In this document: in pieces, positions 1-64,000 of the stretch | How the letters are laid out: the number at the start of each line of letters is the position of its first letter | Numbering within the stretch: position 1 is the stretch's first letter | Origin: Hydrogenophaga intermedia | GTDB taxonomy: Bacteria > Pseudomonadota > Gammaproteobacteria > Burkholderiales > Burkholderiaceae_C | NCBI RefSeq assembly: GCF_023715105.1 | Contig: NZ_JAMBNO010000003.1 | Span: 124,001-188,000 of the forward strand | Direction of reading: 5' to 3' | DNA: 64,000 nt | Translations under genes and position numbers: made by a program | Notes under the pieces: model-generated | What the model saw: only the letters and a program-made list of their open reading frames with translations | What the model was told of the DNA's origin: nothing | The model's database searches: none

Positions 1-103
1 CCAGGAGATCCTGCGCCAGAAGCGCATCGAACCGGGCGAACTCGAGCGGTGCGAGAACCTGGGCGCCGCTATCGCAACGGGGCTGTCCTTCGGCATCTAC
101 TGA
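1..103 (+). CDS. 3' end of an unidentified gene
   Basis: Only the last 33 codons are in the window, read in the frame that starts at base 2 and ending at TGA 101-103. The peptide tail includes LGAAIATGLSFGIY. I do not recognise the family. It runs in the same direction as the badH-like gene 110 bases on, but a regulatory element (140-156) sits between them, so it probably belongs to a separate transcript. Confidence 0.5.
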   Translation, partial: QEILRQKRIEPGELERCENLGAAIATGLSFGIY

Positions 104-139
104 AACGTGGCCCCGAGCCATGGGGTAGTGATCGACTGC

Positions 140-156
140 CTAACTAGTGTTAGACT
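140..156 (+). promoter_or_regulatory. Conserved operator/promoter element, site 1
   Basis: The sequence CTAACTAGTGTTAGACT contains inverted arms CTAAC and GTTAG separated by four bases, the form expected for a TetR-like dimer. The same 17-base pattern (CTAACnnnTGTTAGACT) recurs before the genes at 41029 and, with two changes, 37763, each time pointing at the gene. TAGACT could act as a -10 box; no good -35 is visible. It lies 57 bases before the badH-like start. Confidence 0.55.
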
Positions 157-212
157 GATGGCTTCCCCGGTGCAGATGCGCGGGACTCGCTTCTTGCTCA
201 CGAAAGGTGCTC

Positions 213-1007
213 ATGGATCTCGAACTGAAAGGCAAGTCGGTCATCGTGACCGGCGGCGGCTCGAACATAGGTCGTGCCATCGTCCTCGCATTCGCCGCCG
301 AAGGCGCGCACATCACCATCGGTGACATCGATACGGCGCAGGCGGAGAAGACCGCCGGATTCGCCACGAAGCTGGGCGCTGCGTCCGTGCAGGTGGTCAA
401 GACCGATGTCACGAACCTGCAGCAAGTCCAGGCCATGTTCCAGGCAGCCATGGACAAGCACGGCCGCGTGGATGTGTTGGTCAACAACGTGGGATGGGAC
501 AATCTGATGTTCTTCACCCAGACGACACCGGAGTTCTGGCGCAAGGTGATCGACATCAACTATGTCGGCGTGTTGAACTGCACGAAGGCCGCGCTGGACA
601 TCATGATCAAGCAGATTGGCGGAGCGATCGTCTCTATCAGCTCGGATGCCAGCCGCCAGGGCGAACCCCGGGAAGCGGTCTACGGGGGCGTGAAAGCCGC
701 GATCAACAGCTTCATGAAGACGATCGCCAAGGAGAACGGCCGCTATGGGATCCGCTGCAACGTCGTCTGCCCTGGGGTGACCATTCCCGAGAACGCGGAC
801 GAGGTGGGCGGCAACAGCATGTGGACGAACGCGGACAGCATGTTCACCCCCGAACAGCTCGAGAAGGTGACCAAGGCCCTTCCGCTGCGCAAGGTGGGGC
901 GGCCGCAGGACATCGCGAACGCGGTGGCTTTCCTCGCGTCGGGCAAGGCGGGCCATGTGACTGGCCAGGTCCTTTCCGTCTCCGGCGGCTACAGCATGAT
1001 TGGTTGA
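213..1007 (+). CDS. SDR, BadH-like 2-hydroxycyclohexanecarboxyl-CoA dehydrogenase
   Basis: A 264-residue classical short-chain dehydrogenase. The NAD-binding TGGGSNIG is at 13-20, NNVG at 91-94, and the catalytic set Ser144, Tyr157, Lys161 is intact. The ATG at 213 is preferred over an in-frame GTG at 207 because GAAAGG stands six bases before it. The gene directly precedes badI, and in Rhodopseudomonas palustris BadH makes the 2-keto substrate that BadI opens, so the likely reaction is NAD-dependent oxidation of a 2-hydroxycyclohexanecarboxyl-CoA. SDR substrate choice cannot be read from sequence, so the specific role rests on the neighbour. Confidence 0.75.
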   Translation: MDLELKGKSVIVTGGGSNIGRAIVLAFAAEGAHITIGDIDTAQAEKTAGFATKLGAASVQVVKTDVTNLQQVQAMFQAAMDKHGRVDVLVNNVGWDNLMFFTQTTPEFWRKVIDINYVGVLNCTKAALDIMIKQIGGAIVSISSDASRQGEPREAVYGGVKAAINSFMKTIAKENGRYGIRCNVVCPGVTIPENADEVGGNSMWTNADSMFTPEQLEKVTKALPLRKVGRPQDIANAVAFLASGKAGHVTGQVLSVSGGYSMIG

Positions 1008-1017
1008 GGAGCCTGCG

Positions 1018-1821
1018 ATGAGCTATACCGACATCATCTACGAAGAGCGCGAACAGATTGCCACCATTGCCATCAACCGGCCGGACGTGATGAACGCCTT
1101 TCGCGGCCAGACTGTCGAGGAACTGCTGGCAGCCATGCTGAAGGCGGGATGGGACCGGAACATCGCCGCCATCGTTCTCACCGGCACCGGCGACCGGGCG
1201 TTCTGCACCGGTGGCGACCAGTCGGCCCATGCCGGGCAGTACGACGGCCGCGGCACGGCCGGTCTGCCGATCGAGGAACTCCACAGCGTGATCCGCGACG
1301 TACCCAAGCCGGTGATCGCGCGCGTCCAGGGCTACGCGATCGGCGGCGGCAACGTGCTGGCCACCCTGTGCGACATGACCATTGCCTCCGAGAAGGCGGT
1401 CTTCGGGCAGGTCGGGCCGAAGGTGGGCTCCGTCGATCCCGGCTGGGGCACCGCCTACCTTGCCGCGGTGGTGGGCGAGAAGAAGGCGCGCGAGATCTGG
1501 TACATGTGCCGCCGCTACAGCGCGCAGGAGGCGCTCGCGATGGGGCTGTGCAATGTGGTGGTGCCGCACGACCAGCTCGACGCCGAGGTGGCGAAGTGGG
1601 GCCGTGAGATCGTCGAGAAGAGTCCCACCGCGCTGGCAATTGCCAAGCGGTCATTCAATGCGTCTACCGAACACATCCGCGGCATCGGCAGCCTCGGCAT
1701 GCAGGCCCTGAGCCTCTACTACGACACCGACGAGTCGAAGGAGGGCGTGCGCGCGTTTCTCGAGAAGCGCAAGCCTGACTTCCGCAAGGTTCTCGCGGAG
1801 CGCAACGCAGCCAGGAAGTGA
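1018..1821 (+). CDS. badI: 2-ketocyclohexanecarboxyl-CoA hydrolase (ring-cleaving)
   Basis: A 267-residue crotonase-fold protein that closely matches what I recall of BadI from R. palustris over its whole length, with shared stretches such as DRAFCTGGDQS, YAIGGGNVLAT and YYDTDES. BadI hydrates and opens the 2-ketocyclohexane ring by a reverse Dieckmann reaction, giving pimeloyl-CoA. Ser138, Asp140 and Tyr235 fall at the positions reported as catalytic in BadI and in the related MenB. Oxyanion-hole glycines are in CTGGD (63-67) and IGGGN (108-112). The start follows GAGGAG and lies ten bases after the upstream stop, so it is co-transcribed with the badH-like gene. Product goes to beta-oxidation, which the genes at 28-37 kb could supply. 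Confidence 0.88.
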   Translation: MSYTDIIYEEREQIATIAINRPDVMNAFRGQTVEELLAAMLKAGWDRNIAAIVLTGTGDRAFCTGGDQSAHAGQYDGRGTAGLPIEELHSVIRDVPKPVIARVQGYAIGGGNVLATLCDMTIASEKAVFGQVGPKVGSVDPGWGTAYLAAVVGEKKAREIWYMCRRYSAQEALAMGLCNVVVPHDQLDAEVAKWGREIVEKSPTALAIAKRSFNASTEHIRGIGSLGMQALSLYYDTDESKEGVRAFLEKRKPDFRKVLAERNAARK

Positions 1822-1905
1822 TCGGCATCTGGCAGGGCCTACCGGCTCTGTGCATCAACTTCCGCCGCCGGGCCGGCGCACCAAACCACGACCCACATTC
1901 GCCGT

Positions 1906-1931
1906 CAGGCGTGACCTAGTGGTGATGCCTG
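1906..1931. terminator. Candidate bidirectional hairpin terminator
   Basis: CAGGCGTGACC and GGTGATGCCTG form an 11-bp stem with one mismatch and one G-U pair around a TAGT loop. It lies between the convergent badI and araC-type genes. No T-run follows, so termination strength is uncertain. Confidence 0.4.
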
Positions 1932-1959
1932 CAGTTGCCGGACGGCCTGCCGCCGCTAA

Positions 1960-2856
1960 CTAAGCCATCGCGAGGTGCCGCCGTGCCATTGTCCGGAACT
2001 CCGTCGGCCGTTGCTTCGTGTGTTTCTTGAAGAACCGGCCGAAGTAGGCCTCGTCCTCGAAGCCCAGTTCCCACGCAAGCTGCTTGATGCTGACGGAGGA
2101 ATACACGAGCTCCCGCTGCGCTTCGTGCAGCAGCCGTTCGTTGATGGCATCCAGCGGAGATATCCCGAGCACGTCCCGGCACAGGCGGCCGAGGTGGCCG
2201 ACGGAAACACCAAGCGCCTCCGCGTAGTGGGCCACGCTGCGTCGCGTGCGGAAGCGCTCGTCGACAAGCCGGCGGAAGTGTTCGATCTGGAGGGCCTTGC
2301 GCGAGCGCTGTTCGCTGGGCACCGCCGCGCCCTGACTGATGCGCGAAATCTGCACGAGCAGCGCTGCCAGCAAGGCCATGCCGCTGGCCACGTGGCCAGC
2401 CGTGCCATGGCGCGACTCGCGTTCGATGGCCTCGAACAGCGGCATTAGGTCGTCCGCGTAGGGGCTCCTGGCGTCGACGGGCATGACCCTGGGTGTCCGG
2501 ATGTGGGCCAGCAACGCCGGCGAAAGGGCTGCCACCAGAGATTCCAGCGACCGCTGTGGCGCGGTGATCACGGGGCCGTCGACATCGCTCGGGAATCGGA
2601 AGCCGTGCACCACCCCCGCCGGGACGATCACGACGCAGGGAGGCGATAGCCGCCAGCGCCGGTGGTCCATCAGGACCTCGCCGGTGGCGCTGCCTGCCAC
2701 GACGTACAGCAACTGCAGCAGCCCGTCGTGCACGTGCGGTTCGATCTCGAAGTCGTAGAGACTGGAGCGCTCGGGGATGTGTTCGATGTGGACGAAGTCG
2801 AGCCACGCCGGCGCGGAATCTGTGCCGTACAGGGCAAAGCGGGGGACCATTGACAT
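1960..2856 (-). CDS. AraC-family transcriptional regulator
   Basis: 298 residues: an N-terminal cupin-like sensor region (histidines in the first 70 residues, EPHVHDGLLQLLYVVAG) and a C-terminal AraC DNA-binding domain with two helix-turn-helix units (SVAHYAEALGVSVGHLGRLC, then SIKQLAWELGFEDEAYFGRFFKK). The arrangement resembles PobC/PobR-type activators of aromatic acid genes. It is divergent from the SDR/KstD/liv operon, whose coding region begins about 200 bases away, so it is the natural candidate to activate that operon in response to the imported acid. The effector is unknown. Confidence 0.85.
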   Translation of the reverse strand: MSMVPRFALYGTDSAPAWLDFVHIEHIPERSSLYDFEIEPHVHDGLLQLLYVVAGSATGEVLMDHRRWRLSPPCVVIVPAGVVHGFRFPSDVDGPVITAPQRSLESLVAALSPALLAHIRTPRVMPVDARSPYADDLMPLFEAIERESRHGTAGHVASGMALLAALLVQISRISQGAAVPSEQRSRKALQIEHFRRLVDERFRTRRSVAHYAEALGVSVGHLGRLCRDVLGISPLDAINERLLHEAQRELVYSSVSIKQLAWELGFEDEAYFGRFFKKHTKQRPTEFRTMARRHLAMA

Positions 2857-2949
2857 GCACGAATTGTCCGGTTATTCGCCGCCTTTGTCGATTGTGCGCT
2901 GCCCGCATGGCAACGACCATCCAGCCCCACGACAAAGGAGACGATTGCC

Positions 2950-3066
2950 ATGCATCGACGCATTTGGGCTCCAATGCGGCTGCCGGTCATTGGCCGCGCC
3001 CCGGAGACCAAACTCGAAAAATCCTGTTGTGCAGGTGCCACTCCGTTGGCGGGAGCCGCTTTATGA
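2950..3066 (+). CDS. 38-residue leader ORF coupled to the SDR gene
   Basis: An ATG at 2950 follows a strong ribosome site (AAAGGAG, 2934-2940). The ORF runs 38 codons and its TGA overlaps the ATG of the next gene as ATGA. The peptide is rich in Arg and Pro at its start, has a CC pair, no membrane segment, and I recognise no family. The good ribosome site and exact overlap suggest translation coupled to the SDR, perhaps as a leader peptide. It could also be chance in GC-rich DNA. Confidence 0.4.
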   Translation: MHRRIWAPMRLPVIGRAPETKLEKSCCAGATPLAGAAL

Positions 3067-3899
3067 GCGGCGGTTTCCACTGGTTGGACCTCACCGCCCG
3101 CAATTACGTGGTGACCGGCGCCGCCAGCGGCATCGGCCGCGCCGTCGCCGAGTCGCTCGTGCGTGTCGGCGCGCATGTCGCGCTCGTGGACCGCGACGGG
3201 CAGGCCGCGCAGGTGGCCGCGGAGCAGCTAACGGCGCAAGGCGCACGGGTGATCGCCATCGAATGCGACATCGCTTCCGAATCCGCCGTGATCGCGGCGG
3301 GCGAGCGTGTGCGCCGCGATCTCGGCCGGGTCAGCGGCTTGGTCAACAACGCGGGGCTGCTGCGTGCCGGCAGTCTGGCGGACGTGGCAGTAGCCGACTG
3401 GAATGCGGTCTTGGCGGTCAACCTCACAGGCTACCTGCTGTGCTCGCGTGAATTCGCGAAGGACATGCTGGAGCAGGGCCACGGCAGCATCGTGCACATC
3501 GCCTCGATTTCGGCGCTGCATCCGCAGACCCGCAGCGGTGCCTACAGTGCGAGCAAGGCCGGTGTGCTGCTCATGAGCAAGCAACTGGCCGCCGAGTGGG
3601 GCCCGAGCGGGGTGCGCAGCAACGCCCTCTGCCCGGGAATGATCCGCACCAGTCTCTCGGCGAAGTTCTACGAGCAAGCCGGGTTCGAGCAGGCGCGTGC
3701 AGCCGTGACAGCCAGCCGGCGCATCGGCGAGCCACTGGACATCGCCCAGCCCGCCCTGTTTTTGCTGAGCGATCGCTCCGCCTATGTCAACGGCACCGAA
3801 CTGGTTGTGGACGGTGGCCTCGACTGCATGTTGATGGACATGGTGCCGCGGCCCGGCTTCAACACCACGGCGCCGGCGGCTCGGGAGAAGAACCAATGA
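3063..3899 (+). CDS. SDR-family oxidoreductase
   Basis: 278 residues from the ATG at 3063, which has GGGAG seven bases upstream; a longer frame reading back to 2850 lacks family similarity. Hallmarks of classical SDRs are present: TGAASGIG near the N-terminus, NNAG about residue 93, and Ser with YSASK near residue 160. It probably oxidises or reduces a ring hydroxyl/keto group of the compound handled by the downstream KstD-like enzyme. Its stop overlaps the next start (ATGA), the first gene of a nine-gene operon ending in an ABC importer. Confidence 0.85.
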   Translation: MSGGFHWLDLTARNYVVTGAASGIGRAVAESLVRVGAHVALVDRDGQAAQVAAEQLTAQGARVIAIECDIASESAVIAAGERVRRDLGRVSGLVNNAGLLRAGSLADVAVADWNAVLAVNLTGYLLCSREFAKDMLEQGHGSIVHIASISALHPQTRSGAYSASKAGVLLMSKQLAAEWGPSGVRSNALCPGMIRTSLSAKFYEQAGFEQARAAVTASRRIGEPLDIAQPALFLLSDRSAYVNGTELVVDGGLDCMLMDMVPRPGFNTTAPAAREKNQ

Positions 3900-5611
3900 A
3901 ACGTGTCGAATGCGATGTGCTGGTGGCCGGTTCCGGCGCCGGCGGCCTGTCCACGGCCATCACCGCCCGCAAGGCAGGAATGGACGTGCTCTGCGTCGAG
4001 AAAGAGCCCGTGTTCGGTGGCACGACGGCATTCAGCGGCGGCGTGCTGTGGATACCGGGCAACCCGCACTGCGAAGCCGCGCGGCGGGACAGCCGCGCCG
4101 CTGCCCTAGAGTACCTGAAGAACGAAGCCGGCGTCTTCTTTGACCCGGCGGCCGCGGAGGCGTTCCTCGACAACGGCCCGCGCATGGTGGAGTGGTTCGA
4201 GCGCGAGACCGACGTCCAGTTCGTGCCTACCCTGTACCCGGACTATCACCCAACGGTGAAGGGCGGTGTGGACATCGGCCGCTCCATCCTCGCGAAGCCC
4301 TACGACATCCGCGCGCTCGGCGCCGACATGGCGCGGTTGCGCCCGCCGCTGAAGACCATCACCTTCATGGGCATGATGTTCAATTCGTCGAACGCGGACC
4401 TGAAGCACTTCTTCCGCGCGACGCGTTCGCTGACCTCTTTCGTCTACGTCGCCCGGCGCCTGGCGGCGCACCTGAAGGACCTGCTGCTGTACCGCCGCGC
4501 CGTGCAGGTGACCAGCGGCAATGCGCTGGCCGCCCGGCTGGCCAAGTCCGCGCTGGACCTGGGCGTGCCGATCTGGACGTCTTCGCCCGTGCAGCGGTTG
4601 ATCGTGGAGCAGGGCGCGGTGCGCGGCGCCGTGGTGCAGCACGAGGGCGAGCAGGTGCAGGTGCACGCGCGGCACGGGGTCGTGCTCGCCTGCGGCGGCT
4701 TCCCCCACGACGCCGAGCGCATCCGACAGGCCTACCCCCACCTGCGCAGCGGCGGCGAGCACGTCTCGCCCACGCCGGCCGGCAACACCGGCGATGGCAT
4801 CCGCATCGCCGAAGCGGTGGGCGGCCAGTTCGACATCCGCTTCCCTTCAGCCTCCGCCTGGATGCCGGTATCGCGCGTGCCGTACAGCAACGGCAGCTCC
4901 GGCGTATTCCCGCACCTGCTCGACCGCTACAAGCCCGGCGTAATCGGCGTCACGCGCAACGGCCGGCGCTTCTGCAACGAGTCCGAGTCCTACCACGACG
5001 TGGGCGCCGCCATGATCCGGGCGTGCACCGGCGAGCGCGAGACGGCCATGTGGCTGGTGTGCGACCAGCGCACGTTGTCCAAGTACGGCCTGGGTTTCGT
5101 GAAGCCCGCTCCCATGCCCATCGGCGCGTACCTGCGCAACGGGTACCTGCTGCGCGGCCGCACGCTGGCCGAACTGGCGCGACAGGCGGGCATCGACCCG
5201 GGCGGCCTGGAGCAGACCGTGCGCGAATACAACCAGGGCGCGGTGCACGGCGAAGACCGCCAGTTCGGCCGCGGCAGCACCTCCTTCAACCGCTACCTGG
5301 CGGACCCGGACCAGAAGCCGAACCCGTGCGTGGCGCCGCTCGAGAAGGGTCCGTTCTATGCCGTGAAGCTGCTCGTGGGGGACCTCGGCACCTTCGACGG
5401 CCTGCGCACCACACCGGTGGGTCAGGTGCTGTCCGCCGGCGGCGCTGTCATCGAAGGCCTGTACGCGGTTGGCAACGACCGCGCCAGCGTAATGGGCGGC
5501 AACTATCCCGGCGCGGGCATCACGCTGGGGCCGAACATGACCTTCGGCTGGATCACCGGCCGCCATCTCGCGGCGTTGGCACGCGGGCAGGAGCAGCGCC
5601 GTGCAGACTGA
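3896..5611 (+). CDS. KstD-like FAD-dependent ketone dehydrogenase, copy 1
   Basis: 571 residues of the 3-ketosteroid delta-1-dehydrogenase / fumarate reductase flavoprotein family. The N-terminal dinucleotide site GSGAGGLSTA is followed by EKEPVFGGTTAFSGGVLWIP, a pattern typical of KstD. The C-terminal NYPGAG and GPNMTFG match the KstD segment that holds the catalytic Tyr and oxyanion Gly, and NESESYH holds a second likely active-site Tyr. Such enzymes place a double bond next to a ring ketone; relatives act on steroids and on 4-oxocyclohexanecarboxylate. The real substrate is unknown. No signal peptide, so cytoplasmic. A close paralog lies at 14502-16238, also followed by a NIPSNAP gene. Confidence 0.82.
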   Translation: MKRVECDVLVAGSGAGGLSTAITARKAGMDVLCVEKEPVFGGTTAFSGGVLWIPGNPHCEAARRDSRAAALEYLKNEAGVFFDPAAAEAFLDNGPRMVEWFERETDVQFVPTLYPDYHPTVKGGVDIGRSILAKPYDIRALGADMARLRPPLKTITFMGMMFNSSNADLKHFFRATRSLTSFVYVARRLAAHLKDLLLYRRAVQVTSGNALAARLAKSALDLGVPIWTSSPVQRLIVEQGAVRGAVVQHEGEQVQVHARHGVVLACGGFPHDAERIRQAYPHLRSGGEHVSPTPAGNTGDGIRIAEAVGGQFDIRFPSASAWMPVSRVPYSNGSSGVFPHLLDRYKPGVIGVTRNGRRFCNESESYHDVGAAMIRACTGERETAMWLVCDQRTLSKYGLGFVKPAPMPIGAYLRNGYLLRGRTLAELARQAGIDPGGLEQTVREYNQGAVHGEDRQFGRGSTSFNRYLADPDQKPNPCVAPLEKGPFYAVKLLVGDLGTFDGLRTTPVGQVLSAGGAVIEGLYAVGNDRASVMGGNYPGAGITLGPNMTFGWITGRHLAALARGQEQRRAD

Positions 5612-5960
5612 GCTCCTCGCCCTGGCTGCCGGCAAACCGCTGGTCGACCACCGCATCTACACCATCCGCCTGCGCAAGATGGGCGAGTTCATCGAGGTGT
5701 TCGATCGACTCGCCATGCCGATCCTGCTGCGCACGCTGGGCGCCCCGCTGGGCTTCTGGACCAGCCAGGTGGGCCAGCTCAACCAGTTCGTTCACCTGTG
5801 GGGCTACGACAGCCTGGCCGACTACGAGCAACGCGCGCTGGCGCGCGACCAGCATCCGGGCTTCTCCGCATACCTCGCGGCCTCCGAACACCTGATCGTG
5901 GCACAGGAAACGCGCTTGATTCGACGCGCGACCCTCGCCAGCCTGGAGGCGCCCCAATGA
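5601..5960 (+). CDS. NIPSNAP-family protein, copy 1
   Basis: 119 residues with the NIPSNAP ferredoxin-like fold signature: DHRIYTIRLRKMGEFIEVF, HLWGYDSLADYEQR. The GTG start lies inside the end of the flavoprotein gene (overlap of 11 bases) and the stop overlaps the next ATG. NIPSNAP proteins have no settled enzymatic role. The fixed pairing with a KstD-like gene here and at 16235 argues for a function in the same step, perhaps as an accessory subunit or a product-handling protein. Confidence 0.82.
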   Translation: MQTELLALAAGKPLVDHRIYTIRLRKMGEFIEVFDRLAMPILLRTLGAPLGFWTSQVGQLNQFVHLWGYDSLADYEQRALARDQHPGFSAYLAASEHLIVAQETRLIRRATLASLEAPQ

Positions 5961-6715
5961 CCGTGGCCCTTGTCACCGGCGGGGCCGACGGGATCGGCTG
6001 GGCCACGGCCGAGCGGCTGGCGCGGGAGCACGCCCATGTCGTGATCCTGGACCGCGCCGACGAGGCCGCGCGCCGGCGTGCCGCGCAGCTCGGTGCGGGC
6101 CATCGCGGGCTCGCCTGCGATGTGAGCGACGAAGGCAGCGTGGCGCAGGCCATCGCACGGGTTCTGGAGGCATACGGCCGCATTGACGTGCTGGTGAATA
6201 ACGCCGGCATCGGCGACCAGGCGGCGCCTACGCTGGAGCAGGACGCCGCCGCCTTCGATAAGGTGCTGGCCGTGCACGTGCGGGGCACCTTCCTCGTCAG
6301 CCGCGAAGCCGCCCGTTCGATGGTCGCCCGCGGCAGCGGAGCGATCGTCAACGTGGCATCGATCGCGGGCGAGGCCGGGATCCCTGGGCGCAATGCCTAT
6401 GGCGCGGCGAAGGCCGGGATCGGCGCGATGACGCGCTCGATGGCGTGCGAGTGGGCCCGCAAGGGCGTACGCGTGAACGCCGTCGCACCGGGCTACGTGC
6501 GCACCGCGTTGGTCGACCAGCTGGTGGCCGCAGGGGCGCTCGACGCCGCGGGCATCGAGGCGCGAACCCCGCTGGGCCGCATGGCCGCACCGGCCGAGAT
6601 CGCCGAGGTCATCGCCTTTCTGGCGTCGCCCCGCGCGAGTTTCATCACGGGCACCACCATCCATGCCGACGGCGGCTGGCTGGCGTTGGGCGCGCCCGAA
6701 CGGGCGCTGTCCTGA
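5957..6715 (+). CDS. SDR-family oxidoreductase
   Basis: 252 residues starting at an ATG that overlaps the NIPSNAP stop. TGGADGIG at the N-terminus, NNAG about residue 82, and the Ser/YGAAK catalytic set are intact, with ADGGW near the C-terminus as in many 3-ketoacyl or ring-hydroxyl dehydrogenases. It is the second SDR in this operon and probably acts one step before or after the KstD-like desaturase. The exact substrate cannot be told. Confidence 0.85.
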   Translation: MTVALVTGGADGIGWATAERLAREHAHVVILDRADEAARRRAAQLGAGHRGLACDVSDEGSVAQAIARVLEAYGRIDVLVNNAGIGDQAAPTLEQDAAAFDKVLAVHVRGTFLVSREAARSMVARGSGAIVNVASIAGEAGIPGRNAYGAAKAGIGAMTRSMACEWARKGVRVNAVAPGYVRTALVDQLVAAGALDAAGIEARTPLGRMAAPAEIAEVIAFLASPRASFITGTTIHADGGWLALGAPERALS

Positions 6716-6733
6716 ACACCACGGAGGAGACAC

Positions 6734-7582
6734 ATGTTCATCCACATCTTCAACGGCATCGTCTACGGGGCGCTGCTGATCGTAATGTGCTCCGGCCTGG
6801 CCCTGATCTACGGGCTGCGCCGGGTCGTCAATTTCGCCCACGGCGCGCTGTACATGCTGGGTGCCTACATCGGCTACTCCGTGGCGATGCGCAGCAACTT
6901 CTGGCTCGCTCTGCTGGTGGCGCCGGCGGTGCTGGCGGTGCTGGGCGTCGCCCTCGACCGCTGGGGTTTCCGACTGCTGCAGGACCGCGATCCGCTCACC
7001 GTGGTGCTGGTCACCTTCGGCCTGCTGCTGATCGTGGAGGACGGCGTGCAGAGCTTCTGGGGTAAGGCGAACCTGGCGGTGCCCGCCCCTGACCTGCTGG
7101 CTGCCTCGATCGACCTGTTCGGCACGTCCGTGCCGGCCTACCGCGTGGGCGTGGTGGTCGTCGGCGCCGTCGTGTCCCTCGGACTCACCCTGTGGCTGCG
7201 GTACTCGCGCGCCGGCCTGTTCGTGCGAGCGGCCAGCACCGATCCGACCACGACCGCAATGCAGGGGGTGAACACGGACGCGCTGAGTGCGAGCGTCGTC
7301 GGCCTGGGCACCGCGCTGGCGGGGCTGGCAGGCGTGGTGGCGGCGCCGTTCCTGGCGCTGTCGCCTTCCATGAGCAGCGACGTGCTGATCGACTCCTTCG
7401 TGGTGGTCGTCATTGGCGGCTTGGGCAGCCTGGCGGGGGCGTTTATCGCCGCAATGTTGCTCGGGCTGATTCAGTCCCTGGGGGCCGTCTGGCTGCCCGA
7501 AACTTCCATGCTGCTGCCCTTCCTGCTGATGGCCGGTGTGCTCCTGTGGAAACCCGCCGGACTGGCCGGCAGCCGCACCTGA
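6734..7582 (+). CDS. livH: Branched-chain-type ABC transporter permease, LivH family
   Basis: 282 residues with about eight hydrophobic segments and the LivH hallmark region (NGIVYGALLIVMCSGLALIYG at the N-terminus, GLGSLAGAFIAA near the C-terminus). GGAGGAG precedes the ATG. It forms the inner-membrane channel with the LivM protein that follows. In catabolic operons such systems usually import aromatic or alicyclic acids rather than amino acids; the position behind SDR, KstD and NIPSNAP genes supports that here. Confidence 0.88.
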   Translation: MFIHIFNGIVYGALLIVMCSGLALIYGLRRVVNFAHGALYMLGAYIGYSVAMRSNFWLALLVAPAVLAVLGVALDRWGFRLLQDRDPLTVVLVTFGLLLIVEDGVQSFWGKANLAVPAPDLLAASIDLFGTSVPAYRVGVVVVGAVVSLGLTLWLRYSRAGLFVRAASTDPTTTAMQGVNTDALSASVVGLGTALAGLAGVVAAPFLALSPSMSSDVLIDSFVVVVIGGLGSLAGAFIAAMLLGLIQSLGAVWLPETSMLLPFLLMAGVLLWKPAGLAGSRT

Positions 7583-8589
7583 TGCCCGGGCCCGCGATGA
7601 CTTCCCGCACACTGTCCACCTGGACCCTGGTCGCCTTGGCCGTGGGCGCCGTAGCCGCGTTCGCCATCGGCTCCGGCACTGTCCTGTCCTTGCTCACCCA
7701 GGCCACCATCTATGCGCTTTTTGCTCTGGGCGTCGGCCTGCTGCTGCGCCAGAACGGCATGGTCAGCTTCGGTCATGCGCTGTACTTCGGCTCGGCCGGC
7801 TACATGGTGGCGATCCTGATGCAGACGCGCGCAGTCCCGGCCGAGGCGGCGCTGGTGCTCACCGTCGGCGGTCTGACGCTGGTCGCCTTCGTGCTCGGCC
7901 TGCTGATCGTGCGCGTGCCGGGCATCGCCTTCGGCATGCTGACCTTGGCCGTCGGCCAGATGGCCTTCCTCACCGCCTCGCGCGTCCGCGGCCTGACCGG
8001 CGGGGCTGACGGCATGAACGTGGAGTGGCCCTCCACGCTGTTCGGAGTGTCCATCTCCGTGTTGACGCGGCCTTCCGTGATGCTTCTCGTGTGCTGGTCC
8101 ACCCTGGTCCTGGTGCTCTTCGCCCTGGCCCTGCTGCTGCGAGGACGCTTCGGCAGCATCACGGAGGCCGTGCGCGACAACGAGGAGCGGGCGCGCTTCA
8201 TCGGCATCCGCACGCTGCTGCCGCGCACGGGCGTCTACGCGCTGTCGGCCGCGGTCACCTCCACCGCGGGCGTGCTGTCGGCGCTCAACACCGGGTTCGT
8301 GTCGCCGGAGAGCCTGCACTGGAGCCTGTCGGGCGTGGCCCTGATGATGGTGGTGGTCGGCGGCACCGGCGCCCTCTGGGGCCCGGCGCTGGGCGCGGCC
8401 GTCTACTTCCTCGCGAAGGACCTGCTGGGCGACCACGCGCAGCACTGGATGGCGATCTTCGGGGTGGCGCTGATCGTGGTCACCGTCTTCGCGCCGCAGG
8501 GCCTGTCCGGGCTGCTTCAGCAACTGGCGGGCCGCCGCCGTCCCGCACCCGCACGGGCCGACGCCGAACCCGAGCCGGCGACTCGTTGA
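7582..8589 (+). CDS. livM: Branched-chain-type ABC transporter permease, LivM family
   Basis: 335 residues from an ATG that shares one base with the livH stop (TGATG); an in-frame ATG at 7597 is also possible. Multiple hydrophobic segments and the LivM loop RDNEERARFIGI are visible. The short C-terminal tail is charged and rich in Arg and Pro. Partner of the LivH-type permease. Confidence 0.87.
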   Translation: MPGPAMTSRTLSTWTLVALAVGAVAAFAIGSGTVLSLLTQATIYALFALGVGLLLRQNGMVSFGHALYFGSAGYMVAILMQTRAVPAEAALVLTVGGLTLVAFVLGLLIVRVPGIAFGMLTLAVGQMAFLTASRVRGLTGGADGMNVEWPSTLFGVSISVLTRPSVMLLVCWSTLVLVLFALALLLRGRFGSITEAVRDNEERARFIGIRTLLPRTGVYALSAAVTSTAGVLSALNTGFVSPESLHWSLSGVALMMVVVGGTGALWGPALGAAVYFLAKDLLGDHAQHWMAIFGVALIVVTVFAPQGLSGLLQQLAGRRRPAPARADAEPEPATR

Positions 8590-8599
8590 AAGGCATCCC

Positions 8600-9319
8600 A
8601 TGTCTGACTACGTTCTGAAGACTCAAGACGTTGCGATCCACTACGGCGGCGTGAAAGCCGTCGACGGGGTCGCCCTGACCCTCGAGCGCGGCCAGATCCG
8701 CGGCCTGATCGGCCCCAACGGGGCCGGCAAGTCCACCGTCATCGATGCGATCACCGGGCGCCGCCGCCTCACGCGCGGCCGCGTGGAGCTCGCCGGCGAG
8801 GACGTGAGCGCCCTGGGTGTCGTGGAACGCCGCCGCCGCGGCCTGTCGCGCTCGTTCCAGCGCACCAGCGTGTTTGGCCGGATGCCGGTGCGCAAGCAGG
8901 TGGAGCTGGCGTCGCACAAGATGGGCACGACCGACTCGGAAGCGGATGCCGACGAGGTGCTGCGCGAGCTGGCACTGGACCGCCTCGGCGACGTGATCGC
9001 GAGCGACCTGGGCTACGGCGAGCAGCGCCGCCTCGACTTGGCACTGGCCCTGGTCGGCCGCCCCACGGTGCTGTTGCTGGACGAACCGATGGCGGGGCTG
9101 TCCGTGCAGGAGTCCCACGACCTGGCCAAGCACTTGCAGGCGCTGACCAACCGCCGCAACGTGTCGGTGCTGCTGGTGGAACACGACATGGACGTGGTGT
9201 TCGGCATCTCGGACGAGATCACCGTGTTCGAACTCGGGCGCGTCATCGCCGCCGGCAGGCCGGCCGAAGTTCGCGCAGACCCCCGTGTGCGTGAAGCCTA
9301 CCTTGGGAGTGCCGCATGA
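8600..9319 (+). CDS. livG: ABC transporter ATP-binding protein, LivG family
   Basis: 239 residues. Walker A GPNGAGKST, the LivG-type SRSFQRTSVF, signature YGEQRRLDLA, Walker B VLLLDEP and the switch His in LLVEHDMD are all present. One of the two ATPases that drive the importer. Its stop overlaps the next ATG (ATGA). Confidence 0.9.
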   Translation: MSDYVLKTQDVAIHYGGVKAVDGVALTLERGQIRGLIGPNGAGKSTVIDAITGRRRLTRGRVELAGEDVSALGVVERRRRGLSRSFQRTSVFGRMPVRKQVELASHKMGTTDSEADADEVLRELALDRLGDVIASDLGYGEQRRLDLALALVGRPTVLLLDEPMAGLSVQESHDLAKHLQALTNRRNVSVLLVEHDMDVVFGISDEITVFELGRVIAAGRPAEVRADPRVREAYLGSAA

Positions 9320-10014
9320 AGTCTTTGCTGGAACTGGAACAGGTCGACGCGTTCTACGGCGCGGCGCACATCCTGCACAAGCTGGACCTGCGGGTAGGCG
9401 AGGGCGAGCGCGTCGCGCTGATCGGACGCAATGGCGTGGGTAAGACCACGGTAGTGAACACCGTGCTGGGGCTGGCCAGCATGCGCGGCGGCTCGGTGCG
9501 GATCGCGGGCAAACCGCTGCCGCGGCCGCGCACCTACATGGCAGCGCAGGAGGGTGTCGCGGTCGTGCCCCAGGGACGGCGCATCGTCGCCAACCTGACC
9601 GTGGAAGAAAACTTGCAGCTTGGCGCCGCCAACGGCCGCAAGGGTCCCTGGAACATCCCGGCCATCTACCAGCTGTTCCCGATCCTGCAGGAGCGGGCCC
9701 ACACGCCCGGCACCGCCCTTTCGGGCGGCCAGCAACAGATGCTGGCGGTCGGCCGGGCCCTGATGGCCAACCCGTCGCTGATCCTGCTGGACGAACCGAC
9801 TGAAGGCCTGGCCCCCGTCGTCGTCGACCAGCTCGCCGAGATATTCAACAGCGTGGCCGACCGCGGCACGGCGCTGCTGCTGATCGAACAGAACATGACC
9901 CTGGTCGCCCGCGTGGCGCACCGCTACTGCGCCATGGCCAAGGGCAGCGTAGTGGCCGAAGGCCGCGTGCATGAAGAAGGTCTCGACGCATTGCACCGCC
10001 ACGTGATGGTCTGA
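9316..10014 (+). CDS. livF: ABC transporter ATP-binding protein, LivF family
   Basis: 232 residues with Walker A GRNGVGKTT, signature LSGGQQQMLAVGRAL, Walker B LILLDEPTEGLAP and LLIEQNM. The short length and EGLAP after Walker B are typical of LivF. Second ATPase of the importer. Confidence 0.9.
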   Translation: MKSLLELEQVDAFYGAAHILHKLDLRVGEGERVALIGRNGVGKTTVVNTVLGLASMRGGSVRIAGKPLPRPRTYMAAQEGVAVVPQGRRIVANLTVEENLQLGAANGRKGPWNIPAIYQLFPILQERAHTPGTALSGGQQQMLAVGRALMANPSLILLDEPTEGLAPVVVDQLAEIFNSVADRGTALLLIEQNMTLVARVAHRYCAMAKGSVVAEGRVHEEGLDALHRHVMV

Positions 10015-10076
10015 ACCGTCGTATCGCAACTGCCCGGCCTGGCCGGGTTTCCCAACCCCAAAGAGGAGACATTCCC

Positions 10077-11267
10077 ATGCAGATCCCGAAACTCTCGCGC
10101 CGCGCCATCGCGCTGATCGCGCTCCTGGCCGCCGCGCCGGCCCTCGCCCTTGCGCAACCCAAGGACCCCGTGCGCATTGGCCTCGTGAGCAGCAAATCCG
10201 GCGTGTTCGCCCAGCAAGGCGAGGAAGTGCTGCGCGGCGTGCAATTCGCCGTCGAAGAGGCGAATGCCAAGGGCGGCATCGACGGCCGCAAGGTCGAGGT
10301 GCAGATCGGTGACGACGAAAGCACCCCGGACGCCGGTCGCCGCGTGGCCGAGAAGATGGCGCGAGACGGCTATAACCTGCTGATCGGGCCGATCCCGTCC
10401 TCGATCTCACTGGCGCTCGCCCCCAATCTGGAGCGCTGGGACGCGGCGTACTTCGTCGTCGCCAGCAAGAGCGATAAAATTACCGGCGACAGCTGCAAGC
10501 CGCGCGTGTTCCGCACGAACCACTCCGACGCGATGGACATCGCGATGATCGGGGAGTGGGCCAAGACCTTCAATGAAAAGAGCTTCGCCACGCTGGCGGC
10601 CGACTATGTGTGGGGCCGCGACTCCGCCGAATCGTTCGCCAAGGCCGTCAAGGCGCAGGGCAAGGATGTCAAGATCCAGCTGTACGCGCCGCTGGGCACA
10701 AAGGACTTCTCGCCTTACATTGCACAGTTGAAGGCGGCGAAGGTCGAGGCGGTTTGGGTGGCCGAAGTGGGCCGCGACGCGATCGCGTTCGTTAAGCAGG
10801 CCCAGGAGTTCGGCCTGATTCCCGACACCAAGATCATCGGCCATGCGCTGCTGCAAAACTTCATGGTGGACGCCACCGGCAAGGCGCTCGAGAACATGCC
10901 CGGGAATGTGGCCTATTCAGCGGACATCCAGAACCCGCGCAACCAGGCTTTCGTGACCGCCTTCAAGGCCAAGTACAAGCGGGTGCCCACCGACAACGAA
11001 GGCTTGGCCTATAACGGCGCGCAGGTGATCTTCGAAGGCGTGCGCAGGGCGAACAGCGTCAAGCCCGCGGATGTGGCGAAGGCCCTGAAGGGTGCGACGC
11101 TGGACACCATCTTTGGCTCGGCCCAGATGCGCGCCGCCGATCACCAGCTCGTGCTTGCCAACTACGTTGGCCGCGTCAAGGTGGTCGACGGCCAGTTGCG
11201 CCCGGCGGTGGAGCAGGTCTTTCCCCCGTCGCTGACGCCGCCGGCTTCACCGCTCTGCAAGATGTAA
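10077..11267 (+). CDS. ABC transporter substrate-binding protein, LivK type
   Basis: 396 residues. A Sec signal peptide (Arg pair, hydrophobic IALIALLAAAPALALA, probable cleavage before QPKD) precedes a type I periplasmic binding fold (VRIGLVSSKSGVFAQQGEE; GPIPSSISLALAP). GAGGAG precedes the ATG. It captures the ligand in the periplasm for the LivHMGF complex and closes the operon. Homologues in catabolic operons bind aromatic or cyclic carboxylates; the ligand here is not determined. Confidence 0.87.
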   Translation: MQIPKLSRRAIALIALLAAAPALALAQPKDPVRIGLVSSKSGVFAQQGEEVLRGVQFAVEEANAKGGIDGRKVEVQIGDDESTPDAGRRVAEKMARDGYNLLIGPIPSSISLALAPNLERWDAAYFVVASKSDKITGDSCKPRVFRTNHSDAMDIAMIGEWAKTFNEKSFATLAADYVWGRDSAESFAKAVKAQGKDVKIQLYAPLGTKDFSPYIAQLKAAKVEAVWVAEVGRDAIAFVKQAQEFGLIPDTKIIGHALLQNFMVDATGKALENMPGNVAYSADIQNPRNQAFVTAFKAKYKRVPTDNEGLAYNGAQVIFEGVRRANSVKPADVAKALKGATLDTIFGSAQMRAADHQLVLANYVGRVKVVDGQLRPAVEQVFPPSLTPPASPLCKM

Positions 11268-11277
11268 AGAAGCGCCG

Positions 11278-11295
11278 CGGGACCGGACGGTCCCG
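11278..11295 (+). terminator. Candidate hairpin terminator after the liv operon
   Basis: CGGGACC and GGTCCCG form a perfect 7-bp stem with a GGAC loop, starting eleven bases after the binding-protein stop. Only a weak TTT follows. Confidence 0.4.
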
Positions 11296-11529
11296 GGCGT
11301 TTGCCGGCACCTATGCAGCGGCCACCAACAGCCATTCACCGAGCGCGCGGGCAGCAAAGAGGGCCTGCTGCTAAGGAGCCCGCGACTGGTCGGCTGCTGG
11401 CTGGTCTCCTCAAAGCCCCAACTGGGTGAGGCATCCGCGGGCTTCCAGGATCGATTCAAGTATGTGCACCGGCTCATCTTTGGCCTTCGTGACGAATTGA
11501 ACGCCGGGGGTCATGCCGCTCGTGCCCCG

Positions 11530-11825
11530 GGCCTAAAACTCGGTGACACGCTGCAGGTGGACCTGCTCGTCAGCAATTTCGAGCTGAGCGAGGAGTCCAC
11601 CGCTCAGATGCTGTGGGTGGTTGGCGGCACCGGGTTCGCGCACGTGGAGTCCCTGCTGGACGACGTGGTCAAGAAGCGCATCCGGCGGCCCGTCACCTTC
11701 ATGTGGACCGGCCGCAATCGCGACCGGCCTCTTCAGCGACATGTTCGTGCCCGGACCCGCCCCCCTGACCGAGGAAGACGTTATGTTCCGCACTGCGAAC
11801 GACGTGTTGGCGGCCCTCAAGCGCT
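11530..11825 (+). pseudogene. Remnant of a dioxygenase-type FAD/NAD oxidoreductase
   Basis: A stretch of about 65 residues (GLKLGDTLQVDLL to TFMWTGRNRD, with WVVGGTGFAHV) matches the FAD-to-NAD domain boundary of ferredoxin-NAD(P) reductase-like proteins. The matching frame then breaks, and in the next frame LFSDMFVPGP continues what looks like the C-terminus of the same family, so an internal deletion with a frameshift is likely. Upstream bases 11296-11529 hold nothing I recognise. A second remnant with a similar end lies at 23094-23212. Confidence 0.5.
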
Positions 11826-11831
11826 GCCTCC

Positions 11832-11990
11832 GACGAAGAGCCGTTCGGGCCGCCGTTTCCCGTGATCCGCCGCCCCGAGATTACCGACGCCGTCGCGCGC
11901 GCAAATGCCGGCCCGTATGGGCTCGGTGCATCCGTGTGGGGCAGCGATCTGCGACGCGCGAGCTGCGTGGCTGGGAGGATGCATGCCGGA
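11832..11990 (+). pseudogene. C-terminal remnant of an aldehyde dehydrogenase
   Basis: In the frame starting at 11832 the DNA reads DEEPFGPPFPVI, then AVARANAGPYGLGASVW, the conserved C-terminal part of NAD-dependent aldehyde dehydrogenases. No start and no catalytic Cys region are present. The fragment ends near the insertion-sequence boundary, so the element may have cut the gene. Confidence 0.6.
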
Positions 11991-12029
11991 TGGACTGGTC
12001 AACGGCGACATAGGCGGTTGATGTCCCCG

Positions 12030-12976
12030 GGAGTGGTGTAAGTTTTTAATGTTTCAAGGCGCGGAAGGCGAAGCCCGAAGCGCCTGGAGGGCAGAGAGGT
12101 CGTCCCTGAAACGGGGTGGCCATCATGGTTCAGGATAGGGTTGAGGTGCGATCCAAGCAACCGAAAAGCTTGAAGGAATGGGCGACCACCGCAACTGTCG
12201 CACTGACCGAGCTTGCCGAGAATGGAGCCGAAATCGACGCGCTGCTCCAGATGGTGCAATTCATGGCCCAGAGGCTGATGGAGCTCGATGTGGACGGGCG
12301 CTCCGGCGCCGGCTACGACGAAAAGGCTACCGAACTAGTGAACAGCCGAAACGGCTACCGCGATCGTGCCTGGTACACCTCGGGCCGGCATGGTCGGTCT
12401 GAAAATTCCCAAGCTGGAGCATTCCTGAACCGCCAGATCGAAGGCGACTGGCCCTACCTGTGGATCGGCGCCACGTACGTGAAGACGCGGGAGGCCGGGC
12501 GCATCGAGATGCGTGGCCGTGATAGTGGCTGTGGGGGTCAACACCGAGGGCCAACGCGAGGTGCTGGGCGTGTAGGTGGGCGCCCGCGAGGCCGAGCCGT
12601 TCTGGACCGAGTTCCTGCGCAGCCTGAACCGGCGCGGGCTGCGTGGGGTCAAGCTGGTGATCAGCGACACCACGAGGGCATCAAGGCGGCCGCATCGAAG
12701 GCTGAAGGCCACCTGGCAGCGTTGCCGAGTGCACATCATGCCCAATGCACTGGCGCACGCGGGCAAGACCCAGCGCCGCGTGTGTCTGCGGCCATCTGAA
12801 CGGTGGTCGTGCAGGAGACTGCGGATGCGGCCAAGGCGCAGTGGCGATCGGTCGCCGATCAATTGAGCGGCAAGTTCCCCAAGCTCGGCGCGCTGATGGA
12901 CGACGCGGAGAACGACGTGCTGGCGTTCATGACGTTCCCGCGAGCGCACTGGCCGCAGATCTACTCGACCAACTGT
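12030..12976 (+). mobile_element. Decayed IS256-family insertion sequence
   Basis: A transposase reading frame begins at about 12125 and its fragments match the IS256 (mutator) family: EIDALLQMVQFMAQRLMELD, NSRNGYRDRAW, then GDWPYLWIGATYVK, then, in other frames, FWTEFLRSLNRRGLRGVKLV and HWPQIYSTN. Compared with a full transposase, a segment between about 12400 and 12430 is missing, at least three frameshifts are present and the C-terminal third is absent. It cannot make an active transposase. The left boundary is approximate. Confidence 0.7.
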
Positions 12977-13360
12977 TAGCGCCGATGTAAAACTGACCCA
13001 CTGCGCCGGGGTAAAAGTGACCTACTTGGGCGACGATGGCGGCTTTTTGGCCGTCGATGTTGACCCAGGAGCATGCAGTGCCCGACAACCCCAAGACAGT
13101 GGTAACTGCCCGCGACGCCTACGGAGAGGCCTGCACAGCTGGAACGAGGGCCTGCGGCAGCTGGCCGAGGAATGCGGCTTCAAGCCTCGGCTTTGCCGGC
13201 CATATCGGGCAAAGCCCGAGGGAAAAGTCGAGCGTTTGAACGGCGACCTCAAAGGCAGGTTCCTGGTCCCACCGGCGCCTGCCGTGGTCGGCGGAACTGC
13301 CTCAGCACCGGAGGCGGTCGATGAAGCAGATGACACTGGCGCGAATCGGGGTTAGGAGTC
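12977..13360 (+). mobile_element. Decayed IS21-family remnant (istA fragment)
   Basis: Begins with GATGTAAAACTGACCCAC and GGTAAAAGTGACC, typical of IS21-family ends. MLTQEHA, the N-terminus of an IstA-type transposase, is joined directly to an internal IstA piece (DNPKTVVTARDAYG), and a frameshift leads into WNEGLRQLAEECGF and KVERLNGDLKG. No istB is present. It abuts the truncated IS256 element, suggesting one inserted into or deleted part of the other. Bases 13361-13420 hold nothing recognised. Confidence 0.65.
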
Positions 13361-13420
13361 CGCTCGGCCGTTCCGAACCGGCGATGGTCAGAGCCACCCT
13401 TGCTAGGGGTTTTCATGCGG

Positions 13421-13449
13421 TTGGAGCCGGAGCGGCGAAATCATACAAT
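13421..13449 (+). promoter_or_regulatory. Candidate sigma-70 promoter for the Bug/KstD operon
   Basis: TTGGAG (13421-13426) and TACAAT (13444-13449) are separated by exactly 17 bases, a good fit to a housekeeping promoter. A GntR-type operator begins two bases later, where transcription would start. Confidence 0.5.
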
Positions 13450-13450
13450 C

Positions 13451-13465
13451 ATTGGATCAACCATT
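13451..13465 (+). promoter_or_regulatory. GntR/FadR-type operator, site A
   Basis: The reverse complement reads AATGGTTGATCCAAT, identical at 13 of 15 positions to the perfect palindrome at 21230-21244. The core is close to the TGGTnnnACCA pattern known for FadR-subfamily regulators. Placed just after a -10 box, it would block initiation when bound. Confidence 0.5.
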
Positions 13466-13519
13466 GAACGTTTGCCGCAGGCGGCGGCAAGTAACTGCAC
13501 GAGCACAAGGACACCAGAC

Positions 13520-14491
13520 ATGAAAGCAAGCAAGAGGGCGCTGATCTTGGCGCTGACTTTCCTCGCCGCAGGAACCGTTTTCGGACAGGCCGACAGTTTC
13601 CCCAGCCGCCCCATCACCATCGTCGTACCCTATCCGGCCGGCGGGACGAGCGACGGCCAGGTTCGCATGTTCCAGGACATGTTGGGGAAGCTTCTGGGCC
13701 AGCCGGTGGTGGTGGAAAGCAAGCCGGGGGCATCCGGGGCCATTGCGGCTCAGCATGTCGCGCGCTCCAAGCCGGATGGCTACACGCTGCTGTATCCAAA
13801 CGGCGGCGTGTTGATCTCCCCGCTCCTGAGCGACAAGGCGGGCTACGATGCGCTGAAGGACTTCAAGCCGATCACCGTGGTGACGTCCGTGCCCATGGTG
13901 CTTGTCACCGCAAAGTCCGTTCCAGGCAACAGCCTTGCCGAGTTCCTCCAGTACGCGCGAAAGCAGCCCAACGGCATCCTGTACGCGTCGGCCGGAACCG
14001 CTTCCTTTGGCCATATTGCTTCCGCCCGCTTTGCCCAGATGGCGGGTATCAAGGTGGAGCACGTGCCATACAAGGGTGAAGCCAATACGACGATGGCTGT
14101 GCGCTCGGGCGAGGTGCAGATGCTGTTGACCACGCCGTCGTCAGCGATGCTCGGCCAGGTGCAGCAAGGCAATATCAAGCTGCTGGGCGTCGGCTCCCCC
14201 AGGCCCTCTCCCTTGCTTCCCGGCACTCCGACCATCGAGCAGGCGGTGCCCGGCTTCACTTCCGAGATCTGGTTCGGCCTGCTTGCGCCGGCAGGAACGC
14301 CCGATGCGGTCGTGGAAAAAATCAACGCCGCCGTCAGGACCGTCATGGCTGACCAGGCCATCCGTGACAAGCTCCAACCGACCGGTGCATTGCCGCGTAC
14401 AACCACGCCGGCCGAGTTCGCCACGCTGATGAAGGAAGAATCAGCTCAATTGCGCGACGTCATCTCCAAGTACGGCATCAAGGCCGAATGA
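13520..14491 (+). CDS. Bug/TctC-type solute-binding protein
   Basis: 323 residues. Signal peptide MKASKRALILALTFLAAGTVFGQA with cleavage near FGQA, then PSRPITIVVPYPAGGTSD, the standard start of the mature Bug fold, and later VPYKGEANTTMAV. AAGGA precedes the ATG. Bug proteins are periplasmic binders of carboxylates; most lack a cognate permease gene nearby, as here, so sensing or transport are both possible. It heads an operon with the second KstD-like/NIPSNAP pair. Confidence 0.85.
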   Translation: MKASKRALILALTFLAAGTVFGQADSFPSRPITIVVPYPAGGTSDGQVRMFQDMLGKLLGQPVVVESKPGASGAIAAQHVARSKPDGYTLLYPNGGVLISPLLSDKAGYDALKDFKPITVVTSVPMVLVTAKSVPGNSLAEFLQYARKQPNGILYASAGTASFGHIASARFAQMAGIKVEHVPYKGEANTTMAVRSGEVQMLLTTPSSAMLGQVQQGNIKLLGVGSPRPSPLLPGTPTIEQAVPGFTSEIWFGLLAPAGTPDAVVEKINAAVRTVMADQAIRDKLQPTGALPRTTTPAEFATLMKEESAQLRDVISKYGIKAE

Positions 14492-14501
14492 TGGCGCGCT
14501 G

Positions 14502-16238
14502 ATGAAATCTGAGTGCGATCTCGTCGTCGTCGGTTCCGGCGCCGCCGGCTTGGCCTGCGCGATCACGGCCAGGAAGCGCGGCCTCGACGTGGTGGTTCTG
14601 GAGAAGGAGCCCGTGTTCGGCGGAACCACTGCGTTGTCCGGCGGCGTGCTGTGGATCCCCCTGAGCCGCCACGGACGCCAGCAGAACCCCGCCGACTCCG
14701 TGGAGGCCGTGCGCAGATACATGCAAGCGGAGACCGGCCGCTTCTACGACGATGAGGCCGTGCAGTGCTTCCTCGACAACGGTCCGCGCATGGTGGACTT
14801 CTTCGAACGCGACACGGAGATGAAATTCATCTCCACGCTGTACCCGGACTACCATCCCTCGGCGCCCGGCGGCGTGAACATCGGGCGCTCCATCCTTGCG
14901 GCACCCTACGACATCCGCGGCCTGGGCAAGGACATGGCGAGGCTGAGGCCGCCGCTGAAGACCATCACCTTCATCGGCATGATGTTCAATTCGTCCAACG
15001 CCGACCTGAAGCACTTCTTCCGTGCGACCAGGTCGCTGTCCTCCTTCTTCTACGTGGCCAGACGGCTCGCGAGCCACGTGAAGGAGCTGGCACTGTACGG
15101 CCGTGCGGTGCAGGTCACCAGCGGAAATGCATTGGCGGCCCGGCTCGCCAAGACGGCACTCGACCTGGGCATTCCCATCCTGACGGACACGCCGGTGAAG
15201 CGCATCGTCATGGAGGGCGAACGCGCAATCGGTGTGCTGGCCGCGGGCCCCGGCGGCGATCGGCGCATCGCCGCGCGGCACGGCGTGGTGCTCGCAACCG
15301 GTGGCTTTCCCCATGATCTTCGGCGGATTGCCAGGGCGTATCCCCACGTACAGCGCGGCCACCAGCATCTTTCGCCCACGGCCGAGGGCAACACCGGTGA
15401 TGGCGCCAACATGGCCGAGGCCGTAGGGGGCGTGGTGGACATCCGCTTCCAGGAGCCGGCGGCCTGGATGCCTGTGACGCGCGTCGACTTCGGCAAGGGC
15501 GAGGTCGGCGTGTTCCCGCACCTCCTGGATCGCTACAAGCCAGGCGTGATCGGCGTCCTCGCGAACGGCCGCCGCTTCACGAATGAATCCAACTCATACC
15601 ACGATGTGGGCGCCGCCATGGTGAAGGCCTGTGAAGGCATGAGCGAGACGGCCATGTGGCTGGTTTGTGACAAGGGGGCGTTGTCGAAATACGGGCTGGG
15701 CTATGTCAAGCCGGCACCCATGCCCATCAGAGGCTTCGTGCGCAACGGCTACCTGATCGAAGGGCGCACGCTGGCCGAACTGGCCGCGCGTGCAGGCATC
15801 GATGTCACCGGGCTGGAGCAGACTGTGCGGGAGTACAACCGCGACGCCGTCCGTGGCGAAGATCCGGCCTTCGGCCGCGGCAGCACCAGTTTCAACCGCT
15901 ACCTGGCGGATCCCGAGCACCAGCCGAACCCTTGCGTTGCGCCCATCGAGCGGGGGCCCTTCTACGCCGTCAAGCTGGTGATGGGCGACCTCGGCACTTT
16001 TGATGGCATCACCACCAGCGTGGTGGGGGAGGTCCTGCGGCGCGACGGCAGACCCATTTCCGGTCTCTACGCGGTCGGCAACGACCGCGCCAGCATCATG
16101 GGTGGGAATTATCCAGGCGCGGGCATTACCCACGGGCCCAACATGACCTTCGGCTACGTTACGGCGAACCACATCGCCGACCTCGCCGCCGGCAGTACGG
16201 CTGGGCGGCGGGGGGCGCAGGAGCGGCTCGCCGCATGA
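14502..16238 (+). CDS. KstD-like FAD-dependent ketone dehydrogenase, copy 2
   Basis: 578 residues, aligning end to end with the protein encoded at 3896-5611, including identical DLKHFFRATRSL, SGNALAARLAK and LAPYDIR/LAKPYDIR-type segments. FAD site GSGAAGLACA, EKEPVFGGTTALSGGVLWIP, and the C-terminal NYPGAG and GPNMTFG are kept, so it should be active. The two copies may work on related substrates, catalyse successive desaturations, or be a recent duplication. The stop overlaps the NIPSNAP start (ATGA). Confidence 0.82.
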   Translation: MKSECDLVVVGSGAAGLACAITARKRGLDVVVLEKEPVFGGTTALSGGVLWIPLSRHGRQQNPADSVEAVRRYMQAETGRFYDDEAVQCFLDNGPRMVDFFERDTEMKFISTLYPDYHPSAPGGVNIGRSILAAPYDIRGLGKDMARLRPPLKTITFIGMMFNSSNADLKHFFRATRSLSSFFYVARRLASHVKELALYGRAVQVTSGNALAARLAKTALDLGIPILTDTPVKRIVMEGERAIGVLAAGPGGDRRIAARHGVVLATGGFPHDLRRIARAYPHVQRGHQHLSPTAEGNTGDGANMAEAVGGVVDIRFQEPAAWMPVTRVDFGKGEVGVFPHLLDRYKPGVIGVLANGRRFTNESNSYHDVGAAMVKACEGMSETAMWLVCDKGALSKYGLGYVKPAPMPIRGFVRNGYLIEGRTLAELAARAGIDVTGLEQTVREYNRDAVRGEDPAFGRGSTSFNRYLADPEHQPNPCVAPIERGPFYAVKLVMGDLGTFDGITTSVVGEVLRRDGRPISGLYAVGNDRASIMGGNYPGAGITHGPNMTFGYVTANHIADLAAGSTAGRRGAQERLAA

Positions 16239-16585
16239 ACCCGCCTTCGAACGCGCTCGCACCGCCGCTGGTGGATCACCGCGTCTACACGATCGCGCTG
16301 CGCAAGATGCCGGAATTCCTCGATGTCTTCGGGCGCCTGGCCATGCCGGTGCTGCTGGAGACGCTGGGTCATCCGCTGGGCTTCTACACGAGCTTCGTGG
16401 GGCCGCAGAACCAGTTCATCCATCTGTGGGGCTACGACGACCTGACCGACTACGAGCGGCGCTGCCGTGCCCGGGATGGCCACCCAGCCTTCCCCGCCTA
16501 CCTGGCCGCCTCCGCTCACCTGATCACGGCACAGGAAACCCGGCTCATTCGCGCGGTCTCCCTCACTGCGGTTCCCCGGGCCTGA
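16235..16585 (+). CDS. NIPSNAP-family protein, copy 2
   Basis: 116 residues, paralog of the protein at 5601-5960: DHRVYTIALRKMPEFLDVF, GPQNQFIHLWGYDDLTDYE, and the same C-terminal AQETRLIR. Overlaps the flavoprotein gene by four bases, giving translational coupling. Last gene of its operon, convergent with the acyl-CoA dehydrogenase at 16634. Confidence 0.82.
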   Translation: MNPPSNALAPPLVDHRVYTIALRKMPEFLDVFGRLAMPVLLETLGHPLGFYTSFVGPQNQFIHLWGYDDLTDYERRCRARDGHPAFPAYLAASAHLITAQETRLIRAVSLTAVPRA

Positions 16586-16602
16586 CCCCGACGGGGGAAC
16601 CG
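16569..16602. terminator. Inverted repeat between convergent operons
   Basis: CGGTTCCCC and GGGGAACCG form a perfect 9-bp stem with a 16-base loop, spanning the NIPSNAP stop. It lies exactly where two convergent operons meet and may terminate either or both. Confidence 0.4.
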
Positions 16603-16633
16603 ACGTGCCGGGAGTTTCGCCTCCCAACGCCTG

Positions 16634-17791
16634 TCACAGGTCCATCTGCTTGGCGAGGATGTTGCGCTGAATCTCGCTCGTGCCGCCGCCGATAGGGCCG
16701 ACGCGGGAATCGCGGAAGAACATCTGCATGTCGTACTCGTTGGAGTAGCCGGCGCCGCCCATGATCTGCATGCCGATGTCGGCGCACTTGAAGTTGTTCT
16801 CGGTGGCGACGATCTTGGCCATTGACGCTTCCTGCACCACCTGAAAGCCGCCGTCCAGGAGGTCCGCTACACGGTAGGTCATCTGCCGAGCAGTCTCCGA
16901 CATGATCAGCATGTCGGCCAGCTTGTGCTGGATCACCTGGAACTGCGAGATCGGCTTGCCGAACTGGATACGCTCGCGTGCATAGTCGCGCGCGTACTCG
17001 GTGATCTTGAAGCAGTGGCCGGATGAGATCGCTGCCAGGCCCAGGCGCTCCAGGCCCAGTGCGGCCATGATGTTCTTCCAGGCTTCGCCCTCGCCGCCGA
17101 ACAGATTGCTGACTGGCACGCGGACATTGTCGAAGAACACCTCGTTGGCGTGCGTAGTACGGCGACCGAGCATCGACAGCGGCCGGATAGTTACACCCGG
17201 CGCACTGGTCGGCACCAAGATCGTGCTGATGCCGCTGTGGCGGGCCTGGGTATCCGTCTTGACGATCGCCACGAGGTAGTCCGCCACGTGGGCGCAGGTA
17301 ATCCACACCTTGCTGCCGTTGATCACATACTCATCGCCTTCCCGTACCGCGGAGGTCTTGATGCCGGCGACGTCCGAACCGGTGCCGGGCTCGGACATGC
17401 CCAGCGCCAGCTTGGCGCGGCCGCTGATGATCTTGGGAATGATCTCCTGCTTCAGTTCGGGCGAGCCGAACTTGGCAACATGCATGCCGGCGTAGATCGT
17501 CGTGGTTGTCACGGCCTGTGCGATGCCGGTGTAGTAATAGCCCAGCGTTTCGAGGAAGACCGCGATGTCCTTGTAGGAGCCGCCCATGCCGCCGAGCTCG
17601 TCGGGATAGAACAGGCCCAGGTAGCCGGCATCCGCGAGCGCATTGTAGGCCTCGTGCGGGAAGGCGCGCGACTCGTCCATCTGGCGCACCTGTGCCCAGG
17701 GCAGATGGCGCGACAGCAGGTCCAGCACGCCATCGCGCATCATGCGCTGGTGTTCATTCAGGCCTGCGGTGTTGATCAGGGACTGGGGCAT
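16634..17791 (-). CDS. Acyl-CoA dehydrogenase
   Basis: 385 residues with the usual domains: N-terminal helices, FAD-contacting beta domain (GMSEPGTGSDVAGI, KVWIT) and C-terminal helical domain (GGAGYSNEYDMQMFFRDSR). At the usual catalytic-base position the sequence is IGGGTSEIQ rather than YEGTSEIQ, so Glu is replaced by Gly, as in several bacterial subfamilies that place the base elsewhere. Last gene of the CoA-transferase operon; it would form the 2-enoyl-CoA that the MaoC protein hydrates. Confidence 0.87.
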   Translation of the reverse strand: MPQSLINTAGLNEHQRMMRDGVLDLLSRHLPWAQVRQMDESRAFPHEAYNALADAGYLGLFYPDELGGMGGSYKDIAVFLETLGYYYTGIAQAVTTTTIYAGMHVAKFGSPELKQEIIPKIISGRAKLALGMSEPGTGSDVAGIKTSAVREGDEYVINGSKVWITCAHVADYLVAIVKTDTQARHSGISTILVPTSAPGVTIRPLSMLGRRTTHANEVFFDNVRVPVSNLFGGEGEAWKNIMAALGLERLGLAAISSGHCFKITEYARDYARERIQFGKPISQFQVIQHKLADMLIMSETARQMTYRVADLLDGGFQVVQEASMAKIVATENNFKCADIGMQIMGGAGYSNEYDMQMFFRDSRVGPIGGGTSEIQRNILAKQMDL

Positions 17792-17811
17792 GGCTATTCC
17801 GGGTAGGCTGG

Positions 17812-18285
17812 TCAGGATTTCGTCGCAACGGCCTCGAGGCCGGCGCGGGTCAGGACCATGGTTGTCATCAGGCCCGTCTGCACGACCTCGTCGCGCTGGT
17901 TCAGCAGATCCATGCGGCGCACCAGCACGCCGCGATCGGGCTTCGAAGTCGGGCGCGCCGAAACGATCGTCGCTCGCAGACGGACGGTGTCGCCGAACAG
18001 GATCGGCTTGAGAAACTTCCATTCGTCGATCCCGAGCGCTGCAACGGCGGTGCCGTCGAGGTAGCCTATGCTGGCGCTCAGTCCAGTCGCGACCGACAAG
18101 CCCAGCGCGCCATGGGCAATCCGCTGCCCGATCGGCGACCTGGCGCTATGGACTGCATCCGTGTGCATGGGATTCACGTCGCCCGAAATCCAGGAGAACT
18201 GGACGACGTCGGTTTCCGTGATGGTTCGAGCCCGGCTTTCGTCGACCTGGCCAACCTCAAACTCTTCAATGCATTTGCCTCGCAT
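17812..18285 (-). CDS. MaoC-family hydratase
   Basis: 157 residues with a single hot-dog fold. The hydratase motif SGDVNPMHTD followed by RIAHG supplies the catalytic Asp and His of R-specific enoyl-CoA hydratases. The ATG at 18285 follows GAGGATCCCAG; the longer frame to 18390 has no support. Probable role is hydration of the product of the neighbouring acyl-CoA dehydrogenase to give the beta-hydroxyacyl-CoA used by the thiolase-like aldolase. Confidence 0.83.
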   Translation of the reverse strand: MRGKCIEEFEVGQVDESRARTITETDVVQFSWISGDVNPMHTDAVHSARSPIGQRIAHGALGLSVATGLSASIGYLDGTAVAALGIDEWKFLKPILFGDTVRLRATIVSARPTSKPDRGVLVRRMDLLNQRDEVVQTGLMTTMVLTRAGLEAVATKS

Positions 18286-18305
18286 CTGGGATCCTCGTTG
18301 CGGGT

Positions 18306-18737
18306 TCAGGACGCGACGGCGCGCGCGGCGAAGAGTGGGCCGTCCTCGTATTGCAGCACGGCCATTTCGACGGCCATCCCGGGTCTCCACCTGACGCCGG
18401 GCGCATCGAGCAACCGGCAGGCGAGACGGATGCCGCTGTCCAGGTCCACGATGCCGAGGCCATAGGGCGCCTCCGGTGCGAAGACCGCCGGCGCCGCATG
18501 GACGCGGGTCCAGGAATAGAGCGTTCCGCGCGGGGAAAGCGGGCTCCAGCGGACCTGGTCAGACCAGCAATGCGGGCAGACCGGCCGCGGGGGAAAGGTC
18601 TGCCGGCCGCAGGCCTCGCAGCAGGTGGTCTCCCAGCGACCGCGCGCGAGGCCTTCCCAGAACGGCTGTGTGAAAGCCGATACCCGCGGCGGGTACGCCC
18701 GCCGGCCCGTGGCCGGCACGGAAAAGAGTTGCGTCAT
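18306..18737 (-). CDS. DUF35 zinc-ribbon/OB-fold protein
   Basis: 143 residues. A rubredoxin-like zinc ribbon CEACGRQTFPPRPVCPHC is followed by an OB-fold (GTLYSWTRVH, PYGLGIVDLDSG). In the steroid systems Ltp2/ChsH2 such proteins bind the SCP2-thiolase-like partner and are required for its aldolase activity. Here the start overlaps the end of the thiolase-like gene by four bases, strong support for a complex. Confidence 0.82.
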   Translation of the reverse strand: MTQLFSVPATGRRAYPPRVSAFTQPFWEGLARGRWETTCCEACGRQTFPPRPVCPHCWSDQVRWSPLSPRGTLYSWTRVHAAPAVFAPEAPYGLGIVDLDSGIRLACRLLDAPGVRWRPGMAVEMAVLQYEDGPLFAARAVAS

Positions 18738-19927
18738 GCCACGGCCTCCAGCACGTGCACGAGGGCAGCGTTGTAGTTGCCCAATTCGCCGGTAGACATC
18801 CCCAGTCTGGCGCCATCGACCTGGCGCTCACCGGCGCGACCTCGCAGCTGTTCGGCCAGCTCGACGTAGTTGTAGAGAGAAGTCACGTAGGCCGGATGCC
18901 CGCGCGAAGTCAGTCCGCCCGAGGTGGACACCGGGATCCGCCCGCCGAGGCGCGTCTCGCCTGCGGCAGCGGCGCGGGCTCCGTGGCCGCGCGGAACCAG
19001 TCCGATCGCCTCGGTCACCAGGACTTCCACGATCGTGCACGGTGCGTAGAGCTCCACCACGTCGAGGTCGGCGGCGGTGATGCCGGCCTGACCGTAGGCG
19101 TCGCGCGAGGCCCGCGCTGCGGCTTCGAAGCCGATCATGTCGTTGGGAACGTCATTGATCTGGTGCGAGCCGTCGTGGTAGAAGCCGCGTCCCCGAACCA
19201 GCACGTAGGGCCGGCCCAGCGACTTCGCGACATCTTCGCTCGCCAGCACCAGGCAAGCCGCGCCGTCGCCGCGAGGGGGCACGTCGTACAGGCCCAGCGG
19301 TTCGACGATGGGACGCTGCGCGAGCACCTCCTCCAGCGTGATCGGCTTGCGGTATTGGGCGAGCGGGTTGAGCGAGGCGTGGTAGCGGTTCTTCACGGCC
19401 ACCGAGGCGAGCTGCTCGCGGGTGGCGCCCGTTTCGTGCATGTAGCGCATGGCGTCCATCGCGTACCACGCGATGGGCGTGAAGCCGGCGGACGTGTGGA
19501 AGTCGACGTCGCCCGTCGTGCGCATGCTGCTCATCATGTGCTCGGCTGCGGGGACTGCGCTCTCCATGTTGATGCCCAGCGCCAGGGCCACGTCCGAGCG
19601 TCCCAGCAGGATCTCGTCGCAGGCCTTGTCGAATGCGAGGGCAGCCGTCATGCCGTTGCCCATCACCTCCAGCACGCTACCGCGGCAGGCCAGCCGCAGT
19701 TGACCCACCAGGAAGGTGTGAAAGTACTTCTGGCGCGTGTACGGACGGGGGAGGGTGAACACCAGGCTCTGGATGTCCTCCTTGGCGATGCCCGCATCGC
19801 GGACCGCCTCCGTGACCAGCCGCGTCATGATCTCGTTCTCGAGAACCTGCAGCGCCTCGTCGTCCGCGCTCTGGTAGCGACCGTTGGGGATGGCGCTGGT
19901 GCCGATCAGCGCGACGCGGCGCGTCAC
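18734..19927 (-). CDS. Thiolase-like (SCP2-type) protein, probable acyl-CoA aldolase
   Basis: 397 residues of the thiolase superfamily (RVALIGTSAIPNG at the start, TSGGLTSRGHPAYVTSLYN near the C-terminus). Where thiolases carry the nucleophilic Cys this protein has EVMGNGMTAALAF, and the C-terminal Cys motif is replaced by GELGNYNAA. With no nucleophile but a fused-in-operon DUF35 partner, it resembles Ltp2, which performs retro-aldol cleavage of a tertiary beta-hydroxyacyl-CoA. The product would be a ketone plus acetyl- or propionyl-CoA. It overlaps neighbours on both sides by ATGA. Confidence 0.78.
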   Translation of the reverse strand: MTRRVALIGTSAIPNGRYQSADDEALQVLENEIMTRLVTEAVRDAGIAKEDIQSLVFTLPRPYTRQKYFHTFLVGQLRLACRGSVLEVMGNGMTAALAFDKACDEILLGRSDVALALGINMESAVPAAEHMMSSMRTTGDVDFHTSAGFTPIAWYAMDAMRYMHETGATREQLASVAVKNRYHASLNPLAQYRKPITLEEVLAQRPIVEPLGLYDVPPRGDGAACLVLASEDVAKSLGRPYVLVRGRGFYHDGSHQINDVPNDMIGFEAAARASRDAYGQAGITAADLDVVELYAPCTIVEVLVTEAIGLVPRGHGARAAAAGETRLGGRIPVSTSGGLTSRGHPAYVTSLYNYVELAEQLRGRAGERQVDGARLGMSTGELGNYNAALVHVLEAVA

Positions 19928-21228
19928 GCTGCCACCTTCGCCGCACCGGCCGCGGCAGCGCCGAACACGCCGTCGGCCTGCAGCTGGGCGATCCGCTCGT
20001 CATCGTAGCCGAGCGTTTCACGGAGCACGGTCTCGGTGTGCTGGCCGACGCTCGGTGCCGCCGTGGGCGGCACAGCGGGTGTCCGCTCCAGGCGCAGCGG
20101 GCTGGCGATGTTGGGAATCCAGCCCATTACCGGGTGCGGGATACGCGTCACCAATCCGCGCGACCGCGCTTCGTCCGAGGCGAGCGCCTCGCCGAGGGTG
20201 CGAACCTGCCCGTGCGGCACGTTGGCGGCGCGCAGCCGCGCAGCCCAGTAGCTCCAGGGTTGCTTCGCGAAGGCCTCGTCCATGACCTGGAAGATCCGCT
20301 CGCGCTGCTCGAGTCGCTTGACGCGCTGCGAGAGTACCGGGTCGTAGGCAAGGTCTGGACGCTCTAGCACCTGATCGAACAGGCGCTGGAAGATCTTGTC
20401 GTTACCGCAATTGATGTAGAACGGCCTGTCCTGCGACAGGAACACGCCGGACGGGCAGGTGTCCGGGCTGACGTTGCCGTTGCGAGTGGGCTCGTAGCCC
20501 GTGGTCAGATGCTGCATTGCGCCGAAGCCGGTCATCACGATGGCGGTGTCGAACAGCGCCACCTCCACCTTCTGCCCCGTGCCGTCACGGGCGCGGGCCA
20601 TCAGGGCCAGCAGGATGGCATTGGCGGCAGACATCGCGGTCGCGACGTCCATCACCGCGGCACCCGTACGCACGCCTTGCCGATCGGCGTACCCGTTCAT
20701 GGAAATGAAGCCGCTTTCCGCCTGCGCGATGGGATCAAAGCCCAGCCGCTCCGCGTAAGGCCCTTCGCGGCCGTAGGCCGAGATCGAACAGTACACGAGA
20801 CGCGGATTGAGACTGGCGCAAGTGGCGTAGTCGAGCCCGAAGCGATCCATCACGCCGCTGGAGAAGTTCTCCACCAGCACATCGGCTTGGGCGATGAGTT
20901 CCTTGGCCACCCTCAGGCCTGATTCGTTCTTCAAATCAAGCGCGAGACTCTTCTTGTTGCGGTTGGACCAGAGGAAGGGCCCCCCTTGGGCCGGTATTGC
21001 TGGATCTACCGTCGGATAGTGGCGGAAGTCGTCACCCCGTTCGGGCGCCTCGATCTTGATGACCTCCGCTCCGAAGTCGGCCAGGGTCTGCGTCGCCAGC
21101 GGGCCGGCGATGAAATGGGTGAAGTCGATCACCCGAAGCCCGCCGAGGGCGGGTGCCCCCAGGCCAGGCGCGCTCTGGTGGACGGGCAGGGCGTTAATGC
21201 GTTGCTGGTCAAACACGGATATTTCCAT
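19924..21228 (-). CDS. CaiB/BaiF-type (family III) CoA-transferase
   Basis: 434 residues. GLRVIDFTHFIAGPLATQTLADFGAEVIKIE is the family N-terminus (GPLATQ and the Asp in ENFSSGVMDRFGLDY region follow), and the catalytic Asp of family III enzymes fits AQADVLVENF context or IAQAESG further on. It would move CoA from a donor to the incoming acid. An ATG at 21243 lies inside a TATAAT box, so translation should start at 21228 from a very short leader. First gene of the five-gene operon running to 16634. Confidence 0.83.
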   Translation of the reverse strand: MEISVFDQQRINALPVHQSAPGLGAPALGGLRVIDFTHFIAGPLATQTLADFGAEVIKIEAPERGDDFRHYPTVDPAIPAQGGPFLWSNRNKKSLALDLKNESGLRVAKELIAQADVLVENFSSGVMDRFGLDYATCASLNPRLVYCSISAYGREGPYAERLGFDPIAQAESGFISMNGYADRQGVRTGAAVMDVATAMSAANAILLALMARARDGTGQKVEVALFDTAIVMTGFGAMQHLTTGYEPTRNGNVSPDTCPSGVFLSQDRPFYINCGNDKIFQRLFDQVLERPDLAYDPVLSQRVKRLEQRERIFQVMDEAFAKQPWSYWAARLRAANVPHGQVRTLGEALASDEARSRGLVTRIPHPVMGWIPNIASPLRLERTPAVPPTAAPSVGQHTETVLRETLGYDDERIAQLQADGVFGAAAAGAAKVAA

Positions 21229-21229
21229 C

Positions 21230-21247
21230 AATGGTTCAACCATTATA
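21230..21247 (-). promoter_or_regulatory. Promoter -10 and GntR/FadR-type operator, site B
   Basis: AATGGTTCAACCATT (21230-21244) is a perfect palindrome with 7-base arms and contains TGGTnnnACCA, the FadR-subfamily pattern. It overlaps a consensus TATAAT (minus strand, 21242-21247); TTGTTT sixteen bases further upstream may be the -35. The neighbouring gntR gene is the obvious regulator and probably represses. Confidence 0.6.
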
Positions 21248-21375
21248 CGGTTGCAAGCGCGGGAAACAACAGCCGCCGCTCTCCGCGGGAGTCCCGCAGG
21301 GGGCTGGGCAAGCGGAGGCGTTCAGCCTCCCGCCTCACGGCGGCCGCGCGACGCAAGGGCGGGAGGTTGCCTGCC

Positions 21376-22305
21376 CTATCGGCGGCGCGGGGTGGGGGCA
21401 GATCGGCCGTGACTTCGCGGTTCTGCCTGCTTGCGCGGCTTGGCACTGCCGGCCGGGGCCGCTGTCGCGGCAACGGCCGGGACACGCAGCGGCGTGGCCG
21501 CAGCCACCGGCGCAGCTTCCTTGGCCAGCGACAAATAGCTGCGTTGCAGACGCTTCAGGCTGGACTCCATCTCGGCGATTGCACCGGAGACGTCGCGCGC
21601 TTCCATCAGCTTGATGAAGCGCTTGCGTGACGGCGGCACGAAGGAGTTCTCGTAGGGGCCGATCGTGTGCACGAAGTGCCGGAGCACGGCGAGCATGCTG
21701 TCCATCACGATCACCACCACGGGGTTGCCCGTCATCCGCGCGACAATTCGGTGGAACTCAAGATTGGTCTCGGCGCGTCGGGCGAGATCGCCTTGCGTGT
21801 TCGCCTGCTCCGCCTGGCGCACGTTCTCTCGCAGGTTCTCCAGGTCTTCCGGTGTGGCGCGCTGGCATGCTTCGCGCACGACCACGGATTCGAGCCAGAT
21901 GCGTGCCTCCGTCAACTGCTCGGGAGAAATCGTACCGCTGTGGTACATGTCCAGCAGCCCTGTTGCGATCGTGTCGCCGCTGGCCTCGGTAATGAACGCG
22001 CCGCCGGTCGCGCCCTTTCGCAGGCGCAACAGGCCGGCATGCTCCAGGGAGCGCAGAGCCTCCCTTAGGGTATTGCGAGAGACCCCGAACTGCTCGGCCA
22101 GAGCCCGTTCCGACGGCAGGCGGTTGCCGACGCGCAGCTTTCCTTCGGCCAGCTGGGAACGGATCTGGGAGGCGATTTCGTCGAATGCACGCCGGGACCG
22201 GATGGGTTGGAAGACTGGCGCGGTCGCGTTGGAAGGGTGTCGGGGAAGTTGATGGTCCGCCAAGTTGCTGGAAGCTCGATGTGAATGGTGCAATGATAGG
22301 ACCAA
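21376..22305 (-). CDS. GntR-family regulator, FadR/FCD subfamily
   Basis: Up to 309 residues. Winged helix near residues 30-100 (LAEGKLRVGNRLPSERALAEQFGVSRNTLREALRSLE) and a C-terminal FCD ligand domain with ARIWLE and NLEFHRIVARMTGN (metal-binding His). The tail of about 45 residues is low-complexity, rich in Ala, Pro and Arg. The start is uncertain: no ATG in frame, TTG at 22305 or further in, neither with a good ribosome site. It lies directly upstream of the CoA-transferase operon, where a matching operator is found, and a second operator lies at 13451. Confidence 0.83.
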   Translation of the reverse strand: MVLSLHHSHRASSNLADHQLPRHPSNATAPVFQPIRSRRAFDEIASQIRSQLAEGKLRVGNRLPSERALAEQFGVSRNTLREALRSLEHAGLLRLRKGATGGAFITEASGDTIATGLLDMYHSGTISPEQLTEARIWLESVVVREACQRATPEDLENLRENVRQAEQANTQGDLARRAETNLEFHRIVARMTGNPVVVIVMDSMLAVLRHFVHTIGPYENSFVPPSRKRFIKLMEARDVSGAIAEMESSLKRLQRSYLSLAKEAAPVAAATPLRVPAVAATAAPAGSAKPRKQAEPRSHGRSAPTPRRR

Positions 22306-22428
22306 CCGGACGCCCGGCCGGACTTATAGAGCGTCGATGCTCCCGGCTGAGCCTCGGCGAGATTCCTCGGTCCCTTCCATGACCACATTACGTCACCCGA
22401 GTTTATTCCTCGGGTCGGTGGCCCATGG

Positions 22429-22791
22429 CTACAGCAGCGCCGCGAACGCGCGCCGAGCCGTTTCCAGTTCCGGCGGCAGCTTGTCCACGACATCGTCGCG
22501 GCTCATGCGGCTGGTGGACACCGACAGGCTCAGCGCGGCGATCAGTTCGCCGCGCCCGGTGCGGATCGGCACGGCGACAGAGCGCAGGCCGATCTCCAGT
22601 TCCTCGTCGCAGATCGCGTAGCCCTGCTGCCGCGCGCGGTCGATCTCCTGCACGATGTCGCGCAGGGCGGTGAGGGTGCGCGGAGTGAGCGCGGGGCGCA
22701 TGATGCGGTTCAGCAGGAACCTGACTTCGTCCTTCGGCCGCTCCGCGAGCAATACGCGGCCTGTGGCGCCGCAATAAGCCGGCAGGCGCGC
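22429..22791 (-). pseudogene. IclR-family regulator remnant (effector domain only)
   Basis: The reading frame contains the IclR ligand domain from [18 protein letters not shown] through GYAICDEELEIGLRSVAVPI to SMSRDDV-type end, but no N-terminal winged helix. Upstream residues in the frame do not resemble the family. A 5' deletion has removed the DNA-binding part, so no regulator can be made. Confidence 0.65.
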
Positions 22792-22870
22792 GTCTACGCC
22801 GAGAGCGCTGGAGAGGCTGTCCAAGCGCTGCCGAAAAACTGGAAGCTGTATGTCGAGAACGTCAGGTGCG

Positions 22871-22990
22871 CAGGATCTGGAAGCCGTCGTCGAGATGGGC
22901 GGCCACGAGACGGGCTCCAGCGAAGGCCGCGCCACGGAAACCTCCGTGCGCGGCTTCTGGAAGGCCTACCGCACGCACAGGGGGGCCTGA
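22871..22990 (+). pseudogene. Possible C-terminal remnant of a Rieske oxygenase alpha subunit
   Basis: Bases 22871-22990 read [29 protein letters not shown] and KAYRTH before TGA. This resembles the tail of ring-hydroxylating dioxygenase alpha subunits, where an acidic helix is followed by a (T/S)E..(I/V)RGF...YR end. No start or Rieske site remains. The call is tentative; the reductase-like remnant just downstream supports it. Confidence 0.35.
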
Positions 22991-23093
22991 GCATGATCGA
23001 CATCCTGGCGCTCTGCGCCTTCAACGCCGCCTACGCGCACGTGATCGGCGTTTCGCGCCCGCGGGCCGGCGTCACTAGCGGGCTGGGAGGTCT

Positions 23094-23212
23094 ATTGCTG
23101 CGGCTGGCCGGTGATGGTGGCCGCAGTGCGCAAGGCCTGCATCGACGAACGCCGGCTGGACGGGAATCACTTCTTCAGCGACGTGTGTTCGTCCCCGGAC
23201 CCGCCGTAACCT
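23094..23212 (+). pseudogene. C-terminal remnant of a dioxygenase reductase
   Basis: In one frame the DNA reads VYCCGWPVMVAAVRKACIDERRLDGNHFFSDV, which matches the NAD-domain end of ferredoxin-NAD(P) reductase-like proteins (CGSPxM...FFSD). The last bases (TTCAGCGACGTG, then CCCGGACCCGCC) nearly repeat those at 11734-11762 in the other remnant. Bases 23213-23408 hold no recognisable gene. Confidence 0.45.
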
Positions 23213-23408
23213 GAGCAAGGAGACAAGACGAGATGTTCCGCAGTGCCGACTGCATCAGGCCGCGCCGGTCGGCGGAGGCCACGGCGGGGCTCGGCGGCAG
23301 AACAGGGCCATACCTCCCATGTAGCCGTGCAGGGCCTTCAGGGCCACGACGTGATGGGGGCCTTCGAGGGAGGCCTTGCCGCCCCCGCGCGGGCGTAAGG
23401 CGGGCAAA

Positions 23409-24602
23409 TCAGCGACTCTGGGGTCTTGCCCCGTGCAGCAACGTCAGTCCGCATAGCAGCGCCGGCAACGCCACCGCCGCGAACGCCGTGTCATACCCCA
23501 TTCCCGCTTCGATCATCAGCGCAAACACCGGCGGGCCCGCCAGCACGCCGGCGAAGGTGACGAACAGCGCCGCTGCGGTCGCCGCGCTCACGGCGCCGGC
23601 GGGTGCGCGCCGCGCCACCTCGGCCAGGTACACGCCGTTCCAGCCAATGGCGCTGGCGCCGAACACGCCGTACAGAAGCAGGAGCATCGGTGCCGGCCAT
23701 GCGCTTGCGAACGCGCTCACGATCGCGCACCCGCCCATCAGGCAGCCCATCGCGCCCATCACGCGGCGCGGGTGTCCACTGCGATCGGCGACATGGCCCG
23801 ACAACAGCCGCCCCGCGATCCCCGCAGCCTGCGTCACGGCCAGCGCCAGACCAGCCTCCACCAAGGTGTAGCCGTTCTGCGTGGTGAGGAAGGTCACCAG
23901 GTAGGTGCCCAGACAGAGTTGCAGCGCGGCATAAGAGAACGAGGCGAGGGCCAGCGGACGGCCGGCGCGGTCCCCCAGAGCCACGTGAAGCGGCTCCGCC
24001 AAGCTGTCGAGCCCCACGCGCGCGTGGGGCTCACGGTCAGTGTCCAGGGTGGCGCGCAAGGGCTGCAGCAACAGCGCCAGTAGTGCGCAGGCGCCACACA
24101 CGGCCCACACGGCAGAACGCCATCCGCTCCACGACGCCAGGGGCGGCAACAGGGCCCCTGCCAGCAGTGCCCCCACCGGGACGCCGGTCTGTTTGAGCGA
24201 AAAGATCCTGGACCGGCGGTGCGGCGGTGCCACGCGGTTGAGCAAGTGCGAACTTGCCGGATTCAGGGGGCCATAACCGAGGCCCATCAGCACCGCCGCC
24301 GCCGCCACGCCGCCGACATGCGCCGTGGCGAGAAGGCCAACGCCTGCGCTCGCGGCGAGCAGGCACAGTTGGCTCAGCCGCAGCGCGCCCCAGCGGCGGA
24401 CCAGCGCACCGCTGACCAGGCCACAGCCCATGCTGCTGGCATAGATCAACGCCACGAAGAGTCCCAGGAGCGAGAACGCCAGCCCTGTCTCCGCTGCGAC
24501 CGCCGGCGCCAGGATCGGCAGCGTGACCGTGGCCATCGAGAGGAACGCCTGCGCCGCCAGCATCGCGGCCACCGGTATCACCACACCCGGCGACGCTCTC
24601 AC
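23409..24602 (-). CDS. MFS transporter
   Basis: 397 residues with twelve hydrophobic segments and the central RVAPPHRRSRIFSLKQTGVPVGALLAG, a pattern common in MFS carriers of organic acids. The GTG start follows GGAGGG. Last gene of the long minus-strand operon, 38 bases after the acyl-CoA dehydrogenase stop. It could import the growth substrate or export an intermediate; orientation of transport cannot be told. Confidence 0.83.
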   Translation of the reverse strand: MRASPGVVIPVAAMLAAQAFLSMATVTLPILAPAVAAETGLAFSLLGLFVALIYASSMGCGLVSGALVRRWGALRLSQLCLLAASAGVGLLATAHVGGVAAAAVLMGLGYGPLNPASSHLLNRVAPPHRRSRIFSLKQTGVPVGALLAGALLPPLASWSGWRSAVWAVCGACALLALLLQPLRATLDTDREPHARVGLDSLAEPLHVALGDRAGRPLALASFSYAALQLCLGTYLVTFLTTQNGYTLVEAGLALAVTQAAGIAGRLLSGHVADRSGHPRRVMGAMGCLMGGCAIVSAFASAWPAPMLLLLYGVFGASAIGWNGVYLAEVARRAPAGAVSAATAAALFVTFAGVLAGPPVFALMIEAGMGYDTAFAAVALPALLCGLTLLHGARPQSR

Positions 24603-24639
24603 CGGCTGCCCTCCGTGTCGAAACGCAATTGCCGCCAGG

Positions 24640-25791
24640 TCACGCGGGGTGGCGGTGGATGAGCTGGCGCGCGATGATCAGGCGCTGCATCTCGTTGGTG
24701 CCTTCGCCGATCAGCAACAGCGGCGCGTCCCGATAGTAGCGCTCTACGTCGAATTCCGGCGAGTACCCGTAGGCGCCATGGATGCGCATGCACTCCAGCG
24801 CGTTGTCCATCGCCGCCTCGGTGGCGAAGTATTTCGCCATTCCGGCTTCCATGTCGCAGCGTTCGCCGCGGTCGTACGCGCGCGCCGCCGACTCCACCAG
24901 CAGTCGCGCCGCTTCGACGCGGGTGGCCATTTCACCCAGCTTGAGCTGAATGGCCTGGTGCTCGCTGATCGGCTTGCCGAAGGTCCTGCGCTGCTGCGCG
25001 TAGGCCACGGCGTCGTTCAGCGAGGCGCCAGCCACGCCCAGGCCCCGCGCCGCAACGTTGATGCGCCCGAGTTCCAGGCCGGACAGTACCTGCTGCAGGC
25101 CGCGGCCTTCGACGCCGCCGACCAGGCGGTCGGCATGCACGCGATAGTTCTCGAACTGCAGCTCGCAGGTATCGATGCCGCGATATCCCATCTTTCCCAG
25201 CTTGCGCGTGACGATGAAGCCGGGCCCCTTTTCGGCGATGAACAGGCTCATGCCCTTGTGCCGCGGTTCGGCCTGCGGATCCGTCTTGACCAGCAGCGCC
25301 AGGCAGCCGCCATGCAGGCTGTTGGTGATCCAGGTCTTGCTGCCATTGATCACGTAGTGCTCGCCTTCGCGCACGGCGCGCGTGCGGATCGCCTGCAGGT
25401 CCGTGCCGGCATCGGGTTCGGTCAGGCCGATGCCGCCGCGCAGCGCGCCGCTGGCAAAGCGCGGGAGCAGGTCGCGCTTCTGCGCCTCGGTGCCGTGCCG
25501 CATGACGGCCGAGGCCATGATGAGGTGCGAGTTGATGATGCCGGACAGCGACATCCAGACCGCCGCGATGCGCGCCACGACGGCGGCATAGGTGGAGGTC
25601 GACAGGCCCAGGCCGCCGTACTCGACCGGGATGATGGCGCCGAACAGCCCCATCGACTTCATCTGCTCGACGATTCCGGCAGGGTACTCGTCTGCCTGCT
25701 CCAGGCGCTTGACGTGCGGCCGCACCTCCGTTCGCAGGAAACGGTCGATGGCAGCGAGGATCAAGGATTCCTGTTCGGCGTCGGTGTTCAT
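24640..25791 (-). CDS. Acyl-CoA dehydrogenase
   Basis: 383 residues. FAD domain GIGLTEPDAGTDLQAI and KTWITNS, C-terminal HGAYGYSPEFDVERYYRDA and the canonical IGEGTNEMQ, which keeps the catalytic Glu. The ATG at 25791 begins the conserved N-terminal helix. It resembles short- or branched-chain dehydrogenases of beta-oxidation. Stop is 37 bases before the MFS start. Confidence 0.87.
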   Translation of the reverse strand: MNTDAEQESLILAAIDRFLRTEVRPHVKRLEQADEYPAGIVEQMKSMGLFGAIIPVEYGGLGLSTSTYAAVVARIAAVWMSLSGIINSHLIMASAVMRHGTEAQKRDLLPRFASGALRGGIGLTEPDAGTDLQAIRTRAVREGEHYVINGSKTWITNSLHGGCLALLVKTDPQAEPRHKGMSLFIAEKGPGFIVTRKLGKMGYRGIDTCELQFENYRVHADRLVGGVEGRGLQQVLSGLELGRINVAARGLGVAGASLNDAVAYAQQRRTFGKPISEHQAIQLKLGEMATRVEAARLLVESAARAYDRGERCDMEAGMAKYFATEAAMDNALECMRIHGAYGYSPEFDVERYYRDAPLLLIGEGTNEMQRLIIARQLIHRHPA

Positions 25792-25819
25792 TGAGGGTGC
25801 TCGCCCGCTGGAAGGCGTG

Positions 25820-27238
25820 TCAGCCGCGCGCCGCCAAGCCGAGTTGGAGTCTTGCCGCCGAACTGTCGCGGCCGATGGAAAGCACCAGGTCGCGCACGTG
25901 TGCAGCGCGAGCAGGCGAGGCAACGAGCTGCATGTTCTCGAAGAATTTCCTCTCCACGTCGGCGTTGCTGATCGGCCGCTCGGCGCCCCCGCGGTTGACG
26001 TGCTCACGGTGCCGCAGCTCACGCCCGTCGTTCAGGGTTACCACCACCTCGCCCGAGTAGGAGGCGGGGAATGGAGAATCGGGATCCACTCCGTATTCGA
26101 CCTTGGCGGCCAAGGCCAGCACCTGCTCGTCGCGCAGCGCAACGTCCTCGAGCTCGGGCAGGCCGAACCGGCCTTTCGCCAGCGAAGTAGCCACGGCGTA
26201 GGGAATGCTGAACTGCGCGTCGTAGCTGTTCTGCGGCCGCTTCTTCGTCGCCACCGGCTCACACACTGTTTTGACCACCTCGGCGGGCACCAGCGCACGC
26301 ACGCTGCGGATGTCGGCGGGCTGCAGGGCATGGCGCTCGCGCAGGATCGCAGCCGCGTCGGCGCAGGCATGCGTGAAGTGGCAGGCCGGCAGCGGTTTGA
26401 CGGTGACCCTGGACAGCTCCCAGGCCTCGCCCAGGCCGTTGGTAGCCAAAGCCAGATCGCAGTCCTGTGCCAGCGGACCGAGGTGGCTGTTGAAGACACC
26501 GAAGCGGCCCTCGTAGGGACGGTCGGGGCCCTTGAAGCCGTGCCTGGCCATCGTCGCCGCAGTCATGCCCGCCACCGCGGCCCAGCCCGGGTGCATGCGC
26601 TTGGTCCAGGCACCGTCCTGTAGGAACTCCAGACTGCCCGAGGCGACCGACAGCGCGATACCTTGGGCCATGGCCAGTTGCGCGGCATTCAGCCCGAGCA
26701 GGCGGCCGCTGACCAGCGTGCAGGCGAAGGCGCCGATCAGGCCCGTGGGGTGGAAGCCGACCTGATGGAACCCGCCCTTGGCCACCGACGCGAGACGCGC
26801 ACCCACTTCCATGCCGGCGACGTAGGCGGTGAGCAGGGCTTCGCCGTCCAGATCGGCCAGCGCTGCGCCGGCCAGGGCGCTCGGAAACGTGCTGGCGGTG
26901 GCGTGGATCACGCCTGCTGCGTGGGTGTCGTCGAAATCCAGGCCATGGATCAGGATGCCGTTCATCAGCATCGCGTCGCGCAGCGTGAGGCGCGTCGCCA
27001 GGGCGAGCACCGGCGTTGCGCCCGCTCCGCCGGACAGCTCGGTCATCGCGGACAGCGAACGGTACGCGAATTCGTAGTGAGTGGACGCATGGGCGATGCC
27101 GACCGCGTCGAGGATCAGGTGGCGCGCCCGTTCCATCACCGTGCCGGGCACCTGCTGCGGCCGCAGTTCGGCGACGAATGCGGCCAGGGTGGCGGCGATG
27201 GTCCGGCCGCCCGGCGATGGTGTGGGGGATTTCGGCAT
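25820..27238 (-). CDS. MmgE/PrpD-family protein
   Basis: 472 residues from the ATG at 27238 (GGAAGG seven bases before); an upstream GTG at 27292 that overlaps the Bug stop is an alternative. Family landmarks include HGLDFDDTHAAGVIHATA, GFHPTGLIGAF and FKPLPACHFTHA-type central segment (VKPLPACHFTHACADAA). PrpD is 2-methylcitrate dehydratase; many relatives in catabolic operons act on other tricarboxylic or cyclic acids. Placed between a Bug gene and a dehydrogenase gene, a hydro-lyase role in the pathway is likely but unspecified. Confidence 0.8.
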   Translation of the reverse strand: MPKSPTPSPGGRTIAATLAAFVAELRPQQVPGTVMERARHLILDAVGIAHASTHYEFAYRSLSAMTELSGGAGATPVLALATRLTLRDAMLMNGILIHGLDFDDTHAAGVIHATASTFPSALAGAALADLDGEALLTAYVAGMEVGARLASVAKGGFHQVGFHPTGLIGAFACTLVSGRLLGLNAAQLAMAQGIALSVASGSLEFLQDGAWTKRMHPGWAAVAGMTAATMARHGFKGPDRPYEGRFGVFNSHLGPLAQDCDLALATNGLGEAWELSRVTVKPLPACHFTHACADAAAILRERHALQPADIRSVRALVPAEVVKTVCEPVATKKRPQNSYDAQFSIPYAVATSLAKGRFGLPELEDVALRDEQVLALAAKVEYGVDPDSPFPASYSGEVVVTLNDGRELRHREHVNRGGAERPISNADVERKFFENMQLVASPARAAHVRDLVLSIGRDSSAARLQLGLAARG

Positions 27239-27288
27239 GTCCGGCCTTCCGGATTCGCGGGCGACTGGGCCGGCCGCAGTGCGGGGAT

Positions 27289-28269
27289 TCACTCGACACG
27301 CAGGCCTGCGGCCTTGATCACCGGGCCCCAGAGTGCAAGGTCGCGCCGGATTGCCTCGGCCAGCTGCTCGGGTCCGCCATAGCGAACGTCGAGCCCGAGC
27401 GTCGTGAACTTGTCGCCGAGCTCGGGGCCGGCGAGTGCCTTCTCGATCTCGGCGGCCAGGCGTCGCTGGAGCGGCGTGGGCAGGCCGGCGGGCGCGACCA
27501 CGCCCATCCAGCCCACGAAAGCGTAGCCGGGCAGGGTTTCGGCTACCGTGGGAACCTCGGGCAAGAGGCGATGCCGGGTTCGCCCGGTGGTCGCGAGGAC
27601 GCGCAACTTGCCGGCGGCGACCATCGGCAAAGCCGTGTTCGGCGCATCGAAAAGAAATTGAAGGCTGCCGCCGATGAGGTCGGTCAGCGCCAGCGCGGTG
27701 CCGCGGTACGGCACGTGTGACAGACCGACCTTCGCATCGATCGCAAGCAGCTCGCCGGCCAGGTGGTTCGACGAGCCGTTGCCCGCCGAGCCGTAGTTCA
27801 GGGAGCCGGGCTTCGCGCGGGCGGCAGCGAGCAGGTCCCCCAGGTTCTTGTACGGACTGTCGGCCCGCACCATCAGCAGGTTCACGTACTCGGCAAAGCG
27901 CGCGATGGGCGTGAAATCGCGCTCGGGGTCATAGCCGACGTTCTTCGACAGGTGCGGGCCCATGCCGAACGTGGCGGTGTGCGCAAACCCCAGCGCATAG
28001 CCGTCCGCAGGCATCTTGGCCAGCCGTGCCACCCCGATGCCACCGCCGGTGCCAGGAATGTTCTCGACCACGAAGGACTGGCCGAGTTGCTCCTGCAGGC
28101 GCCCCGCAACGAGGCGGCTGACCGCATCCGCCGGCCCGCCGGGCGCGAAAGGCACGACGAAGCGAACCGGCTTGCCCGGATAGGCCTCCTGAGCAAGCGC
28201 GGATGGAGACCCCAGCGAGGCCGCCAACGCACTACTTACGGCGAGAAATGTCCTGCGCGTCGTCTTCAT
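27289..28269 (-). CDS. Bug/TctC-type solute-binding protein
   Basis: 326 residues. The N-terminus TTRRTFLAVSSALAAS has a twin-Arg pattern followed by a hydrophobic stretch and ALA cleavage, so Tat or Sec export is possible. The mature start YPGKPVRFVVPFAPGGPAD and VPYRGTALALTDL are typical of Bug proteins. It sits inside a beta-oxidation operon and may bind the acid that the operon degrades. Confidence 0.86.
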   Translation of the reverse strand: MKTTRRTFLAVSSALAASLGSPSALAQEAYPGKPVRFVVPFAPGGPADAVSRLVAGRLQEQLGQSFVVENIPGTGGGIGVARLAKMPADGYALGFAHTATFGMGPHLSKNVGYDPERDFTPIARFAEYVNLLMVRADSPYKNLGDLLAAARAKPGSLNYGSAGNGSSNHLAGELLAIDAKVGLSHVPYRGTALALTDLIGGSLQFLFDAPNTALPMVAAGKLRVLATTGRTRHRLLPEVPTVAETLPGYAFVGWMGVVAPAGLPTPLQRRLAAEIEKALAGPELGDKFTTLGLDVRYGGPEQLAEAIRRDLALWGPVIKAAGLRVE

Positions 28270-28281
28270 TGAGGTCTCCGT

Positions 28282-29448
28282 TCAATACGACCGCGGCAGC
28301 CCCATGACATGCTCGGCGATGTAGTTCAGCACCATTTCGCGGTTCAACGGCGCCGTGCGCAACAGCCGCACCAGACCGTACAGGTCGTAGATCCCATATT
28401 CCTTGGTGAAGCCATTTCCCCCGTGTGTCTGGATCGCTGCATCGACGGCGTGGATGCCGGCCTCGGCCCCGGCGTACTTGGCGATGTTGGCGAACTCGCC
28501 TGCCGGCAGGCCCTGGTCGAAGGCCCACGCCGCCTTCAGTGCCATCAGGGAGGCCATCTCGATCTCGCTGCGTGCGATTGCCAGCGGATGCTGCACGCCC
28601 TGGTAGGCGCCGATGGGCGTCTTGTTGAACAGCTTGCGGTCGTTGGCATACGCTACCGCTTTCTTGAGCGCGAAGCGGCCGATGCCGGTACACAGCCCCG
28701 ACAGGATGATGCGCTCCGGGTTGAGGGTGTCGAACAGGATGCCGAAGCCCTTGTCCACTTCACCCAGCACGTCGTCCTCGGTCAGCGCCACGTCGTCGAA
28801 GAACACCTGCCACTGCGTCTCGGGCACGGGGAACGCGACGGGGATCAACGTCATGCTGATGCCCTTCTTCTTCATGTCGACCATGAAGATGGTGAAGCCG
28901 TCGGTCTTCTTCTTCACGTCGGCCCGCGGCGTGGTGCGGGTGACCACCATGGCGTAGTCGGCCCGGTTGGCATCCGTGATGAACACCTTCTGTCCGCTCA
29001 GACGGAAGCTGCCTTTGCCGTCCGGCTTGGCCAGGGTGGTGATCTCCATCGAATTGGAACCCGCGTTCGGCTCGGTGATGGCGAAGCAGAACTTGATGTC
29101 GCCCGAGCAGCCGCCAGGCAGCAGCCGGCGCTTCATGTCTTCACTGGCGTGCTTGGCCAGCAGCCCCATCGTCATGGTCGGGCCCACGACGAGGTTCAGC
29201 AGGGGGATGCCGTTGTTCGCCAGCCCTTCCATGAACAGCAGCATCTCCGTCATGCCCTGTCCGGCGCCGCCGTACGCTTCAGGCACCATGATGCCCAGGA
29301 AGCCGTCGTCGGTGATCTGCTGGTACAGCTCCGCCGGCGGCTCGCTCTTGTCGGCATACGTCTTCCAGTATTTATGGTCGAACCGCTGTGACACGCGGTC
29401 GCCGTACTCGTAGACCATCCGTTGTTCCTGCGTGAGCGCGAAATCCAT
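28282..29448 (-). CDS. Acyl-CoA dehydrogenase, CaiA-like subgroup
   Basis: 388 residues. FCFAITEPNAGSNSMEI and KVFITDAN mark the FAD domain. The C-terminus ends TAPLNREMVLNYIAEHVMGLPRSY rather than with a YEGT motif, the same pattern as the protein encoded at 34534-35700 (SPQLILCFIAEKVLGLPKSY). These two form a separate subgroup among the eight dehydrogenases in the window. GGAGAACAGC precedes the ATG. Confidence 0.85.
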   Translation of the reverse strand: MDFALTQEQRMVYEYGDRVSQRFDHKYWKTYADKSEPPAELYQQITDDGFLGIMVPEAYGGAGQGMTEMLLFMEGLANNGIPLLNLVVGPTMTMGLLAKHASEDMKRRLLPGGCSGDIKFCFAITEPNAGSNSMEITTLAKPDGKGSFRLSGQKVFITDANRADYAMVVTRTTPRADVKKKTDGFTIFMVDMKKKGISMTLIPVAFPVPETQWQVFFDDVALTEDDVLGEVDKGFGILFDTLNPERIILSGLCTGIGRFALKKAVAYANDRKLFNKTPIGAYQGVQHPLAIARSEIEMASLMALKAAWAFDQGLPAGEFANIAKYAGAEAGIHAVDAAIQTHGGNGFTKEYGIYDLYGLVRLLRTAPLNREMVLNYIAEHVMGLPRSY

Positions 29449-29484
29449 GCTGTTCTCCGGAAGCGGGACGATAGCGTCTGGGTG

Positions 29485-30288
29485 TCAGACTTTTGCCGAG
29501 GGGAAGACAGGCGCGCGCTTCTCGCGCACGGCGGCGACGCCTTCGGCCGCGTCTTCGCCGAGGAAGCAAAGCATCTCCATCGCCAGCGAGCTCTCGAAGG
29601 TCGGGCGCGCCATGTGCATCCAGCCGTTGAGCGAACGCTTGGTGAAGCGAATCGCCTGCTGGCTGCCCGCGGCCAGCTTGTCCGCCACCTCCATGGCCTT
29701 GTCCATCAGCTGTGCGCGCGGCACGCACAGGCTCACCAGCCCGATGCGCTCGGCTTCCTTGCCCGAGACGAAGTCGGCCGTCATCAGGTAGTACTTCGCC
29801 TTGGCCATGCCGCACAGCAAGGGCCAGAGGATTGCTGCGTGGTCGCCGGCGGCAACACCGAGCTTGACGTGGCCGTCGGTGATCTTGGCTTCTTCGGCCA
29901 TGATGCTGATGTCGGCCATCATGGCCACGGCCAGGCCGGCGCCGACGGCCACGCCGTTGATCGCGGAGATCACCGGTTTTTCACAGGCCATCACGTTGTA
30001 GACGATGTCCGATGCCTCGGTCATCACGTTATTGATGGTCTTGGCGTTTCCGACCATGCCGGTGATCCAGTTCAGGTCGCCCCCGGCCGAAAAGGCCTTG
30101 TCGCCGGCGCCGGTGATGACGGCCACCTTGGTCTTGGGGTCGTCATTGACCACGCCCCAGATCTTGGTCAGCTCCCAGTGCAGCCGGGCGTTGGTGGCGT
30201 TCATCACCTCCGGGCGGTTGATGGTGATCAGCAGCACGCCGTTGGGCTTGTGCTCGAACTGGAGGAACTGGAAGTCGGTGTAGTTCAT
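29485..30288 (-). CDS. Enoyl-CoA hydratase/isomerase family protein
   Basis: 267 residues of the crotonase fold. Oxyanion-hole glycines are in AFSAGGDL and GVAVGAGLA. The position of the first catalytic Glu of hydratases reads KLGVAAGD, which lacks an acidic pair, so an isomerase or hydrolase activity is as possible as hydration. AAGGA precedes the ATG at 30288; a second ATG at 30303 is also in frame. Confidence 0.8.
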
Positions 30289-30326
30289 GGTCGGGTCCTT
30301 CATGGAGTGGAGAAGACTGAGGCGGC

Positions 30327-31184
30327 TCAGCGCAGCGTGGCGCGGCCGTTGTTGAGCACGACGACGTCGCGTTCGACGACGCGTGCGCGGAAGAACGCGG
30401 CGCTGCAGTCGTTCCAGATTTCGGTACGGATCGTCTCGCCGGGGTAGACCGGCGACGAGAAGCGCGTTTCGATCGAGGCGAGGCGGGACGGATCGCCGTC
30501 GCACAGCGCCTGCGTCAGCGCCCAGCCGGCAATGCCATAGGTGGCCAGGCCGTGCAGGATGGGTCGCTCGAACCCGGCGGCGCGGGCGATCGCGGGTTCG
30601 GCATGCAGCGGGTTGTAATCGCCCGAGAGGCGGTAGATCAGCGCCAGTCCGGCGGCAGTCCTGCGTTCGACACTGCGATCCGGCGTGCGGGTGGGCAGTT
30701 CGTGCACCGGTTTGACCGGTCCAGACGGCCCGCCGAAGCCGCCGTCGGCGCGGCAGAAGGTGGTCGACCCCAGGGTGGCCAGCAACTCGCCGCTGGCGGC
30801 GTCGGTGACCGTGCGCTCGGTGTAGAGCAGCGCACCCTTGCCCCGGCCCTTGTCGACGATGCCGGTGACCCTCGTGCGGCCGACGACCTCACCTTCGGGA
30901 GCAGGGTGCCGGTGGATGATCAGGCTCTGTTCGCCGTGGACCAGGCGCACGGCGTCGACGCCTGTTGCGGGGTCCTTGAGCCACATGCCCGGGTAGCCGA
31001 GAACGACCGGCAGGGTCGCAAGGGCCACGAGGTCCTTCTCGTAGACGTGCCGCAGCTCGCCCTCGTCGGTCGGGTCGGCGCCGAGGCCGAGCCCGAGAGC
31101 GTAGAGCATGGTGTCGCGCCGGGTGTAGCGATGGCGCACGTCCTCGAAGGGCCATGCCATCAGCTTGTCGTAGTTGATCGCCAC
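30327..31184 (-). CDS. MaoC-family double hot-dog enoyl-CoA hydratase
   Basis: 285 residues with two hot-dog domains, like the hydratase-2 part of eukaryotic MFE-2. The C-terminal domain carries SGDYNPLHAEPAIARAAGF and ILHG with catalytic Asp and His. GTG start with GAGGG eleven bases before it, nine bases after the SDR stop. Together with the SDR at 31194 it recreates the hydratase-2/(3R)-dehydrogenase pair of peroxisomal MFE-2. Confidence 0.85.
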   Translation of the reverse strand: MAINYDKLMAWPFEDVRHRYTRRDTMLYALGLGLGADPTDEGELRHVYEKDLVALATLPVVLGYPGMWLKDPATGVDAVRLVHGEQSLIIHRHPAPEGEVVGRTRVTGIVDKGRGKGALLYTERTVTDAASGELLATLGSTTFCRADGGFGGPSGPVKPVHELPTRTPDRSVERRTAAGLALIYRLSGDYNPLHAEPAIARAAGFERPILHGLATYGIAGWALTQALCDGDPSRLASIETRFSSPVYPGETIRTEIWNDCSAAFFRARVVERDVVVLNNGRATLR

Positions 31185-31193
31185 CGTGTGCCC

Positions 31194-32114
31194 TCAGACC
31201 GGGTCCCAGGAGAAGACGATGTTCGAGGTCTCCAGCGGGAAGAAGCTTGGCTTCATGGCCGGCAGCACGCGCTCCGCGATCGTCTCGGGCGTCCAGCCCT
31301 CCGCGGTGTGCATGCCGCGCACCGGCCGCGGCTGGCTCATCAGGAAGATCTCGTTGCCCCGGACGGCGAAGATCTGCGCGGTCACGTCGGCCGCCGCGTC
31401 GCTCGCCAGGAACGCGGCCACGGGTGCGATCTGCGCCGTATCCAACTTCTGCAGCTTGGCGACCCGCGCCTGCTGCTCGGGGGTTTCGGTGGGGATCGAG
31501 CCGATCATGCGGCTCCAGGCGAAGGGCGAGATGCAGTTGGAACGCACGTTGTAGCGCTTCATGTCGCCGGCGATCGAGCGCGAAAGGGCCACGATGCCGA
31601 GCTTGGCGGCGCCATAGTTGGCCTGCCCGAGGTTGCCGATCAGGCCCGAAGTCGACGTCATGTGCACGTAGGCGCCCGACTGCTGCGTCTTGAAATGCGG
31701 CGCTGCGGCCCGCGACACATAGAAGGTGCCGTGCAGGTGCACGTCGATCACAGCATGCCACTCCTCCACCGACATGTTGAAGAACAGGCGGTCGCGCAGG
31801 ATGCCGGCGTTGTTGACGACGATGTCGATGCGGCCGAAGTTGTCTGCGGCACACTGGATGATCCGGTTCGCGGCCTTCCAGTCGGACACGCTGTCGGTGC
31901 TGAGCACCGCTTCGCCGCCGCGGGTCCTGATCTCTTCCACCACCTCCTGACCAGGGCTCGCGTCGTTGCCTTCGCCGCTGACCGACGCGCCGATGTCGTT
32001 GACGACGATCCGGGCGCCCTGTGCAGACATCTGCAGTGCGATGTCGCGCCCGATGCCGCGGCCCGAACCCGTGATCACAGCGACTTTGCCTTCCAGCATC
32101 GTGCCCTTGTGCAT
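31194..32114 (-). CDS. SDR, MFE-2-type (3R)-hydroxyacyl-CoA dehydrogenase
   Basis: 306 residues. TGSGRGIGRDIA, VVNDIGASVSGEG (the extended loop seen in HSD17B4-like proteins), NNAGILRDRLFFNM and the Ser/YGAAK catalytic set are intact. The insertion after the second strand and the neighbouring MaoC gene indicate oxidation of (3R)-hydroxyacyl-CoA. Confidence 0.83.
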   Translation of the reverse strand: MHKGTMLEGKVAVITGSGRGIGRDIALQMSAQGARIVVNDIGASVSGEGNDASPGQEVVEEIRTRGGEAVLSTDSVSDWKAANRIIQCAADNFGRIDIVVNNAGILRDRLFFNMSVEEWHAVIDVHLHGTFYVSRAAAPHFKTQQSGAYVHMTSTSGLIGNLGQANYGAAKLGIVALSRSIAGDMKRYNVRSNCISPFAWSRMIGSIPTETPEQQARVAKLQKLDTAQIAPVAAFLASDAAADVTAQIFAVRGNEIFLMSQPRPVRGMHTAEGWTPETIAERVLPAMKPSFFPLETSNIVFSWDPV

Positions 32115-32163
32115 GGTGTGAAACTCCTCGATTTGAAGAAATGTGGATGTGGCGATGGCGGCG

Positions 32164-33318
32164 TCAGGACGGCAGCTGCAGCACGGCGCCGGCGAGGATG
32201 TTGCGCTGGATCTCGTTGCTGCCGCCGTAGATGGTGGCCGGTCGTGCGTTGTAGAACGTGGTCAGCACGTCGATGGAGCTGCCGTCCACGTCGATATCGC
32301 CCGGCATGCCGCCGCTCGCGCCGGCGATCTCCACCAGCAGGTTGGCCAGGCGTGAATACGTTTCGGTGGCGAACAGCTTGAGCATCGATACGTCAGGACC
32401 CAGCGTCTCGCCCCGCTTGACCTGCTCCACGAATCGCGCGTAGAGCGTGCCCAGGTCCGCCACGTCCAGCGCGAGCTGCGTGTAGCGGTCCGTGAACACG
32501 GGGTCCTCGGCGAGGCCCAGCAGATCCGCAGCCTCGCGCACCCGCGCCAGGGCGTACTGGCTCTGCTTGGGGCTGCCCAGGAAGATGCGCTCGAAGCTGA
32601 GCAGCGCCTTGGCGATCGTCCAGCCCTTGTTCAGCTCGCCCACGCGCTGGTTGCGCGGGACGCGGACATTGTCGAAGAAGACTTCACAGAAGTCCTCGTT
32701 GCCGGCGATGTTGCGGATCGGCCGGACGGTGATGCCCGGCGTACGCATGTCGGCCAGCAGGAAGCTGATGCCCTCCTGCTTCTTGGCGGCCTTGTCGGTG
32801 CGCACCAGCAGGAAGATGTGTGTGGCATCCTGCGCCAGCGTGGTCCAGGTTTTCTGCCCGTTGACAATGAAGTCGTCCCCGTCTTCCACCGCTTCGGTTC
32901 GCAGGCTGGCCAGGTCCGACCCGGAGTCCGGCTCCGAATAGCCCTGGCACCAGATGTCATCGCACGAGAGGATGCGCGGCAGGTAGTGGGCACGCTGCGC
33001 TTCCGTGCCGTGCTGGATGAGCAACGGACCGACCATGGTCACGCCCATGTCCGGTGCCCTCGCAACGCCATGCCGTTCCTGTTCCTCGATGAAGGCGATC
33101 AGCTTCTCGGGCGCGAGTCCCATGCCGCCGTAGCGCACCGGCCAGCTCGGTGCCAGCCACCCCCTGGCTGAGAGCTGGAGGGTCCAGTCGCGAATCTCGG
33201 CCCAGCGCAGGCGACGCTTGGGGTAGCGCAATGACTCGGGGTAATGCTGCTCGAAGAAGGCGCGCACCAGGGCGCGAAAATCGTCCGTACTGAGCGCGTT
33301 CCAGTCCGTGGTGTTCAT
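32164..33318 (-). CDS. Acyl-CoA dehydrogenase, large-subunit type (PimC/FadE-like)
   Basis: 384 residues. CQGYSEPDSGSDLASL, KTWTTLAQDATH and the C-terminal YGGSNEIQRNILA mark the FAD-binding subunit of heterotetrameric dehydrogenases such as PimCD of R. palustris and ChsE1/E2 of mycobacteria. The Glu of YEGT is Gly here, as in that group. The start overlaps the stop of the partner gene by four bases. Pimeloyl-CoA, product of BadI, is a plausible substrate. Confidence 0.82.
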   Translation of the reverse strand: MNTTDWNALSTDDFRALVRAFFEQHYPESLRYPKRRLRWAEIRDWTLQLSARGWLAPSWPVRYGGMGLAPEKLIAFIEEQERHGVARAPDMGVTMVGPLLIQHGTEAQRAHYLPRILSCDDIWCQGYSEPDSGSDLASLRTEAVEDGDDFIVNGQKTWTTLAQDATHIFLLVRTDKAAKKQEGISFLLADMRTPGITVRPIRNIAGNEDFCEVFFDNVRVPRNQRVGELNKGWTIAKALLSFERIFLGSPKQSQYALARVREAADLLGLAEDPVFTDRYTQLALDVADLGTLYARFVEQVKRGETLGPDVSMLKLFATETYSRLANLLVEIAGASGGMPGDIDVDGSSIDVLTTFYNARPATIYGGSNEIQRNILAGAVLQLPS

Positions 33319-34502
33319 GCGGCAGACTCCCGATGCCCTGCAGTGTTGCGGCTCAATTGGGCGAAGCGCCTGCGCTGGATCGCTGCGTTGCCGAGCCACG
33401 CGGAGAGCACCAGCGCGCGCTGGACATAAAGCCCGAGGTTGCACTCGTCGGTGAAGCCGATGGCACCGTGCATCTGCACTGACTCACGTGCGATCACAAG
33501 CGCGGCTTCCGAGCAGCGTGCCTTCACCCGTGCGCCCAGCAGGGCGCGTTCCATGCCCGTGCACCCGCGGTCGAGTTCGGCGATGGCGTGGCCGACGAGC
33601 GCGCCGCTCAGCTCCTGCTGGATCAGCATGTCGACGGCGCGATGCTGGAGGGCCTGGAAGCTGCCTATCGGCTTGCCGAACTGCTTGCGCGTGCGCAGGT
33701 AGTCCAGCGTGGTGGCGACCATCTGTCTGCATATGGTCGCCAGTTCGACGCCGGCCAGCACCAGCGCCTCGTCGTACGCTGCGGCCAGTGCGGCGCCGGC
33801 GGCTGGACCGATGGCCAGCAAGTGGTCCGTGGGGACGGCGATTTCGTGGAACTGCAGGCGCGTCGCGAACGTGCCGTCGGCCAGCCGCTGGACACTCGTC
33901 ACGAGGCCCTCGGACCCTGCAGGCAGCCACACCAGCGCCGTGCCTTCCGAAGACGACGCGCTGACGATGTAGCCGGTGGCGGCCGCGCCGGGACGGACGT
34001 GGCGCTTGCCGCCGCGCAGGACCAGATGGTCGCTCTCCCGGGCGCAGATCGCGGCCGGCTCGGCGAGGCAGCCCCGGTGGTCGAAGCTGACGGCTCCGGT
34101 GGCATCCTCCTGCCAGGCGACAGCGGGCAGCGCACGGCCGGCGGCGACGTCGGCGAGCAGCGCCCGTGCGGTCGGATGGCCGCCGCAGCCCTGCAGGAGC
34201 CTCCCCGCGAACACCAGCACCGGGACGAGCGGCTCGGGTGCGACCTGCGCGGCCAGCGCGGCGGCCACTTCGGCCATCTCGGCGAAGCCTTGTGCGTAAC
34301 CGCCGGCGGACTCGGGCACCAGCAGCCCGGTCCAGCCCTGCGCCGCCAGCGAGTTCCAGAACTGCATGTCGAAACCCGGTGCTTCGGCGCGCAGCGCACG
34401 CGCGCGTGCCGGGGGCGACTCCTTGGCGCTGAAGGCAAGGGCGCTGGAGCGCAGCATCTGCAATTGCTGCAGTCGGTCTGGATCGGCGAGGGCGGCGGAC
34501 AT
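33315..34502 (-). CDS. Acyl-CoA dehydrogenase, partner subunit (PimD/FadE-like)
   Basis: 395 residues, weakly conserved in the FAD-binding middle region (AVAWQEDATGAVSFDHRG in place of the usual TEP.AGSD) but with a normal C-terminal domain (TRKQFGKPIGSFQALQH, VQMHGAIGFTDECNLGLY). This asymmetry is typical of the second subunit in alpha2beta2 dehydrogenases. ATGA overlap with 32164-33318 supports equal production. Confidence 0.82.
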   Translation of the reverse strand: MSAALADPDRLQQLQMLRSSALAFSAKESPPARARALRAEAPGFDMQFWNSLAAQGWTGLLVPESAGGYAQGFAEMAEVAAALAAQVAPEPLVPVLVFAGRLLQGCGGHPTARALLADVAAGRALPAVAWQEDATGAVSFDHRGCLAEPAAICARESDHLVLRGGKRHVRPGAAATGYIVSASSSEGTALVWLPAGSEGLVTSVQRLADGTFATRLQFHEIAVPTDHLLAIGPAAGAALAAAYDEALVLAGVELATICRQMVATTLDYLRTRKQFGKPIGSFQALQHRAVDMLIQQELSGALVGHAIAELDRGCTGMERALLGARVKARCSEAALVIARESVQMHGAIGFTDECNLGLYVQRALVLSAWLGNAAIQRRRFAQLSRNTAGHRESAA

Positions 34503-34533
34503 GGGTTGGGAAATCAGTGTCGGGATGAAGGGA

Positions 34534-35700
34534 TCAATAGGACTTGGGCAGGCCCAGCACCTTCTCGGCGATGAAGCACAGGATCAGCTGCGGGCTGATC
34601 GGCGCCACGCGGGGGATCAGCATTTCGCGCAGGTAACGCTCCACCTGGTATTCCTTCGCGTAGCCGAAGCCGCCCAGGGTGGCCATGGCCCGCTGGCAGG
34701 CATTGAAGCCAGCCTCGGCCGCCATGTACTTGGCCGCATTGGCATCGGGGCCGCAGTTCAGGTTCCGGTCGTACTTCCAGGCACCGCGCATGGCCATCAG
34801 CCAGGCCGCCTCGAGCTCCATCCACGACTGCGCCAGGGGGTGCTGGATGGCCTGGTTCTGGCCGATGGGGCGGTCGAAGACGATGCGCTCGTTCGCATAC
34901 TTCACGGCCCGCTCCAGCGCTGCCTGCCCGAGACCCACCGCCTCCCCGGCAATCAGAATGCGCTCGGGGTTCATGCCGTGCAGGATGTACTCGAAGCCAC
35001 GTCCTTCCTCGCCGATGCGGTCCTCCACCGGTACCCGGAGCCCGTCGATGAAGAGCTGGTTGGAATCGACCGCCTTGCGCCCCATCTTCTCGATCTCGCG
35101 CACCTCGACGCACCGCCGGTCCAGGTCGGTGTAGAACAGGCTCAGGCCCAGTGTGGGCTTGGGACAATCCTCGGGCGGCGTGGTGCGCGCCAGGATCAGC
35201 ATCTTCGTGGCCACCTGCGCGGTCGAGATCCAGACCTTCTGCCCCGTCAGGATGTAGTGGTCGCCCCGGCGCTCGGCGCGCGTCTTGAGCCTGGTCGTGT
35301 TCAGGCCGGTGTTGGGTTCCGTGACGGCGAAGCAAGCCTTGTCCTTGCCGGCGATCAGCGGTGGCAGCATGCGGCGCTTCTGCGCGTCGCTGCCGAACAC
35401 CACCACGGGCTGCAGCCCGAAGATGTTCATGTGCACCGAAGAGGCCCCGGACAGCCCGGCGCCGGAGCGCGCGATCGCCGTCATCATCACCGTCGCCTCG
35501 GTAATGCCCATGCCGCTGCCGCCGTATTCCTGCGGCATGCAGATGCCCAGCCAGCCGCCGGCCGCGAGGGCGTTGTACAGCTCGTGCGGGAAGCCGCCCT
35601 CCCGGTCTCGCTGCAGCCAGTAATCGTCACCGAACTCCGCGCAGATGCGGCCGATGGCCTCGCGGATGGTTTCGTGTTCGCGGTTTTCGCTGAAGTCCAT
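34534..35700 (-). CDS. Acyl-CoA dehydrogenase, CaiA-like subgroup
   Basis: 388 residues. CFAVTEPNTGLNTTRL and KVWISTAQ define the FAD domain, LGGFGYAKEYQVERYLREM the C-terminal domain. It ends IAEKVLGLPKSY like the protein at 28282-29448. GAGGGAC precedes the ATG, 11 bases after the FadH-like stop. Confidence 0.85.
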   Translation of the reverse strand: MDFSENREHETIREAIGRICAEFGDDYWLQRDREGGFPHELYNALAAGGWLGICMPQEYGGSGMGITEATVMMTAIARSGAGLSGASSVHMNIFGLQPVVVFGSDAQKRRMLPPLIAGKDKACFAVTEPNTGLNTTRLKTRAERRGDHYILTGQKVWISTAQVATKMLILARTTPPEDCPKPTLGLSLFYTDLDRRCVEVREIEKMGRKAVDSNQLFIDGLRVPVEDRIGEEGRGFEYILHGMNPERILIAGEAVGLGQAALERAVKYANERIVFDRPIGQNQAIQHPLAQSWMELEAAWLMAMRGAWKYDRNLNCGPDANAAKYMAAEAGFNACQRAMATLGGFGYAKEYQVERYLREMLIPRVAPISPQLILCFIAEKVLGLPKSY

Positions 35701-35711
35701 GGCCGGGTCCC

Positions 35712-37763
35712 TCAGAGAGCCATGGCCAGGCGTGTGCCCTGGTCGATCGCCCGCAGTGCGTCCAGCTCACTCGCCAGTTCCGCCCCGCCAATCACGTCGG
35801 GTTGGATGCCGACGCCGCGCAGCTCCACGGCCAGTGCGTTCTCGGACTCCTGCCCGGCGCAGATCACCACCGTGTCGACCTCGAGCAGCCGGGCCTCGCC
35901 GTTCACGCGCAGGTGCAGCCCGGCATCGTCGATTCGCTCGTAGCTGCAGCCCGACAGCGTCTGCAGTCCCCGCTGCTCGAGCCGGGCCCGCAAGGCCCAG
36001 CCGGTGGACAGGCCCAGCGTGCGCCCGGGCTTCTCCGGCCGGCGCTGCAGCAGGGTAACGCTGCGCAGGGACCTTGGCGGCTGCGGCGGCTGCAGGGCGC
36101 CGGGCACCTCGGGCGCCGTCGTGACGCCCCACTCGGTCAGGAAGGCGCTGACTTCATCTTCTGCGGCAGGGGGCGAGCCCCCGTCCGCGACCTCGTGCAG
36201 CAGGTATTCGGCCACGTCGAAGCCGATGCCGCCGGCACCGATGACGGCAACGCGGCGGCCTGCCTGCCTGCGCCCCGAGAGCAGCTCCGCGTAGCCGACC
36301 ACCTTCGGGTGGTCCAGCCCCTGGATCCCGGGCCTGCGCGCCCGCACCCCGGTGGCGACCACGATGCGGTCGAACTCCGCCGCGGCCAGCTCGCCTGCAG
36401 CCGGCCGCTGCCCCAGGCGCACTTGCACGCCTTCCTGATCGAGGCGGGTGCCGAAGTAGCGCACCAGCTCGTGGAATTCTTCCTTGCCCGGCACGGCCCG
36501 CGCGAGGTTCAACTGGCCGCCGATGTGGGGCGCGGCTTCGTACAGAGTGACCTGGTGGCCCCGCTCGGCGGCTGTCACCGCGCATGCCAGCCCGGCGGCG
36601 CCGCCGCCAACCACGGCGATGCGGCGTCGCGCCGTCGGGGCCGGCATCTGCATGAACTCCAGTTCCCGCCCGGCACGCGGGTTGACGAGGCAGGAGGCCG
36701 GGCGGTTGGTGAAGATGAAGTCCAGGCAGGCCTGGTTGCAGGCGATGCAGGTGTTGATGGTGTCGGGGCGGCCTGCTGCGGCCTTGCGCACGAAATCGGG
36801 GTCGGCAAGGAAAGGCCGGGCCATGGACACCATGTCGGCGTCTCCCGCAGCCAGGATGTCTTCGGCCACCTCGGGCACGTTGATGCGGTTGGAGATGACC
36901 AGGGGAATGCCGATGGCGCGTTTGATGCGCGCTGCGGCAAAGCGGAAGGCCGCGCGCGGTACCAGATAGGCGATGGTGGGAACCTTCGCCTCGTGCCAGC
37001 CGAAGCCCGTGTTGATGACGTCGGCTCCCGCAGCCTCGATGGCCTGCGCCAGTGCGATGACCTCATGGGCCGGGGCACCGCCTTCGACCAGGTCCAGTGC
37101 CGACAGCCGGTACATGATCAGGGCGCGGGCACCCAGGCGTTCCCGCGTGCGGCGCACGATCTCCACCGGCAGGCGGTGCCGGTTGGCCATGCTGCCGCCG
37201 AACTCGTCGGTGCGGTCGTTGCAGCGGGTGGTCGTGAACTGGTTGATGAAATACCCTTCCGAGCCCATCACCTCCACGCCGTCGAAGCCGGCGCGCATTG
37301 CCAGCTCGGCGCAATTCACGAAGTCCTCGATGGTCCGCCAGACTTCCGCGGTCCCGAGGGTGCGCGGCACGCGACGGTTGATCGGCGACGGAATGCTGGA
37401 GGCGCCCACGAGTTGCGCGGTCTTGCCATAGCGTCCGGTGTGCAGCACCTGCAGCAGGATCTTGCCCCCTTCGGCATGCACCGCCTGCGGTATCGGACGC
37501 AGCGCGTCGGCTTGTTCGGGCGTGATGAGCTGCGGCCCATGGTCGTCCAGCAGGGCTTCAAGGTTCATCGCGAACCCGCCGGTGACGATCAGTCCCGCGC
37601 CGCCGCGCGCGCGTTCGGCGTAGAACGCGGCCAGCCGTTCGACACCGCGGTCGAGGTTGTCCAGCCCCGTGTGCATTGATCCCATCAGCGTGCGGTTGCG
37701 CAGGGTGTGAGCACCGAGCGCGATCGGCGACAGCAAGGTGGGGAAAGCAGGGGGCGCATTCAT
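35712..37763 (-). CDS. FadH-like NADH:flavin oxidoreductase / 2,4-dienoyl-CoA reductase
   Basis: 683 residues in three parts: an old-yellow-enzyme FMN barrel (about 1-330), a 4Fe-4S site CIACNQACLDFIFTNRPAS with a further Cys (about 335-360), and an FAD/NAD(P) domain (IAVVGGGAAGLACAVTAAERG about 375). This is the build of bacterial 2,4-dienoyl-CoA reductase and trimethylamine dehydrogenase relatives. It may reduce unsaturated ring or chain CoA esters. The ATG at 37763 lacks a ribosome site and is close to the conserved element at 37772-37788, so the mRNA may be leaderless. First gene of the twelve-gene operon. Confidence 0.82.
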   Translation of the reverse strand: MNAPPAFPTLLSPIALGAHTLRNRTLMGSMHTGLDNLDRGVERLAAFYAERARGGAGLIVTGGFAMNLEALLDDHGPQLITPEQADALRPIPQAVHAEGGKILLQVLHTGRYGKTAQLVGASSIPSPINRRVPRTLGTAEVWRTIEDFVNCAELAMRAGFDGVEVMGSEGYFINQFTTTRCNDRTDEFGGSMANRHRLPVEIVRRTRERLGARALIMYRLSALDLVEGGAPAHEVIALAQAIEAAGADVINTGFGWHEAKVPTIAYLVPRAAFRFAAARIKRAIGIPLVISNRINVPEVAEDILAAGDADMVSMARPFLADPDFVRKAAAGRPDTINTCIACNQACLDFIFTNRPASCLVNPRAGRELEFMQMPAPTARRRIAVVGGGAAGLACAVTAAERGHQVTLYEAAPHIGGQLNLARAVPGKEEFHELVRYFGTRLDQEGVQVRLGQRPAAGELAAAEFDRIVVATGVRARRPGIQGLDHPKVVGYAELLSGRRQAGRRVAVIGAGGIGFDVAEYLLHEVADGGSPPAAEDEVSAFLTEWGVTTAPEVPGALQPPQPPRSLRSVTLLQRRPEKPGRTLGLSTGWALRARLEQRGLQTLSGCSYERIDDAGLHLRVNGEARLLEVDTVVICAGQESENALAVELRGVGIQPDVIGGAELASELDALRAIDQGTRLAMAL

Positions 37764-37771
37764 GGAGGTCA

Positions 37772-37788
37772 AGTCTAACTAACGTATG
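37772..37788 (-). promoter_or_regulatory. Conserved operator/promoter element, site 3
   Basis: On the minus strand this reads CATACGTTAGTTAGACT, agreeing with CTAACnnnTGTTAGACT at 11 of 14 fixed positions and pointing at the FadH-like gene. A shifted reading CTAACGTATGTTCG on the plus strand also gives near-symmetric arms. It lies in the divergent region with the gene at 37885. Confidence 0.45.
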
Positions 37789-37884
37789 TTCGATGATATA
37801 GTCGATCCCGGCTTTTGTGAAATTTCTCTGCGCGAGGGTTTCCCCTCTCGCGCGATTCCGCCCCTCCGAATCGCAAAATCGCCC

Positions 37885-38586
37885 ATGCCCCAAGTCGTAC
37901 CGCCAAATGGCCACCCGGCCGAGCTCTATCTTCAACCCGGCCGCTTCGTCGACAGCAACCATCCGGCGGTGCAGGCCTTCGCCCGCGCCCATGCTGACGC
38001 CTCGATGAAGCCGCGCGACATCGCCGTGAAGTTGTACTACGCGGTGCGCGATGGCTTCCGCTACGACCCCTATCACTTCGACATGTCCCAGGCGGGGCTC
38101 AAGGCGAGCCAGGTGGTGGAGCAAGGGCGCGGCTTCTGCGTGCCCAAGGCGACTTTACTGGCCGCTGCGGCACGCGTGTTCGGCGTGCCCGCACGCCTGG
38201 GCTTTGCCGACGTCCGCAACCATCTCACAAGCCCGCGGCTGCGCGAGATGATGAACACCGACGTGTTCGCCTTTCATGGCTATGCCGAACTGATGATTGA
38301 CGGCCGGTGGGTCAAGGCGACGCCCGCGTTCAACCTGAGCCTGTGCGAGAAGGCTGGCGTGAAGCCGCTGGAATTTGACGGCAGCTCCGATTCCATTTTC
38401 CATGAGTTCGACCGGCAGGGCCGGCGCCACATGGAGTACATCCGGGACCGCGGCACCTATGCCGACGTGCCGCGCGAGGAGATGCTGCAGGCCTTCGAGC
38501 ACCTGTACCCCAACTACCGGGACTGGATGCAGAACACCGGCACAGCCGACTTCGAGGGCGAAGTCAGGCCACGGCGCGCGGACTGA
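37885..38586 (+). CDS. Transglutaminase-like domain protein
   Basis: 233 residues from the ATG at 37885; the frame stays open to an ATG at 37786, but the first 33 codons look unlike the family. The papain-like triad is visible as GRGFCVPKATLLAAAAR (Cys), FHGYAELMIDGRWVKATPAFN (His, Asp). Bacterial members are proteases, peptide amidases or amide-forming enzymes. It precedes an acyl-CoA ligase by 58 bases, so a role in hydrolysing a conjugated acid before activation is possible but unproved. Confidence 0.75.
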   Translation: MPQVVPPNGHPAELYLQPGRFVDSNHPAVQAFARAHADASMKPRDIAVKLYYAVRDGFRYDPYHFDMSQAGLKASQVVEQGRGFCVPKATLLAAAARVFGVPARLGFADVRNHLTSPRLREMMNTDVFAFHGYAELMIDGRWVKATPAFNLSLCEKAGVKPLEFDGSSDSIFHEFDRQGRRHMEYIRDRGTYADVPREEMLQAFEHLYPNYRDWMQNTGTADFEGEVRPRRAD

Positions 38587-38644
38587 AGGCCATTCCGGCG
38601 CATGCATCGAGCCGGCTCCTCCCCAGACCAAGGAGAACGTCTAC

Positions 38645-40162
38645 GTGAGCCTCAGATCCTTTACCCTGCATGACCTGATCGAACGCAATGCCTGGCTGCA
38701 CGGCCGCCGCATGGCCTTCACCGGCGAGGGGCAAGCGGTCACGCACGCGCAGTACGCTCAGCGGACGGCGCGCCTGGCCGCCGGCCTGGCCGGTGCAGGC
38801 CTGGTGGCGGGTGAGCGTGTTGCCGTGCTGGCGCACAACTGCCAAGCCTATGTCGACCTGGTCGGAGCGGCGGCACGCCTCGGCGCCATCGTCGTGCCGA
38901 TCAACTGGCGCCTGTCGGCCGAAGAGGTGGCCTACGTGCTGGCGGATACCCGCCCCCGGGCGCTGGTGGCCGCGCCGGACCTGCTGCCGCTGCTGGGGCA
39001 GGCGGATCTCGAAGGCATGCGGAGGTACGTGATGGCGGGCGACTTCGACGCCGGGACGGGCTGGATGCCGCTGGGAAGCCTGTATCTGGACACCGTCGCC
39101 CCCGTGCCGGCGCAGATCGAGGACGATGCGGCCTTGTTCATCGTGCACACTGCTGCCGTGGGCGGGCGGCCGCGCGGCGCGCTGCTGTCGCACCGCGGCC
39201 TGCTGACGGCCGCAGCCCAGTCCGCCCACGCCTGGAAGCTCAGCCCGCTCGACGCGCAAGTGGGCGTGCTGCCGCTGTTCCACGTGGCCGGCATCGGGTT
39301 GACGCTGACGCTGATGGCCGCGGGGGGGAGCACGATCACGGTGCCGCGCTTCGACCCGAAGACCGTGGTGCAACTGGTCGACGAACTCGGTGGCACCGTG
39401 ATGGGCTCGTTTCCACCCATGCTGGGCGCGGTGCTCGATGCCGCTGCCGGGGCGGGTTCCAGCCTCGGAGCGCTGCGCATCGTGTTTGGCATCGAGGCGC
39501 CCGACACGCTGGCGCGCTTCGCCGTCGCCTGCCCGCACGCCGAGTTCTGGGTGGGCTACGGGCAGACCGAGACCTCGGGCTCGGTCTCCACTTCGCGCTA
39601 CGCCGACCGGCCCGGCAGTGCAGGCCTGCCGGTGGAGCAGCACACCGTGGCCATTGTCGACGATGAAGACTGCCCCGTTCCGCATGACACCACGGGGGAG
39701 ATCGTGGTGCGGGGGCCGATGGTCTTCAAAGGCTACTGGAATTGCGAGGCCGACAACGCCTTGACGTTCCGCGGCGGCTGGCATCACACCGGAGACCTGG
39801 GGCGTTTCGACGCGGAGGGCTACCTCTGGTACATGGGCCGTTCGCCGGCCAAGGAATTGATCAAACCCGGCGGCGAGAATGTCTACCCAGCCGAAGTCGA
39901 GCGGGCGCTGCTCGAGCATCCGGCGGTGGACCAGGCCGTGGTGTTCGGCGTGCCCGATGCGCAGTGGGGCGAGGCCGTGCAGGCAGTGTGCGTGCTCAAG
40001 CCCGGCCAAACGCTGGCTGCCGAGGAACTGATTGACTTCGTCGGCGGGCGCATCGCGCGCTACAAGAAGCCAAAGCACGTGGTGTTCACCGCCGAACTGC
40101 CAAGAACCGCTTCCGGCGGCATCGACCGGGCCGCAGCGAAGGCCCAGCACGCGCTGGCCTGA
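38645..40162 (+). CDS. Atypical AMP-dependent acyl-CoA ligase
   Basis: 505 residues from a GTG with AAGGAGA upstream. Overall ANL fold is clear: LPLFHVAG, GYGQTETSG, TGDLGRFDAEGYLWYMGR, KPGGENVYPAEVE. Two catalytic motifs are changed. The phosphate-binding loop, normally TSGTTGxPKG, reads TAAVGGRPRG, and the C-terminal motif PRTASGKIDR reads PRTASGGIDR, so the Lys that contacts carboxylate and alpha-phosphate during adenylation is missing. It may be impaired, use another residue, or catalyse only the thioester half reaction. Confidence 0.8.
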   Translation: MSLRSFTLHDLIERNAWLHGRRMAFTGEGQAVTHAQYAQRTARLAAGLAGAGLVAGERVAVLAHNCQAYVDLVGAAARLGAIVVPINWRLSAEEVAYVLADTRPRALVAAPDLLPLLGQADLEGMRRYVMAGDFDAGTGWMPLGSLYLDTVAPVPAQIEDDAALFIVHTAAVGGRPRGALLSHRGLLTAAAQSAHAWKLSPLDAQVGVLPLFHVAGIGLTLTLMAAGGSTITVPRFDPKTVVQLVDELGGTVMGSFPPMLGAVLDAAAGAGSSLGALRIVFGIEAPDTLARFAVACPHAEFWVGYGQTETSGSVSTSRYADRPGSAGLPVEQHTVAIVDDEDCPVPHDTTGEIVVRGPMVFKGYWNCEADNALTFRGGWHHTGDLGRFDAEGYLWYMGRSPAKELIKPGGENVYPAEVERALLEHPAVDQAVVFGVPDAQWGEAVQAVCVLKPGQTLAAEELIDFVGGRIARYKKPKHVVFTAELPRTASGGIDRAAAKAQHALA

Positions 40163-40173
40163 CGCTCGCGCTG

Positions 40174-40962
40174 TCAACCGGGTGTGCTGAGCCCGCCATT
40201 GACGCTCAGGGTCTGGCCGGTGATGGCATCCGACTCCGGGCCCGCGAAGAACGCCGCAGCCTGCGCGATGTCGGCGCAATGCACCGGAAAGAGCATTCGC
40301 TTTCGGAGGTTGTCGAGCATGCCCTGGCCGTGCGCGCCGGCGAGCGCAGCCGATCCGCCACCCCAACGCGGCTCGGCGTCCCAGATGTAGCTCATCGCCA
40401 CAGCGTTGATGCGGATGCCGTCGCGCCCGAGTTCGCGCGCCAGGACGCGGCACATCTGCATCATGCCCCCCGTGGCGCCCCCGATGAACGACTCGCCCAC
40501 GGTGGCCACCCTGCCGGCGTCGGTGCCGATGGCCACGATCTTGCCGCGACCCCGGCTGCGCATGGCGCGGGCCGCCGCCTGGATCGCGTACGCGCGCGTG
40601 AGCCAGTGAGAGCGGATATAGGTCTCGAAGTCCGGTCCCTCCATCTCCAGGAACAGCTTGAACGCGAGCGAGTCGCTGCTGGCGCCGGCGCCGCTGGCCA
40701 CCAGCACGTCGAGCCGGCCGTGGCGTTGCACGATGCGGTCAACCATGGCCTGCACCGCAGCGCGGTCGGTCAGGTCGGCGCACTCGAACTCCGCCCGCCC
40801 GCCCGCCGCCTGGATCTCCTCGACGACTGCGGCGCCGCTGTCGGTGCTGCGGCCGTTGACAACAACGGTGGCTCCGCGGCGGGCCAGTTCGTTCGCCGCG
40901 GCGCGCCCGATGTACGCCGTGGCGCCGGTGACGAGCGCGATCTGGTCCTGAAGGGTTTTCAC
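40174..40962 (-). CDS. SDR-like protein lacking the catalytic Tyr/Lys
   Basis: 262 residues with a normal Rossmann start (TGATAYIGRAAANELARRG) and C-terminus (GQTLSVNGG). The NNAG segment is SGAGASS, and where SDRs have Ser...YxxxK the sequence is GTDAGRVATVGESFIGGATGG, with Ile and Thr aligned to Tyr and Lys. Classical dehydrogenase chemistry is therefore unlikely. It is divergent from the thiolase-like gene at 41029 across a conserved regulatory element and convergent with the atypical ligase. Confidence 0.8.
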   Translation of the reverse strand: MKTLQDQIALVTGATAYIGRAAANELARRGATVVVNGRSTDSGAAVVEEIQAAGGRAEFECADLTDRAAVQAMVDRIVQRHGRLDVLVASGAGASSDSLAFKLFLEMEGPDFETYIRSHWLTRAYAIQAAARAMRSRGRGKIVAIGTDAGRVATVGESFIGGATGGMMQMCRVLARELGRDGIRINAVAMSYIWDAEPRWGGGSAALAGAHGQGMLDNLRKRMLFPVHCADIAQAAAFFAGPESDAITGQTLSVNGGLSTPG

Positions 40963-40984
40963 GGCCGGGGCCTATCCTTTCAAC

Positions 40985-41001
40985 CTAACACTTGTTAGAC
41001 T
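40985..41001 (+). promoter_or_regulatory. Conserved operator/promoter element, site 2
   Basis: CTAACACTTGTTAGACT, identical to site 1 (140-156) at all 14 fixed positions of CTAACnnnTGTTAGACT, with TGGC two bases further on in both. It lies between the divergent SDR-like and thiolase-like genes, 27 bases before the latter start. Confidence 0.6.
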
Positions 41002-41028
41002 CGTGGCATTGTCACGGAGATCCGATCC

Positions 41029-42198
41029 ATGAGCAAGCGCGAAGCGGTCATCGTCGGGGTCGCCGACGTGCCCTTGAAGGATGGCAAGGTGCTGACACCG
41101 ATGTCGGTGCTGCAGATGCAGGCCCTGGCGGCGCGCGACGCGCTGGCGGACGCGGGTATCCCGATGGGCGCGGTCGACGGCCTCCTGACGGCCGGCATGT
41201 GGGGCGTGCCCGGCCCTGGGCAGCTCCCCACGGTCACGCTGTCCGAGTACCTCGGCATCACTCCCCGGTTCGTGGATGGCACCAATATCGGCGGCTCGGC
41301 CTTCGAGGCGCACGTGGCGCACGCCGCCACGGCGATCGAGGCCGGCCGCTGCGAGGTGGCGCTCATCACCTATGGCAGCCTGCAGCGCAGCGAAGCCAGC
41401 CGCAACCTGGCCGGCCGCCCTTCGGTGCTGACGATGCAGTACGAAACCCCCTGGGGCATGCCCACGCCGGTGGGCGGCTACGCGATGGCGGCGATGCGCC
41501 ATATGCACGAATTCGGCACTACTTCCGAACACCTGGCCGAGATCGCGGTGGCCACGCGCAAATGGGCGGCGCTGAATCCTGGTGCGACGATGCGTGCGCC
41601 GCTGTCGATCGAGGACGTCCTGGGCAGCCCGCTGATCTCCGATCCACTGCACCTGCTCGACGCATGCCTGGTCACGGACGGCGGCGGCGCCGTCGTCATG
41701 ACGACGGCGGCGCACGCGAAGGCGCTGGGACGCAAGGCCGTGCACGTACGCGGGTTCGGCGAGGCGCACACCCACTGGACGATTGCAGCGATGCCCGACC
41801 TCGCCCGGCTGACGGCCGCCGAAGTGGCCGGGCGCGAGGCTTTCGCGATGGCGGGCATCGGCCCTGATGCGATCGATGTCGTCGAACTGTACGACTCCTT
41901 CACGATCACCGTGCTGATGACGCTGGAGGCGCTGGGGTTCTGCGGGCGCGGCGAGGGCGGCGCCTTCGTCGCCGGCCAGCGAACTGCGCCGGGCGGCGCT
42001 TTCCCGCTCAACACCAACGGCGGCGGGCTGTCGTACGCCCATCCCGGCATGTACGGGATCTTCCTGCTGATCGAAGCCGTGCGCCAGCTGCGCGGTGAAT
42101 GCGGCGAGCGCCAGGTCAAGGACGCCGTCACTGCCCTCGTCCATGGCACCGGCGGCACGCTGTCGAGTGGCGCCACCTGCATTCTTTCCACCCGCTGA
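41029..42198 (+). CDS. Thiolase-like (SCP2-type) protein, probable acyl-CoA aldolase, second module
   Basis: 389 residues. The N-terminal AVIVGVADVP and C-terminal TNGGGLSYAHPGMYG define the SCP2-thiolase group. The nucleophile position reads DGTNIGGSAFEAH with no Cys. DUF35 gene follows by 15 bases. The same reasoning as for 18734-19927 favours retro-aldol or related C-C lyase activity. The two thiolase-like proteins are only distantly similar to each other, so they are not a recent duplication and may act on different intermediates. Confidence 0.77.
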   Translation: MSKREAVIVGVADVPLKDGKVLTPMSVLQMQALAARDALADAGIPMGAVDGLLTAGMWGVPGPGQLPTVTLSEYLGITPRFVDGTNIGGSAFEAHVAHAATAIEAGRCEVALITYGSLQRSEASRNLAGRPSVLTMQYETPWGMPTPVGGYAMAAMRHMHEFGTTSEHLAEIAVATRKWAALNPGATMRAPLSIEDVLGSPLISDPLHLLDACLVTDGGGAVVMTTAAHAKALGRKAVHVRGFGEAHTHWTIAAMPDLARLTAAEVAGREAFAMAGIGPDAIDVVELYDSFTITVLMTLEALGFCGRGEGGAFVAGQRTAPGGAFPLNTNGGGLSYAHPGMYGIFLLIEAVRQLRGECGERQVKDAVTALVHGTGGTLSSGATCILSTR

Positions 42199-42213
42199 GC
42201 AGCGACATCCACC

Positions 42214-42615
42214 ATGTACGAAAAGCCCCTGCCCATCGTCGACCCGGAAAGCGCACCCTACTGGATGGCGCTGAAGGAAAACCGCCTCATCCTGAAGCAC
42301 TGCCGTGACTGCGGACGGCATCACTTCTACCCGCGCGCGCTTTGCCCGCATTGCCATTCCGACGCGCTGGAGTGGCGCGACGCCCGCGGAACCGGCAGCA
42401 TCTACAGCTTCACGATCGCCCGTCGCCCGGCCGGTCCGGCCTTCAAGGCGGACGCGCCCTACGTCGTGGCCGTGGTCGACCTGGACGAGGGCGCCCGGAT
42501 GATGACCAACATCGTCACCGACGACGTCGAGTCGGTGCGCATCGGCCAGCGGGTGGCCGTGCACTTCGAAGCGGTCACGGGCGAGATCACACTGCCGAAG
42601 TTCCGGCCCGCCTGA
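42214..42615 (+). CDS. DUF35 zinc-ribbon/OB-fold protein, second module
   Basis: 133 residues. Zinc ribbon CRDCGRHHFYPRALCPHC then OB-fold GTGSIYSFTIARR and PYVVAVVDLDEG. Expected to form a complex with the preceding thiolase-like protein. Confidence 0.82.
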   Translation: MYEKPLPIVDPESAPYWMALKENRLILKHCRDCGRHHFYPRALCPHCHSDALEWRDARGTGSIYSFTIARRPAGPAFKADAPYVVAVVDLDEGARMMTNIVTDDVESVRIGQRVAVHFEAVTGEITLPKFRPA

Positions 42616-42627
42616 CGCGACGCCGTC

Positions 42628-43860
42628 ATGAACTTCGACATCGACCCTGACACCACGGCGATCGCCGAGGCGGTGCTGCGCTTCATCGAGCGCGAAGTGG
42701 TTCCCCTGGAGGCCAGGCATCGCGCAGTGCTGGGCAGCGAACGCACCTTGTACCAGGCCGACGGCCGCTACGTGCCGGAGGCGCTGGCACTGCGCCAGCA
42801 GGTGCGCATGCGCTCGGCCGAACTGGGCTACTACAACCTGTTCGGCGACGAGAAGCTCGGGGGCGGCGGGCAGGGTGCTCAGGTCATGGTCCATGTGCAG
42901 GAAGCCATCAACCATCGCTTCGGACCGGGCCGGCCGCTGATCCAGACGGTGGTGCTGCCCTCGCCCTTCACCAACGGTTTGTCGCCGGTGCTGCGGCACC
43001 TTGACCCCGAGGTGTTCGAGCGTTACCGCGGCGGGATTGCCAGCGGCGCCAGCACGCTGTGTTTCGCGTTGAGCGAGCCGGACGCCGGCTCGGACGTGTT
43101 CGCCATGAAGACCCGTGCGGTGCGCGACGGCGACCACTGGGTGCTCAGCGGAACCAAGCAGTGGATCACCAATTCGCCTTATGCGGACCACGCCATGGTT
43201 TTCGCGCTGACCGACCCCGAAGCGGCGGCGCAGCACAAGGGCGGGGTGACGGGCTTCTTCGTGGACACGCGCTCGGCTGGATTCAGCGTGCCGCGCCTGA
43301 TCAACACCGTCGGGCACCTCGGGGGCGACACCGGCGTGGTTGTGCTGGACGGCGTGCGTGTGCCTGACGACCACCGGCTTGGCGCGGTGGGCCGCGGCCT
43401 GAATGTGGCCATGGACGGCGTCAACGCAGGCCGCATGGGCATGGCCGCCACCTGCCTGGGCCTTGCGCGGTGGGCGCTGGACCAAGCGGTCGAATATGCG
43501 AAGGTGCGCAAGACCTCGGGCGTGCCGATCGCCGAGCACCAGGCGGTTCAGTTCATGCTGGCCGATTCCGCCATGGACATCTACGCGGCCAAGTCGATGA
43601 TCCAGAACTGCGCCTGGCGCGTCGACCAGGGTCAGGCGGCGACGGCACAGGTGAGCATGGTCAAGGCCTTCTCCACCGAGATGCTGGGCCGGGTGATGGA
43701 TCGCAGCATCCAGGTGCACGGCGCTATGGGGCTGACCAACGAGCTGCGCATCGAAGAGGGCTACCGCTTTGCCCGTGTCATGCGCATCCCGGACGGGACA
43801 GCCGAGATCCAGCGCCGTACCATCGCCCGTCAGTTGCTGGCCGGCCGCACGGAGCTGTAG
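42628..43860 (+). CDS. Acyl-CoA dehydrogenase
   Basis: 410 residues, slightly longer than the average member owing to an extended N-terminal region. CFALSEPDAGSDVFAM and KQWITNS mark the FAD domain; the C-terminus has IPDGTAEIQRR, where the catalytic Glu of EGT is replaced by Asp. It starts 12 bases after the DUF35 stop and probably makes the unsaturated CoA ester upstream of the aldolase step. Confidence 0.86.
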   Translation: MNFDIDPDTTAIAEAVLRFIEREVVPLEARHRAVLGSERTLYQADGRYVPEALALRQQVRMRSAELGYYNLFGDEKLGGGGQGAQVMVHVQEAINHRFGPGRPLIQTVVLPSPFTNGLSPVLRHLDPEVFERYRGGIASGASTLCFALSEPDAGSDVFAMKTRAVRDGDHWVLSGTKQWITNSPYADHAMVFALTDPEAAAQHKGGVTGFFVDTRSAGFSVPRLINTVGHLGGDTGVVVLDGVRVPDDHRLGAVGRGLNVAMDGVNAGRMGMAATCLGLARWALDQAVEYAKVRKTSGVPIAEHQAVQFMLADSAMDIYAAKSMIQNCAWRVDQGQAATAQVSMVKAFSTEMLGRVMDRSIQVHGAMGLTNELRIEEGYRFARVMRIPDGTAEIQRRTIARQLLAGRTEL

Positions 43861-43892
43861 CCGCATGGCGCCGCGCGAGTGAGGAGCCTGCC

Positions 43893-45143
43893 CTGAGCGA
43901 GCACAAGACCGATGCAACCCGGCAACCGTCCGACGCCGGGGAGCCGAGATCCGGGCCGCTGAGTGGCGTGCGTGTGATCGACCTCTCGGCCGTGCTGATG
44001 GGCCCGTACGCGACGCAGATTCTGGCGGACCACGGGGCCGACGTGATCAAGGTCGAGTCGCCGGGCGGCGGGGACTCGACGCGCCAGATCGGCCCCTCGC
44101 ACCACCCGGGAATGGGGCCGCTGTTCCTGAACCTCAATCGGGGCAAGCGCAGCATCGTGCTGGACCTCAAGCAACCCGCCGGACTGGCAGCGATGCACCG
44201 GCTGCTGGTCGGGGCGGACGTGTTCATGCACAACCTGCGGCCGGCATCGATCGATGGGCTCGGCCTGGGCTACGAACAGGTCAGGGCGATCCGGCCAGGC
44301 ATCGTCTGGTGCGGGATGTACGGCTACGGCGAGAGTGGCCCGTACGCCGGCCGGCCTGCGTACGACGATCTGATCCAGGGTGCGGTGGGCATCGCCGAGC
44401 TGCAGGCGCAAGCCGCGCAAGGGCCTCCGCGCTACGTGCCCCTGGTCATCGCTGACCGCATGGCGGGACTCCATGCCGTGCACAGCATCTCGATGGCCTT
44501 GTACGCGCGGGAGAAGACCGGGCGCGGCTGCCGCATCGATGTGCCGATGTTCGAAACCCTCGCAAGCGTGGTGCTGGGGGACCATCTGTATGCCCGCACG
44601 TTCGAGCCCGCAGAAGGCGCCAGCGGCTACGTGCGCCTGCTGTCGCCAGGGCGGCGTCCGTATGCCACCCGTGACGGCCACATCTGCGCCTTGGTGTACA
44701 ACGACGGCCAGTGGCGCCGCTTTCTCCAGGCCGTCGAACGCGAAGATCTGCTGGCGGACGAACGCTTTGCCAGCCTGGCGAGCCGAACCCGTCACATCGA
44801 CCACGTTTACGGCTGCCTTGCTGAAATCCTGTCCCAGCGCGGAACCGCCGAGTGGCTGGCGTTGTTCGAGCGCATCGACGTGCCCGCCATGCCGCTGAAC
44901 AGCGTGGATTCGCTGCTTGACGATCCCCACATCAGGGCGGTCGGGCTGCTGGCGCATGTCGAGCACCCGACCGAAGGGGCCCTGCAGCTGCCCCGGGTTC
45001 CCGTGGACTGGGCCGATCACCGCCCCGGTCCCATTGCGCCGGCGCCGCGCTTGGGCGAGCACACCGTATCCGTGCTGCAGGAGTGCGGCTTTGGCCGAGA
45101 GGAAGTGGCCGCGATGCTGCGAAGCGGCGCCGCGCTGGGGTGA
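43893..45143 (+). CDS. CaiB/BaiF-type (family III) CoA-transferase, probable CTG start
   Basis: 416 residues. GVRVIDLSAVLMGPYATQILADHGADVIKVE and LFLNLNRGKRSIVLDLK are standard family III segments. No ATG, GTG or TTG lies in frame before the conserved N-terminus. A CTG at 43893 has GAGGAG six bases before it, the same spacing and surrounding sequence as at badI, so CTG initiation is the best reading. It ends the second aldolase module and would activate the acid. Confidence 0.78.
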   Translation: MSEHKTDATRQPSDAGEPRSGPLSGVRVIDLSAVLMGPYATQILADHGADVIKVESPGGGDSTRQIGPSHHPGMGPLFLNLNRGKRSIVLDLKQPAGLAAMHRLLVGADVFMHNLRPASIDGLGLGYEQVRAIRPGIVWCGMYGYGESGPYAGRPAYDDLIQGAVGIAELQAQAAQGPPRYVPLVIADRMAGLHAVHSISMALYAREKTGRGCRIDVPMFETLASVVLGDHLYARTFEPAEGASGYVRLLSPGRRPYATRDGHICALVYNDGQWRRFLQAVEREDLLADERFASLASRTRHIDHVYGCLAEILSQRGTAEWLALFERIDVPAMPLNSVDSLLDDPHIRAVGLLAHVEHPTEGALQLPRVPVDWADHRPGPIAPAPRLGEHTVSVLQECGFGREEVAAMLRSGAALG

Positions 45144-45154
45144 GGGCGCGCAGC

Positions 45155-46732
45155 CTAGCGGCGGCGCAGCCAGTTCACCACCACGAGCACGAAGCCCGCA
45201 GCAGCCGCGACAGCGGCAAGGCGTGGCTCCGACGAATACAGGATGGCGGCACTGACGGCCAAGGCCGCTGGCAGCACGTTGGGATCGGCGTCGCGTCGCC
45301 CATGCCGCCCCGACCGAAGCCGCTCGAGATCATTGGAGGGGAGGCTGACGGGCACGGTGCCTGTCCGCGCGAATCTTTCCAGCTGCCCCACCAGGCCTGG
45401 CGTCGAAAGCGCAGCGCGTCCGAGCGCGCCGAGCAGCCTGACGCCCTCTGCTTTCAGCCTCTGCGGGCTCGCGCGCTCGCGCATGAGCTCGGCCGCCAGA
45501 GGCCCAAGCTCGGACGCGATATGGAACGCCGGGTCCATGCGGCGCACGAAGCTTTCGGCCGTCAGGAGGGTTCGAAGCACGAGGGCAAGATCCGGCGGGA
45601 GCGCAAGGTGATGATGGCGCAAAAGGGTGAACACGCGCCGGAATACTTCCACCAGGTCGATTTGCCCGAGGGGTACGTCGCGAAGCGGGCCGATGATCTC
45701 GACGATGTCATGTTCCAGCCCGCGGCGATCGACTGCGGGATCCCCCGCCCAGGCCATCAGGACGTCGACCACCGAGGCCGTGTCATTGATCGCGACGGCG
45801 AGTCCGAGGCGCACCAGTTCCTCCCGGCGCTGGGGCCGCAAGGTGCCAACGGATCCGAAATCGATGAACGCCAGGCTGCCTTCTTCGAGGAAGTACACAT
45901 TGCCTGGGTGCGGATCCGCATGGAACTCGCCGTTGATGACGATCATGCGAAGGACCGCCTGCGCATAGCTGTGCGCCATCGCCGGCAGCGGCACGTCCGC
46001 CCTGCGCGCGGCTTCGAGGTCGCTCGCCGGCACGCCACGCAGCCGCTGCTGGATGTTCACGCGCCGGCCGGTCAGCTCCCATTCGAATCCCGCCGTGCGG
46101 ACCCCGATCGTCGCCAGGAAGGCGCCGATCGACTCGCTGCTGCGCGCCTCCGCGCCCAGGTCCATCTCGCGGGCCAGGTTTTCGCCCAGGTGCCGCAGCA
46201 GCTCGTCCGGCCTGAGCCTCGCGAGCGTCGGTAGCCGGCGTTGCGCCATCCGCGCCAGCCGGCGCAGGATGCGCAGGTCGGCATCCACCTGCCTCTCGAT
46301 GCCCGGGCGGCGGATCTTGACGATCACCTCGCGGCCGTCCGTCAGTGTCGCGGCGTGGACCTGTGCAATGGAGGCGGCCGCGAGCGCGACCTCGTCGAAA
46401 GCGAGGAAGGCGCTACCGAGCGGGGCTCCGACGGCCTCCTCCACGATCGGGCGCAGCGATTCGAAGGGCAGCGGCGGCAGGCGATCCTGCAACGTGGAGA
46501 GTGCGGCTGTCCATTCCGGCTCCAGCAGGTCGCTGCGCATCGCCAGCAGCTGGCCGAACTTCACGGCAACAGGACCGAGGTCGCGCATCAGGGCCACGAC
46601 CGCCTCGGGGCGCGCGTTTTCCAGGGGCTCTTCGCGTCCCTGTCCGATACCCAGCAGGCCGGCTAGGCCCTTGACGCCGTGGCGTCCGAACAGCACCAGG
46701 ATCTGTGCGAGCCGCTCGCGCTCGTTCAGCAA
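45155..46732 (-). CDS. ABC1/UbiB-family atypical kinase-like protein
   Basis: 525 residues. UbiB landmarks: LGPVAVKFGQLLAMR (KxGQ), AAASIAQVHAATL (Ala-rich nucleotide loop), VIVKIRRPG, HADPHPGN and FIDFGSVG. The last 60 residues contain a hydrophobic C-terminal anchor (LAAVAAAAGFVLVVVNWL), as in UbiB membrane proteins. The TTG start overlaps the stop of a short upstream ORF, suggesting coupling. Known members support ubiquinone synthesis or lipid handling; a link to the catabolic genes is not evident. Confidence 0.82.
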   Translation of the reverse strand: MLNERERLAQILVLFGRHGVKGLAGLLGIGQGREEPLENARPEAVVALMRDLGPVAVKFGQLLAMRSDLLEPEWTAALSTLQDRLPPLPFESLRPIVEEAVGAPLGSAFLAFDEVALAAASIAQVHAATLTDGREVIVKIRRPGIERQVDADLRILRRLARMAQRRLPTLARLRPDELLRHLGENLAREMDLGAEARSSESIGAFLATIGVRTAGFEWELTGRRVNIQQRLRGVPASDLEAARRADVPLPAMAHSYAQAVLRMIVINGEFHADPHPGNVYFLEEGSLAFIDFGSVGTLRPQRREELVRLGLAVAINDTASVVDVLMAWAGDPAVDRRGLEHDIVEIIGPLRDVPLGQIDLVEVFRRVFTLLRHHHLALPPDLALVLRTLLTAESFVRRMDPAFHIASELGPLAAELMRERASPQRLKAEGVRLLGALGRAALSTPGLVGQLERFARTGTVPVSLPSNDLERLRSGRHGRRDADPNVLPAALAVSAAILYSSEPRLAAVAAAAGFVLVVVNWLRRR

Positions 46733-46932
46733 GAGCTCACGCTACAACGATATGGTCGCGGCGGTGAAGTGGCTGAGCAGCGACTTGTCGGCCGTCTGAA
46801 CCGCACCCGACGCTCGCGGACGAGCGCCACGACCTGCTCCTGGCATTCGCGCAGCACTTCGGCACTGACCGCACCACGCATGCGGGCCACGATCAGGTCT
46901 CCCACGCATTCCACCCATACCTGTTCCTTCAT
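46726..46932 (-). CDS. Small hypothetical protein coupled to the UbiB-like gene
   Basis: 68 residues from an ATG with GGAG ten bases upstream. The first half (QVWVECVGDLIVARMRGAVSAEVLRECQEQVVALV) looks like an alpha/beta STAS-like segment; the Arg/Ser/Cys-rich rest looks like read-through after a frameshift. It may therefore be a 3'-truncated version of a longer protein. The stop overlaps the TTG start of the UbiB-like gene by a few bases. Confidence 0.4.
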   Translation of the reverse strand: MKEQVWVECVGDLIVARMRGAVSAEVLRECQEQVVALVRERRVRFRRPTSRCSATSPPRPYRCSVSSC

Positions 46933-47114
46933 GTCTGATGATCTCCATGCAGCAACAACCGATTCTGGCCGATCCGCCACGGCTGCAGTGCACCGCAGCC
47001 GCGCAAGGGAAAGCCGCTGGCCGGGCAAGTCGAGCAAGCCCATCGCGAGAGATCCGAGGGTTCGCAAAAGGAAGGGGGCGCGTATGGCGCCTGTCTCGCG
47101 GCCAAACATTCGCA

Positions 47115-47176
47115 TTGACCGGCGCTCAGCGGGCCGCTAACATGAAGACGTTAGCTAGCTAACTAATAGCTAGCTA
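47115..47176 (+). promoter_or_regulatory. Promoter and repeated palindromic operator of the marR-emrAB operon
   Basis: TTGACC (47115-47120) and TAACAT (47138-47143) are 17 bases apart. Transcription would start near 47150, where GTTAGCTAGCTAAC (47150-47163) is a perfect palindrome. TAGCTAGCTA occurs at 47152-47161 and again at 47167-47176, fifteen bases apart, i.e. on nearly the same helix face as needed for two repressor dimers. Autoregulation by the MarR protein is likely. Confidence 0.6.
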
Positions 47177-47188
47177 TCCAACAGTGCC

Positions 47189-47623
47189 GTGAACGAGAAC
47201 GACCAGTACCGTTTCAGTGCCTTGCTGCAGGAAGCATCGCGGCTCTGGCGCCAACGCCTGGACCGCAGGCTCAGGCACCTGGACTTGTCGCAGTCCCAGT
47301 GGATGGTCCTTCTCAAGGTGCCCGCCGGGGGACTGACGCAGAAGGTGCTGGCCGACTCCGTCGGCGTGGAGGGTCCCACCCTGGTGGGGCTGCTCGATCG
47401 GCTCGAGCGCAACGGCTGGATCGAGCGCGGTGTCTGCGAGGAGGACCGCCGCGCCAAGCGCGTGGTGCTGACGCCCAAGGCAAAGAAGGCGCGCGCAGCG
47501 GTGCGCAAGATCGCCTCGGGGCTGCGGCGCGACGTGCTGGCAGGGATCGACGAACCGCGCGTGGAGCAATGCATAGCCGTCCTGAGCGAGATCAAGCAGC
47601 GGCTCGAATCCATCCATGATTGA
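47189..47623 (+). CDS. MarR/SlyA-family regulator
   Basis: 144 residues. Winged helix with QKVLADSVGVEGPTLVGLLDRLERNGWIER and the wing EEDRRAKRVVLTPKAKK. GTG start without a clear ribosome site. It overlaps the following emrA-type gene and is preceded by repeated palindromes, the usual layout of a repressor of a drug or phenolic efflux pump. Confidence 0.85.
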   Translation: MNENDQYRFSALLQEASRLWRQRLDRRLRHLDLSQSQWMVLLKVPAGGLTQKVLADSVGVEGPTLVGLLDRLERNGWIERGVCEEDRRAKRVVLTPKAKKARAAVRKIASGLRRDVLAGIDEPRVEQCIAVLSEIKQRLESIHD

Positions 47624-48728
47624 GCGGCTGACCATGAGGGGACCGGCGGCCGGCCGCACCAGGCTGCGGCGCGCGGTTTACGTCACGGCAGCCCTGGTCG
47701 TGCTGGCCGTGGCCGCCCGGTTCGTCCATCACCGCCTGACGCATGTGGTCCTGACCGACGCGCGTGTGGCCGCCGAAATGATCTCCGTGGCCAGCCGCGC
47801 TCCGGGCTGGCTGGCTGTCCGCGCAGTGCAGGAAGGCGAGGTCGTGCGCCGTGGCCAGGTGCTGGCGGAGATCTACGCGCAGAACGCCAGCCTGGCCACC
47901 AGTGCCCAGGAGGCCAGCCTGCGCAGCGCCGAGGCGGAGGTGCTGCGCCTGGAGTTCCTGATCGTGGAAACGCGCGCTTCGACCCAGGCCGCCCTCAGCG
48001 AAGCCAGGAGCCAGTTGGCGACCGCGGGGCTCGCCCTGGAACAGGCGCGCTTGAACACGGCCAACGCGCGTGCAGACCATGAGCGCGACTTGGATCTGGT
48101 GAAGCGGGAATTCGTCTCCGAACAGCGCACGCAGCATAGCGCCACCGCGTACAAGATCGCCCAGCGCGAAGAGGAAAAGGCGAGATCGGAAGAGAGCGCC
48201 GCCAAGGCGCGCGTTGCCAGGGCGGAGGCCGCTGCGCGGCTCGATTCGTTGACGGCGCAGGCGCAGCGTGCCCGGGCGGACGCCGAGGGTCTTCGCGCAC
48301 GGCTCGGGCTGGCGCGCCTTGACCTGCGTGATCTGCAGCTGGTGAGTCCAGTGGACGGCGTGGTGGACCGCACCTTCGCGAACACGGGCGATTACCTCGG
48401 GGCCGGCCAGCGCGTGCTGCTGATGCACGACCCACAAGCGGTCTGGGTGGAAGCAAATGTGAAGGAAACCGATCTCGCGGGCATCCGTGTGGGCCAGCGC
48501 GCCGAGGTCAAGGTGGACGCTTACCCGCAGCGCGTGTTCGAAGCCACGGTGAGTCTGGTGGGGCACAGCGCGACCAGCGCATTCGCATTGTTGCCGAACC
48601 CCAATCCGTCGGGCAGCTTCACCAAGATCACCCAGCGTATTCCGCTCCGCCTGGCGATCCGGCAGGAGGGATTGCTGCTCAAGCCGGGCATGATGGTCGA
48701 GGTATCGGTTGACACCCGGCAGCGCTGA
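47616..48728 (+). CDS. EmrA/HlyD-type membrane fusion protein
   Basis: 370 residues: one N-terminal transmembrane segment (about 20-37), a biotinyl-lipoyl-like half (GWLAVRAVQEGEVVRRGQVLAEI), a long Ala/Glu/Arg-rich coiled coil (about 90-215) and the second lipoyl half (LVSPVDGVVDRTF). It joins the inner-membrane pump to an outer-membrane channel. An ATG at 47634 is an alternative start. Overlaps both neighbours. Confidence 0.86.
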   Translation: MIERLTMRGPAAGRTRLRRAVYVTAALVVLAVAARFVHHRLTHVVLTDARVAAEMISVASRAPGWLAVRAVQEGEVVRRGQVLAEIYAQNASLATSAQEASLRSAEAEVLRLEFLIVETRASTQAALSEARSQLATAGLALEQARLNTANARADHERDLDLVKREFVSEQRTQHSATAYKIAQREEEKARSEESAAKARVARAEAAARLDSLTAQAQRARADAEGLRARLGLARLDLRDLQLVSPVDGVVDRTFANTGDYLGAGQRVLLMHDPQAVWVEANVKETDLAGIRVGQRAEVKVDAYPQRVFEATVSLVGHSATSAFALLPNPNPSGSFTKITQRIPLRLAIRQEGLLLKPGMMVEVSVDTRQR

Positions 48729-50265
48729 CCACGGCCTCGCCCCGTACTTCGAGCGCCATGGCCCCGCTTACCGCTGGCTGGTCGTCACCACGACGATGAT
48801 GGCCACCATCACGGTCGTGCTGTCGTCGACCGTCGTCAACGTGGCCTTCCCCGACATCATGGGCGTCTTCGGCATCGGGCAGGACCAGGTTCAGTGGATG
48901 TCCACCGGCTTTCTGGCCGCGATGACGGGTTCGATGCTGCTCAATGCGTGGCTCAACGATGCGATCGGCGTGCGCGCCACCTTCGTCGGATCGCTGGCAT
49001 TGTTCACGCTTGCGTCGCTCGCGGGCGGCCTGGCGCCGGACGAGAACGTGTTGATCCTCGCACGGGTGGCGCAGGGCATCTCCGCGGGCATCCTGCAGCC
49101 CCTGGCGATGATCATGATCTTCCGTGTGTTTCCGCCCGGCGAGCGGGGGCGGGCGATGGGCATCTACGGCATCGGGGTGGTGCTGGCGCCGGCCGTCGGA
49201 CCCGTACTCGGCGGTTGGCTGACCGACAGCTACGACTGGCGCTGGGTGTTCTACATGGGACTGCCAAGCGCGGTGGCCGGCATGCTGCTCGGCTGGGCGT
49301 TCCTCCCTCCTCGCGTGCACAGTGGCAAAGCAGCCCGGTTCGACTTCGTCGGCCTGGTGCTGCTCACTTTGTTCCTTGCGTTCTCCCTCTCCACGGTGGC
49401 CAGCGGACAGCGCGAAGGCTGGGATTCGAATTTCGTGCTCGGCATGGCATGCAGCGGCGCAGTGTTTCTGCTTGCGTTTATCGGGTGGGAGCTCAGGATC
49501 CGCGAACCGCTGGTCGACCTGGCCGTGTTCAGGCACTTGCGCTACGCCGCGGCGGCACTGGTGGCGCTGATTTTCGGCGCCGGCATCTACGGCTCCTCGT
49601 ACCTCGTGCCGTTGTTTGTGCAGACCGTCCAAGGCTACACGCCGACCCGCGCGGGCGAGCTGCTGATCCCCGGCGGGCTGGTCCTGGGGCTGGTTTTTCC
49701 GATCGCCGGCCGGATGGCCGACCGCCTGCCCGGCTACCTCCTGATCGCCACCGGGCTGTTCATCTTCGGACTCTCCAACGCGCTGTTGTACGACGTCAGC
49801 GTGGATACCGGGTTCTGGCGGATTGCCCTGCTGGTCACGCTCGGGCGGATCGGCCTGGGGGTGATGATGCCGGCGCTCAACGCCGGTGCACTGTCGGTGT
49901 TGCCCTCCGAGTTGCTGGCGCAGGGCACCGGCACCATCAACTTCGTGCGCCAGTTGGGCGGAGCATCCGGCGTGAGCCTGCTGTCCGCCGCGGTCGAGAT
50001 CCGCCTGGCCTTCCATGCAGAAGCGTTGGCAGGGACCCAGACCGCCGGCAACGGGTCGACGCTGGAGCTTCTCCAACGCATCGGCAGCCTGGAAGGCGCG
50101 CTGGGAGTACCCGCCATCCAGACCCTTCCGGGTGCGATGGACTACCTCGCCCGTGTGATCGCCGCGCAGGCGCAGACGCTGGCCTTCGGCGACGGCTTCG
50201 CGCTCGTGGGACTCGTCTTCTGGGTGGGAATCCTGCCGGCGTTGTGGATGCGGGCAAGACGCTGA
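48709..50265 (+). CDS. EmrB-type (DHA2) multidrug MFS transporter
   Basis: 518 residues with fourteen hydrophobic segments. Typical DHA2 features: VLSSTVVNVAFPDIMGVF, WMSTGFLAAM, and GPVLGGWLTDSYDWRWVFY. The TTG start has GAGG six bases upstream and overlaps the emrA-type gene by 20 bases; the next in-frame ATG would cut the first membrane segment. With EmrA it exports hydrophobic or acidic toxic compounds by proton exchange. Confidence 0.86.
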   Translation: MTPGSADHGLAPYFERHGPAYRWLVVTTTMMATITVVLSSTVVNVAFPDIMGVFGIGQDQVQWMSTGFLAAMTGSMLLNAWLNDAIGVRATFVGSLALFTLASLAGGLAPDENVLILARVAQGISAGILQPLAMIMIFRVFPPGERGRAMGIYGIGVVLAPAVGPVLGGWLTDSYDWRWVFYMGLPSAVAGMLLGWAFLPPRVHSGKAARFDFVGLVLLTLFLAFSLSTVASGQREGWDSNFVLGMACSGAVFLLAFIGWELRIREPLVDLAVFRHLRYAAAALVALIFGAGIYGSSYLVPLFVQTVQGYTPTRAGELLIPGGLVLGLVFPIAGRMADRLPGYLLIATGLFIFGLSNALLYDVSVDTGFWRIALLVTLGRIGLGVMMPALNAGALSVLPSELLAQGTGTINFVRQLGGASGVSLLSAAVEIRLAFHAEALAGTQTAGNGSTLELLQRIGSLEGALGVPAIQTLPGAMDYLARVIAAQAQTLAFGDGFALVGLVFWVGILPALWMRARR

Positions 50266-50341
50266 GGAGCAACTGGGGCCCCATGCTGCGCAGTCGGGTT
50301 GTCGCCTCCAAAGGGCCCGCGGAACGGACGCGACCCCCGAC

Positions 50342-51025
50342 TCACCACCGGGTGCGCTTGCGTGCAGGTGCGGGCCAAGGGAACCCGCCCGCCGCGACGC
50401 TGTTGCGATGCCGCTCCAGTTCTGCGATGCAGCGCTTCCGCTCGCGGCTGGCAAGTGCGTCAAGCAAGGCGTCATGCTCCACCAGCGTGCGTTCCCGGTG
50501 TTCGGGGTGCTGGAACTTGCTCCAGATGGCCGGTTCGGCCATGGACCAGAGGCGGCGGACCTCCTGCAGGATCAGGTTGTGCGGCGACAGGCTGAAGATG
50601 CGGAAGTGAAACTCGCGATTCAGCTCGACCAGGCTCTCGATGTCAGCCGACCGCGCACTGATCGACATCCGGGAGTTCAACCCGGAAAGTGCAGCCAGCG
50701 TTTCCGGATCCGGCCACGCGATGGTACTCATCAGCTCGTCTTCGAGCAGGCTCAGCATTCTCCTGATCTGCGCGTGCTCGTGCGGTGCGCGCTTGGAAAC
50801 GAAGTAACCCTGATGCGGCCGGTGCACCAGCAATTGCTGGTCGGTCAGCACGTTGAGCGCTTCACGAAGGGGCACGCGACTCACCTTGATTTGCTCGGCC
50901 ATTTCTTCCTGCCGGATCTGCTCTCCGGGGCTGAGCTCCCCGCTGATGATCTTGGCCTTGAGGTGCCGAAGTGAACGTGCCATGGCCCCGTTGTCGTCCC
51001 CGAGCACACCAGTAGCTGCCTGCAT
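50342..51025 (-). CDS. GntR-family regulator, FCD subfamily
   Basis: 227 residues. Winged helix ISGELSPGEQIRQEEMAEQIKVSRVPLREAL followed by an FCD domain with the metal His in NREFHFRIFSL and EHDALLDAL. ATG at 51025 with GAGGTGA upstream. Divergent from the ridA-led aromatic cluster, which it probably controls. Confidence 0.85.
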   Translation of the reverse strand: MQAATGVLGDDNGAMARSLRHLKAKIISGELSPGEQIRQEEMAEQIKVSRVPLREALNVLTDQQLLVHRPHQGYFVSKRAPHEHAQIRRMLSLLEDELMSTIAWPDPETLAALSGLNSRMSISARSADIESLVELNREFHFRIFSLSPHNLILQEVRRLWSMAEPAIWSKFQHPEHRERTLVEHDALLDALASRERKRCIAELERHRNSVAAGGFPWPAPARKRTRW

Positions 51026-51091
51026 CAACTCACCTCTTGTTTACCGCTGAAGCGCCCATCTTAAGCACAAGCTTCGCGGTAGTAACCCCTA

Positions 51092-51113
51092 TTGAACTCA
51101 TAATTGAATTCAA
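51092..51113. promoter_or_regulatory. Candidate operator in the gntR/ridA divergent region
   Basis: Two 9-base direct repeats, TTGAACTCA (51092-51100) and TTGAATTCA (51104-51112), stand twelve bases apart; the second extends to the palindrome TTGAATTCAA. CATAAT between them may be a -10 box. The AT-rich stretch contrasts with its surroundings. Confidence 0.4.
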
Positions 51114-51145
51114 AGAGGATGGACTCCGTCTGAAAGGGGAACTTC

Positions 51146-51562
51146 TTGGCTTCGTCCGTCCCGCCGAAAAGGCGCCAGTCTCTGCACCTGCCTGGTGTCA
51201 CGCATGGAGCCGCCCCCATCCCCATGGGGGCCAGAGTCGGGGGAGTCCTGTGGACGTCCGGCGTCATGGGCAAGGACCCACGCACTGACCAGTACCCCGA
51301 CGACGATGCATCGCAGGCCAGATTCATGTTCGAGAACCTGCGGGAGTTGCTGCGCATCGGAGGGGCCACGCTGGACGACGTCGTCCGGGTGACCGTCTTC
51401 GTGAAGAACAACGAGCAGCGTGAAGCGATCAATGAACAGTGGCTGCGTTGTTTCCCGGATCCCGAAGATCGGCCGGCGCGTCATGTACAGGTCGTGGATC
51501 TGCCCGGGCGCATGCTGGTTCAGCTGGAAGCCATTGCGGTGATGGATGTGCCCCCGACGTGA
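51146..51562 (+). CDS. RidA-family protein
   Basis: 138 residues. VGGVLWTSGVMGKDP, ARFMFENLRELLRIGGATLDDVVRVTVFVKN and RPARHVQVVDLP are RidA segments, with the Arg of the active site in the last. TTG start with AAGGGGA six bases before it. RidA enzymes hydrolyse enamines/imines; some relatives in catabolic clusters act as tautomerases or deaminases on ring-cleavage products, which fits the neighbours. Confidence 0.82.
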   Translation: MASSVPPKRRQSLHLPGVTHGAAPIPMGARVGGVLWTSGVMGKDPRTDQYPDDDASQARFMFENLRELLRIGGATLDDVVRVTVFVKNNEQREAINEQWLRCFPDPEDRPARHVQVVDLPGRMLVQLEAIAVMDVPPT

Positions 51563-51739
51563 CCCGGTCGCTGGCTTCCATCACACCGGGCGGCGGCATG
51601 TCCGCGTCCGGGCGCAGTTCCCAAACTCCGCGCACCAGGTATCCGGGGACGTCCCTCGTTCCCACGCCTGCGCCACCCTCGATTCTCCAGAACCCGAAAC
51701 GGCACACCACCGCCGCCGCGATTTCAACAGGACTGAACA

Positions 51740-52729
51740 ATGATCATCGACTCCCACGCGCATGTGGTCGTGCCGCCGGAAAGCTACAAGTACATGGCGG
51801 AACTCGTGGCGAACCGCGGGAATCCGGCGTCAGCCGCCAAGCTGAGCGACGAGGCGGTGCGCCTCGCGGGCCAGAGCATCATCGACATCATGGACAGGGT
51901 GGGCACAGACATACAGTTCCTGTCACCCCGGCCGTACATGCAGATGCATTCCGTGAAACCTCAGCGCGTGGGGGCGCTCTGGGCGGGTCATATCAACGAC
52001 CTGATTCACCGCACGGTCCAGATGTTTCCGAACAGGTTCCGCGGGGTTGCAGGCTTGCCGCAGTATCGGGACGAAAGCCCGGCAGGGTGCATCCCGGAGC
52101 TCGAGCTTCGGGTGAAGGAGCAGGGCTTCATCGGCTGCCTGCTGAACCCGGATCCCACCGAGGGCGACGGCACACCGCCCCCGGGGCTGGGCGATCCGTT
52201 CTGGTATCCCCTCTACGAGAAACTGTGCGAGCTGGACGTGCCTGCACTGGTGCATTCGGCGAGCAGTTGCCACCCGCGCGAGTCTTACACCCTCAAGTTC
52301 ATCAACGAGGAAAGTATCGCGATCATTTCACTGATGGAGTCCCGGGTCTTCGAACGCTTTCCCACCTTAAAGCTCATCGTGCCCCACGGGGGCGGCGCGA
52401 TTCCGTACCACATGGGGCGGTTCCGGGCCTGGGCGGTGCGGCGCGGCGGCATGAGCTTCGATGAGAAGCTGCGTCAACTGCATTTCGACACTTGCACCTA
52501 CGACCGCAACGCACTGGAGCTGCTGTTCAAGACGGTCGGCGCCGATCGCGTCCTGTTCGGAACGGAGAAACCCGGAACGGGGAGTGCGAAGGATCCCGCC
52601 AGTGGCCGGGACTTCGACGACCTCAAGCCCGTCATCGAGTCGATCAACTTCCTTTCGGCCGAAGATCGGCGCAACGTGTTCGAGTGCAACTGCACTCGCC
52701 TGTACGGCCGGTTCCGCAAGGACGAGTAG
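51740..52729 (+). CDS. Amidohydrolase-family 4-oxalomesaconate hydratase-like protein
   Basis: 329 residues of the amidohydrolase-2 superfamily. The N-terminal HAH metal site (MIIDSHAHVV) and FIGCLLNPDPTEGDG, PFWYPLYEKL, IVPHGGGAIPYHMGRFR, VLFGTEKPG match LigJ closely as I recall it. LigJ hydrates 4-oxalomesaconate to 4-carboxy-4-hydroxy-2-oxoadipate in protocatechuate 4,5-cleavage and gallate pathways. RraA-type aldolases that use that product lie downstream. A decarboxylase of the same superfamily is the main alternative. Confidence 0.75.
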   Translation: MIIDSHAHVVVPPESYKYMAELVANRGNPASAAKLSDEAVRLAGQSIIDIMDRVGTDIQFLSPRPYMQMHSVKPQRVGALWAGHINDLIHRTVQMFPNRFRGVAGLPQYRDESPAGCIPELELRVKEQGFIGCLLNPDPTEGDGTPPPGLGDPFWYPLYEKLCELDVPALVHSASSCHPRESYTLKFINEESIAIISLMESRVFERFPTLKLIVPHGGGAIPYHMGRFRAWAVRRGGMSFDEKLRQLHFDTCTYDRNALELLFKTVGADRVLFGTEKPGTGSAKDPASGRDFDDLKPVIESINFLSAEDRRNVFECNCTRLYGRFRKDE

Positions 52730-52740
52730 CAGGAACCGCC

Positions 52741-53778
52741 ATGGCACGCATCGTTCTGGGGATCGGTTCGTCGCACACCCCACTTCTCACGCTCGGGTCG
52801 GAGCATTGGCGCCACCGCGCCGAAGCAGACTATGCCAATCAGGCGCTCAACATGAGCGACGGAAGACTGCTGCGGTACGACGAGGTTCTGGCTGAACTCG
52901 GGCCGCGTTGCGCGGAACAGATCTCGCCGGAAATCCTGGCGCAAAAAGAGAGCGCCTGCAACGCTGCACTGGACCACCTTGCGGACGCGTTGTCGGCGGC
53001 CAGACCGGACATCGTTGTCATCATCGGCGACGACCAGCGCGAACTGTTTGGTTCCTCCAACCAGCCTGCGATCGCCATCTTCCATGGCGCTCAGATCGTG
53101 ACTTGCCGCAAATTCCCTCCGGACGAGCGCGAGGGGTGGCGCAACGCCATGGCCCGCGGTTACCTGATGGACGATCAACACACCATCCCGGGCGCGGCAT
53201 CTTTCAGCGAAAACCTGATCCGAGGCCTCGTTGACGAGGACTTCGACATCGCCGCCTGCGATCGTGTCGAGGAGCCGGATGCCGCCGGATTCGGACACGC
53301 CTACGGCTTTATCGTGAAACGCTTGTTCCGTGGTCGGAGCCTCCCGGTCGCACCCGTGCTGCTGAATACGTACTACGGTCCCAACGTTCCCAGCGCATCG
53401 CGTTGCTGGCATTTCGGACAGGCACTCCGCCGAGTGGTCGAAGCCGTCCCGGATGACCTGCGGGTTGCACTCATCGCGTCCGGCGGCTTGAGCCATTTTG
53501 TCGTGGACGAAGACCTCGACCGGAAAATCCTCGGCGCGATGGCGCTGGGTGATGCGCAAACCCTGACTTCGATTCCGCGCGCGGCCTTGATTTCCGGCTC
53601 CTCCGAAATCCTGAACTGGATCGCGCTGGCCGGTGCGGCAGGCCCGCTGCAAATGCGTTGGCACGCCTACCACCCGCTTTACCGCACCCCCGCCGGAACA
53701 GGCGTGGGGGCGGCTTTCGCAGTCTGGGCTCCGGATGCCGACACCCACGCCGCTGCAGGCGGCGATGCTCATCACTGA
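52741..53778 (+). CDS. LigB-type class III extradiol ring-cleavage dioxygenase
   Basis: 345 residues. GIGSSHTPLL (first iron His), PDIVVIIGDDQREL, and IASGGLSHFVVDE (catalytic His) match the LigB family of protocatechuate 4,5- and gallate dioxygenases. No LigA-type small subunit gene is nearby, so it is a single-chain type. AGGA precedes the ATG. Expected to open a dihydroxy- or trihydroxy-aromatic acid. Confidence 0.83.
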   Translation: MARIVLGIGSSHTPLLTLGSEHWRHRAEADYANQALNMSDGRLLRYDEVLAELGPRCAEQISPEILAQKESACNAALDHLADALSAARPDIVVIIGDDQRELFGSSNQPAIAIFHGAQIVTCRKFPPDEREGWRNAMARGYLMDDQHTIPGAASFSENLIRGLVDEDFDIAACDRVEEPDAAGFGHAYGFIVKRLFRGRSLPVAPVLLNTYYGPNVPSASRCWHFGQALRRVVEAVPDDLRVALIASGGLSHFVVDEDLDRKILGAMALGDAQTLTSIPRAALISGSSEILNWIALAGAAGPLQMRWHAYHPLYRTPAGTGVGAAFAVWAPDADTHAAAGGDAHH

Positions 53779-53792
53779 AGGGCGCTTCGAGT

Positions 53793-55130
53793 ATGCTCAA
53801 CAAGGACGACAATGAACTCCTTTGCCGCGTCGGCAAGGGGACGCCGATGGGCGAGCTGCTTCGGCGGTTCTGGCTGCCGGCGCTGCTCACCTCCGAAATC
53901 GAGGAGCCGGACGGCGCGCCCAAGCGCATCCGGGTGATGGGGGAAGACCTGCTCGCCTTCCGGGACAGTCAAGGGCTGGTCGGCATCATCGACGCGTACT
54001 GTCCCCACAAGCTCGCGCCGCTGTTCTTCGGCCGCAACGAGGAACGCGGCATCCGCTGCGCTTATCACGGGTGGAAATTCGACGTTCATGGAAACTGCGT
54101 CGACATTCCCAATCTGCCTGCCACGGCGAACGCCCCGGCGCTGCGGCAGCGTGCGAAGCTCACCTCCTACCCAGCCAAGGAGGCCGGCGGCTTGGTCTGG
54201 ATCTACATGGGCCCGCCGGAACTCGAGCCGTCGCTTCCCGGCCTGGAGTGGCTGGGCCTGCCCCCCTCGCACGTGCAGGTGGCTCGCTGGCTCCAGCGAT
54301 CCAATTGGGCGCAGGGCATGGAAGGCGAAATCGACACCTCACATGTGAGTTTCCTGCATCGGTCGCTGGCGGCGCCGCTGAGCCCGACGCTGCCGCCCGC
54401 CATGAACGACGGGGCCCCGCTCATCACGCTCCGGGAAACGGACTACGGCTTCATCTACGGCGCTCGCCGGCAGACCGAATCGCCAGGGCAGTACTACTGG
54501 CGCGTCACGCAGTGGTTCATGCCGATGTTCAGCATGATCCCCAATGATCCCGGCGATCTCTACCCGCGGGGCGGCAGGGCCTGGGTTCCAGTGGACGACG
54601 AACACGTCATGATCTTCACCTATTCATATCGTCACGGAGAGCCGCTGAGCAGCGAGCACCGAGCCATGTTCCTGTCCGGTGCGGCCTTCCCGCCACCCCT
54701 GCAGGCAGGGGCGTACCAGCTGCCGGAGGGGTTCGTCATCGACACGTTCCTGCCCCTGGCGACTCGCGAGAACGACTACAAGATCGACCGCGAACGCCAA
54801 AAGTCGCTGACATTCGCGGGCGTTCAGGCCATCACCGATCAGGATCGCTCTCTTCAGGAGAACATGCGCAGTGTTCCTGGAGTGGGGCCAGGAAAGATCG
54901 TGGACCGCAGTCGAGAGATGCTCGTGCCGTCCGACCTGCCGGTGATCACGGCGCGGCGCATGCTTCTGAAGGCAGCGAAGGACCTCTCGAGCGGCATCGA
55001 GCCCGCTCTGCCCCGGAACCCGGACTCGTACAAGCAGCGTTCAGTGGCGGCGATGTCTGCGGAAGGCGATTTCGAAAGTCTGCTGCAGACCCCTGAAGTT
55101 CGCCAGCGCATGCAGCAGGTTCTTTCATGA
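53793..55130 (+). CDS. Rieske oxygenase, phthalate 4,5-dioxygenase-like
   Basis: 445 residues. Rieske site CPHKLAPLFFGRNEERGIRC...YH about residues 70-90, mononuclear iron site EGEIDTSHVSFLHR about 180-193 (Asp, His, His). N-terminal NELLCRVGKGTPMGELLRRFWLPAL is characteristic of the phthalate 4,5-dioxygenase (Pht3/OphA2) branch, which needs only a separate reductase, encoded at 57281. Substrate is probably an aromatic carboxylic acid. Confidence 0.83.
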   Translation: MLNKDDNELLCRVGKGTPMGELLRRFWLPALLTSEIEEPDGAPKRIRVMGEDLLAFRDSQGLVGIIDAYCPHKLAPLFFGRNEERGIRCAYHGWKFDVHGNCVDIPNLPATANAPALRQRAKLTSYPAKEAGGLVWIYMGPPELEPSLPGLEWLGLPPSHVQVARWLQRSNWAQGMEGEIDTSHVSFLHRSLAAPLSPTLPPAMNDGAPLITLRETDYGFIYGARRQTESPGQYYWRVTQWFMPMFSMIPNDPGDLYPRGGRAWVPVDDEHVMIFTYSYRHGEPLSSEHRAMFLSGAAFPPPLQAGAYQLPEGFVIDTFLPLATRENDYKIDRERQKSLTFAGVQAITDQDRSLQENMRSVPGVGPGKIVDRSREMLVPSDLPVITARRMLLKAAKDLSSGIEPALPRNPDSYKQRSVAAMSAEGDFESLLQTPEVRQRMQQVLS

Positions 55131-55143
55131 GCGGAGACAACAG

Positions 55144-56094
55144 ATGATCAGGCTCTTTCTTTCTTTCTTGCTTCTGCTGCCCTTGATGAGCCTTGCGCAG
55201 ACATGGCCGGACAGGCCTGTGAAGCTGGTGACCAACTTTGCCCCCGGCAGCGCGCCCGATGTGCTGGCGCGGACAGTAGGGCGTTTTCTCTCGGAAGAAC
55301 TGCGGCAGCCGGTGGTCGTGGAGAACCGCGTCGGCGCAGCGGGCAACGTTGGCGTCGAATACGTGGTGCGTGCCGCTCCCGACGGTTATACGCTGCTGTA
55401 CTCGCCGGGCAGTACGATCACCATGAACCCGCACCTGTACCAGTTCGACCTGCAAAAGGAACTGGTGCCCGTGGCAGCGGTCAACCTCTCGGCGCTCCCG
55501 CTGGTCGTGAGAGCGGATCTTCCCATCCATAGCGTCAAGGATCTGATTGCCTACGCCAAGCAGAACCCCGGCAAGCTGACCTACGGCTCGTCGGGGGCCG
55601 GCAGTCCTCTGCACGTCGCTGCGGAGTTGCTGCTCAGCGGCGCCGGCATCAAGGCGGTGCACGTGCCTTACAAGGGTTCCGCGCAAACGACCAACGCGCT
55701 GCTGGCGAAGGAAATCGACTTCGCTTTCGACGCCGGCGTGGCCTCACCGCACGTGAAGGCCGGCAAGCTGCGCTACCTGGCGCTTGCCTCCAGCGCGCGT
55801 TCTCCGAGCTACCCTGGTGTTCCGACAGTGGAGGAAGCAGCCGGCTTTCCCGTGGAAGTGAGCGTGCCCGGCGGGATCTTCGCGCCTCCCGGCACTCCGC
55901 CCGAACTGGTGGCCCGCTTGAACCAGATGATCGGCCGCATCATGGCGAATCCGGCTTTCCGCGACGCCATCTCGGTCATCAACAGCGCCCCGCCGCCCAC
56001 GCATCTCTCGCCGTCCGAACTCGCCGCCAGCTTTCGAAGCTACACGGATCGTTTCGGCGCCGCGATCCGCGCGGCGAACATCCCTCGGCAATGA
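55144..56094 (+). CDS. Bug/TctC-type solute-binding protein
   Basis: 316 residues. Signal peptide MIRLFLSFLLLLPLMSLAQ, then WPDRPVKLVTNFAPGSAPD and VPYKGSAQTTNALL. Located inside the oxygenase operon, so the ligand is likely its aromatic acid substrate. A near-identical copy without signal peptide is at 60488-61357. Stop overlaps the next ATG. Confidence 0.87.
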   Translation: MIRLFLSFLLLLPLMSLAQTWPDRPVKLVTNFAPGSAPDVLARTVGRFLSEELRQPVVVENRVGAAGNVGVEYVVRAAPDGYTLLYSPGSTITMNPHLYQFDLQKELVPVAAVNLSALPLVVRADLPIHSVKDLIAYAKQNPGKLTYGSSGAGSPLHVAAELLLSGAGIKAVHVPYKGSAQTTNALLAKEIDFAFDAGVASPHVKAGKLRYLALASSARSPSYPGVPTVEEAAGFPVEVSVPGGIFAPPGTPPELVARLNQMIGRIMANPAFRDAISVINSAPPPTHLSPSELAASFRSYTDRFGAAIRAANIPRQ

Positions 56095-57281
56095 GCCAGC
56101 TGCGCCAGATGTCACAGTTCAATAGCGGTAGCGATCGGCGCTTGCGCGTGGGCGTGCTCGGGCTGGGAATGGCGGGGGGCATCATGGTGCCTGCCCTGGC
56201 GTCCCATCCCCGCACGGTCCTGGGTGGCGCGGCGGACTTGAACGCGCTGCTGCGTCAGCGGTTTGCCAGAGACTACGGAATTGCCGCAGAGGAAACGGCC
56301 GAGGCACTCGTTGCGCGTCCTGACATCGATGCGGTGTACATCGCGACCCCGCACCAATTGCACCGGGATCATGTGCATCTTGCCGCAAGATACGGCAAGC
56401 ATGTGATCGTCGAGAAGCCCATTGCGCTGACGTTGCAGCACTGCGACGAGATGATCGAATCGACGGAGCGGGCCGGCATCGTGATGATGGTGGGACACAC
56501 GCACAGTTCGGATCCGGCGGTGAGCGTGTTGCGGGACTTCACTGCGCGAGGTGAGTTCGGCCGGCTGGCCATGGTGGCGATGCTGAACTACACGGATTTC
56601 ATGTATCGACCGCGCCGACCCGAAGAGCTCGACACGGCGCAGGGCGGCGGCATCATCTACAACCAGATCCCCCATCAGATCGAAGTGGCTCGCTTCGCCG
56701 CGAATTCCGAGGTACGCTCAGTTCGTGCCTCGCTGTGGAAGCTGGACGGCACGCGTCCCACGGAAGGGTGCTGCGCAGCGTTCGTGCAGTTCGCGTCTGG
56801 AGCGGCCGCGACCATGGTCTACAGCGGCTACGACCACTTCGACAGCGACGAGTTTCACGGCTGGGTGAGCTCCAGTGGTCGCGTGAAGCGCCCGACCCAT
56901 GGCGCCACGCGCCGTCGGCTCCGGGAGCTCGCGGCAGGAGGTGGAGAAGCCGCAATGAGAACGGACCGCTACGGGTATGGAGGAAACTTGCCAACGAGCG
57001 TGCCGACGCATCAGGCTCATTTCGGGCAGATGATCCTGACCTATGAACGCGCGGACGTTCGCACTTCCCCCGCTGGCCTGACTGTTTATGATGACGAAGG
57101 TGTGCGGGAGGTCTCGATCGACTGTTCGCGAACCGGGCGCGCTGCCTTGCTGGACGAGTTCTGTGCGGCCGTGATCGACGGCAAGCCGCCGATCCACGAT
57201 GGCCGATTTGCTCGCGGCACGCTGGCTGCTTGCCTTGCGGTGCTGCGCTCGGGCGAGACCGGCGCGGAGGTTTTCCTTTGA
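56091..57281 (+). CDS. Gfo/Idh/MocA dehydrogenase, Pht4-like dihydrodiol dehydrogenase
   Basis: 396 residues. Rossmann GVLGLGMAGGIM, IATPHQLH and EKPIALTL are family motifs; LNYTDFMYRPRRPEELDTAQGGG is distinctive of the Pht4/OphB phthalate cis-4,5-dihydrodiol dehydrogenase group. It would rearomatise the product of the Rieske oxygenase. LigC, which oxidises the protocatechuate ring-cleavage product, is in the same superfamily and is the alternative. Confidence 0.78.
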   Translation: MSQLRQMSQFNSGSDRRLRVGVLGLGMAGGIMVPALASHPRTVLGGAADLNALLRQRFARDYGIAAEETAEALVARPDIDAVYIATPHQLHRDHVHLAARYGKHVIVEKPIALTLQHCDEMIESTERAGIVMMVGHTHSSDPAVSVLRDFTARGEFGRLAMVAMLNYTDFMYRPRRPEELDTAQGGGIIYNQIPHQIEVARFAANSEVRSVRASLWKLDGTRPTEGCCAAFVQFASGAAATMVYSGYDHFDSDEFHGWVSSSGRVKRPTHGATRRRLRELAAGGGEAAMRTDRYGYGGNLPTSVPTHQAHFGQMILTYERADVRTSPAGLTVYDDEGVREVSIDCSRTGRAALLDEFCAAVIDGKPPIHDGRFARGTLAACLAVLRSGETGAEVFL

Positions 57282-58264
57282 TGAGTGCGGTCTTGCGCGC
57301 CGATGGCGTTCCCATGCGGGATGTGGTCGTCGCGGCTCGGCGCGAGGAGGCCGAAGGCGTCGTCTCGCTCGAACTGCGGGCGATGCCGGGAGAGTACCTT
57401 CCAGGATTCAGCGCGGGTGCCCACATCGAGGTTCACGTCCCCACTGAACGGGGTGGGCTGCAGCGCCACTACTCCCTGGCCAACGACCCGTCGGAGCGCC
57501 ACCGTTATGTCATCGCCGTGGCGCGGGATCCGGCGAGTCGAGGCGGGTCGCAATGGATTCACGATCACGTGCGTGAAGGGCAGGTCCTGCGCGTCGGAGA
57601 GCCATGCAACAACTTCCCACTGGCAGAGGACGCTGCGCGAAGCCTGCTGATCGCCGGAGGTATCGGAATCACGCCGTTGCTGTCGATGGCGCGTCGCCTC
57701 ACCACGCTGAACAGGAACTGGTCGATGTACTACTGTGCGCGAACTCCGGCGCGAGCGGCCTTCCTGCAGGATCTGCTGAAGCTCGGAGGCGAAGTGGTGC
57801 CGGTTTTCGATGCGATGCCTGGAGTTTCGAAACTCGACCTGCAGGCCCTGGTGGAGAAAACCTCCGCTGACACACACCTTTACTGCTGCGGCCCGAGCAG
57901 CCTCCTTCAAGCATTCCTCGACGTGGTCCGGCATCGCGACAAACGGACGGTGCACGTCGAGTGGTTCTCGGCTCCGCCCGAGGCCGCGGGGACCGGGCCG
58001 GACTCGGCGTTCACGGTGCATCTGGCGCGGAGCAACCTCACGCTCCAGGTGGGCGCCCACCAGTCGATACTGGAAGTCGTCCGCGCGGCGGGCCTGGACG
58101 TCCCTTACTCCTGCATGGAGGGCATTTGCGGCAGCTGTGAGGCAAGGGTGGTCAGCGGCGAGTGCGATCACCGTGACCTGATCCTTGCAGACCCGGCGTG
58201 TCACAGGAGCATGATGATCTGTGTCTCCCGAGCCAAGGGAGATGCCATCACTCTTGACCTGTAG
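57281..58264 (+). CDS. Phthalate dioxygenase reductase-like protein (FMN, NAD, 2Fe-2S)
   Basis: 327 residues. Flavin site RHYSLAND, NAD site IAGGIGITPLLSMAR, CCGPSSLL, and a C-terminal plant-type ferredoxin domain CMEGICGSCEARV with a later Cys. This order (FMN-NAD-2Fe2S) is that of phthalate dioxygenase reductase. It passes electrons from NADH to the Rieske oxygenase. ATG shares one base with the upstream stop. Confidence 0.85.
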   Translation: MSAVLRADGVPMRDVVVAARREEAEGVVSLELRAMPGEYLPGFSAGAHIEVHVPTERGGLQRHYSLANDPSERHRYVIAVARDPASRGGSQWIHDHVREGQVLRVGEPCNNFPLAEDAARSLLIAGGIGITPLLSMARRLTTLNRNWSMYYCARTPARAAFLQDLLKLGGEVVPVFDAMPGVSKLDLQALVEKTSADTHLYCCGPSSLLQAFLDVVRHRDKRTVHVEWFSAPPEAAGTGPDSAFTVHLARSNLTLQVGAHQSILEVVRAAGLDVPYSCMEGICGSCEARVVSGECDHRDLILADPACHRSMMICVSRAKGDAITLDL

Positions 58265-58342
58265 TTACGGCTGCCGCACCCCAAGGCGACGGCAAGGCGG
58301 CGGAACCGAGCTGGCAGCACCATCACGAGAGGAGAGCGACGC

Positions 58343-58477
58343 ATGAGCATCGACCCCAGGGAATTGCTCGAGTGCTTACGCGGCCTGTACGACTGCGCCG
58401 CGCGGTTGCATGAGCTGCATGCCGGCCTGCCGCCGCGGTTGCCTGGCACCGCCACACGGTGGGAGGACTCGGCATGA
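58343..58477 (+). CDS. 44-residue small ORF coupled to the first RraA gene
   Basis: ATG at 58343 follows GAGAGGAGAG, and the stop overlaps the next ATG as ATGA. The peptide begins MSIDPRELLECLRGLYDCAA and has two Cys seven residues apart, a likely helical first half and a Pro-rich end. No family recognised. Position, ribosome site and overlap make it a credible gene. Confidence 0.5.
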   Translation: MSIDPRELLECLRGLYDCAARLHELHAGLPPRLPGTATRWEDSA

Positions 58478-59142
58478 GCACGCCCGCCGAATTCGTCCGC
58501 CGCCTTTCGCGGCTCGATGTCTGTGCCGTCTCCGATGCCATGGACAAACTGGGACTTCCTGCCGCGTTGAGTGGCCTGGAACAGCGGTCCACCACGCGGC
58601 GCATTGCCGGCCGCGTGGTCACTTACCGCCTGGTTGCAGCTGCGCAAGCGCCCGCGCAGGAAGGCCCTCCACGCCACCTCGGCACGACCGCGATCGAGAT
58701 GGCGCAGCCGGGTGACGTGGTGGTCGTCGAGCAGCGCACCGGCCTGGACGCGGGCAGTTGGGGCGGCATCCTGTCACTCGGTGCCAAGCTGCGCGGAATC
58801 GCTGGCGTGATCGCGGATGGCCCCGTGCGCGACATCGACGAGGCCCGCGCTTACGACTTCCCGGTTTACGCGCGCGCGCTGACGGCGCGCACCGCGCGCG
58901 GCCGCGTCGTGGAATCAGAGGCAGGTCGTCCGATCTCGATTGGTGACGTCACGGTGGGCACGGGGGATTACGCCATTGCCGACGCCAGCGGCGTGGTCTT
59001 CGTCTCCGCGGCGGACATCGGTCGTGTCCTTGACACTGCCGAACACATCGCCGGCCGTGAGGCCGCCATGGCCAAGGCGCTTCTCGCCGGTGCGCGGATC
59101 ACCGAGGTCATGGGCGCCGACTACGAACACATGCTCAAATGA
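58474..59142 (+). CDS. RraA/HMG-CHA aldolase-family protein 1
   Basis: 222 residues. Active-site pattern GILSLGAKLRGIAGVIADGPVRD has the Arg-Asp pair of class II pyruvate aldolases of this family. Known members cleave 4-hydroxy-4-methyl-2-oxoglutarate or 4-carboxy-4-hydroxy-2-oxoadipate to pyruvate. A Trp-Gly at SWGG replaces the usual WGD/WGE, so the metal ligand may differ. First of three tandem paralogs. Confidence 0.78.
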   Translation: MSTPAEFVRRLSRLDVCAVSDAMDKLGLPAALSGLEQRSTTRRIAGRVVTYRLVAAAQAPAQEGPPRHLGTTAIEMAQPGDVVVVEQRTGLDAGSWGGILSLGAKLRGIAGVIADGPVRDIDEARAYDFPVYARALTARTARGRVVESEAGRPISIGDVTVGTGDYAIADASGVVFVSAADIGRVLDTAEHIAGREAAMAKALLAGARITEVMGADYEHMLK

Positions 59143-59816
59143 GCGGGAGAAACATCGGCATGCAGGACATGAACGTCGCGCGCGCTGCGAAGCTGGACAC
59201 GGCGACGCTCAGCGATGCGCTGGACCGGCACGGGCTGATCGGCCAGTGCTCGAAGATCAAGCCGCGCTCGGCTTCTTTCCGGATGACGGGACGTGCCTGG
59301 ACCCTGCGCTACGGCCCCGCCGGTCAGCCCGCCGGCACCGTGGGCGATTACATCGACGACCTGCCGCCGGGCACGGTCGTCGTGCTGGACAACAATGGCC
59401 GGGAAGACTGCACTGTCTGGGGCGACATCCTCACGGAGATCGCCAGCCGCAAGGGCATCGCCGGAACGCTGATCGATGGCATCAACCGCGACGTCTCCCT
59501 GTGCCTGGAGCTGAATTACCCCGTGTTCAGCCGCGACCACTGGATGCGCACAGGCAAGGACCGGGTGCAGGTGGAGGCCACGCAGGTGCCAGTGAACGTG
59601 GGCAACGTGCGCGTCTGCCCGGGGGACCTGATCCGCGGCGACGCCGACGGCGTAGTGGTCATCCCCGCCTCCTTCGAGCAAGAAGTGCTCGCCGCCGCGG
59701 AAGAGATCCAGTCCGCGGAGGACGCGATCCGCAAGAGCGTGCGCGAAGGCATGAGCCTGCGCGATGCACGCGAGAAGCACCGCTACCACCAGCTCCAGGC
59801 GAGGAACACGCCGTGA
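59139..59816 (+). CDS. RraA/HMG-CHA aldolase-family protein 2
   Basis: 225 residues from an ATG overlapping the previous stop; an in-frame ATG at 59160 is also possible. The core reads WGDILTEIASRKGIAGTLIDGINRD, with Asn in place of the Val before the Arg-Asp pair. The sequence is quite different from its two neighbours outside the core, so the three are old paralogs rather than a recent triplication. Confidence 0.78.
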   Translation: MSGRNIGMQDMNVARAAKLDTATLSDALDRHGLIGQCSKIKPRSASFRMTGRAWTLRYGPAGQPAGTVGDYIDDLPPGTVVVLDNNGREDCTVWGDILTEIASRKGIAGTLIDGINRDVSLCLELNYPVFSRDHWMRTGKDRVQVEATQVPVNVGNVRVCPGDLIRGDADGVVVIPASFEQEVLAAAEEIQSAEDAIRKSVREGMSLRDAREKHRYHQLQARNTP

Positions 59817-60481
59817 GTGGCGCTCCGAAGATGCCTTCGGGCCCGACCATCCGCGCGGACATAGACCGTGTGGCGCCTGCCGTGGTGGAGAAGGCGCGCC
59901 GGCTGTCGGCAGCCACGCTGCACGAGGCGGCCGGGCGCATCGGCAGTATGCCCAGCGCCATCAAGCCGGTAGCGCCTTCCTTCCGCATCTGTGGCCCCGT
60001 CGTGACGGTCGATTCACCGGGCGCTGACAACCTCTGGCTGCACCGCGCCATCTATGTGACGCAGCCGGGCGACGTGCTGGTCGTGCACGTGGGCGATGCT
60101 CACGAGTGGGGGTACTGGGGCGAGATCATGTCGGTGGCGGCGAAGGCGCGCGGCCTCGGCGGCTTGGCCATTGACGGCTGCGTGCGCGACGGCGCCATGC
60201 TCGAGCAGTTGGGCTTTCCGGTGTTCGCGCGGGGACTCTGCATCCGCGGCACGGGCAAGGACTTTGACGCGCGCGGCTGGATCAACCATCCGACCCTGTT
60301 CGGCAACCTCGCAGTCCATCCCGGCGACCTCGTGGTCGGCGACGCCGATGGCGTGGTGGTGCTGCCGCGCCAGCGGGCGGCGGAACTCGTGCACGACGCC
60401 GAGCAGCGCGAGGCCAAGGAAGCGGCAATCCTGCAGCGGCTGCGGGCCGGCGAGCGCACGCTCGAGATCTACAACTTCTGA
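59813..60481 (+). CDS. RraA/HMG-CHA aldolase-family protein 3 (most canonical)
   Basis: 222 residues from a GTG overlapping the previous stop (GTGA). YWGEIMSVAAKARGLGGLAIDGCVRD and GFPVFARGL match 4-carboxy-4-hydroxy-2-oxoadipate aldolase (LigK/ProA) best of the three. It is the likely final step after the LigJ-like hydratase, giving pyruvate and oxaloacetate. Confidence 0.8.
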   Translation: MSGAPKMPSGPTIRADIDRVAPAVVEKARRLSAATLHEAAGRIGSMPSAIKPVAPSFRICGPVVTVDSPGADNLWLHRAIYVTQPGDVLVVHVGDAHEWGYWGEIMSVAAKARGLGGLAIDGCVRDGAMLEQLGFPVFARGLCIRGTGKDFDARGWINHPTLFGNLAVHPGDLVVGDADGVVVLPRQRAAELVHDAEQREAKEAAILQRLRAGERTLEIYNF

Positions 60482-60487
60482 ACCGTC

Positions 60488-61357
60488 ATGCATACCGACA
60501 GGAGGCAACAGAGCGCGCCCGATGTTGCCGCGCGGGTGATCGGACGCTTTCTTGCCGAAGAACTGCGGCAGCCGGTGGTCGTGGAGAACCGCGTCGGCGC
60601 AGCCGGCAACGTTGGCGTCGAATACGTGGTGCGTGCCGCTCCCGACGGTTATACGCTGCTGTACTCGCCGGGCAGTACGATCACCATGAACCCGCACCTG
60701 TACCAGTTCGACATGCAAAAGGAACTGGTGCCCGTGGCAGCAACCAGCCTCTCGCCGCTTCCACTGGTCGTGAGAGCGGATCTTCCCATTCATAGCGTCA
60801 ATGATCTGATTGCCTACGCCAAGCAGAACCCCGGCAAACTGACCTACGGCTCGTCGGGGACCGGCAGTCCTCTGCACGTCGCTGCGGAGTTGCTGCTCAG
60901 CGGCGCCGGCATCAAGGCGGTGCACGTGCCTTACAAGGGTTCCGCGCAAACGACCAACGCGCTGTTGGCGAAGGAGGTCGACTTCGCTTTCGACGCCGGC
61001 GTGGCGTCACCGCACGTGAAGGCCGGCAAGCTGCGCTACCTGGCGCTTGCCTCCAGCACGCGTTCGCCGAACTACCCTGGTCTTCCGACAGTGAGGGAAG
61101 CAGCCGGCTTCCCCGTGGACGTTAGCGTGCCGAGCGCCATCTTGGCGCCGCCCGGCACTCCGCCCGACATCGTCGCTCGGTTGAACCAGACGATCGGCCG
61201 CATCATGGGGAACCCGGCCTTCCGCGACGCCATCGCAGTCATCAACAGTTCCCCGCCGCCCGCGCATCTCTCGCCGTCAGAACTCGCTGCCAGCTTTCGA
61301 AGCTACACGGATCGTTTCGGCGCCGCGATCCGCGCGACGAACATCCCGCGGCAGTGA
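60488..61357 (+). pseudogene. Bug-protein copy with signal peptide deleted
   Basis: From 60512 onward the DNA is nearly the same as the Bug gene at 55144-56094 from base 55249. The bases just before (GGAGGCAACAG, ending 60511) match those just before the first gene's ATG (GGAGACAACAG). The difference is a loss of 105 bases, exactly the first 35 codons with start and signal peptide. The open frame from ATG 60488 lacks a ribosome site and would give a 289-residue protein that cannot be exported. The rest of the frame is intact, so the deletion is probably recent. Confidence 0.7.
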
Positions 61358-61385
61358 GGCACCTCGGGTAAGTCCCGACAGGCGT

Positions 61386-62546
61386 TCAGCGCGCCCCGCG
61401 ACCGAGCAAACGGTCCGCGATGATGTTCCGCTGGATCTGGTTGGTCCCCTCGACGATCTGCAGGACCTTCGCGTCGCGGAAGTAGCGGTTGATGGGGTAT
61501 TCGTTGGAGATGCCGGCGGCGCCGAACAGTTGCACCGCATCGGTGGCCACCTTCATGGCGGCGTCGGTCGCGAAGCACTTGGACATGGCCGCGATGGATG
61601 CGAGCTGCTCGAGCGACACGCCTGCGTCCACCATCGCAGCCGCCTTGTAGACGAGGTTGCGCGCGGCCTCCGTCTGCATCGCCATGTCCGCCAGCATCCA
61701 GCGTACCCCCTGGAAATCGCTGACACGCTGGCCGAAAGCCTGCCGGTTCTGCACGAATTCCCGGGCGAGGTCGGTCGCCCCCTGCGCCAGCCCCACGCCG
61801 CGCGCGCCGATCAGCGGACGGCTCTTGTTGAATGTCTCCATCACGAGCTTGAAGCCCTTGCCGGGCTCGCCCAGCACGTTCTCACTCGGGACGAATGCAT
61901 CGTCGAGGAACAGCGCGCAAGCCGGCACGCCCCGCGCGCCCATCTTGTCTTCCCTACGTCCCACCACGAACCCTGGCGTTCCGCGCTCCACGATGAACAG
62001 GCCGATGCTCCCCGACCCCTTGCCTTTCTCGTCACCGACCCGAGCCGCCACCAGCACGAAGTCCGCGATGTGCGAGTTGGTGCACCAGATCTTGGAGCCG
62101 GTCAGCCGGAACCCGCCCGGTACTTCGGCTGCGCGCGTCCTGATGCCTGCCACATCGGACCCGCTCTGCGGCTCCGTGCTCGAGATGGCGCCACGCAATT
62201 CGCCGGCTGCCAGCCGCGGCAGGAAACGTTCGCGCTGCTCCTGCGTGCCTCCGGCGAGGATGGCGCCGAAAGGCACCCATTGCAGCAGCAGGAGGTAGGC
62301 CGTGTTGTAGCACGCGCGCCCGAGTTCCTCGATCGCGAGGCACGACGACACCATGCTGTTCGAGCCGCCGTACGCCTCGGGGAACGGCAGCGCGAAGAGG
62401 CCGAGCTCGCGCAGCAGGTCGAACATGTCCTGCGGGTACTCCGCAGTGCGGTCGATCTCGGCGGCGCGGGGCGCGACGCGTTCACGTGCGATACGGCGCA
62501 CGAGCTCGCGGATCTGCACCTGGTCTTCGGTCAACAGGAGGGACAC
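61386..62546 (-). CDS. Acyl-CoA dehydrogenase
   Basis: 386 residues from a GTG with AAAGGAA upstream. GAISSTEPQSGSDVAGI and KIWCTNSH mark the FAD domain, FGAAGISNEYPINRYFRDAK and VEGTNQIQRNII the C-terminal domain, with catalytic Glu kept. Convergent with the aromatic cluster, in an operon with a quinone oxidoreductase and a Bug gene. Of all dehydrogenases here this is the most standard short-chain type. Confidence 0.87.
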   Translation of the reverse strand: MSLLLTEDQVQIRELVRRIARERVAPRAAEIDRTAEYPQDMFDLLRELGLFALPFPEAYGGSNSMVSSCLAIEELGRACYNTAYLLLLQWVPFGAILAGGTQEQRERFLPRLAAGELRGAISSTEPQSGSDVAGIRTRAAEVPGGFRLTGSKIWCTNSHIADFVLVAARVGDEKGKGSGSIGLFIVERGTPGFVVGRREDKMGARGVPACALFLDDAFVPSENVLGEPGKGFKLVMETFNKSRPLIGARGVGLAQGATDLAREFVQNRQAFGQRVSDFQGVRWMLADMAMQTEAARNLVYKAAAMVDAGVSLEQLASIAAMSKCFATDAAMKVATDAVQLFGAAGISNEYPINRYFRDAKVLQIVEGTNQIQRNIIADRLLGRGAR

Positions 62547-62586
62547 CTGGATTCCTTTCTTTCCGTGAAAGCGCGGTTCCGCCAGC

Positions 62587-63570
62587 TCACGATGGCATCT
62601 CGAGCACGACGCGGCCGGTCGCCTGCCGTCCTTCGAGCAGCGCCAACGCGTCGCGGAACCGCGCCAGCGGAAAAGTCGCGCACACCCTCGGCCGCAGCTT
62701 GCCGTGCGCCGCGGCGTCCAGCATCCAGGCCCGGTAGGCTGCCCCCTCGTGTGGCCGGCGCTTGACATGTTCGAGCGCCCGTACGCCCACGATGCTGAAG
62801 CACTTGAGCAAGGGCTGGTTCGTCCTCACCTGGGGGATCTGTCCGCTGGCGAACCCCACCACGAGCAGACGCCCGCCCCAGGCAATGCAGCGCATGGATT
62901 GCTCGAAGACCTCGCCGCCCACCGTGTCGAGGATGACGTCCGCGCCTTCGCCGGCGGTGATCTCGAGCACCCGCTCCTTGAAGTTCTCACGGCGGTAGTC
63001 GATGCCGAAGTCCGCGCCCTCGCTGGCAGCGAGGGCCAGCCTGTCGGCACTGGACGCCGTGGCGATCACGCGCGCACCGAGGAACTTGCCAACCTGCACT
63101 GCTGCGAGGCCGACGCCACCCGCGGCCCCGTGCACCAGCAACGTCTCACCCGGCTGCAGGGTGGCGCGTTGCAGCAAGGCGTTCGTCGCCGTGGAGACTG
63201 CCACGACGAACGACGCAGCCTCGGCGAAAGTGAAGTCCTGTGGCACGCGCAGTAGTTCCTCCGCCGGTGCAATCGCCTCCTGCGCAAAGCAGCCATGCCA
63301 CGCGGTGAACATCACCCGGTCGCCCACGGCGTAGCCGGTGACGCCGTCGCCGACCTCGCTGATGCGGCCCGCCCCCTCCATGCCGGGCGTGAAGGGCAGC
63401 TGCGGCTTCACCTGGTACAGGTTCCGCGACATCAGCAGGTCGGGAAAATTGAGACCCGCCGCCTGCATCGCGATGCGCACCTGGCCGGCGGCCAGTGGTC
63501 GGCTCGGCAACTGCTCGAGCACCAGCGAATCCGGGCCGTCGTGGGTGCGGCAGACGACGGCGGTGTACAT
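62587..63570 (-). CDS. Zeta-crystallin-like NADPH:quinone oxidoreductase (MDR family)
   Basis: 327 residues. GLNFPDLLMSRNLYQ, PGMEGAGRISEVGDGV, and the NADPH site VHGAAGGVGLAAVQVGKFLGA are typical of quinone oxidoreductases; zinc-binding residues of alcohol dehydrogenases are absent. It may reduce an enone or act on an enoyl-CoA. Lies 40 bases upstream of the dehydrogenase in the same operon. Confidence 0.85.
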   Translation of the reverse strand: MYTAVVCRTHDGPDSLVLEQLPSRPLAAGQVRIAMQAAGLNFPDLLMSRNLYQVKPQLPFTPGMEGAGRISEVGDGVTGYAVGDRVMFTAWHGCFAQEAIAPAEELLRVPQDFTFAEAASFVVAVSTATNALLQRATLQPGETLLVHGAAGGVGLAAVQVGKFLGARVIATASSADRLALAASEGADFGIDYRRENFKERVLEITAGEGADVILDTVGGEVFEQSMRCIAWGGRLLVVGFASGQIPQVRTNQPLLKCFSIVGVRALEHVKRRPHEGAAYRAWMLDAAAHGKLRPRVCATFPLARFRDALALLEGRQATGRVVLEMPS

Positions 63571-63578
63571 GTGGCGGC

Positions 63579-64000
63579 TCAGTCGATCTTCACGGGGTTT
63601 GCCTTCACGATCTGCACCCACCTGCCCAGTTCGTCGCGCATGTACGTGCCGTATTGCGCCGATGGCATGTAGCGGGGCAGCGCGCCCTGCGCCGCGAACT
63701 TCTCCAGCAGTGCCTTGTCCTTCAGCGCGGCGGCGATCGCGGCATCCAGTTTCTGGATGATTTCCGGCTTGGTGCCGGCCGGTGCCATGATGCCCGACCA
63801 GGCGCCGACCTCCAGACCCTTGACCACCGCCTCTGACATGGTGGGCAGCTGCGGCAGCGTGTCCATGCGCTCCAGCGTGCCGACGGCAAGTCCGCGGATG
63901 CGGTCATCCTTGATCAGGGGGATCGCACCCGGTGCGGTGGCGAGGTAGAAGTGGACCTGGCCGCCGGCGAGGTCGGCCAGCGCCGGTGCCTCGCTGCGGT
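63579..64000 (-). CDS. Bug/TctC-type solute-binding protein, cut by window end
   Basis: Only the C-terminal 139 residues are present; the start lies beyond base 64000. Seen are GRLAVGTLER-type strand (RGLAVGTLERMD), LPTMSEAV, EVGAWSGIMAPAGTKPEIIQKLDAAI and a C-terminal RWVQIVKANPVKID, all in Bug proteins. It begins the operon with the quinone oxidoreductase and acyl-CoA dehydrogenase. Confidence 0.82.
   Translation of the reverse strand, partial: RSEAPALADLAGGQVHFYLATAPGAIPLIKDDRIRGLAVGTLERMDTLPQLPTMSEAVVKGLEVGAWSGIMAPAGTKPEIIQKLDAAIAAALKDKALLEKFAAQGALPRYMPSAQYGTYMRDELGRWVQIVKANPVKID

Follow-up and report, generated by a model that had tools for sequence, protein, structure and literature searches.

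Genes and repeated element in the window

In the 64,000-nucleotide stretch of Hydrogenophaga intermedia DNA analysed here (the window), a palindromic element stands ahead of three gene groups: a badH-like gene followed by badI, a run headed by a FadH/OYE-family flavoenzyme-like gene (g143), and a thiolase-like gene with a ChsH2-type partner (Table 1). The tightly packed genes g142-g136 probably belong to the same operon as g143, and the transglutaminase-core gene divergent from operator 2 is possibly co-controlled with it. A preliminary description had reported a 17-bp element with copies at 140-156 (CTAACTAGTGTTAGACT) and 40985-41001 (CTAACACTTGTTAGACT). These copies indeed agree at all 14 fixed positions, and TGGC follows two bases after both. 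Each reported copy also lies near a start codon, as had been stated (badH-like, ATG at 213; thiolase-like, ATG at 41029; FadH/OYE-like, minus-strand ATG at 37763). The third copy, placed at 37772-37788 on the minus strand (CATACGTTAGTTAGACT), does agree at 11 of 14 positions, but its register had to be moved by 4 bp: the best match is CGAACATACGTTAG at 37779-37792, with one mismatch in 10, and the earlier register represents an overlapping second half-site. The arms CTAAC/GTTAG were retained, whereas the 17-bp unit was replaced by the 14-bp palindrome CTAACN4GTTAG. We rejected the asymmetric 17-bp reading because its ACT tail is only loosely retained in relatives, in which the bases 3' of the palindrome are A/G, T/C and A/T.

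With up to three mismatches allowed, the window gave seven matches (four places; the palindrome matches on both strands), compared with a mean of 0.62 and a maximum of 4 in shuffled sequences, and none of 100 shuffles reached seven. A matrix built from other genomes found only the three operators inside the window, operator 3 having the highest score on the contig (28.4). A further candidate at 12966 scored 3.0, within the shuffle background, and was discarded.

Table 1. Positions of the predicted operators, putative promoter elements and neighbouring genes (window coordinates unless a contig is named)
Feature	Position	Strand	Basis
Operator 1, palindrome CTAACTAGTGTTAG, ahead of badH-badI	140..153	+	matrix score 24.5
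Possible -10 TAGACT over right arm of operator 1	151..156	+	putative; 4/6 matches to TATAAT
badH-like SDR (2-hydroxycyclohexanecarboxyl-CoA dehydrogenase-like), first gene of operon	213..1007	+	TIGR03206, 210.5 bits (below NCBIfam BadH cut-off, 431.2)
badI, 2-ketocyclohexanecarboxyl-CoA hydrolase (ring opening)	1018..1821	+	TIGR03210, 474.6 bits (above cut-off, 467.6)
Tightly packed genes g142-g136, including SDR and enoyl-CoA hydratase	28282..35700	-	gene calls; Pfam of g139, g137
FadH/OYE-family flavoenzyme-like gene (g143), heads minus-strand run	35712..37763	-	TIGR03997, 419.9 bits (below cut-off, 793)
Alternative -10 TAGACT at operator 2	37772-37777		
Overlapping second register of operator 2	37775-37788	-	matrix score 15.0
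Operator 2, CGAACATACGTTAG, ahead of FadH/OYE-like gene	37779..37792	-	1 mismatch; matrix score 25.4
Promoter-like TTCACA-17-TATCAT, -10 ending directly before operator 2	37793..37821	-	10/12
Transglutaminase-core gene, divergent from operator 2	37969..38586	+	PF01841, 59 bits
SDR gene, divergent, shares operator 3	40174..40962	-	PF13561, 128.5 bits
Operator 3, CTAACACTTGTTAG, 6-2-6 palindrome, between divergent SDR gene and thiolase operon	40985..40998	+	
Possible -10 TAGACT over right arm of operator 3	40996..41001	+	
Thiolase/lipid-transfer-protein-like gene	41029..42198	+	NF004811, 483 bits (cut-off of 421 passed)
ChsH2-type OB-fold partner of thiolase-like protein	42214..42615	+	PF01796, 86.3 bits; PF12172, 61.3 bits
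Acyl-CoA dehydrogenase-like gene, same run as thiolase-like gene	42628..43860	+	
TetR gene g030, 209 aa	C84:39705-40334	-	84 kb before window, same island

Distribution of the element in the genome

A genome scan with at most one mismatch found ten places, nine of them on the window's own contig (C84), which makes up 6.1% of the genome; the reversed pattern, used as a control, gave 49 places. The matrix located 15 sites on C84 in 14 intergenic regions, all scoring higher than anything in six shuffles. All 15 are intergenic by our own gene calls and lie inside an acyl-CoA catabolic island of about 185 kb, of which the intergenic fraction is 7.4%; six of the 15 carry two mismatches. No matrix site was found on C84 beyond 200.2 kb. 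Many copies in unrelated places, which would speak against a regulon, were looked for genome-wide and were not found, the sites being confined to the one island. The three targets named in the preliminary description were kept, with BadI passing its family cut-off and the badH-like protein falling below its own, but the extent of the regulon grew to about 14 control regions. A chance origin of the element was rejected by the window shuffles, the genome scan, the matrix scan and the shuffles of relatives' loci described below. Contamination of the assembly is disfavoured, since the sole atpA match in the genome is on C84 and is 85-92% identical to those of 9 of 11 congeners; of the remaining two, G008 yielded a 39-base fragment and G009 no match.

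The TetR gene of contig C84 and the element in its promoter

As described before, the window contains no TetR gene: all 20 PF00440 matches in the genome fall outside it. A single one of these 20 genes, g030, lies on C84. The preliminary description had suggested looking for a TetR-family gene that carries the element itself, and g030 has a copy in its divergent promoter, 80 bp ahead of its start. Short palindromic operators, frequently combined with autoregulation, are a trait of the TetR family. The TetR_N helix-turn-helix domain of g030 (PF00440) scores 66.9 bits against a cut-off of 24. Its AlphaFold2 model has an all-helical fold of nine helices (pLDDT 89.3), and the best structure matches of the model are TetR structures, with KstR2, PfmR, AibR with isovaleryl-CoA and FadR among the nearest. 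Overlapping half-sites 4 bp apart were found at the tetR and OYE promoters, which suggests that two dimers could bind at each. The island-confined sites and the sole TetR gene of C84 with its own copy support, at the level of sequence, the proposal of a TetR-type dimer site marking a regulon. We consider it highly likely that the element is the operator of the TetR-family repressor g030, which would switch the island operons together.

Conservation of the putative operator and its association with TetR

The palindrome CTAACRNNYGTTAG recurs as a putative operator between genes of the island, in about 14 regions including that of tetR, and copies precede the same genes in other genomes. In 80 relatives' loci, 126 sites were found compared with 3-9 in five shuffles, and 61 exact sites compared with none. 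Equal conservation of the two arms is no independent proof, because sites were selected on both arms. All 39 loci with a TetR at least 65% identical to g030 carry a site, and loci without any site number 5 of 25 at 40-65% identity and 9 of 16 below 40%. Of the 19 relatives' loci that have a badH orthologue (78-91% identical), 18 show a site ahead of it, orthologues being taken at 65% identity or above and 11 SDR genes of only 40-44% identity left out; a congener (L170) also has a site ahead of badH. The g031 dehydrogenase is preceded by a site in 20/20 loci, the ABC gene g022 in 13/20 (absent in 7/20), and the FadH/OYE gene g143 (56-65% identical) in 8 of the 10 loci holding it. The thiolase gene of operator 3 occurs in none of the relatives' loci compared. 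For tetR itself, a site lies ahead in 37 of 72 loci. Among the 39 tetR genes at least 65% identical, 20 have no site directly upstream, and most of these are in L079-L096; in the loci of this set that were drawn out, tetR follows badHI, and its transcription may be driven from the badH operator.

Within the genus, the putative operator is nearly restricted to genomes that have this TetR. Exact sites were present in 6/6 TetR-positive genomes (3-4 each) and in 4/61 TetR-negative genomes (1-2 each; Fisher p = 2.1e-6, with the congeners not being independent). Three congeners (G170, G173 and G176) look near-identical, and G173 and G193 have one exact site each far from tetR. Across the order, 27 of 148 genomes without this TetR have exact sites, mostly single. 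Congener G011 has a bad-ali-like cluster with a MarR gene, which was found again in G003 (84% identical); neither genome has this TetR or the operator.

Promoters, mode of control and alternative readings

TTCACA-17-TATCAT is the only promoter-like pair of hexamers found between 37600 and 41200 (shuffles, mean 0.2), and given its -10, operator 2 would cover the transcription start. No promoter passed the two-hexamer scan of positions 1-600, at operator 1, or that at operator 3. At each of the three window copies, the hexamer TAGACT either overlaps the element or lies next to it, but when it is considered as the -10 of all three promoters, the scan prefers TATCAT just before operator 2 and finds nothing at operators 1 and 3; the exact -10 positions given here are putative. 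Hexamers resembling a -10 are enriched beside the predicted operators: the mean best match beside 14 operators was 3.93 of 6, compared with 2.58 (sd 0.20) at random, and none of 2000 random draws reached it. Operators 1 and 3 score just 3/6 in this count because their TAGACT overlaps the core. The operator appears to sit within core promoters or right beside them, so it is likely that the repressor acts by blocking RNA polymerase. A TetR protein that binds these sites as an activator would agree with the failure to find good -35 hexamers at operators 1 and 3, and one NCBIfam name matched is that of the activator FasR; a few TetR-family proteins do activate. However, the operator is placed within the -10 region or immediately beside it, not upstream of -35, and the majority of studied TetR proteins repress, according to the available part of one source (PMC3511530). 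We regard activation as unlikely. The promoters are not firmly placed, so the preference for repression rests on position and on the habit of the family.

A different regulator encoded in the island could also recognise the palindrome, with the TetR being a bystander. By Pfam, the island encodes an AraC-family protein (g112, window 1960-2850) and a GntR-family protein (g155, 50342-51025), and an IclR-like gene (g067), which starts at a distance of 239 bp from the copy at 80098, and a LysR-like gene (g102) were judged by eye. However, TetR dimers typically bind palindromes of the 5-4-5 type, the operator tracks TetR through different genomes and gene arrangements, among them the badI-tetR neighbourhoods of five congeners, and the sites ahead of tetR itself also count against a different reader. 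We consider this possibility very unlikely. It is extremely improbable that the motif is a promoter element or a product of chance, with TAGACT as the -10 beside a fortuitous inverted repeat: the hexamer is indeed present at all three copies, but the sites are intergenic and on one contig of the genome, and shuffling abolished the exact sites of the relatives' loci. A dispersed mobile or structural repeat would explain the confinement to the island, yet the sites share the palindrome only, with differing central four bases and flanks, and each promoter region has one or two of them; we give this reading next to no weight. A role as the operator of the TetR-family repressor g030 is our preferred reading.

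Comparison with known systems

A literature search covering few subscription papers found no description of this TetR or of CTAACN4GTTAG as its operator. In the available part of PMC6651687, PaaR (TTHA0973) of Thermus thermophilus HB8 is a TetR repressor of phenylacetate genes with the operator 5'-CNAACGNNCGTTNG-3', and a selection experiment gave AACnAACGTTnGTT. Compared by operator and description, not by protein sequence, the two systems belong to the TetR family and appear to have nearly the same palindrome, with acyl-CoA catabolic genes as targets of PaaR and as proposed targets of g030, but the targets of PaaR given there are paa genes. The operator of PaaR and the consensus here overlap, but the sixth base of each half here is A, G or T, not always G.

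BadR, as far as the available text of PMC9795900 describes it, is the MarR repressor of the bad-ali genes in Rhodopseudomonas palustris and Aromatoleum sp. CIB, with CHC-CoA as effector and CAAN4TTG as operator; the same text mentions TetR-like genes in Gram-positive bad-ali clusters. BadR controls the same step, the badH-badI ring opening of cyclohexanecarboxylate, but it is a MarR protein, whereas g030 is a TetR protein. Control by BadR was ruled against by the lack of CAAN4TTG ahead of badH and of a relative of the congener's MarR on C84. In the window, CAAN4TTG occurs 5 times compared with 7.45 expected, and CAATNNATTG does not occur. CAATN2ATTG is absent from the window, but this calls for caution, as it is also missing from the two MarR-bearing congener stretches, while the G160 stretch that bears TetR has two copies. 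With the BadR-like MarR of G011 (PF12802) as query, no homologue was found on C84 at E 1e-3, other MarR types being outside this search. The proposed g030 switch is a further case of the familiar TetR type, not of BadR.

KstR and KstR2 provide TetR-type control of mycobacterial cholesterol use, according to the available part of PMC3068626. The best fold match to the predicted g030 model is KstR2 (4w97, TM 0.74-0.79, 24% identity), but g030 scores 32.4 bits on the KstR equivalog NF033703, the cut-off of which is 280. AibR (isovaleryl-CoA) and Bacillus FadR (acyl-CoA) are near folds with CoA-thioester effectors in 5k7h/5k7z and 3whc, but they are about 20% identical to g030 and have other target genes. 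The TetR proteins AtuR and LiuQ, of acyclic terpene and branched-chain amino-acid genes, resemble our case in gene content: the island has AtuA (500 bits), and a dehydrogenase-hydratase-carboxylase-lyase run adjoins g030. AtuR has two 13-bp inverted repeats, as worded in the title of a reference.

Proposed mechanism and significance

In the proposed mechanism, a TetR dimer would bind the palindrome and keep RNA polymerase from the core promoter. When the island substrate enters and is activated, a CoA-thioester intermediate would bind the helical C-terminal domain, and we infer that such a thioester is the inducer. The repressor would then release, and the operons for badHI ring opening, the OYE/acyl-CoA run, the thiolase-ChsH2 module, the carboxylases, the ABC transporter and tetR would be switched on jointly. 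A carboxylic acid of alicyclic or terpenoid type is the probable substrate, and the data agree equally with a cyclohexanecarboxylate-like compound, a terpenoid acid or a naphthenic acid. The island appears to be a set of ring-acid and branched-acid breakdown genes under one on/off switch. A wider proposal, to which we give even chances, concerns an undescribed TetR lineage with the near-constant operator CTAACRNNYGTTAG. In Betaproteobacteria, Roseobacters and as far as Acidimicrobiia, it would govern the catabolism of alicyclic and branched acyl-CoA compounds, travel between genomes and plasmids with its operators, have taken badHI from the MarR repressor BadR within one genus, and keep operons at distances of up to 160 kb under a single switch.

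For an acyl-CoA island that was otherwise opaque, these results name a concrete regulator and its operator, together with about 14 promoter regions as targets, so that many unassigned dehydrogenases, thiolases and carboxylases become one testable pathway. They also point to a natural regulator swap within one genus, in which ring-opening genes of the same kind would be under TetR or under a BadR-like MarR, and to a module that might serve as a biosensor of alicyclic or terpenoid acids, e.g., naphthenic acids.

Probable operator sites of C84 and a TetR-family regulator

The preliminary description had claimed three copies of a palindromic element (operators 1, 2 and 3), and all were present in the window as described. 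When up to 3 mismatches were allowed, the 17-base pattern gave 7 matches in the window, equal to 4 places as the palindrome is counted on both strands; 100 dinucleotide shuffles averaged 0.62 matches and never exceeded 4. The whole genome (4,651,607 bases, 150 contigs) contained 48 such matches, and the reversed control was commoner (125). With up to 2 mismatches, all 7 matches in the genome were on C84, the contig on which the window occupies 124001-188000. The palindrome CTAACNNNNGTTAG with up to 1 mismatch was found at 10 places, 9 of them on C84 (reversed control, 49 places). C84 makes up 6.1% of the genome, and by our own arithmetic the chance of at least 9 of 10 places falling there is about 1e-10.

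A PF00440 search revealed 20 TetR genes, none inside the window, in agreement with the preliminary description, which had also envisaged a TetR gene with its own copy of the element. The single TetR gene on C84, g030, answers to this: CTAACGTCTGTTCG, with 1 mismatch, lies 80 bp upstream of g030 and 124 bp upstream of the divergent dehydrogenase gene g031. No site with up to 1 mismatch was found at the loci of the other 19 TetR genes (58,923 bases). The product of g031 resembles cyclohexanecarboxyl-CoA dehydrogenase (TIGR03207, 534 bits, below the cut-off of 575), and the gene is followed by those for an enoyl-CoA hydratase, then a carboxyltransferase, a biotin carboxylase and an HMGL-like protein. 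g030 matched 21 NCBIfam models, below the cut-off in all 21. Because the nearest folds of its predicted model (pLDDT 89.3) include KstR2, DarR, PfmR, AibR with isovaleryl-CoA, and FadR, the inducer is likely a CoA-thioester.

We then examined the loci of g030 relatives, taking the best 80 of 162 candidates from named genomes. These loci (1.41 Mb) contained 126 sites with up to 1 mismatch, 61 of them exact, versus 33 (1 exact) in the reversed control and 3-9 (0 exact) in five Markov shuffles. A site was present in 39/39 loci at a TetR identity of at least 65%, 20/25 at 40-65% and 7/16 below 40%. A symmetrised matrix was trained on the loci at 40% identity or more (104 unique sequences), among which no TetR was identical to g030; records of our own genome were possibly left out. 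On C84, 18 positions scored at least 12.3, a level unreached in six second-order shuffles. They represent 15 sites in 14 intergenic regions, three positions being shifted registers of the same site, and all lie between 15.4 and 200.2 kb, in an acyl-CoA catabolic island whose intergenic share is 7.4% by our gene calls. The training sites were chosen by the core pattern, so the core is favoured by construction, whereas intergenic placement and island confinement are not. The window's matrix sites were exactly operators 1, 2 and 3.

Regulator gene and matrix sites of C84, and sites of Polaromonas sp. JS666 plasmid 2
Feature	Position on C84	Position in window	Strand	Remarks
g030, TetR	39705-40334		minus	209 aa; 84 kb before the window; PF00440
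Site	15427			upstream of a weak ORF; least certain of the 15
Sites	17485, 31946, 40415, 60727, 64219, 70680, 80098, 103410, 122759
Operator 1	124140	140		matrix rank fourth
Operator 2	161779	37779		matrix rank second
Operator 3	164985	40985		matrix rank first
Sites	200022, 200155
JS666 site				exact; before ABC operon
JS666 site				1 mismatch; 52 bp before SDR gene
JS666 site				exact; before aldehyde dehydrogenase gene

Genes behind the sites in relatives

We counted, in the relatives' loci, the C84 homologues whose start lies -20 to 300 bp past a site. Among loci having the respective gene at no less than 65% identity, a site was upstream of the badH-like SDR gene g110 (78-91% identity) in 18/19, of g031 in 20/20 and of the ABC gene g022 in 13/20. 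The tetR gene itself had one in 19/39 loci at 65% or more and 37/72 at any identity, and the OYE gene g143 (56-65% identity) in 8/10. Eleven more loci, mostly Roseobacter-type, had a site before an SDR gene 40-44% identical to g110 and were left out of the badH count. Of the 126 sites, just 1 fell well within an aligned ORF. For two window sites out of three, the position in front of a given gene is thus conserved in other genomes. The thiolase-like gene g147 is missing from all 80 loci, which leaves its site without support of this kind. On plasmid 2 of Polaromonas sp. JS666, the gene for this TetR (71%) lies between badH-like SDR and MaoC/ETF-QO genes, and the 30.6-kb stretch contains three sites with up to 1 mismatch.

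In four Roseobacter-type contigs (L106, L110, L114 and L116), an open frame of 439-481 aa near position 10000 encodes the TetR relative and has an exact operator upstream; in L106 and L110 the frame contains a tandem pair of TetR copies. This arrangement resembles that of the double-TetR protein Mce3R (406 aa, PDB 9b7y). In three Acidimicrobiia/Actinomycetota MAGs (L125, L126 and L127), TetR relatives of only 32-34% identity retain an exact CTAACGTTTGTTAG upstream, at a distance of up to about 75 bp, adjoined by carboxylase-like genes in L125 and L126.

Distribution in the genus and order

Among 67 genus genomes, the regulator was found in 6 (our own and 5 at 76-78% identity) and was absent from 61, a 39% homologue in G181 being scored as absent. 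The six positive genomes had 4, 3, 3, 4, 3 and 3 exact sites, one each in G173 and G193 being far from tetR; only 4/61 negative congeners had any, one or two each (Fisher p = 2.1e-6, some congeners being near-identical). Eight other congeners had a BadI-like match (64-74%) and no TetR; one of them, G202, had exact sites, on a contig other than that of its BadI matches. No exact site was found around BadI in the six of these eight that were examined. A MarR-type gene, of the family of the known BadR, adjoined the BadI cluster in 2/6 stretches (G011 and G003), and no relative of it was found in the other four. CAATN2ATTG, the strict form of the BadR site, fails to separate the two groups: the stretches of G011 and G003 lack it, that of G202 has one copy and that of the TetR-bearing G160 has two. 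Of 150 genomes drawn from the order, 2 had this TetR at 71% or more, with 4 exact sites in one and 1 in the other, and G143, with a 42% homologue, had no exact site. Because 27/148 of these genomes without the 71% TetR have 1-5 exact sites (37 in total), the operator sequence is not exclusive to this regulator.

Promoters and mode of action

Many operators adjoin -10-like hexamers: TATAAT (6/6) at 17485, TATAGT at 70680 and 161779, TAGAAT at 122759 and TAGACT at all three window sites. Counting hexamers wholly outside the core on the better side, and leaving out 15427, the best match beside 14 sites averaged 3.93/6 versus 2.58 (sd 0.20) at random intergenic positions of the island; 0/2000 draws reached 3.93, with positions treated alike. 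Operators 1 and 3 scored just 3. A two-hexamer scan gave a single promoter in window 37600-41200, the minus-strand TTCACA-17-TATCAT, whose end abuts operator 2, so that operator 2 may cover the transcription start rather than the spacer. At operators 1 and 3 the scan gave none. In either case the operator would sit in the predicted core promoter, a location that favours steric repression. The tetR promoters of L063-L078 contain an overlapping half-site GTTAGTTAG in 16/16 loci, and the same arrangement at window 37775-37792 suggests that two dimers could bind at both.

Origin and substrate of the island

The only atpA match of the genome lies on C84 and is 85-92% identical to those of 9/11 congeners searched. 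Since the TetR is absent from 61/67 genomes of the genus while this atpA matches congeners, C84 is probably a genuine contig and the island acquired. A serine-recombinase-like gene (by eye) in a lower-GC stretch near the island's left end (C84:10419-11948, outside the window) is a possible integration gene. C84 contains 7,500 N bases, either a gap or a stretch withheld, which a GC dip probably places at 240-250 kb, outside the window.

In the part of the island proteins that was annotated, BadI scored above its cut-off and BadH below its own. The window also encodes an OYE/FadH-like enzyme, as well as a thiolase that has a ChsH2-type partner; beyond it are two carboxylase sets (partly judged by eye from sequences) and an AtuA protein (500 bits). 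Alicyclic-acid ring cleavage, combined with the removal of isoprenoid-type branches, points to a cyclic terpenoid acid or a naphthenic acid as candidate substrate. An AraC-family gene (window 1960-2850), located after badI and ahead of the following operon, has a cupin-type sensor domain and is a possible second local regulator. An aromatic-type module (window 51740-58264: amidohydrolase, LigB, Rieske/LigXa oxygenase, TctC receptor) lies near a GntR-family gene, and the matrix scan found no operator there.

Comparison with known regulators

In the portions of the sources available, the known badHI repressor BadR is a MarR protein, its operator being CAAN4TTG and its effector CHC-CoA, and TetR-like genes are mentioned for Gram-positive bad-ali clusters only (PMC9795900). 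Mycobacterial BkaR has a 16-bp core that differs from the present palindrome (PMC3920632). The published palindrome of T. thermophilus PaaR, CNAACGNNCGTTNG, is close to the one described here (PMC6651687). Our literature search, of incomplete coverage, found no description of a g030-type regulator or its operator. g030 and its probable operator are here taken as a new regulator/operator pair, of a kind of switch that is already known.
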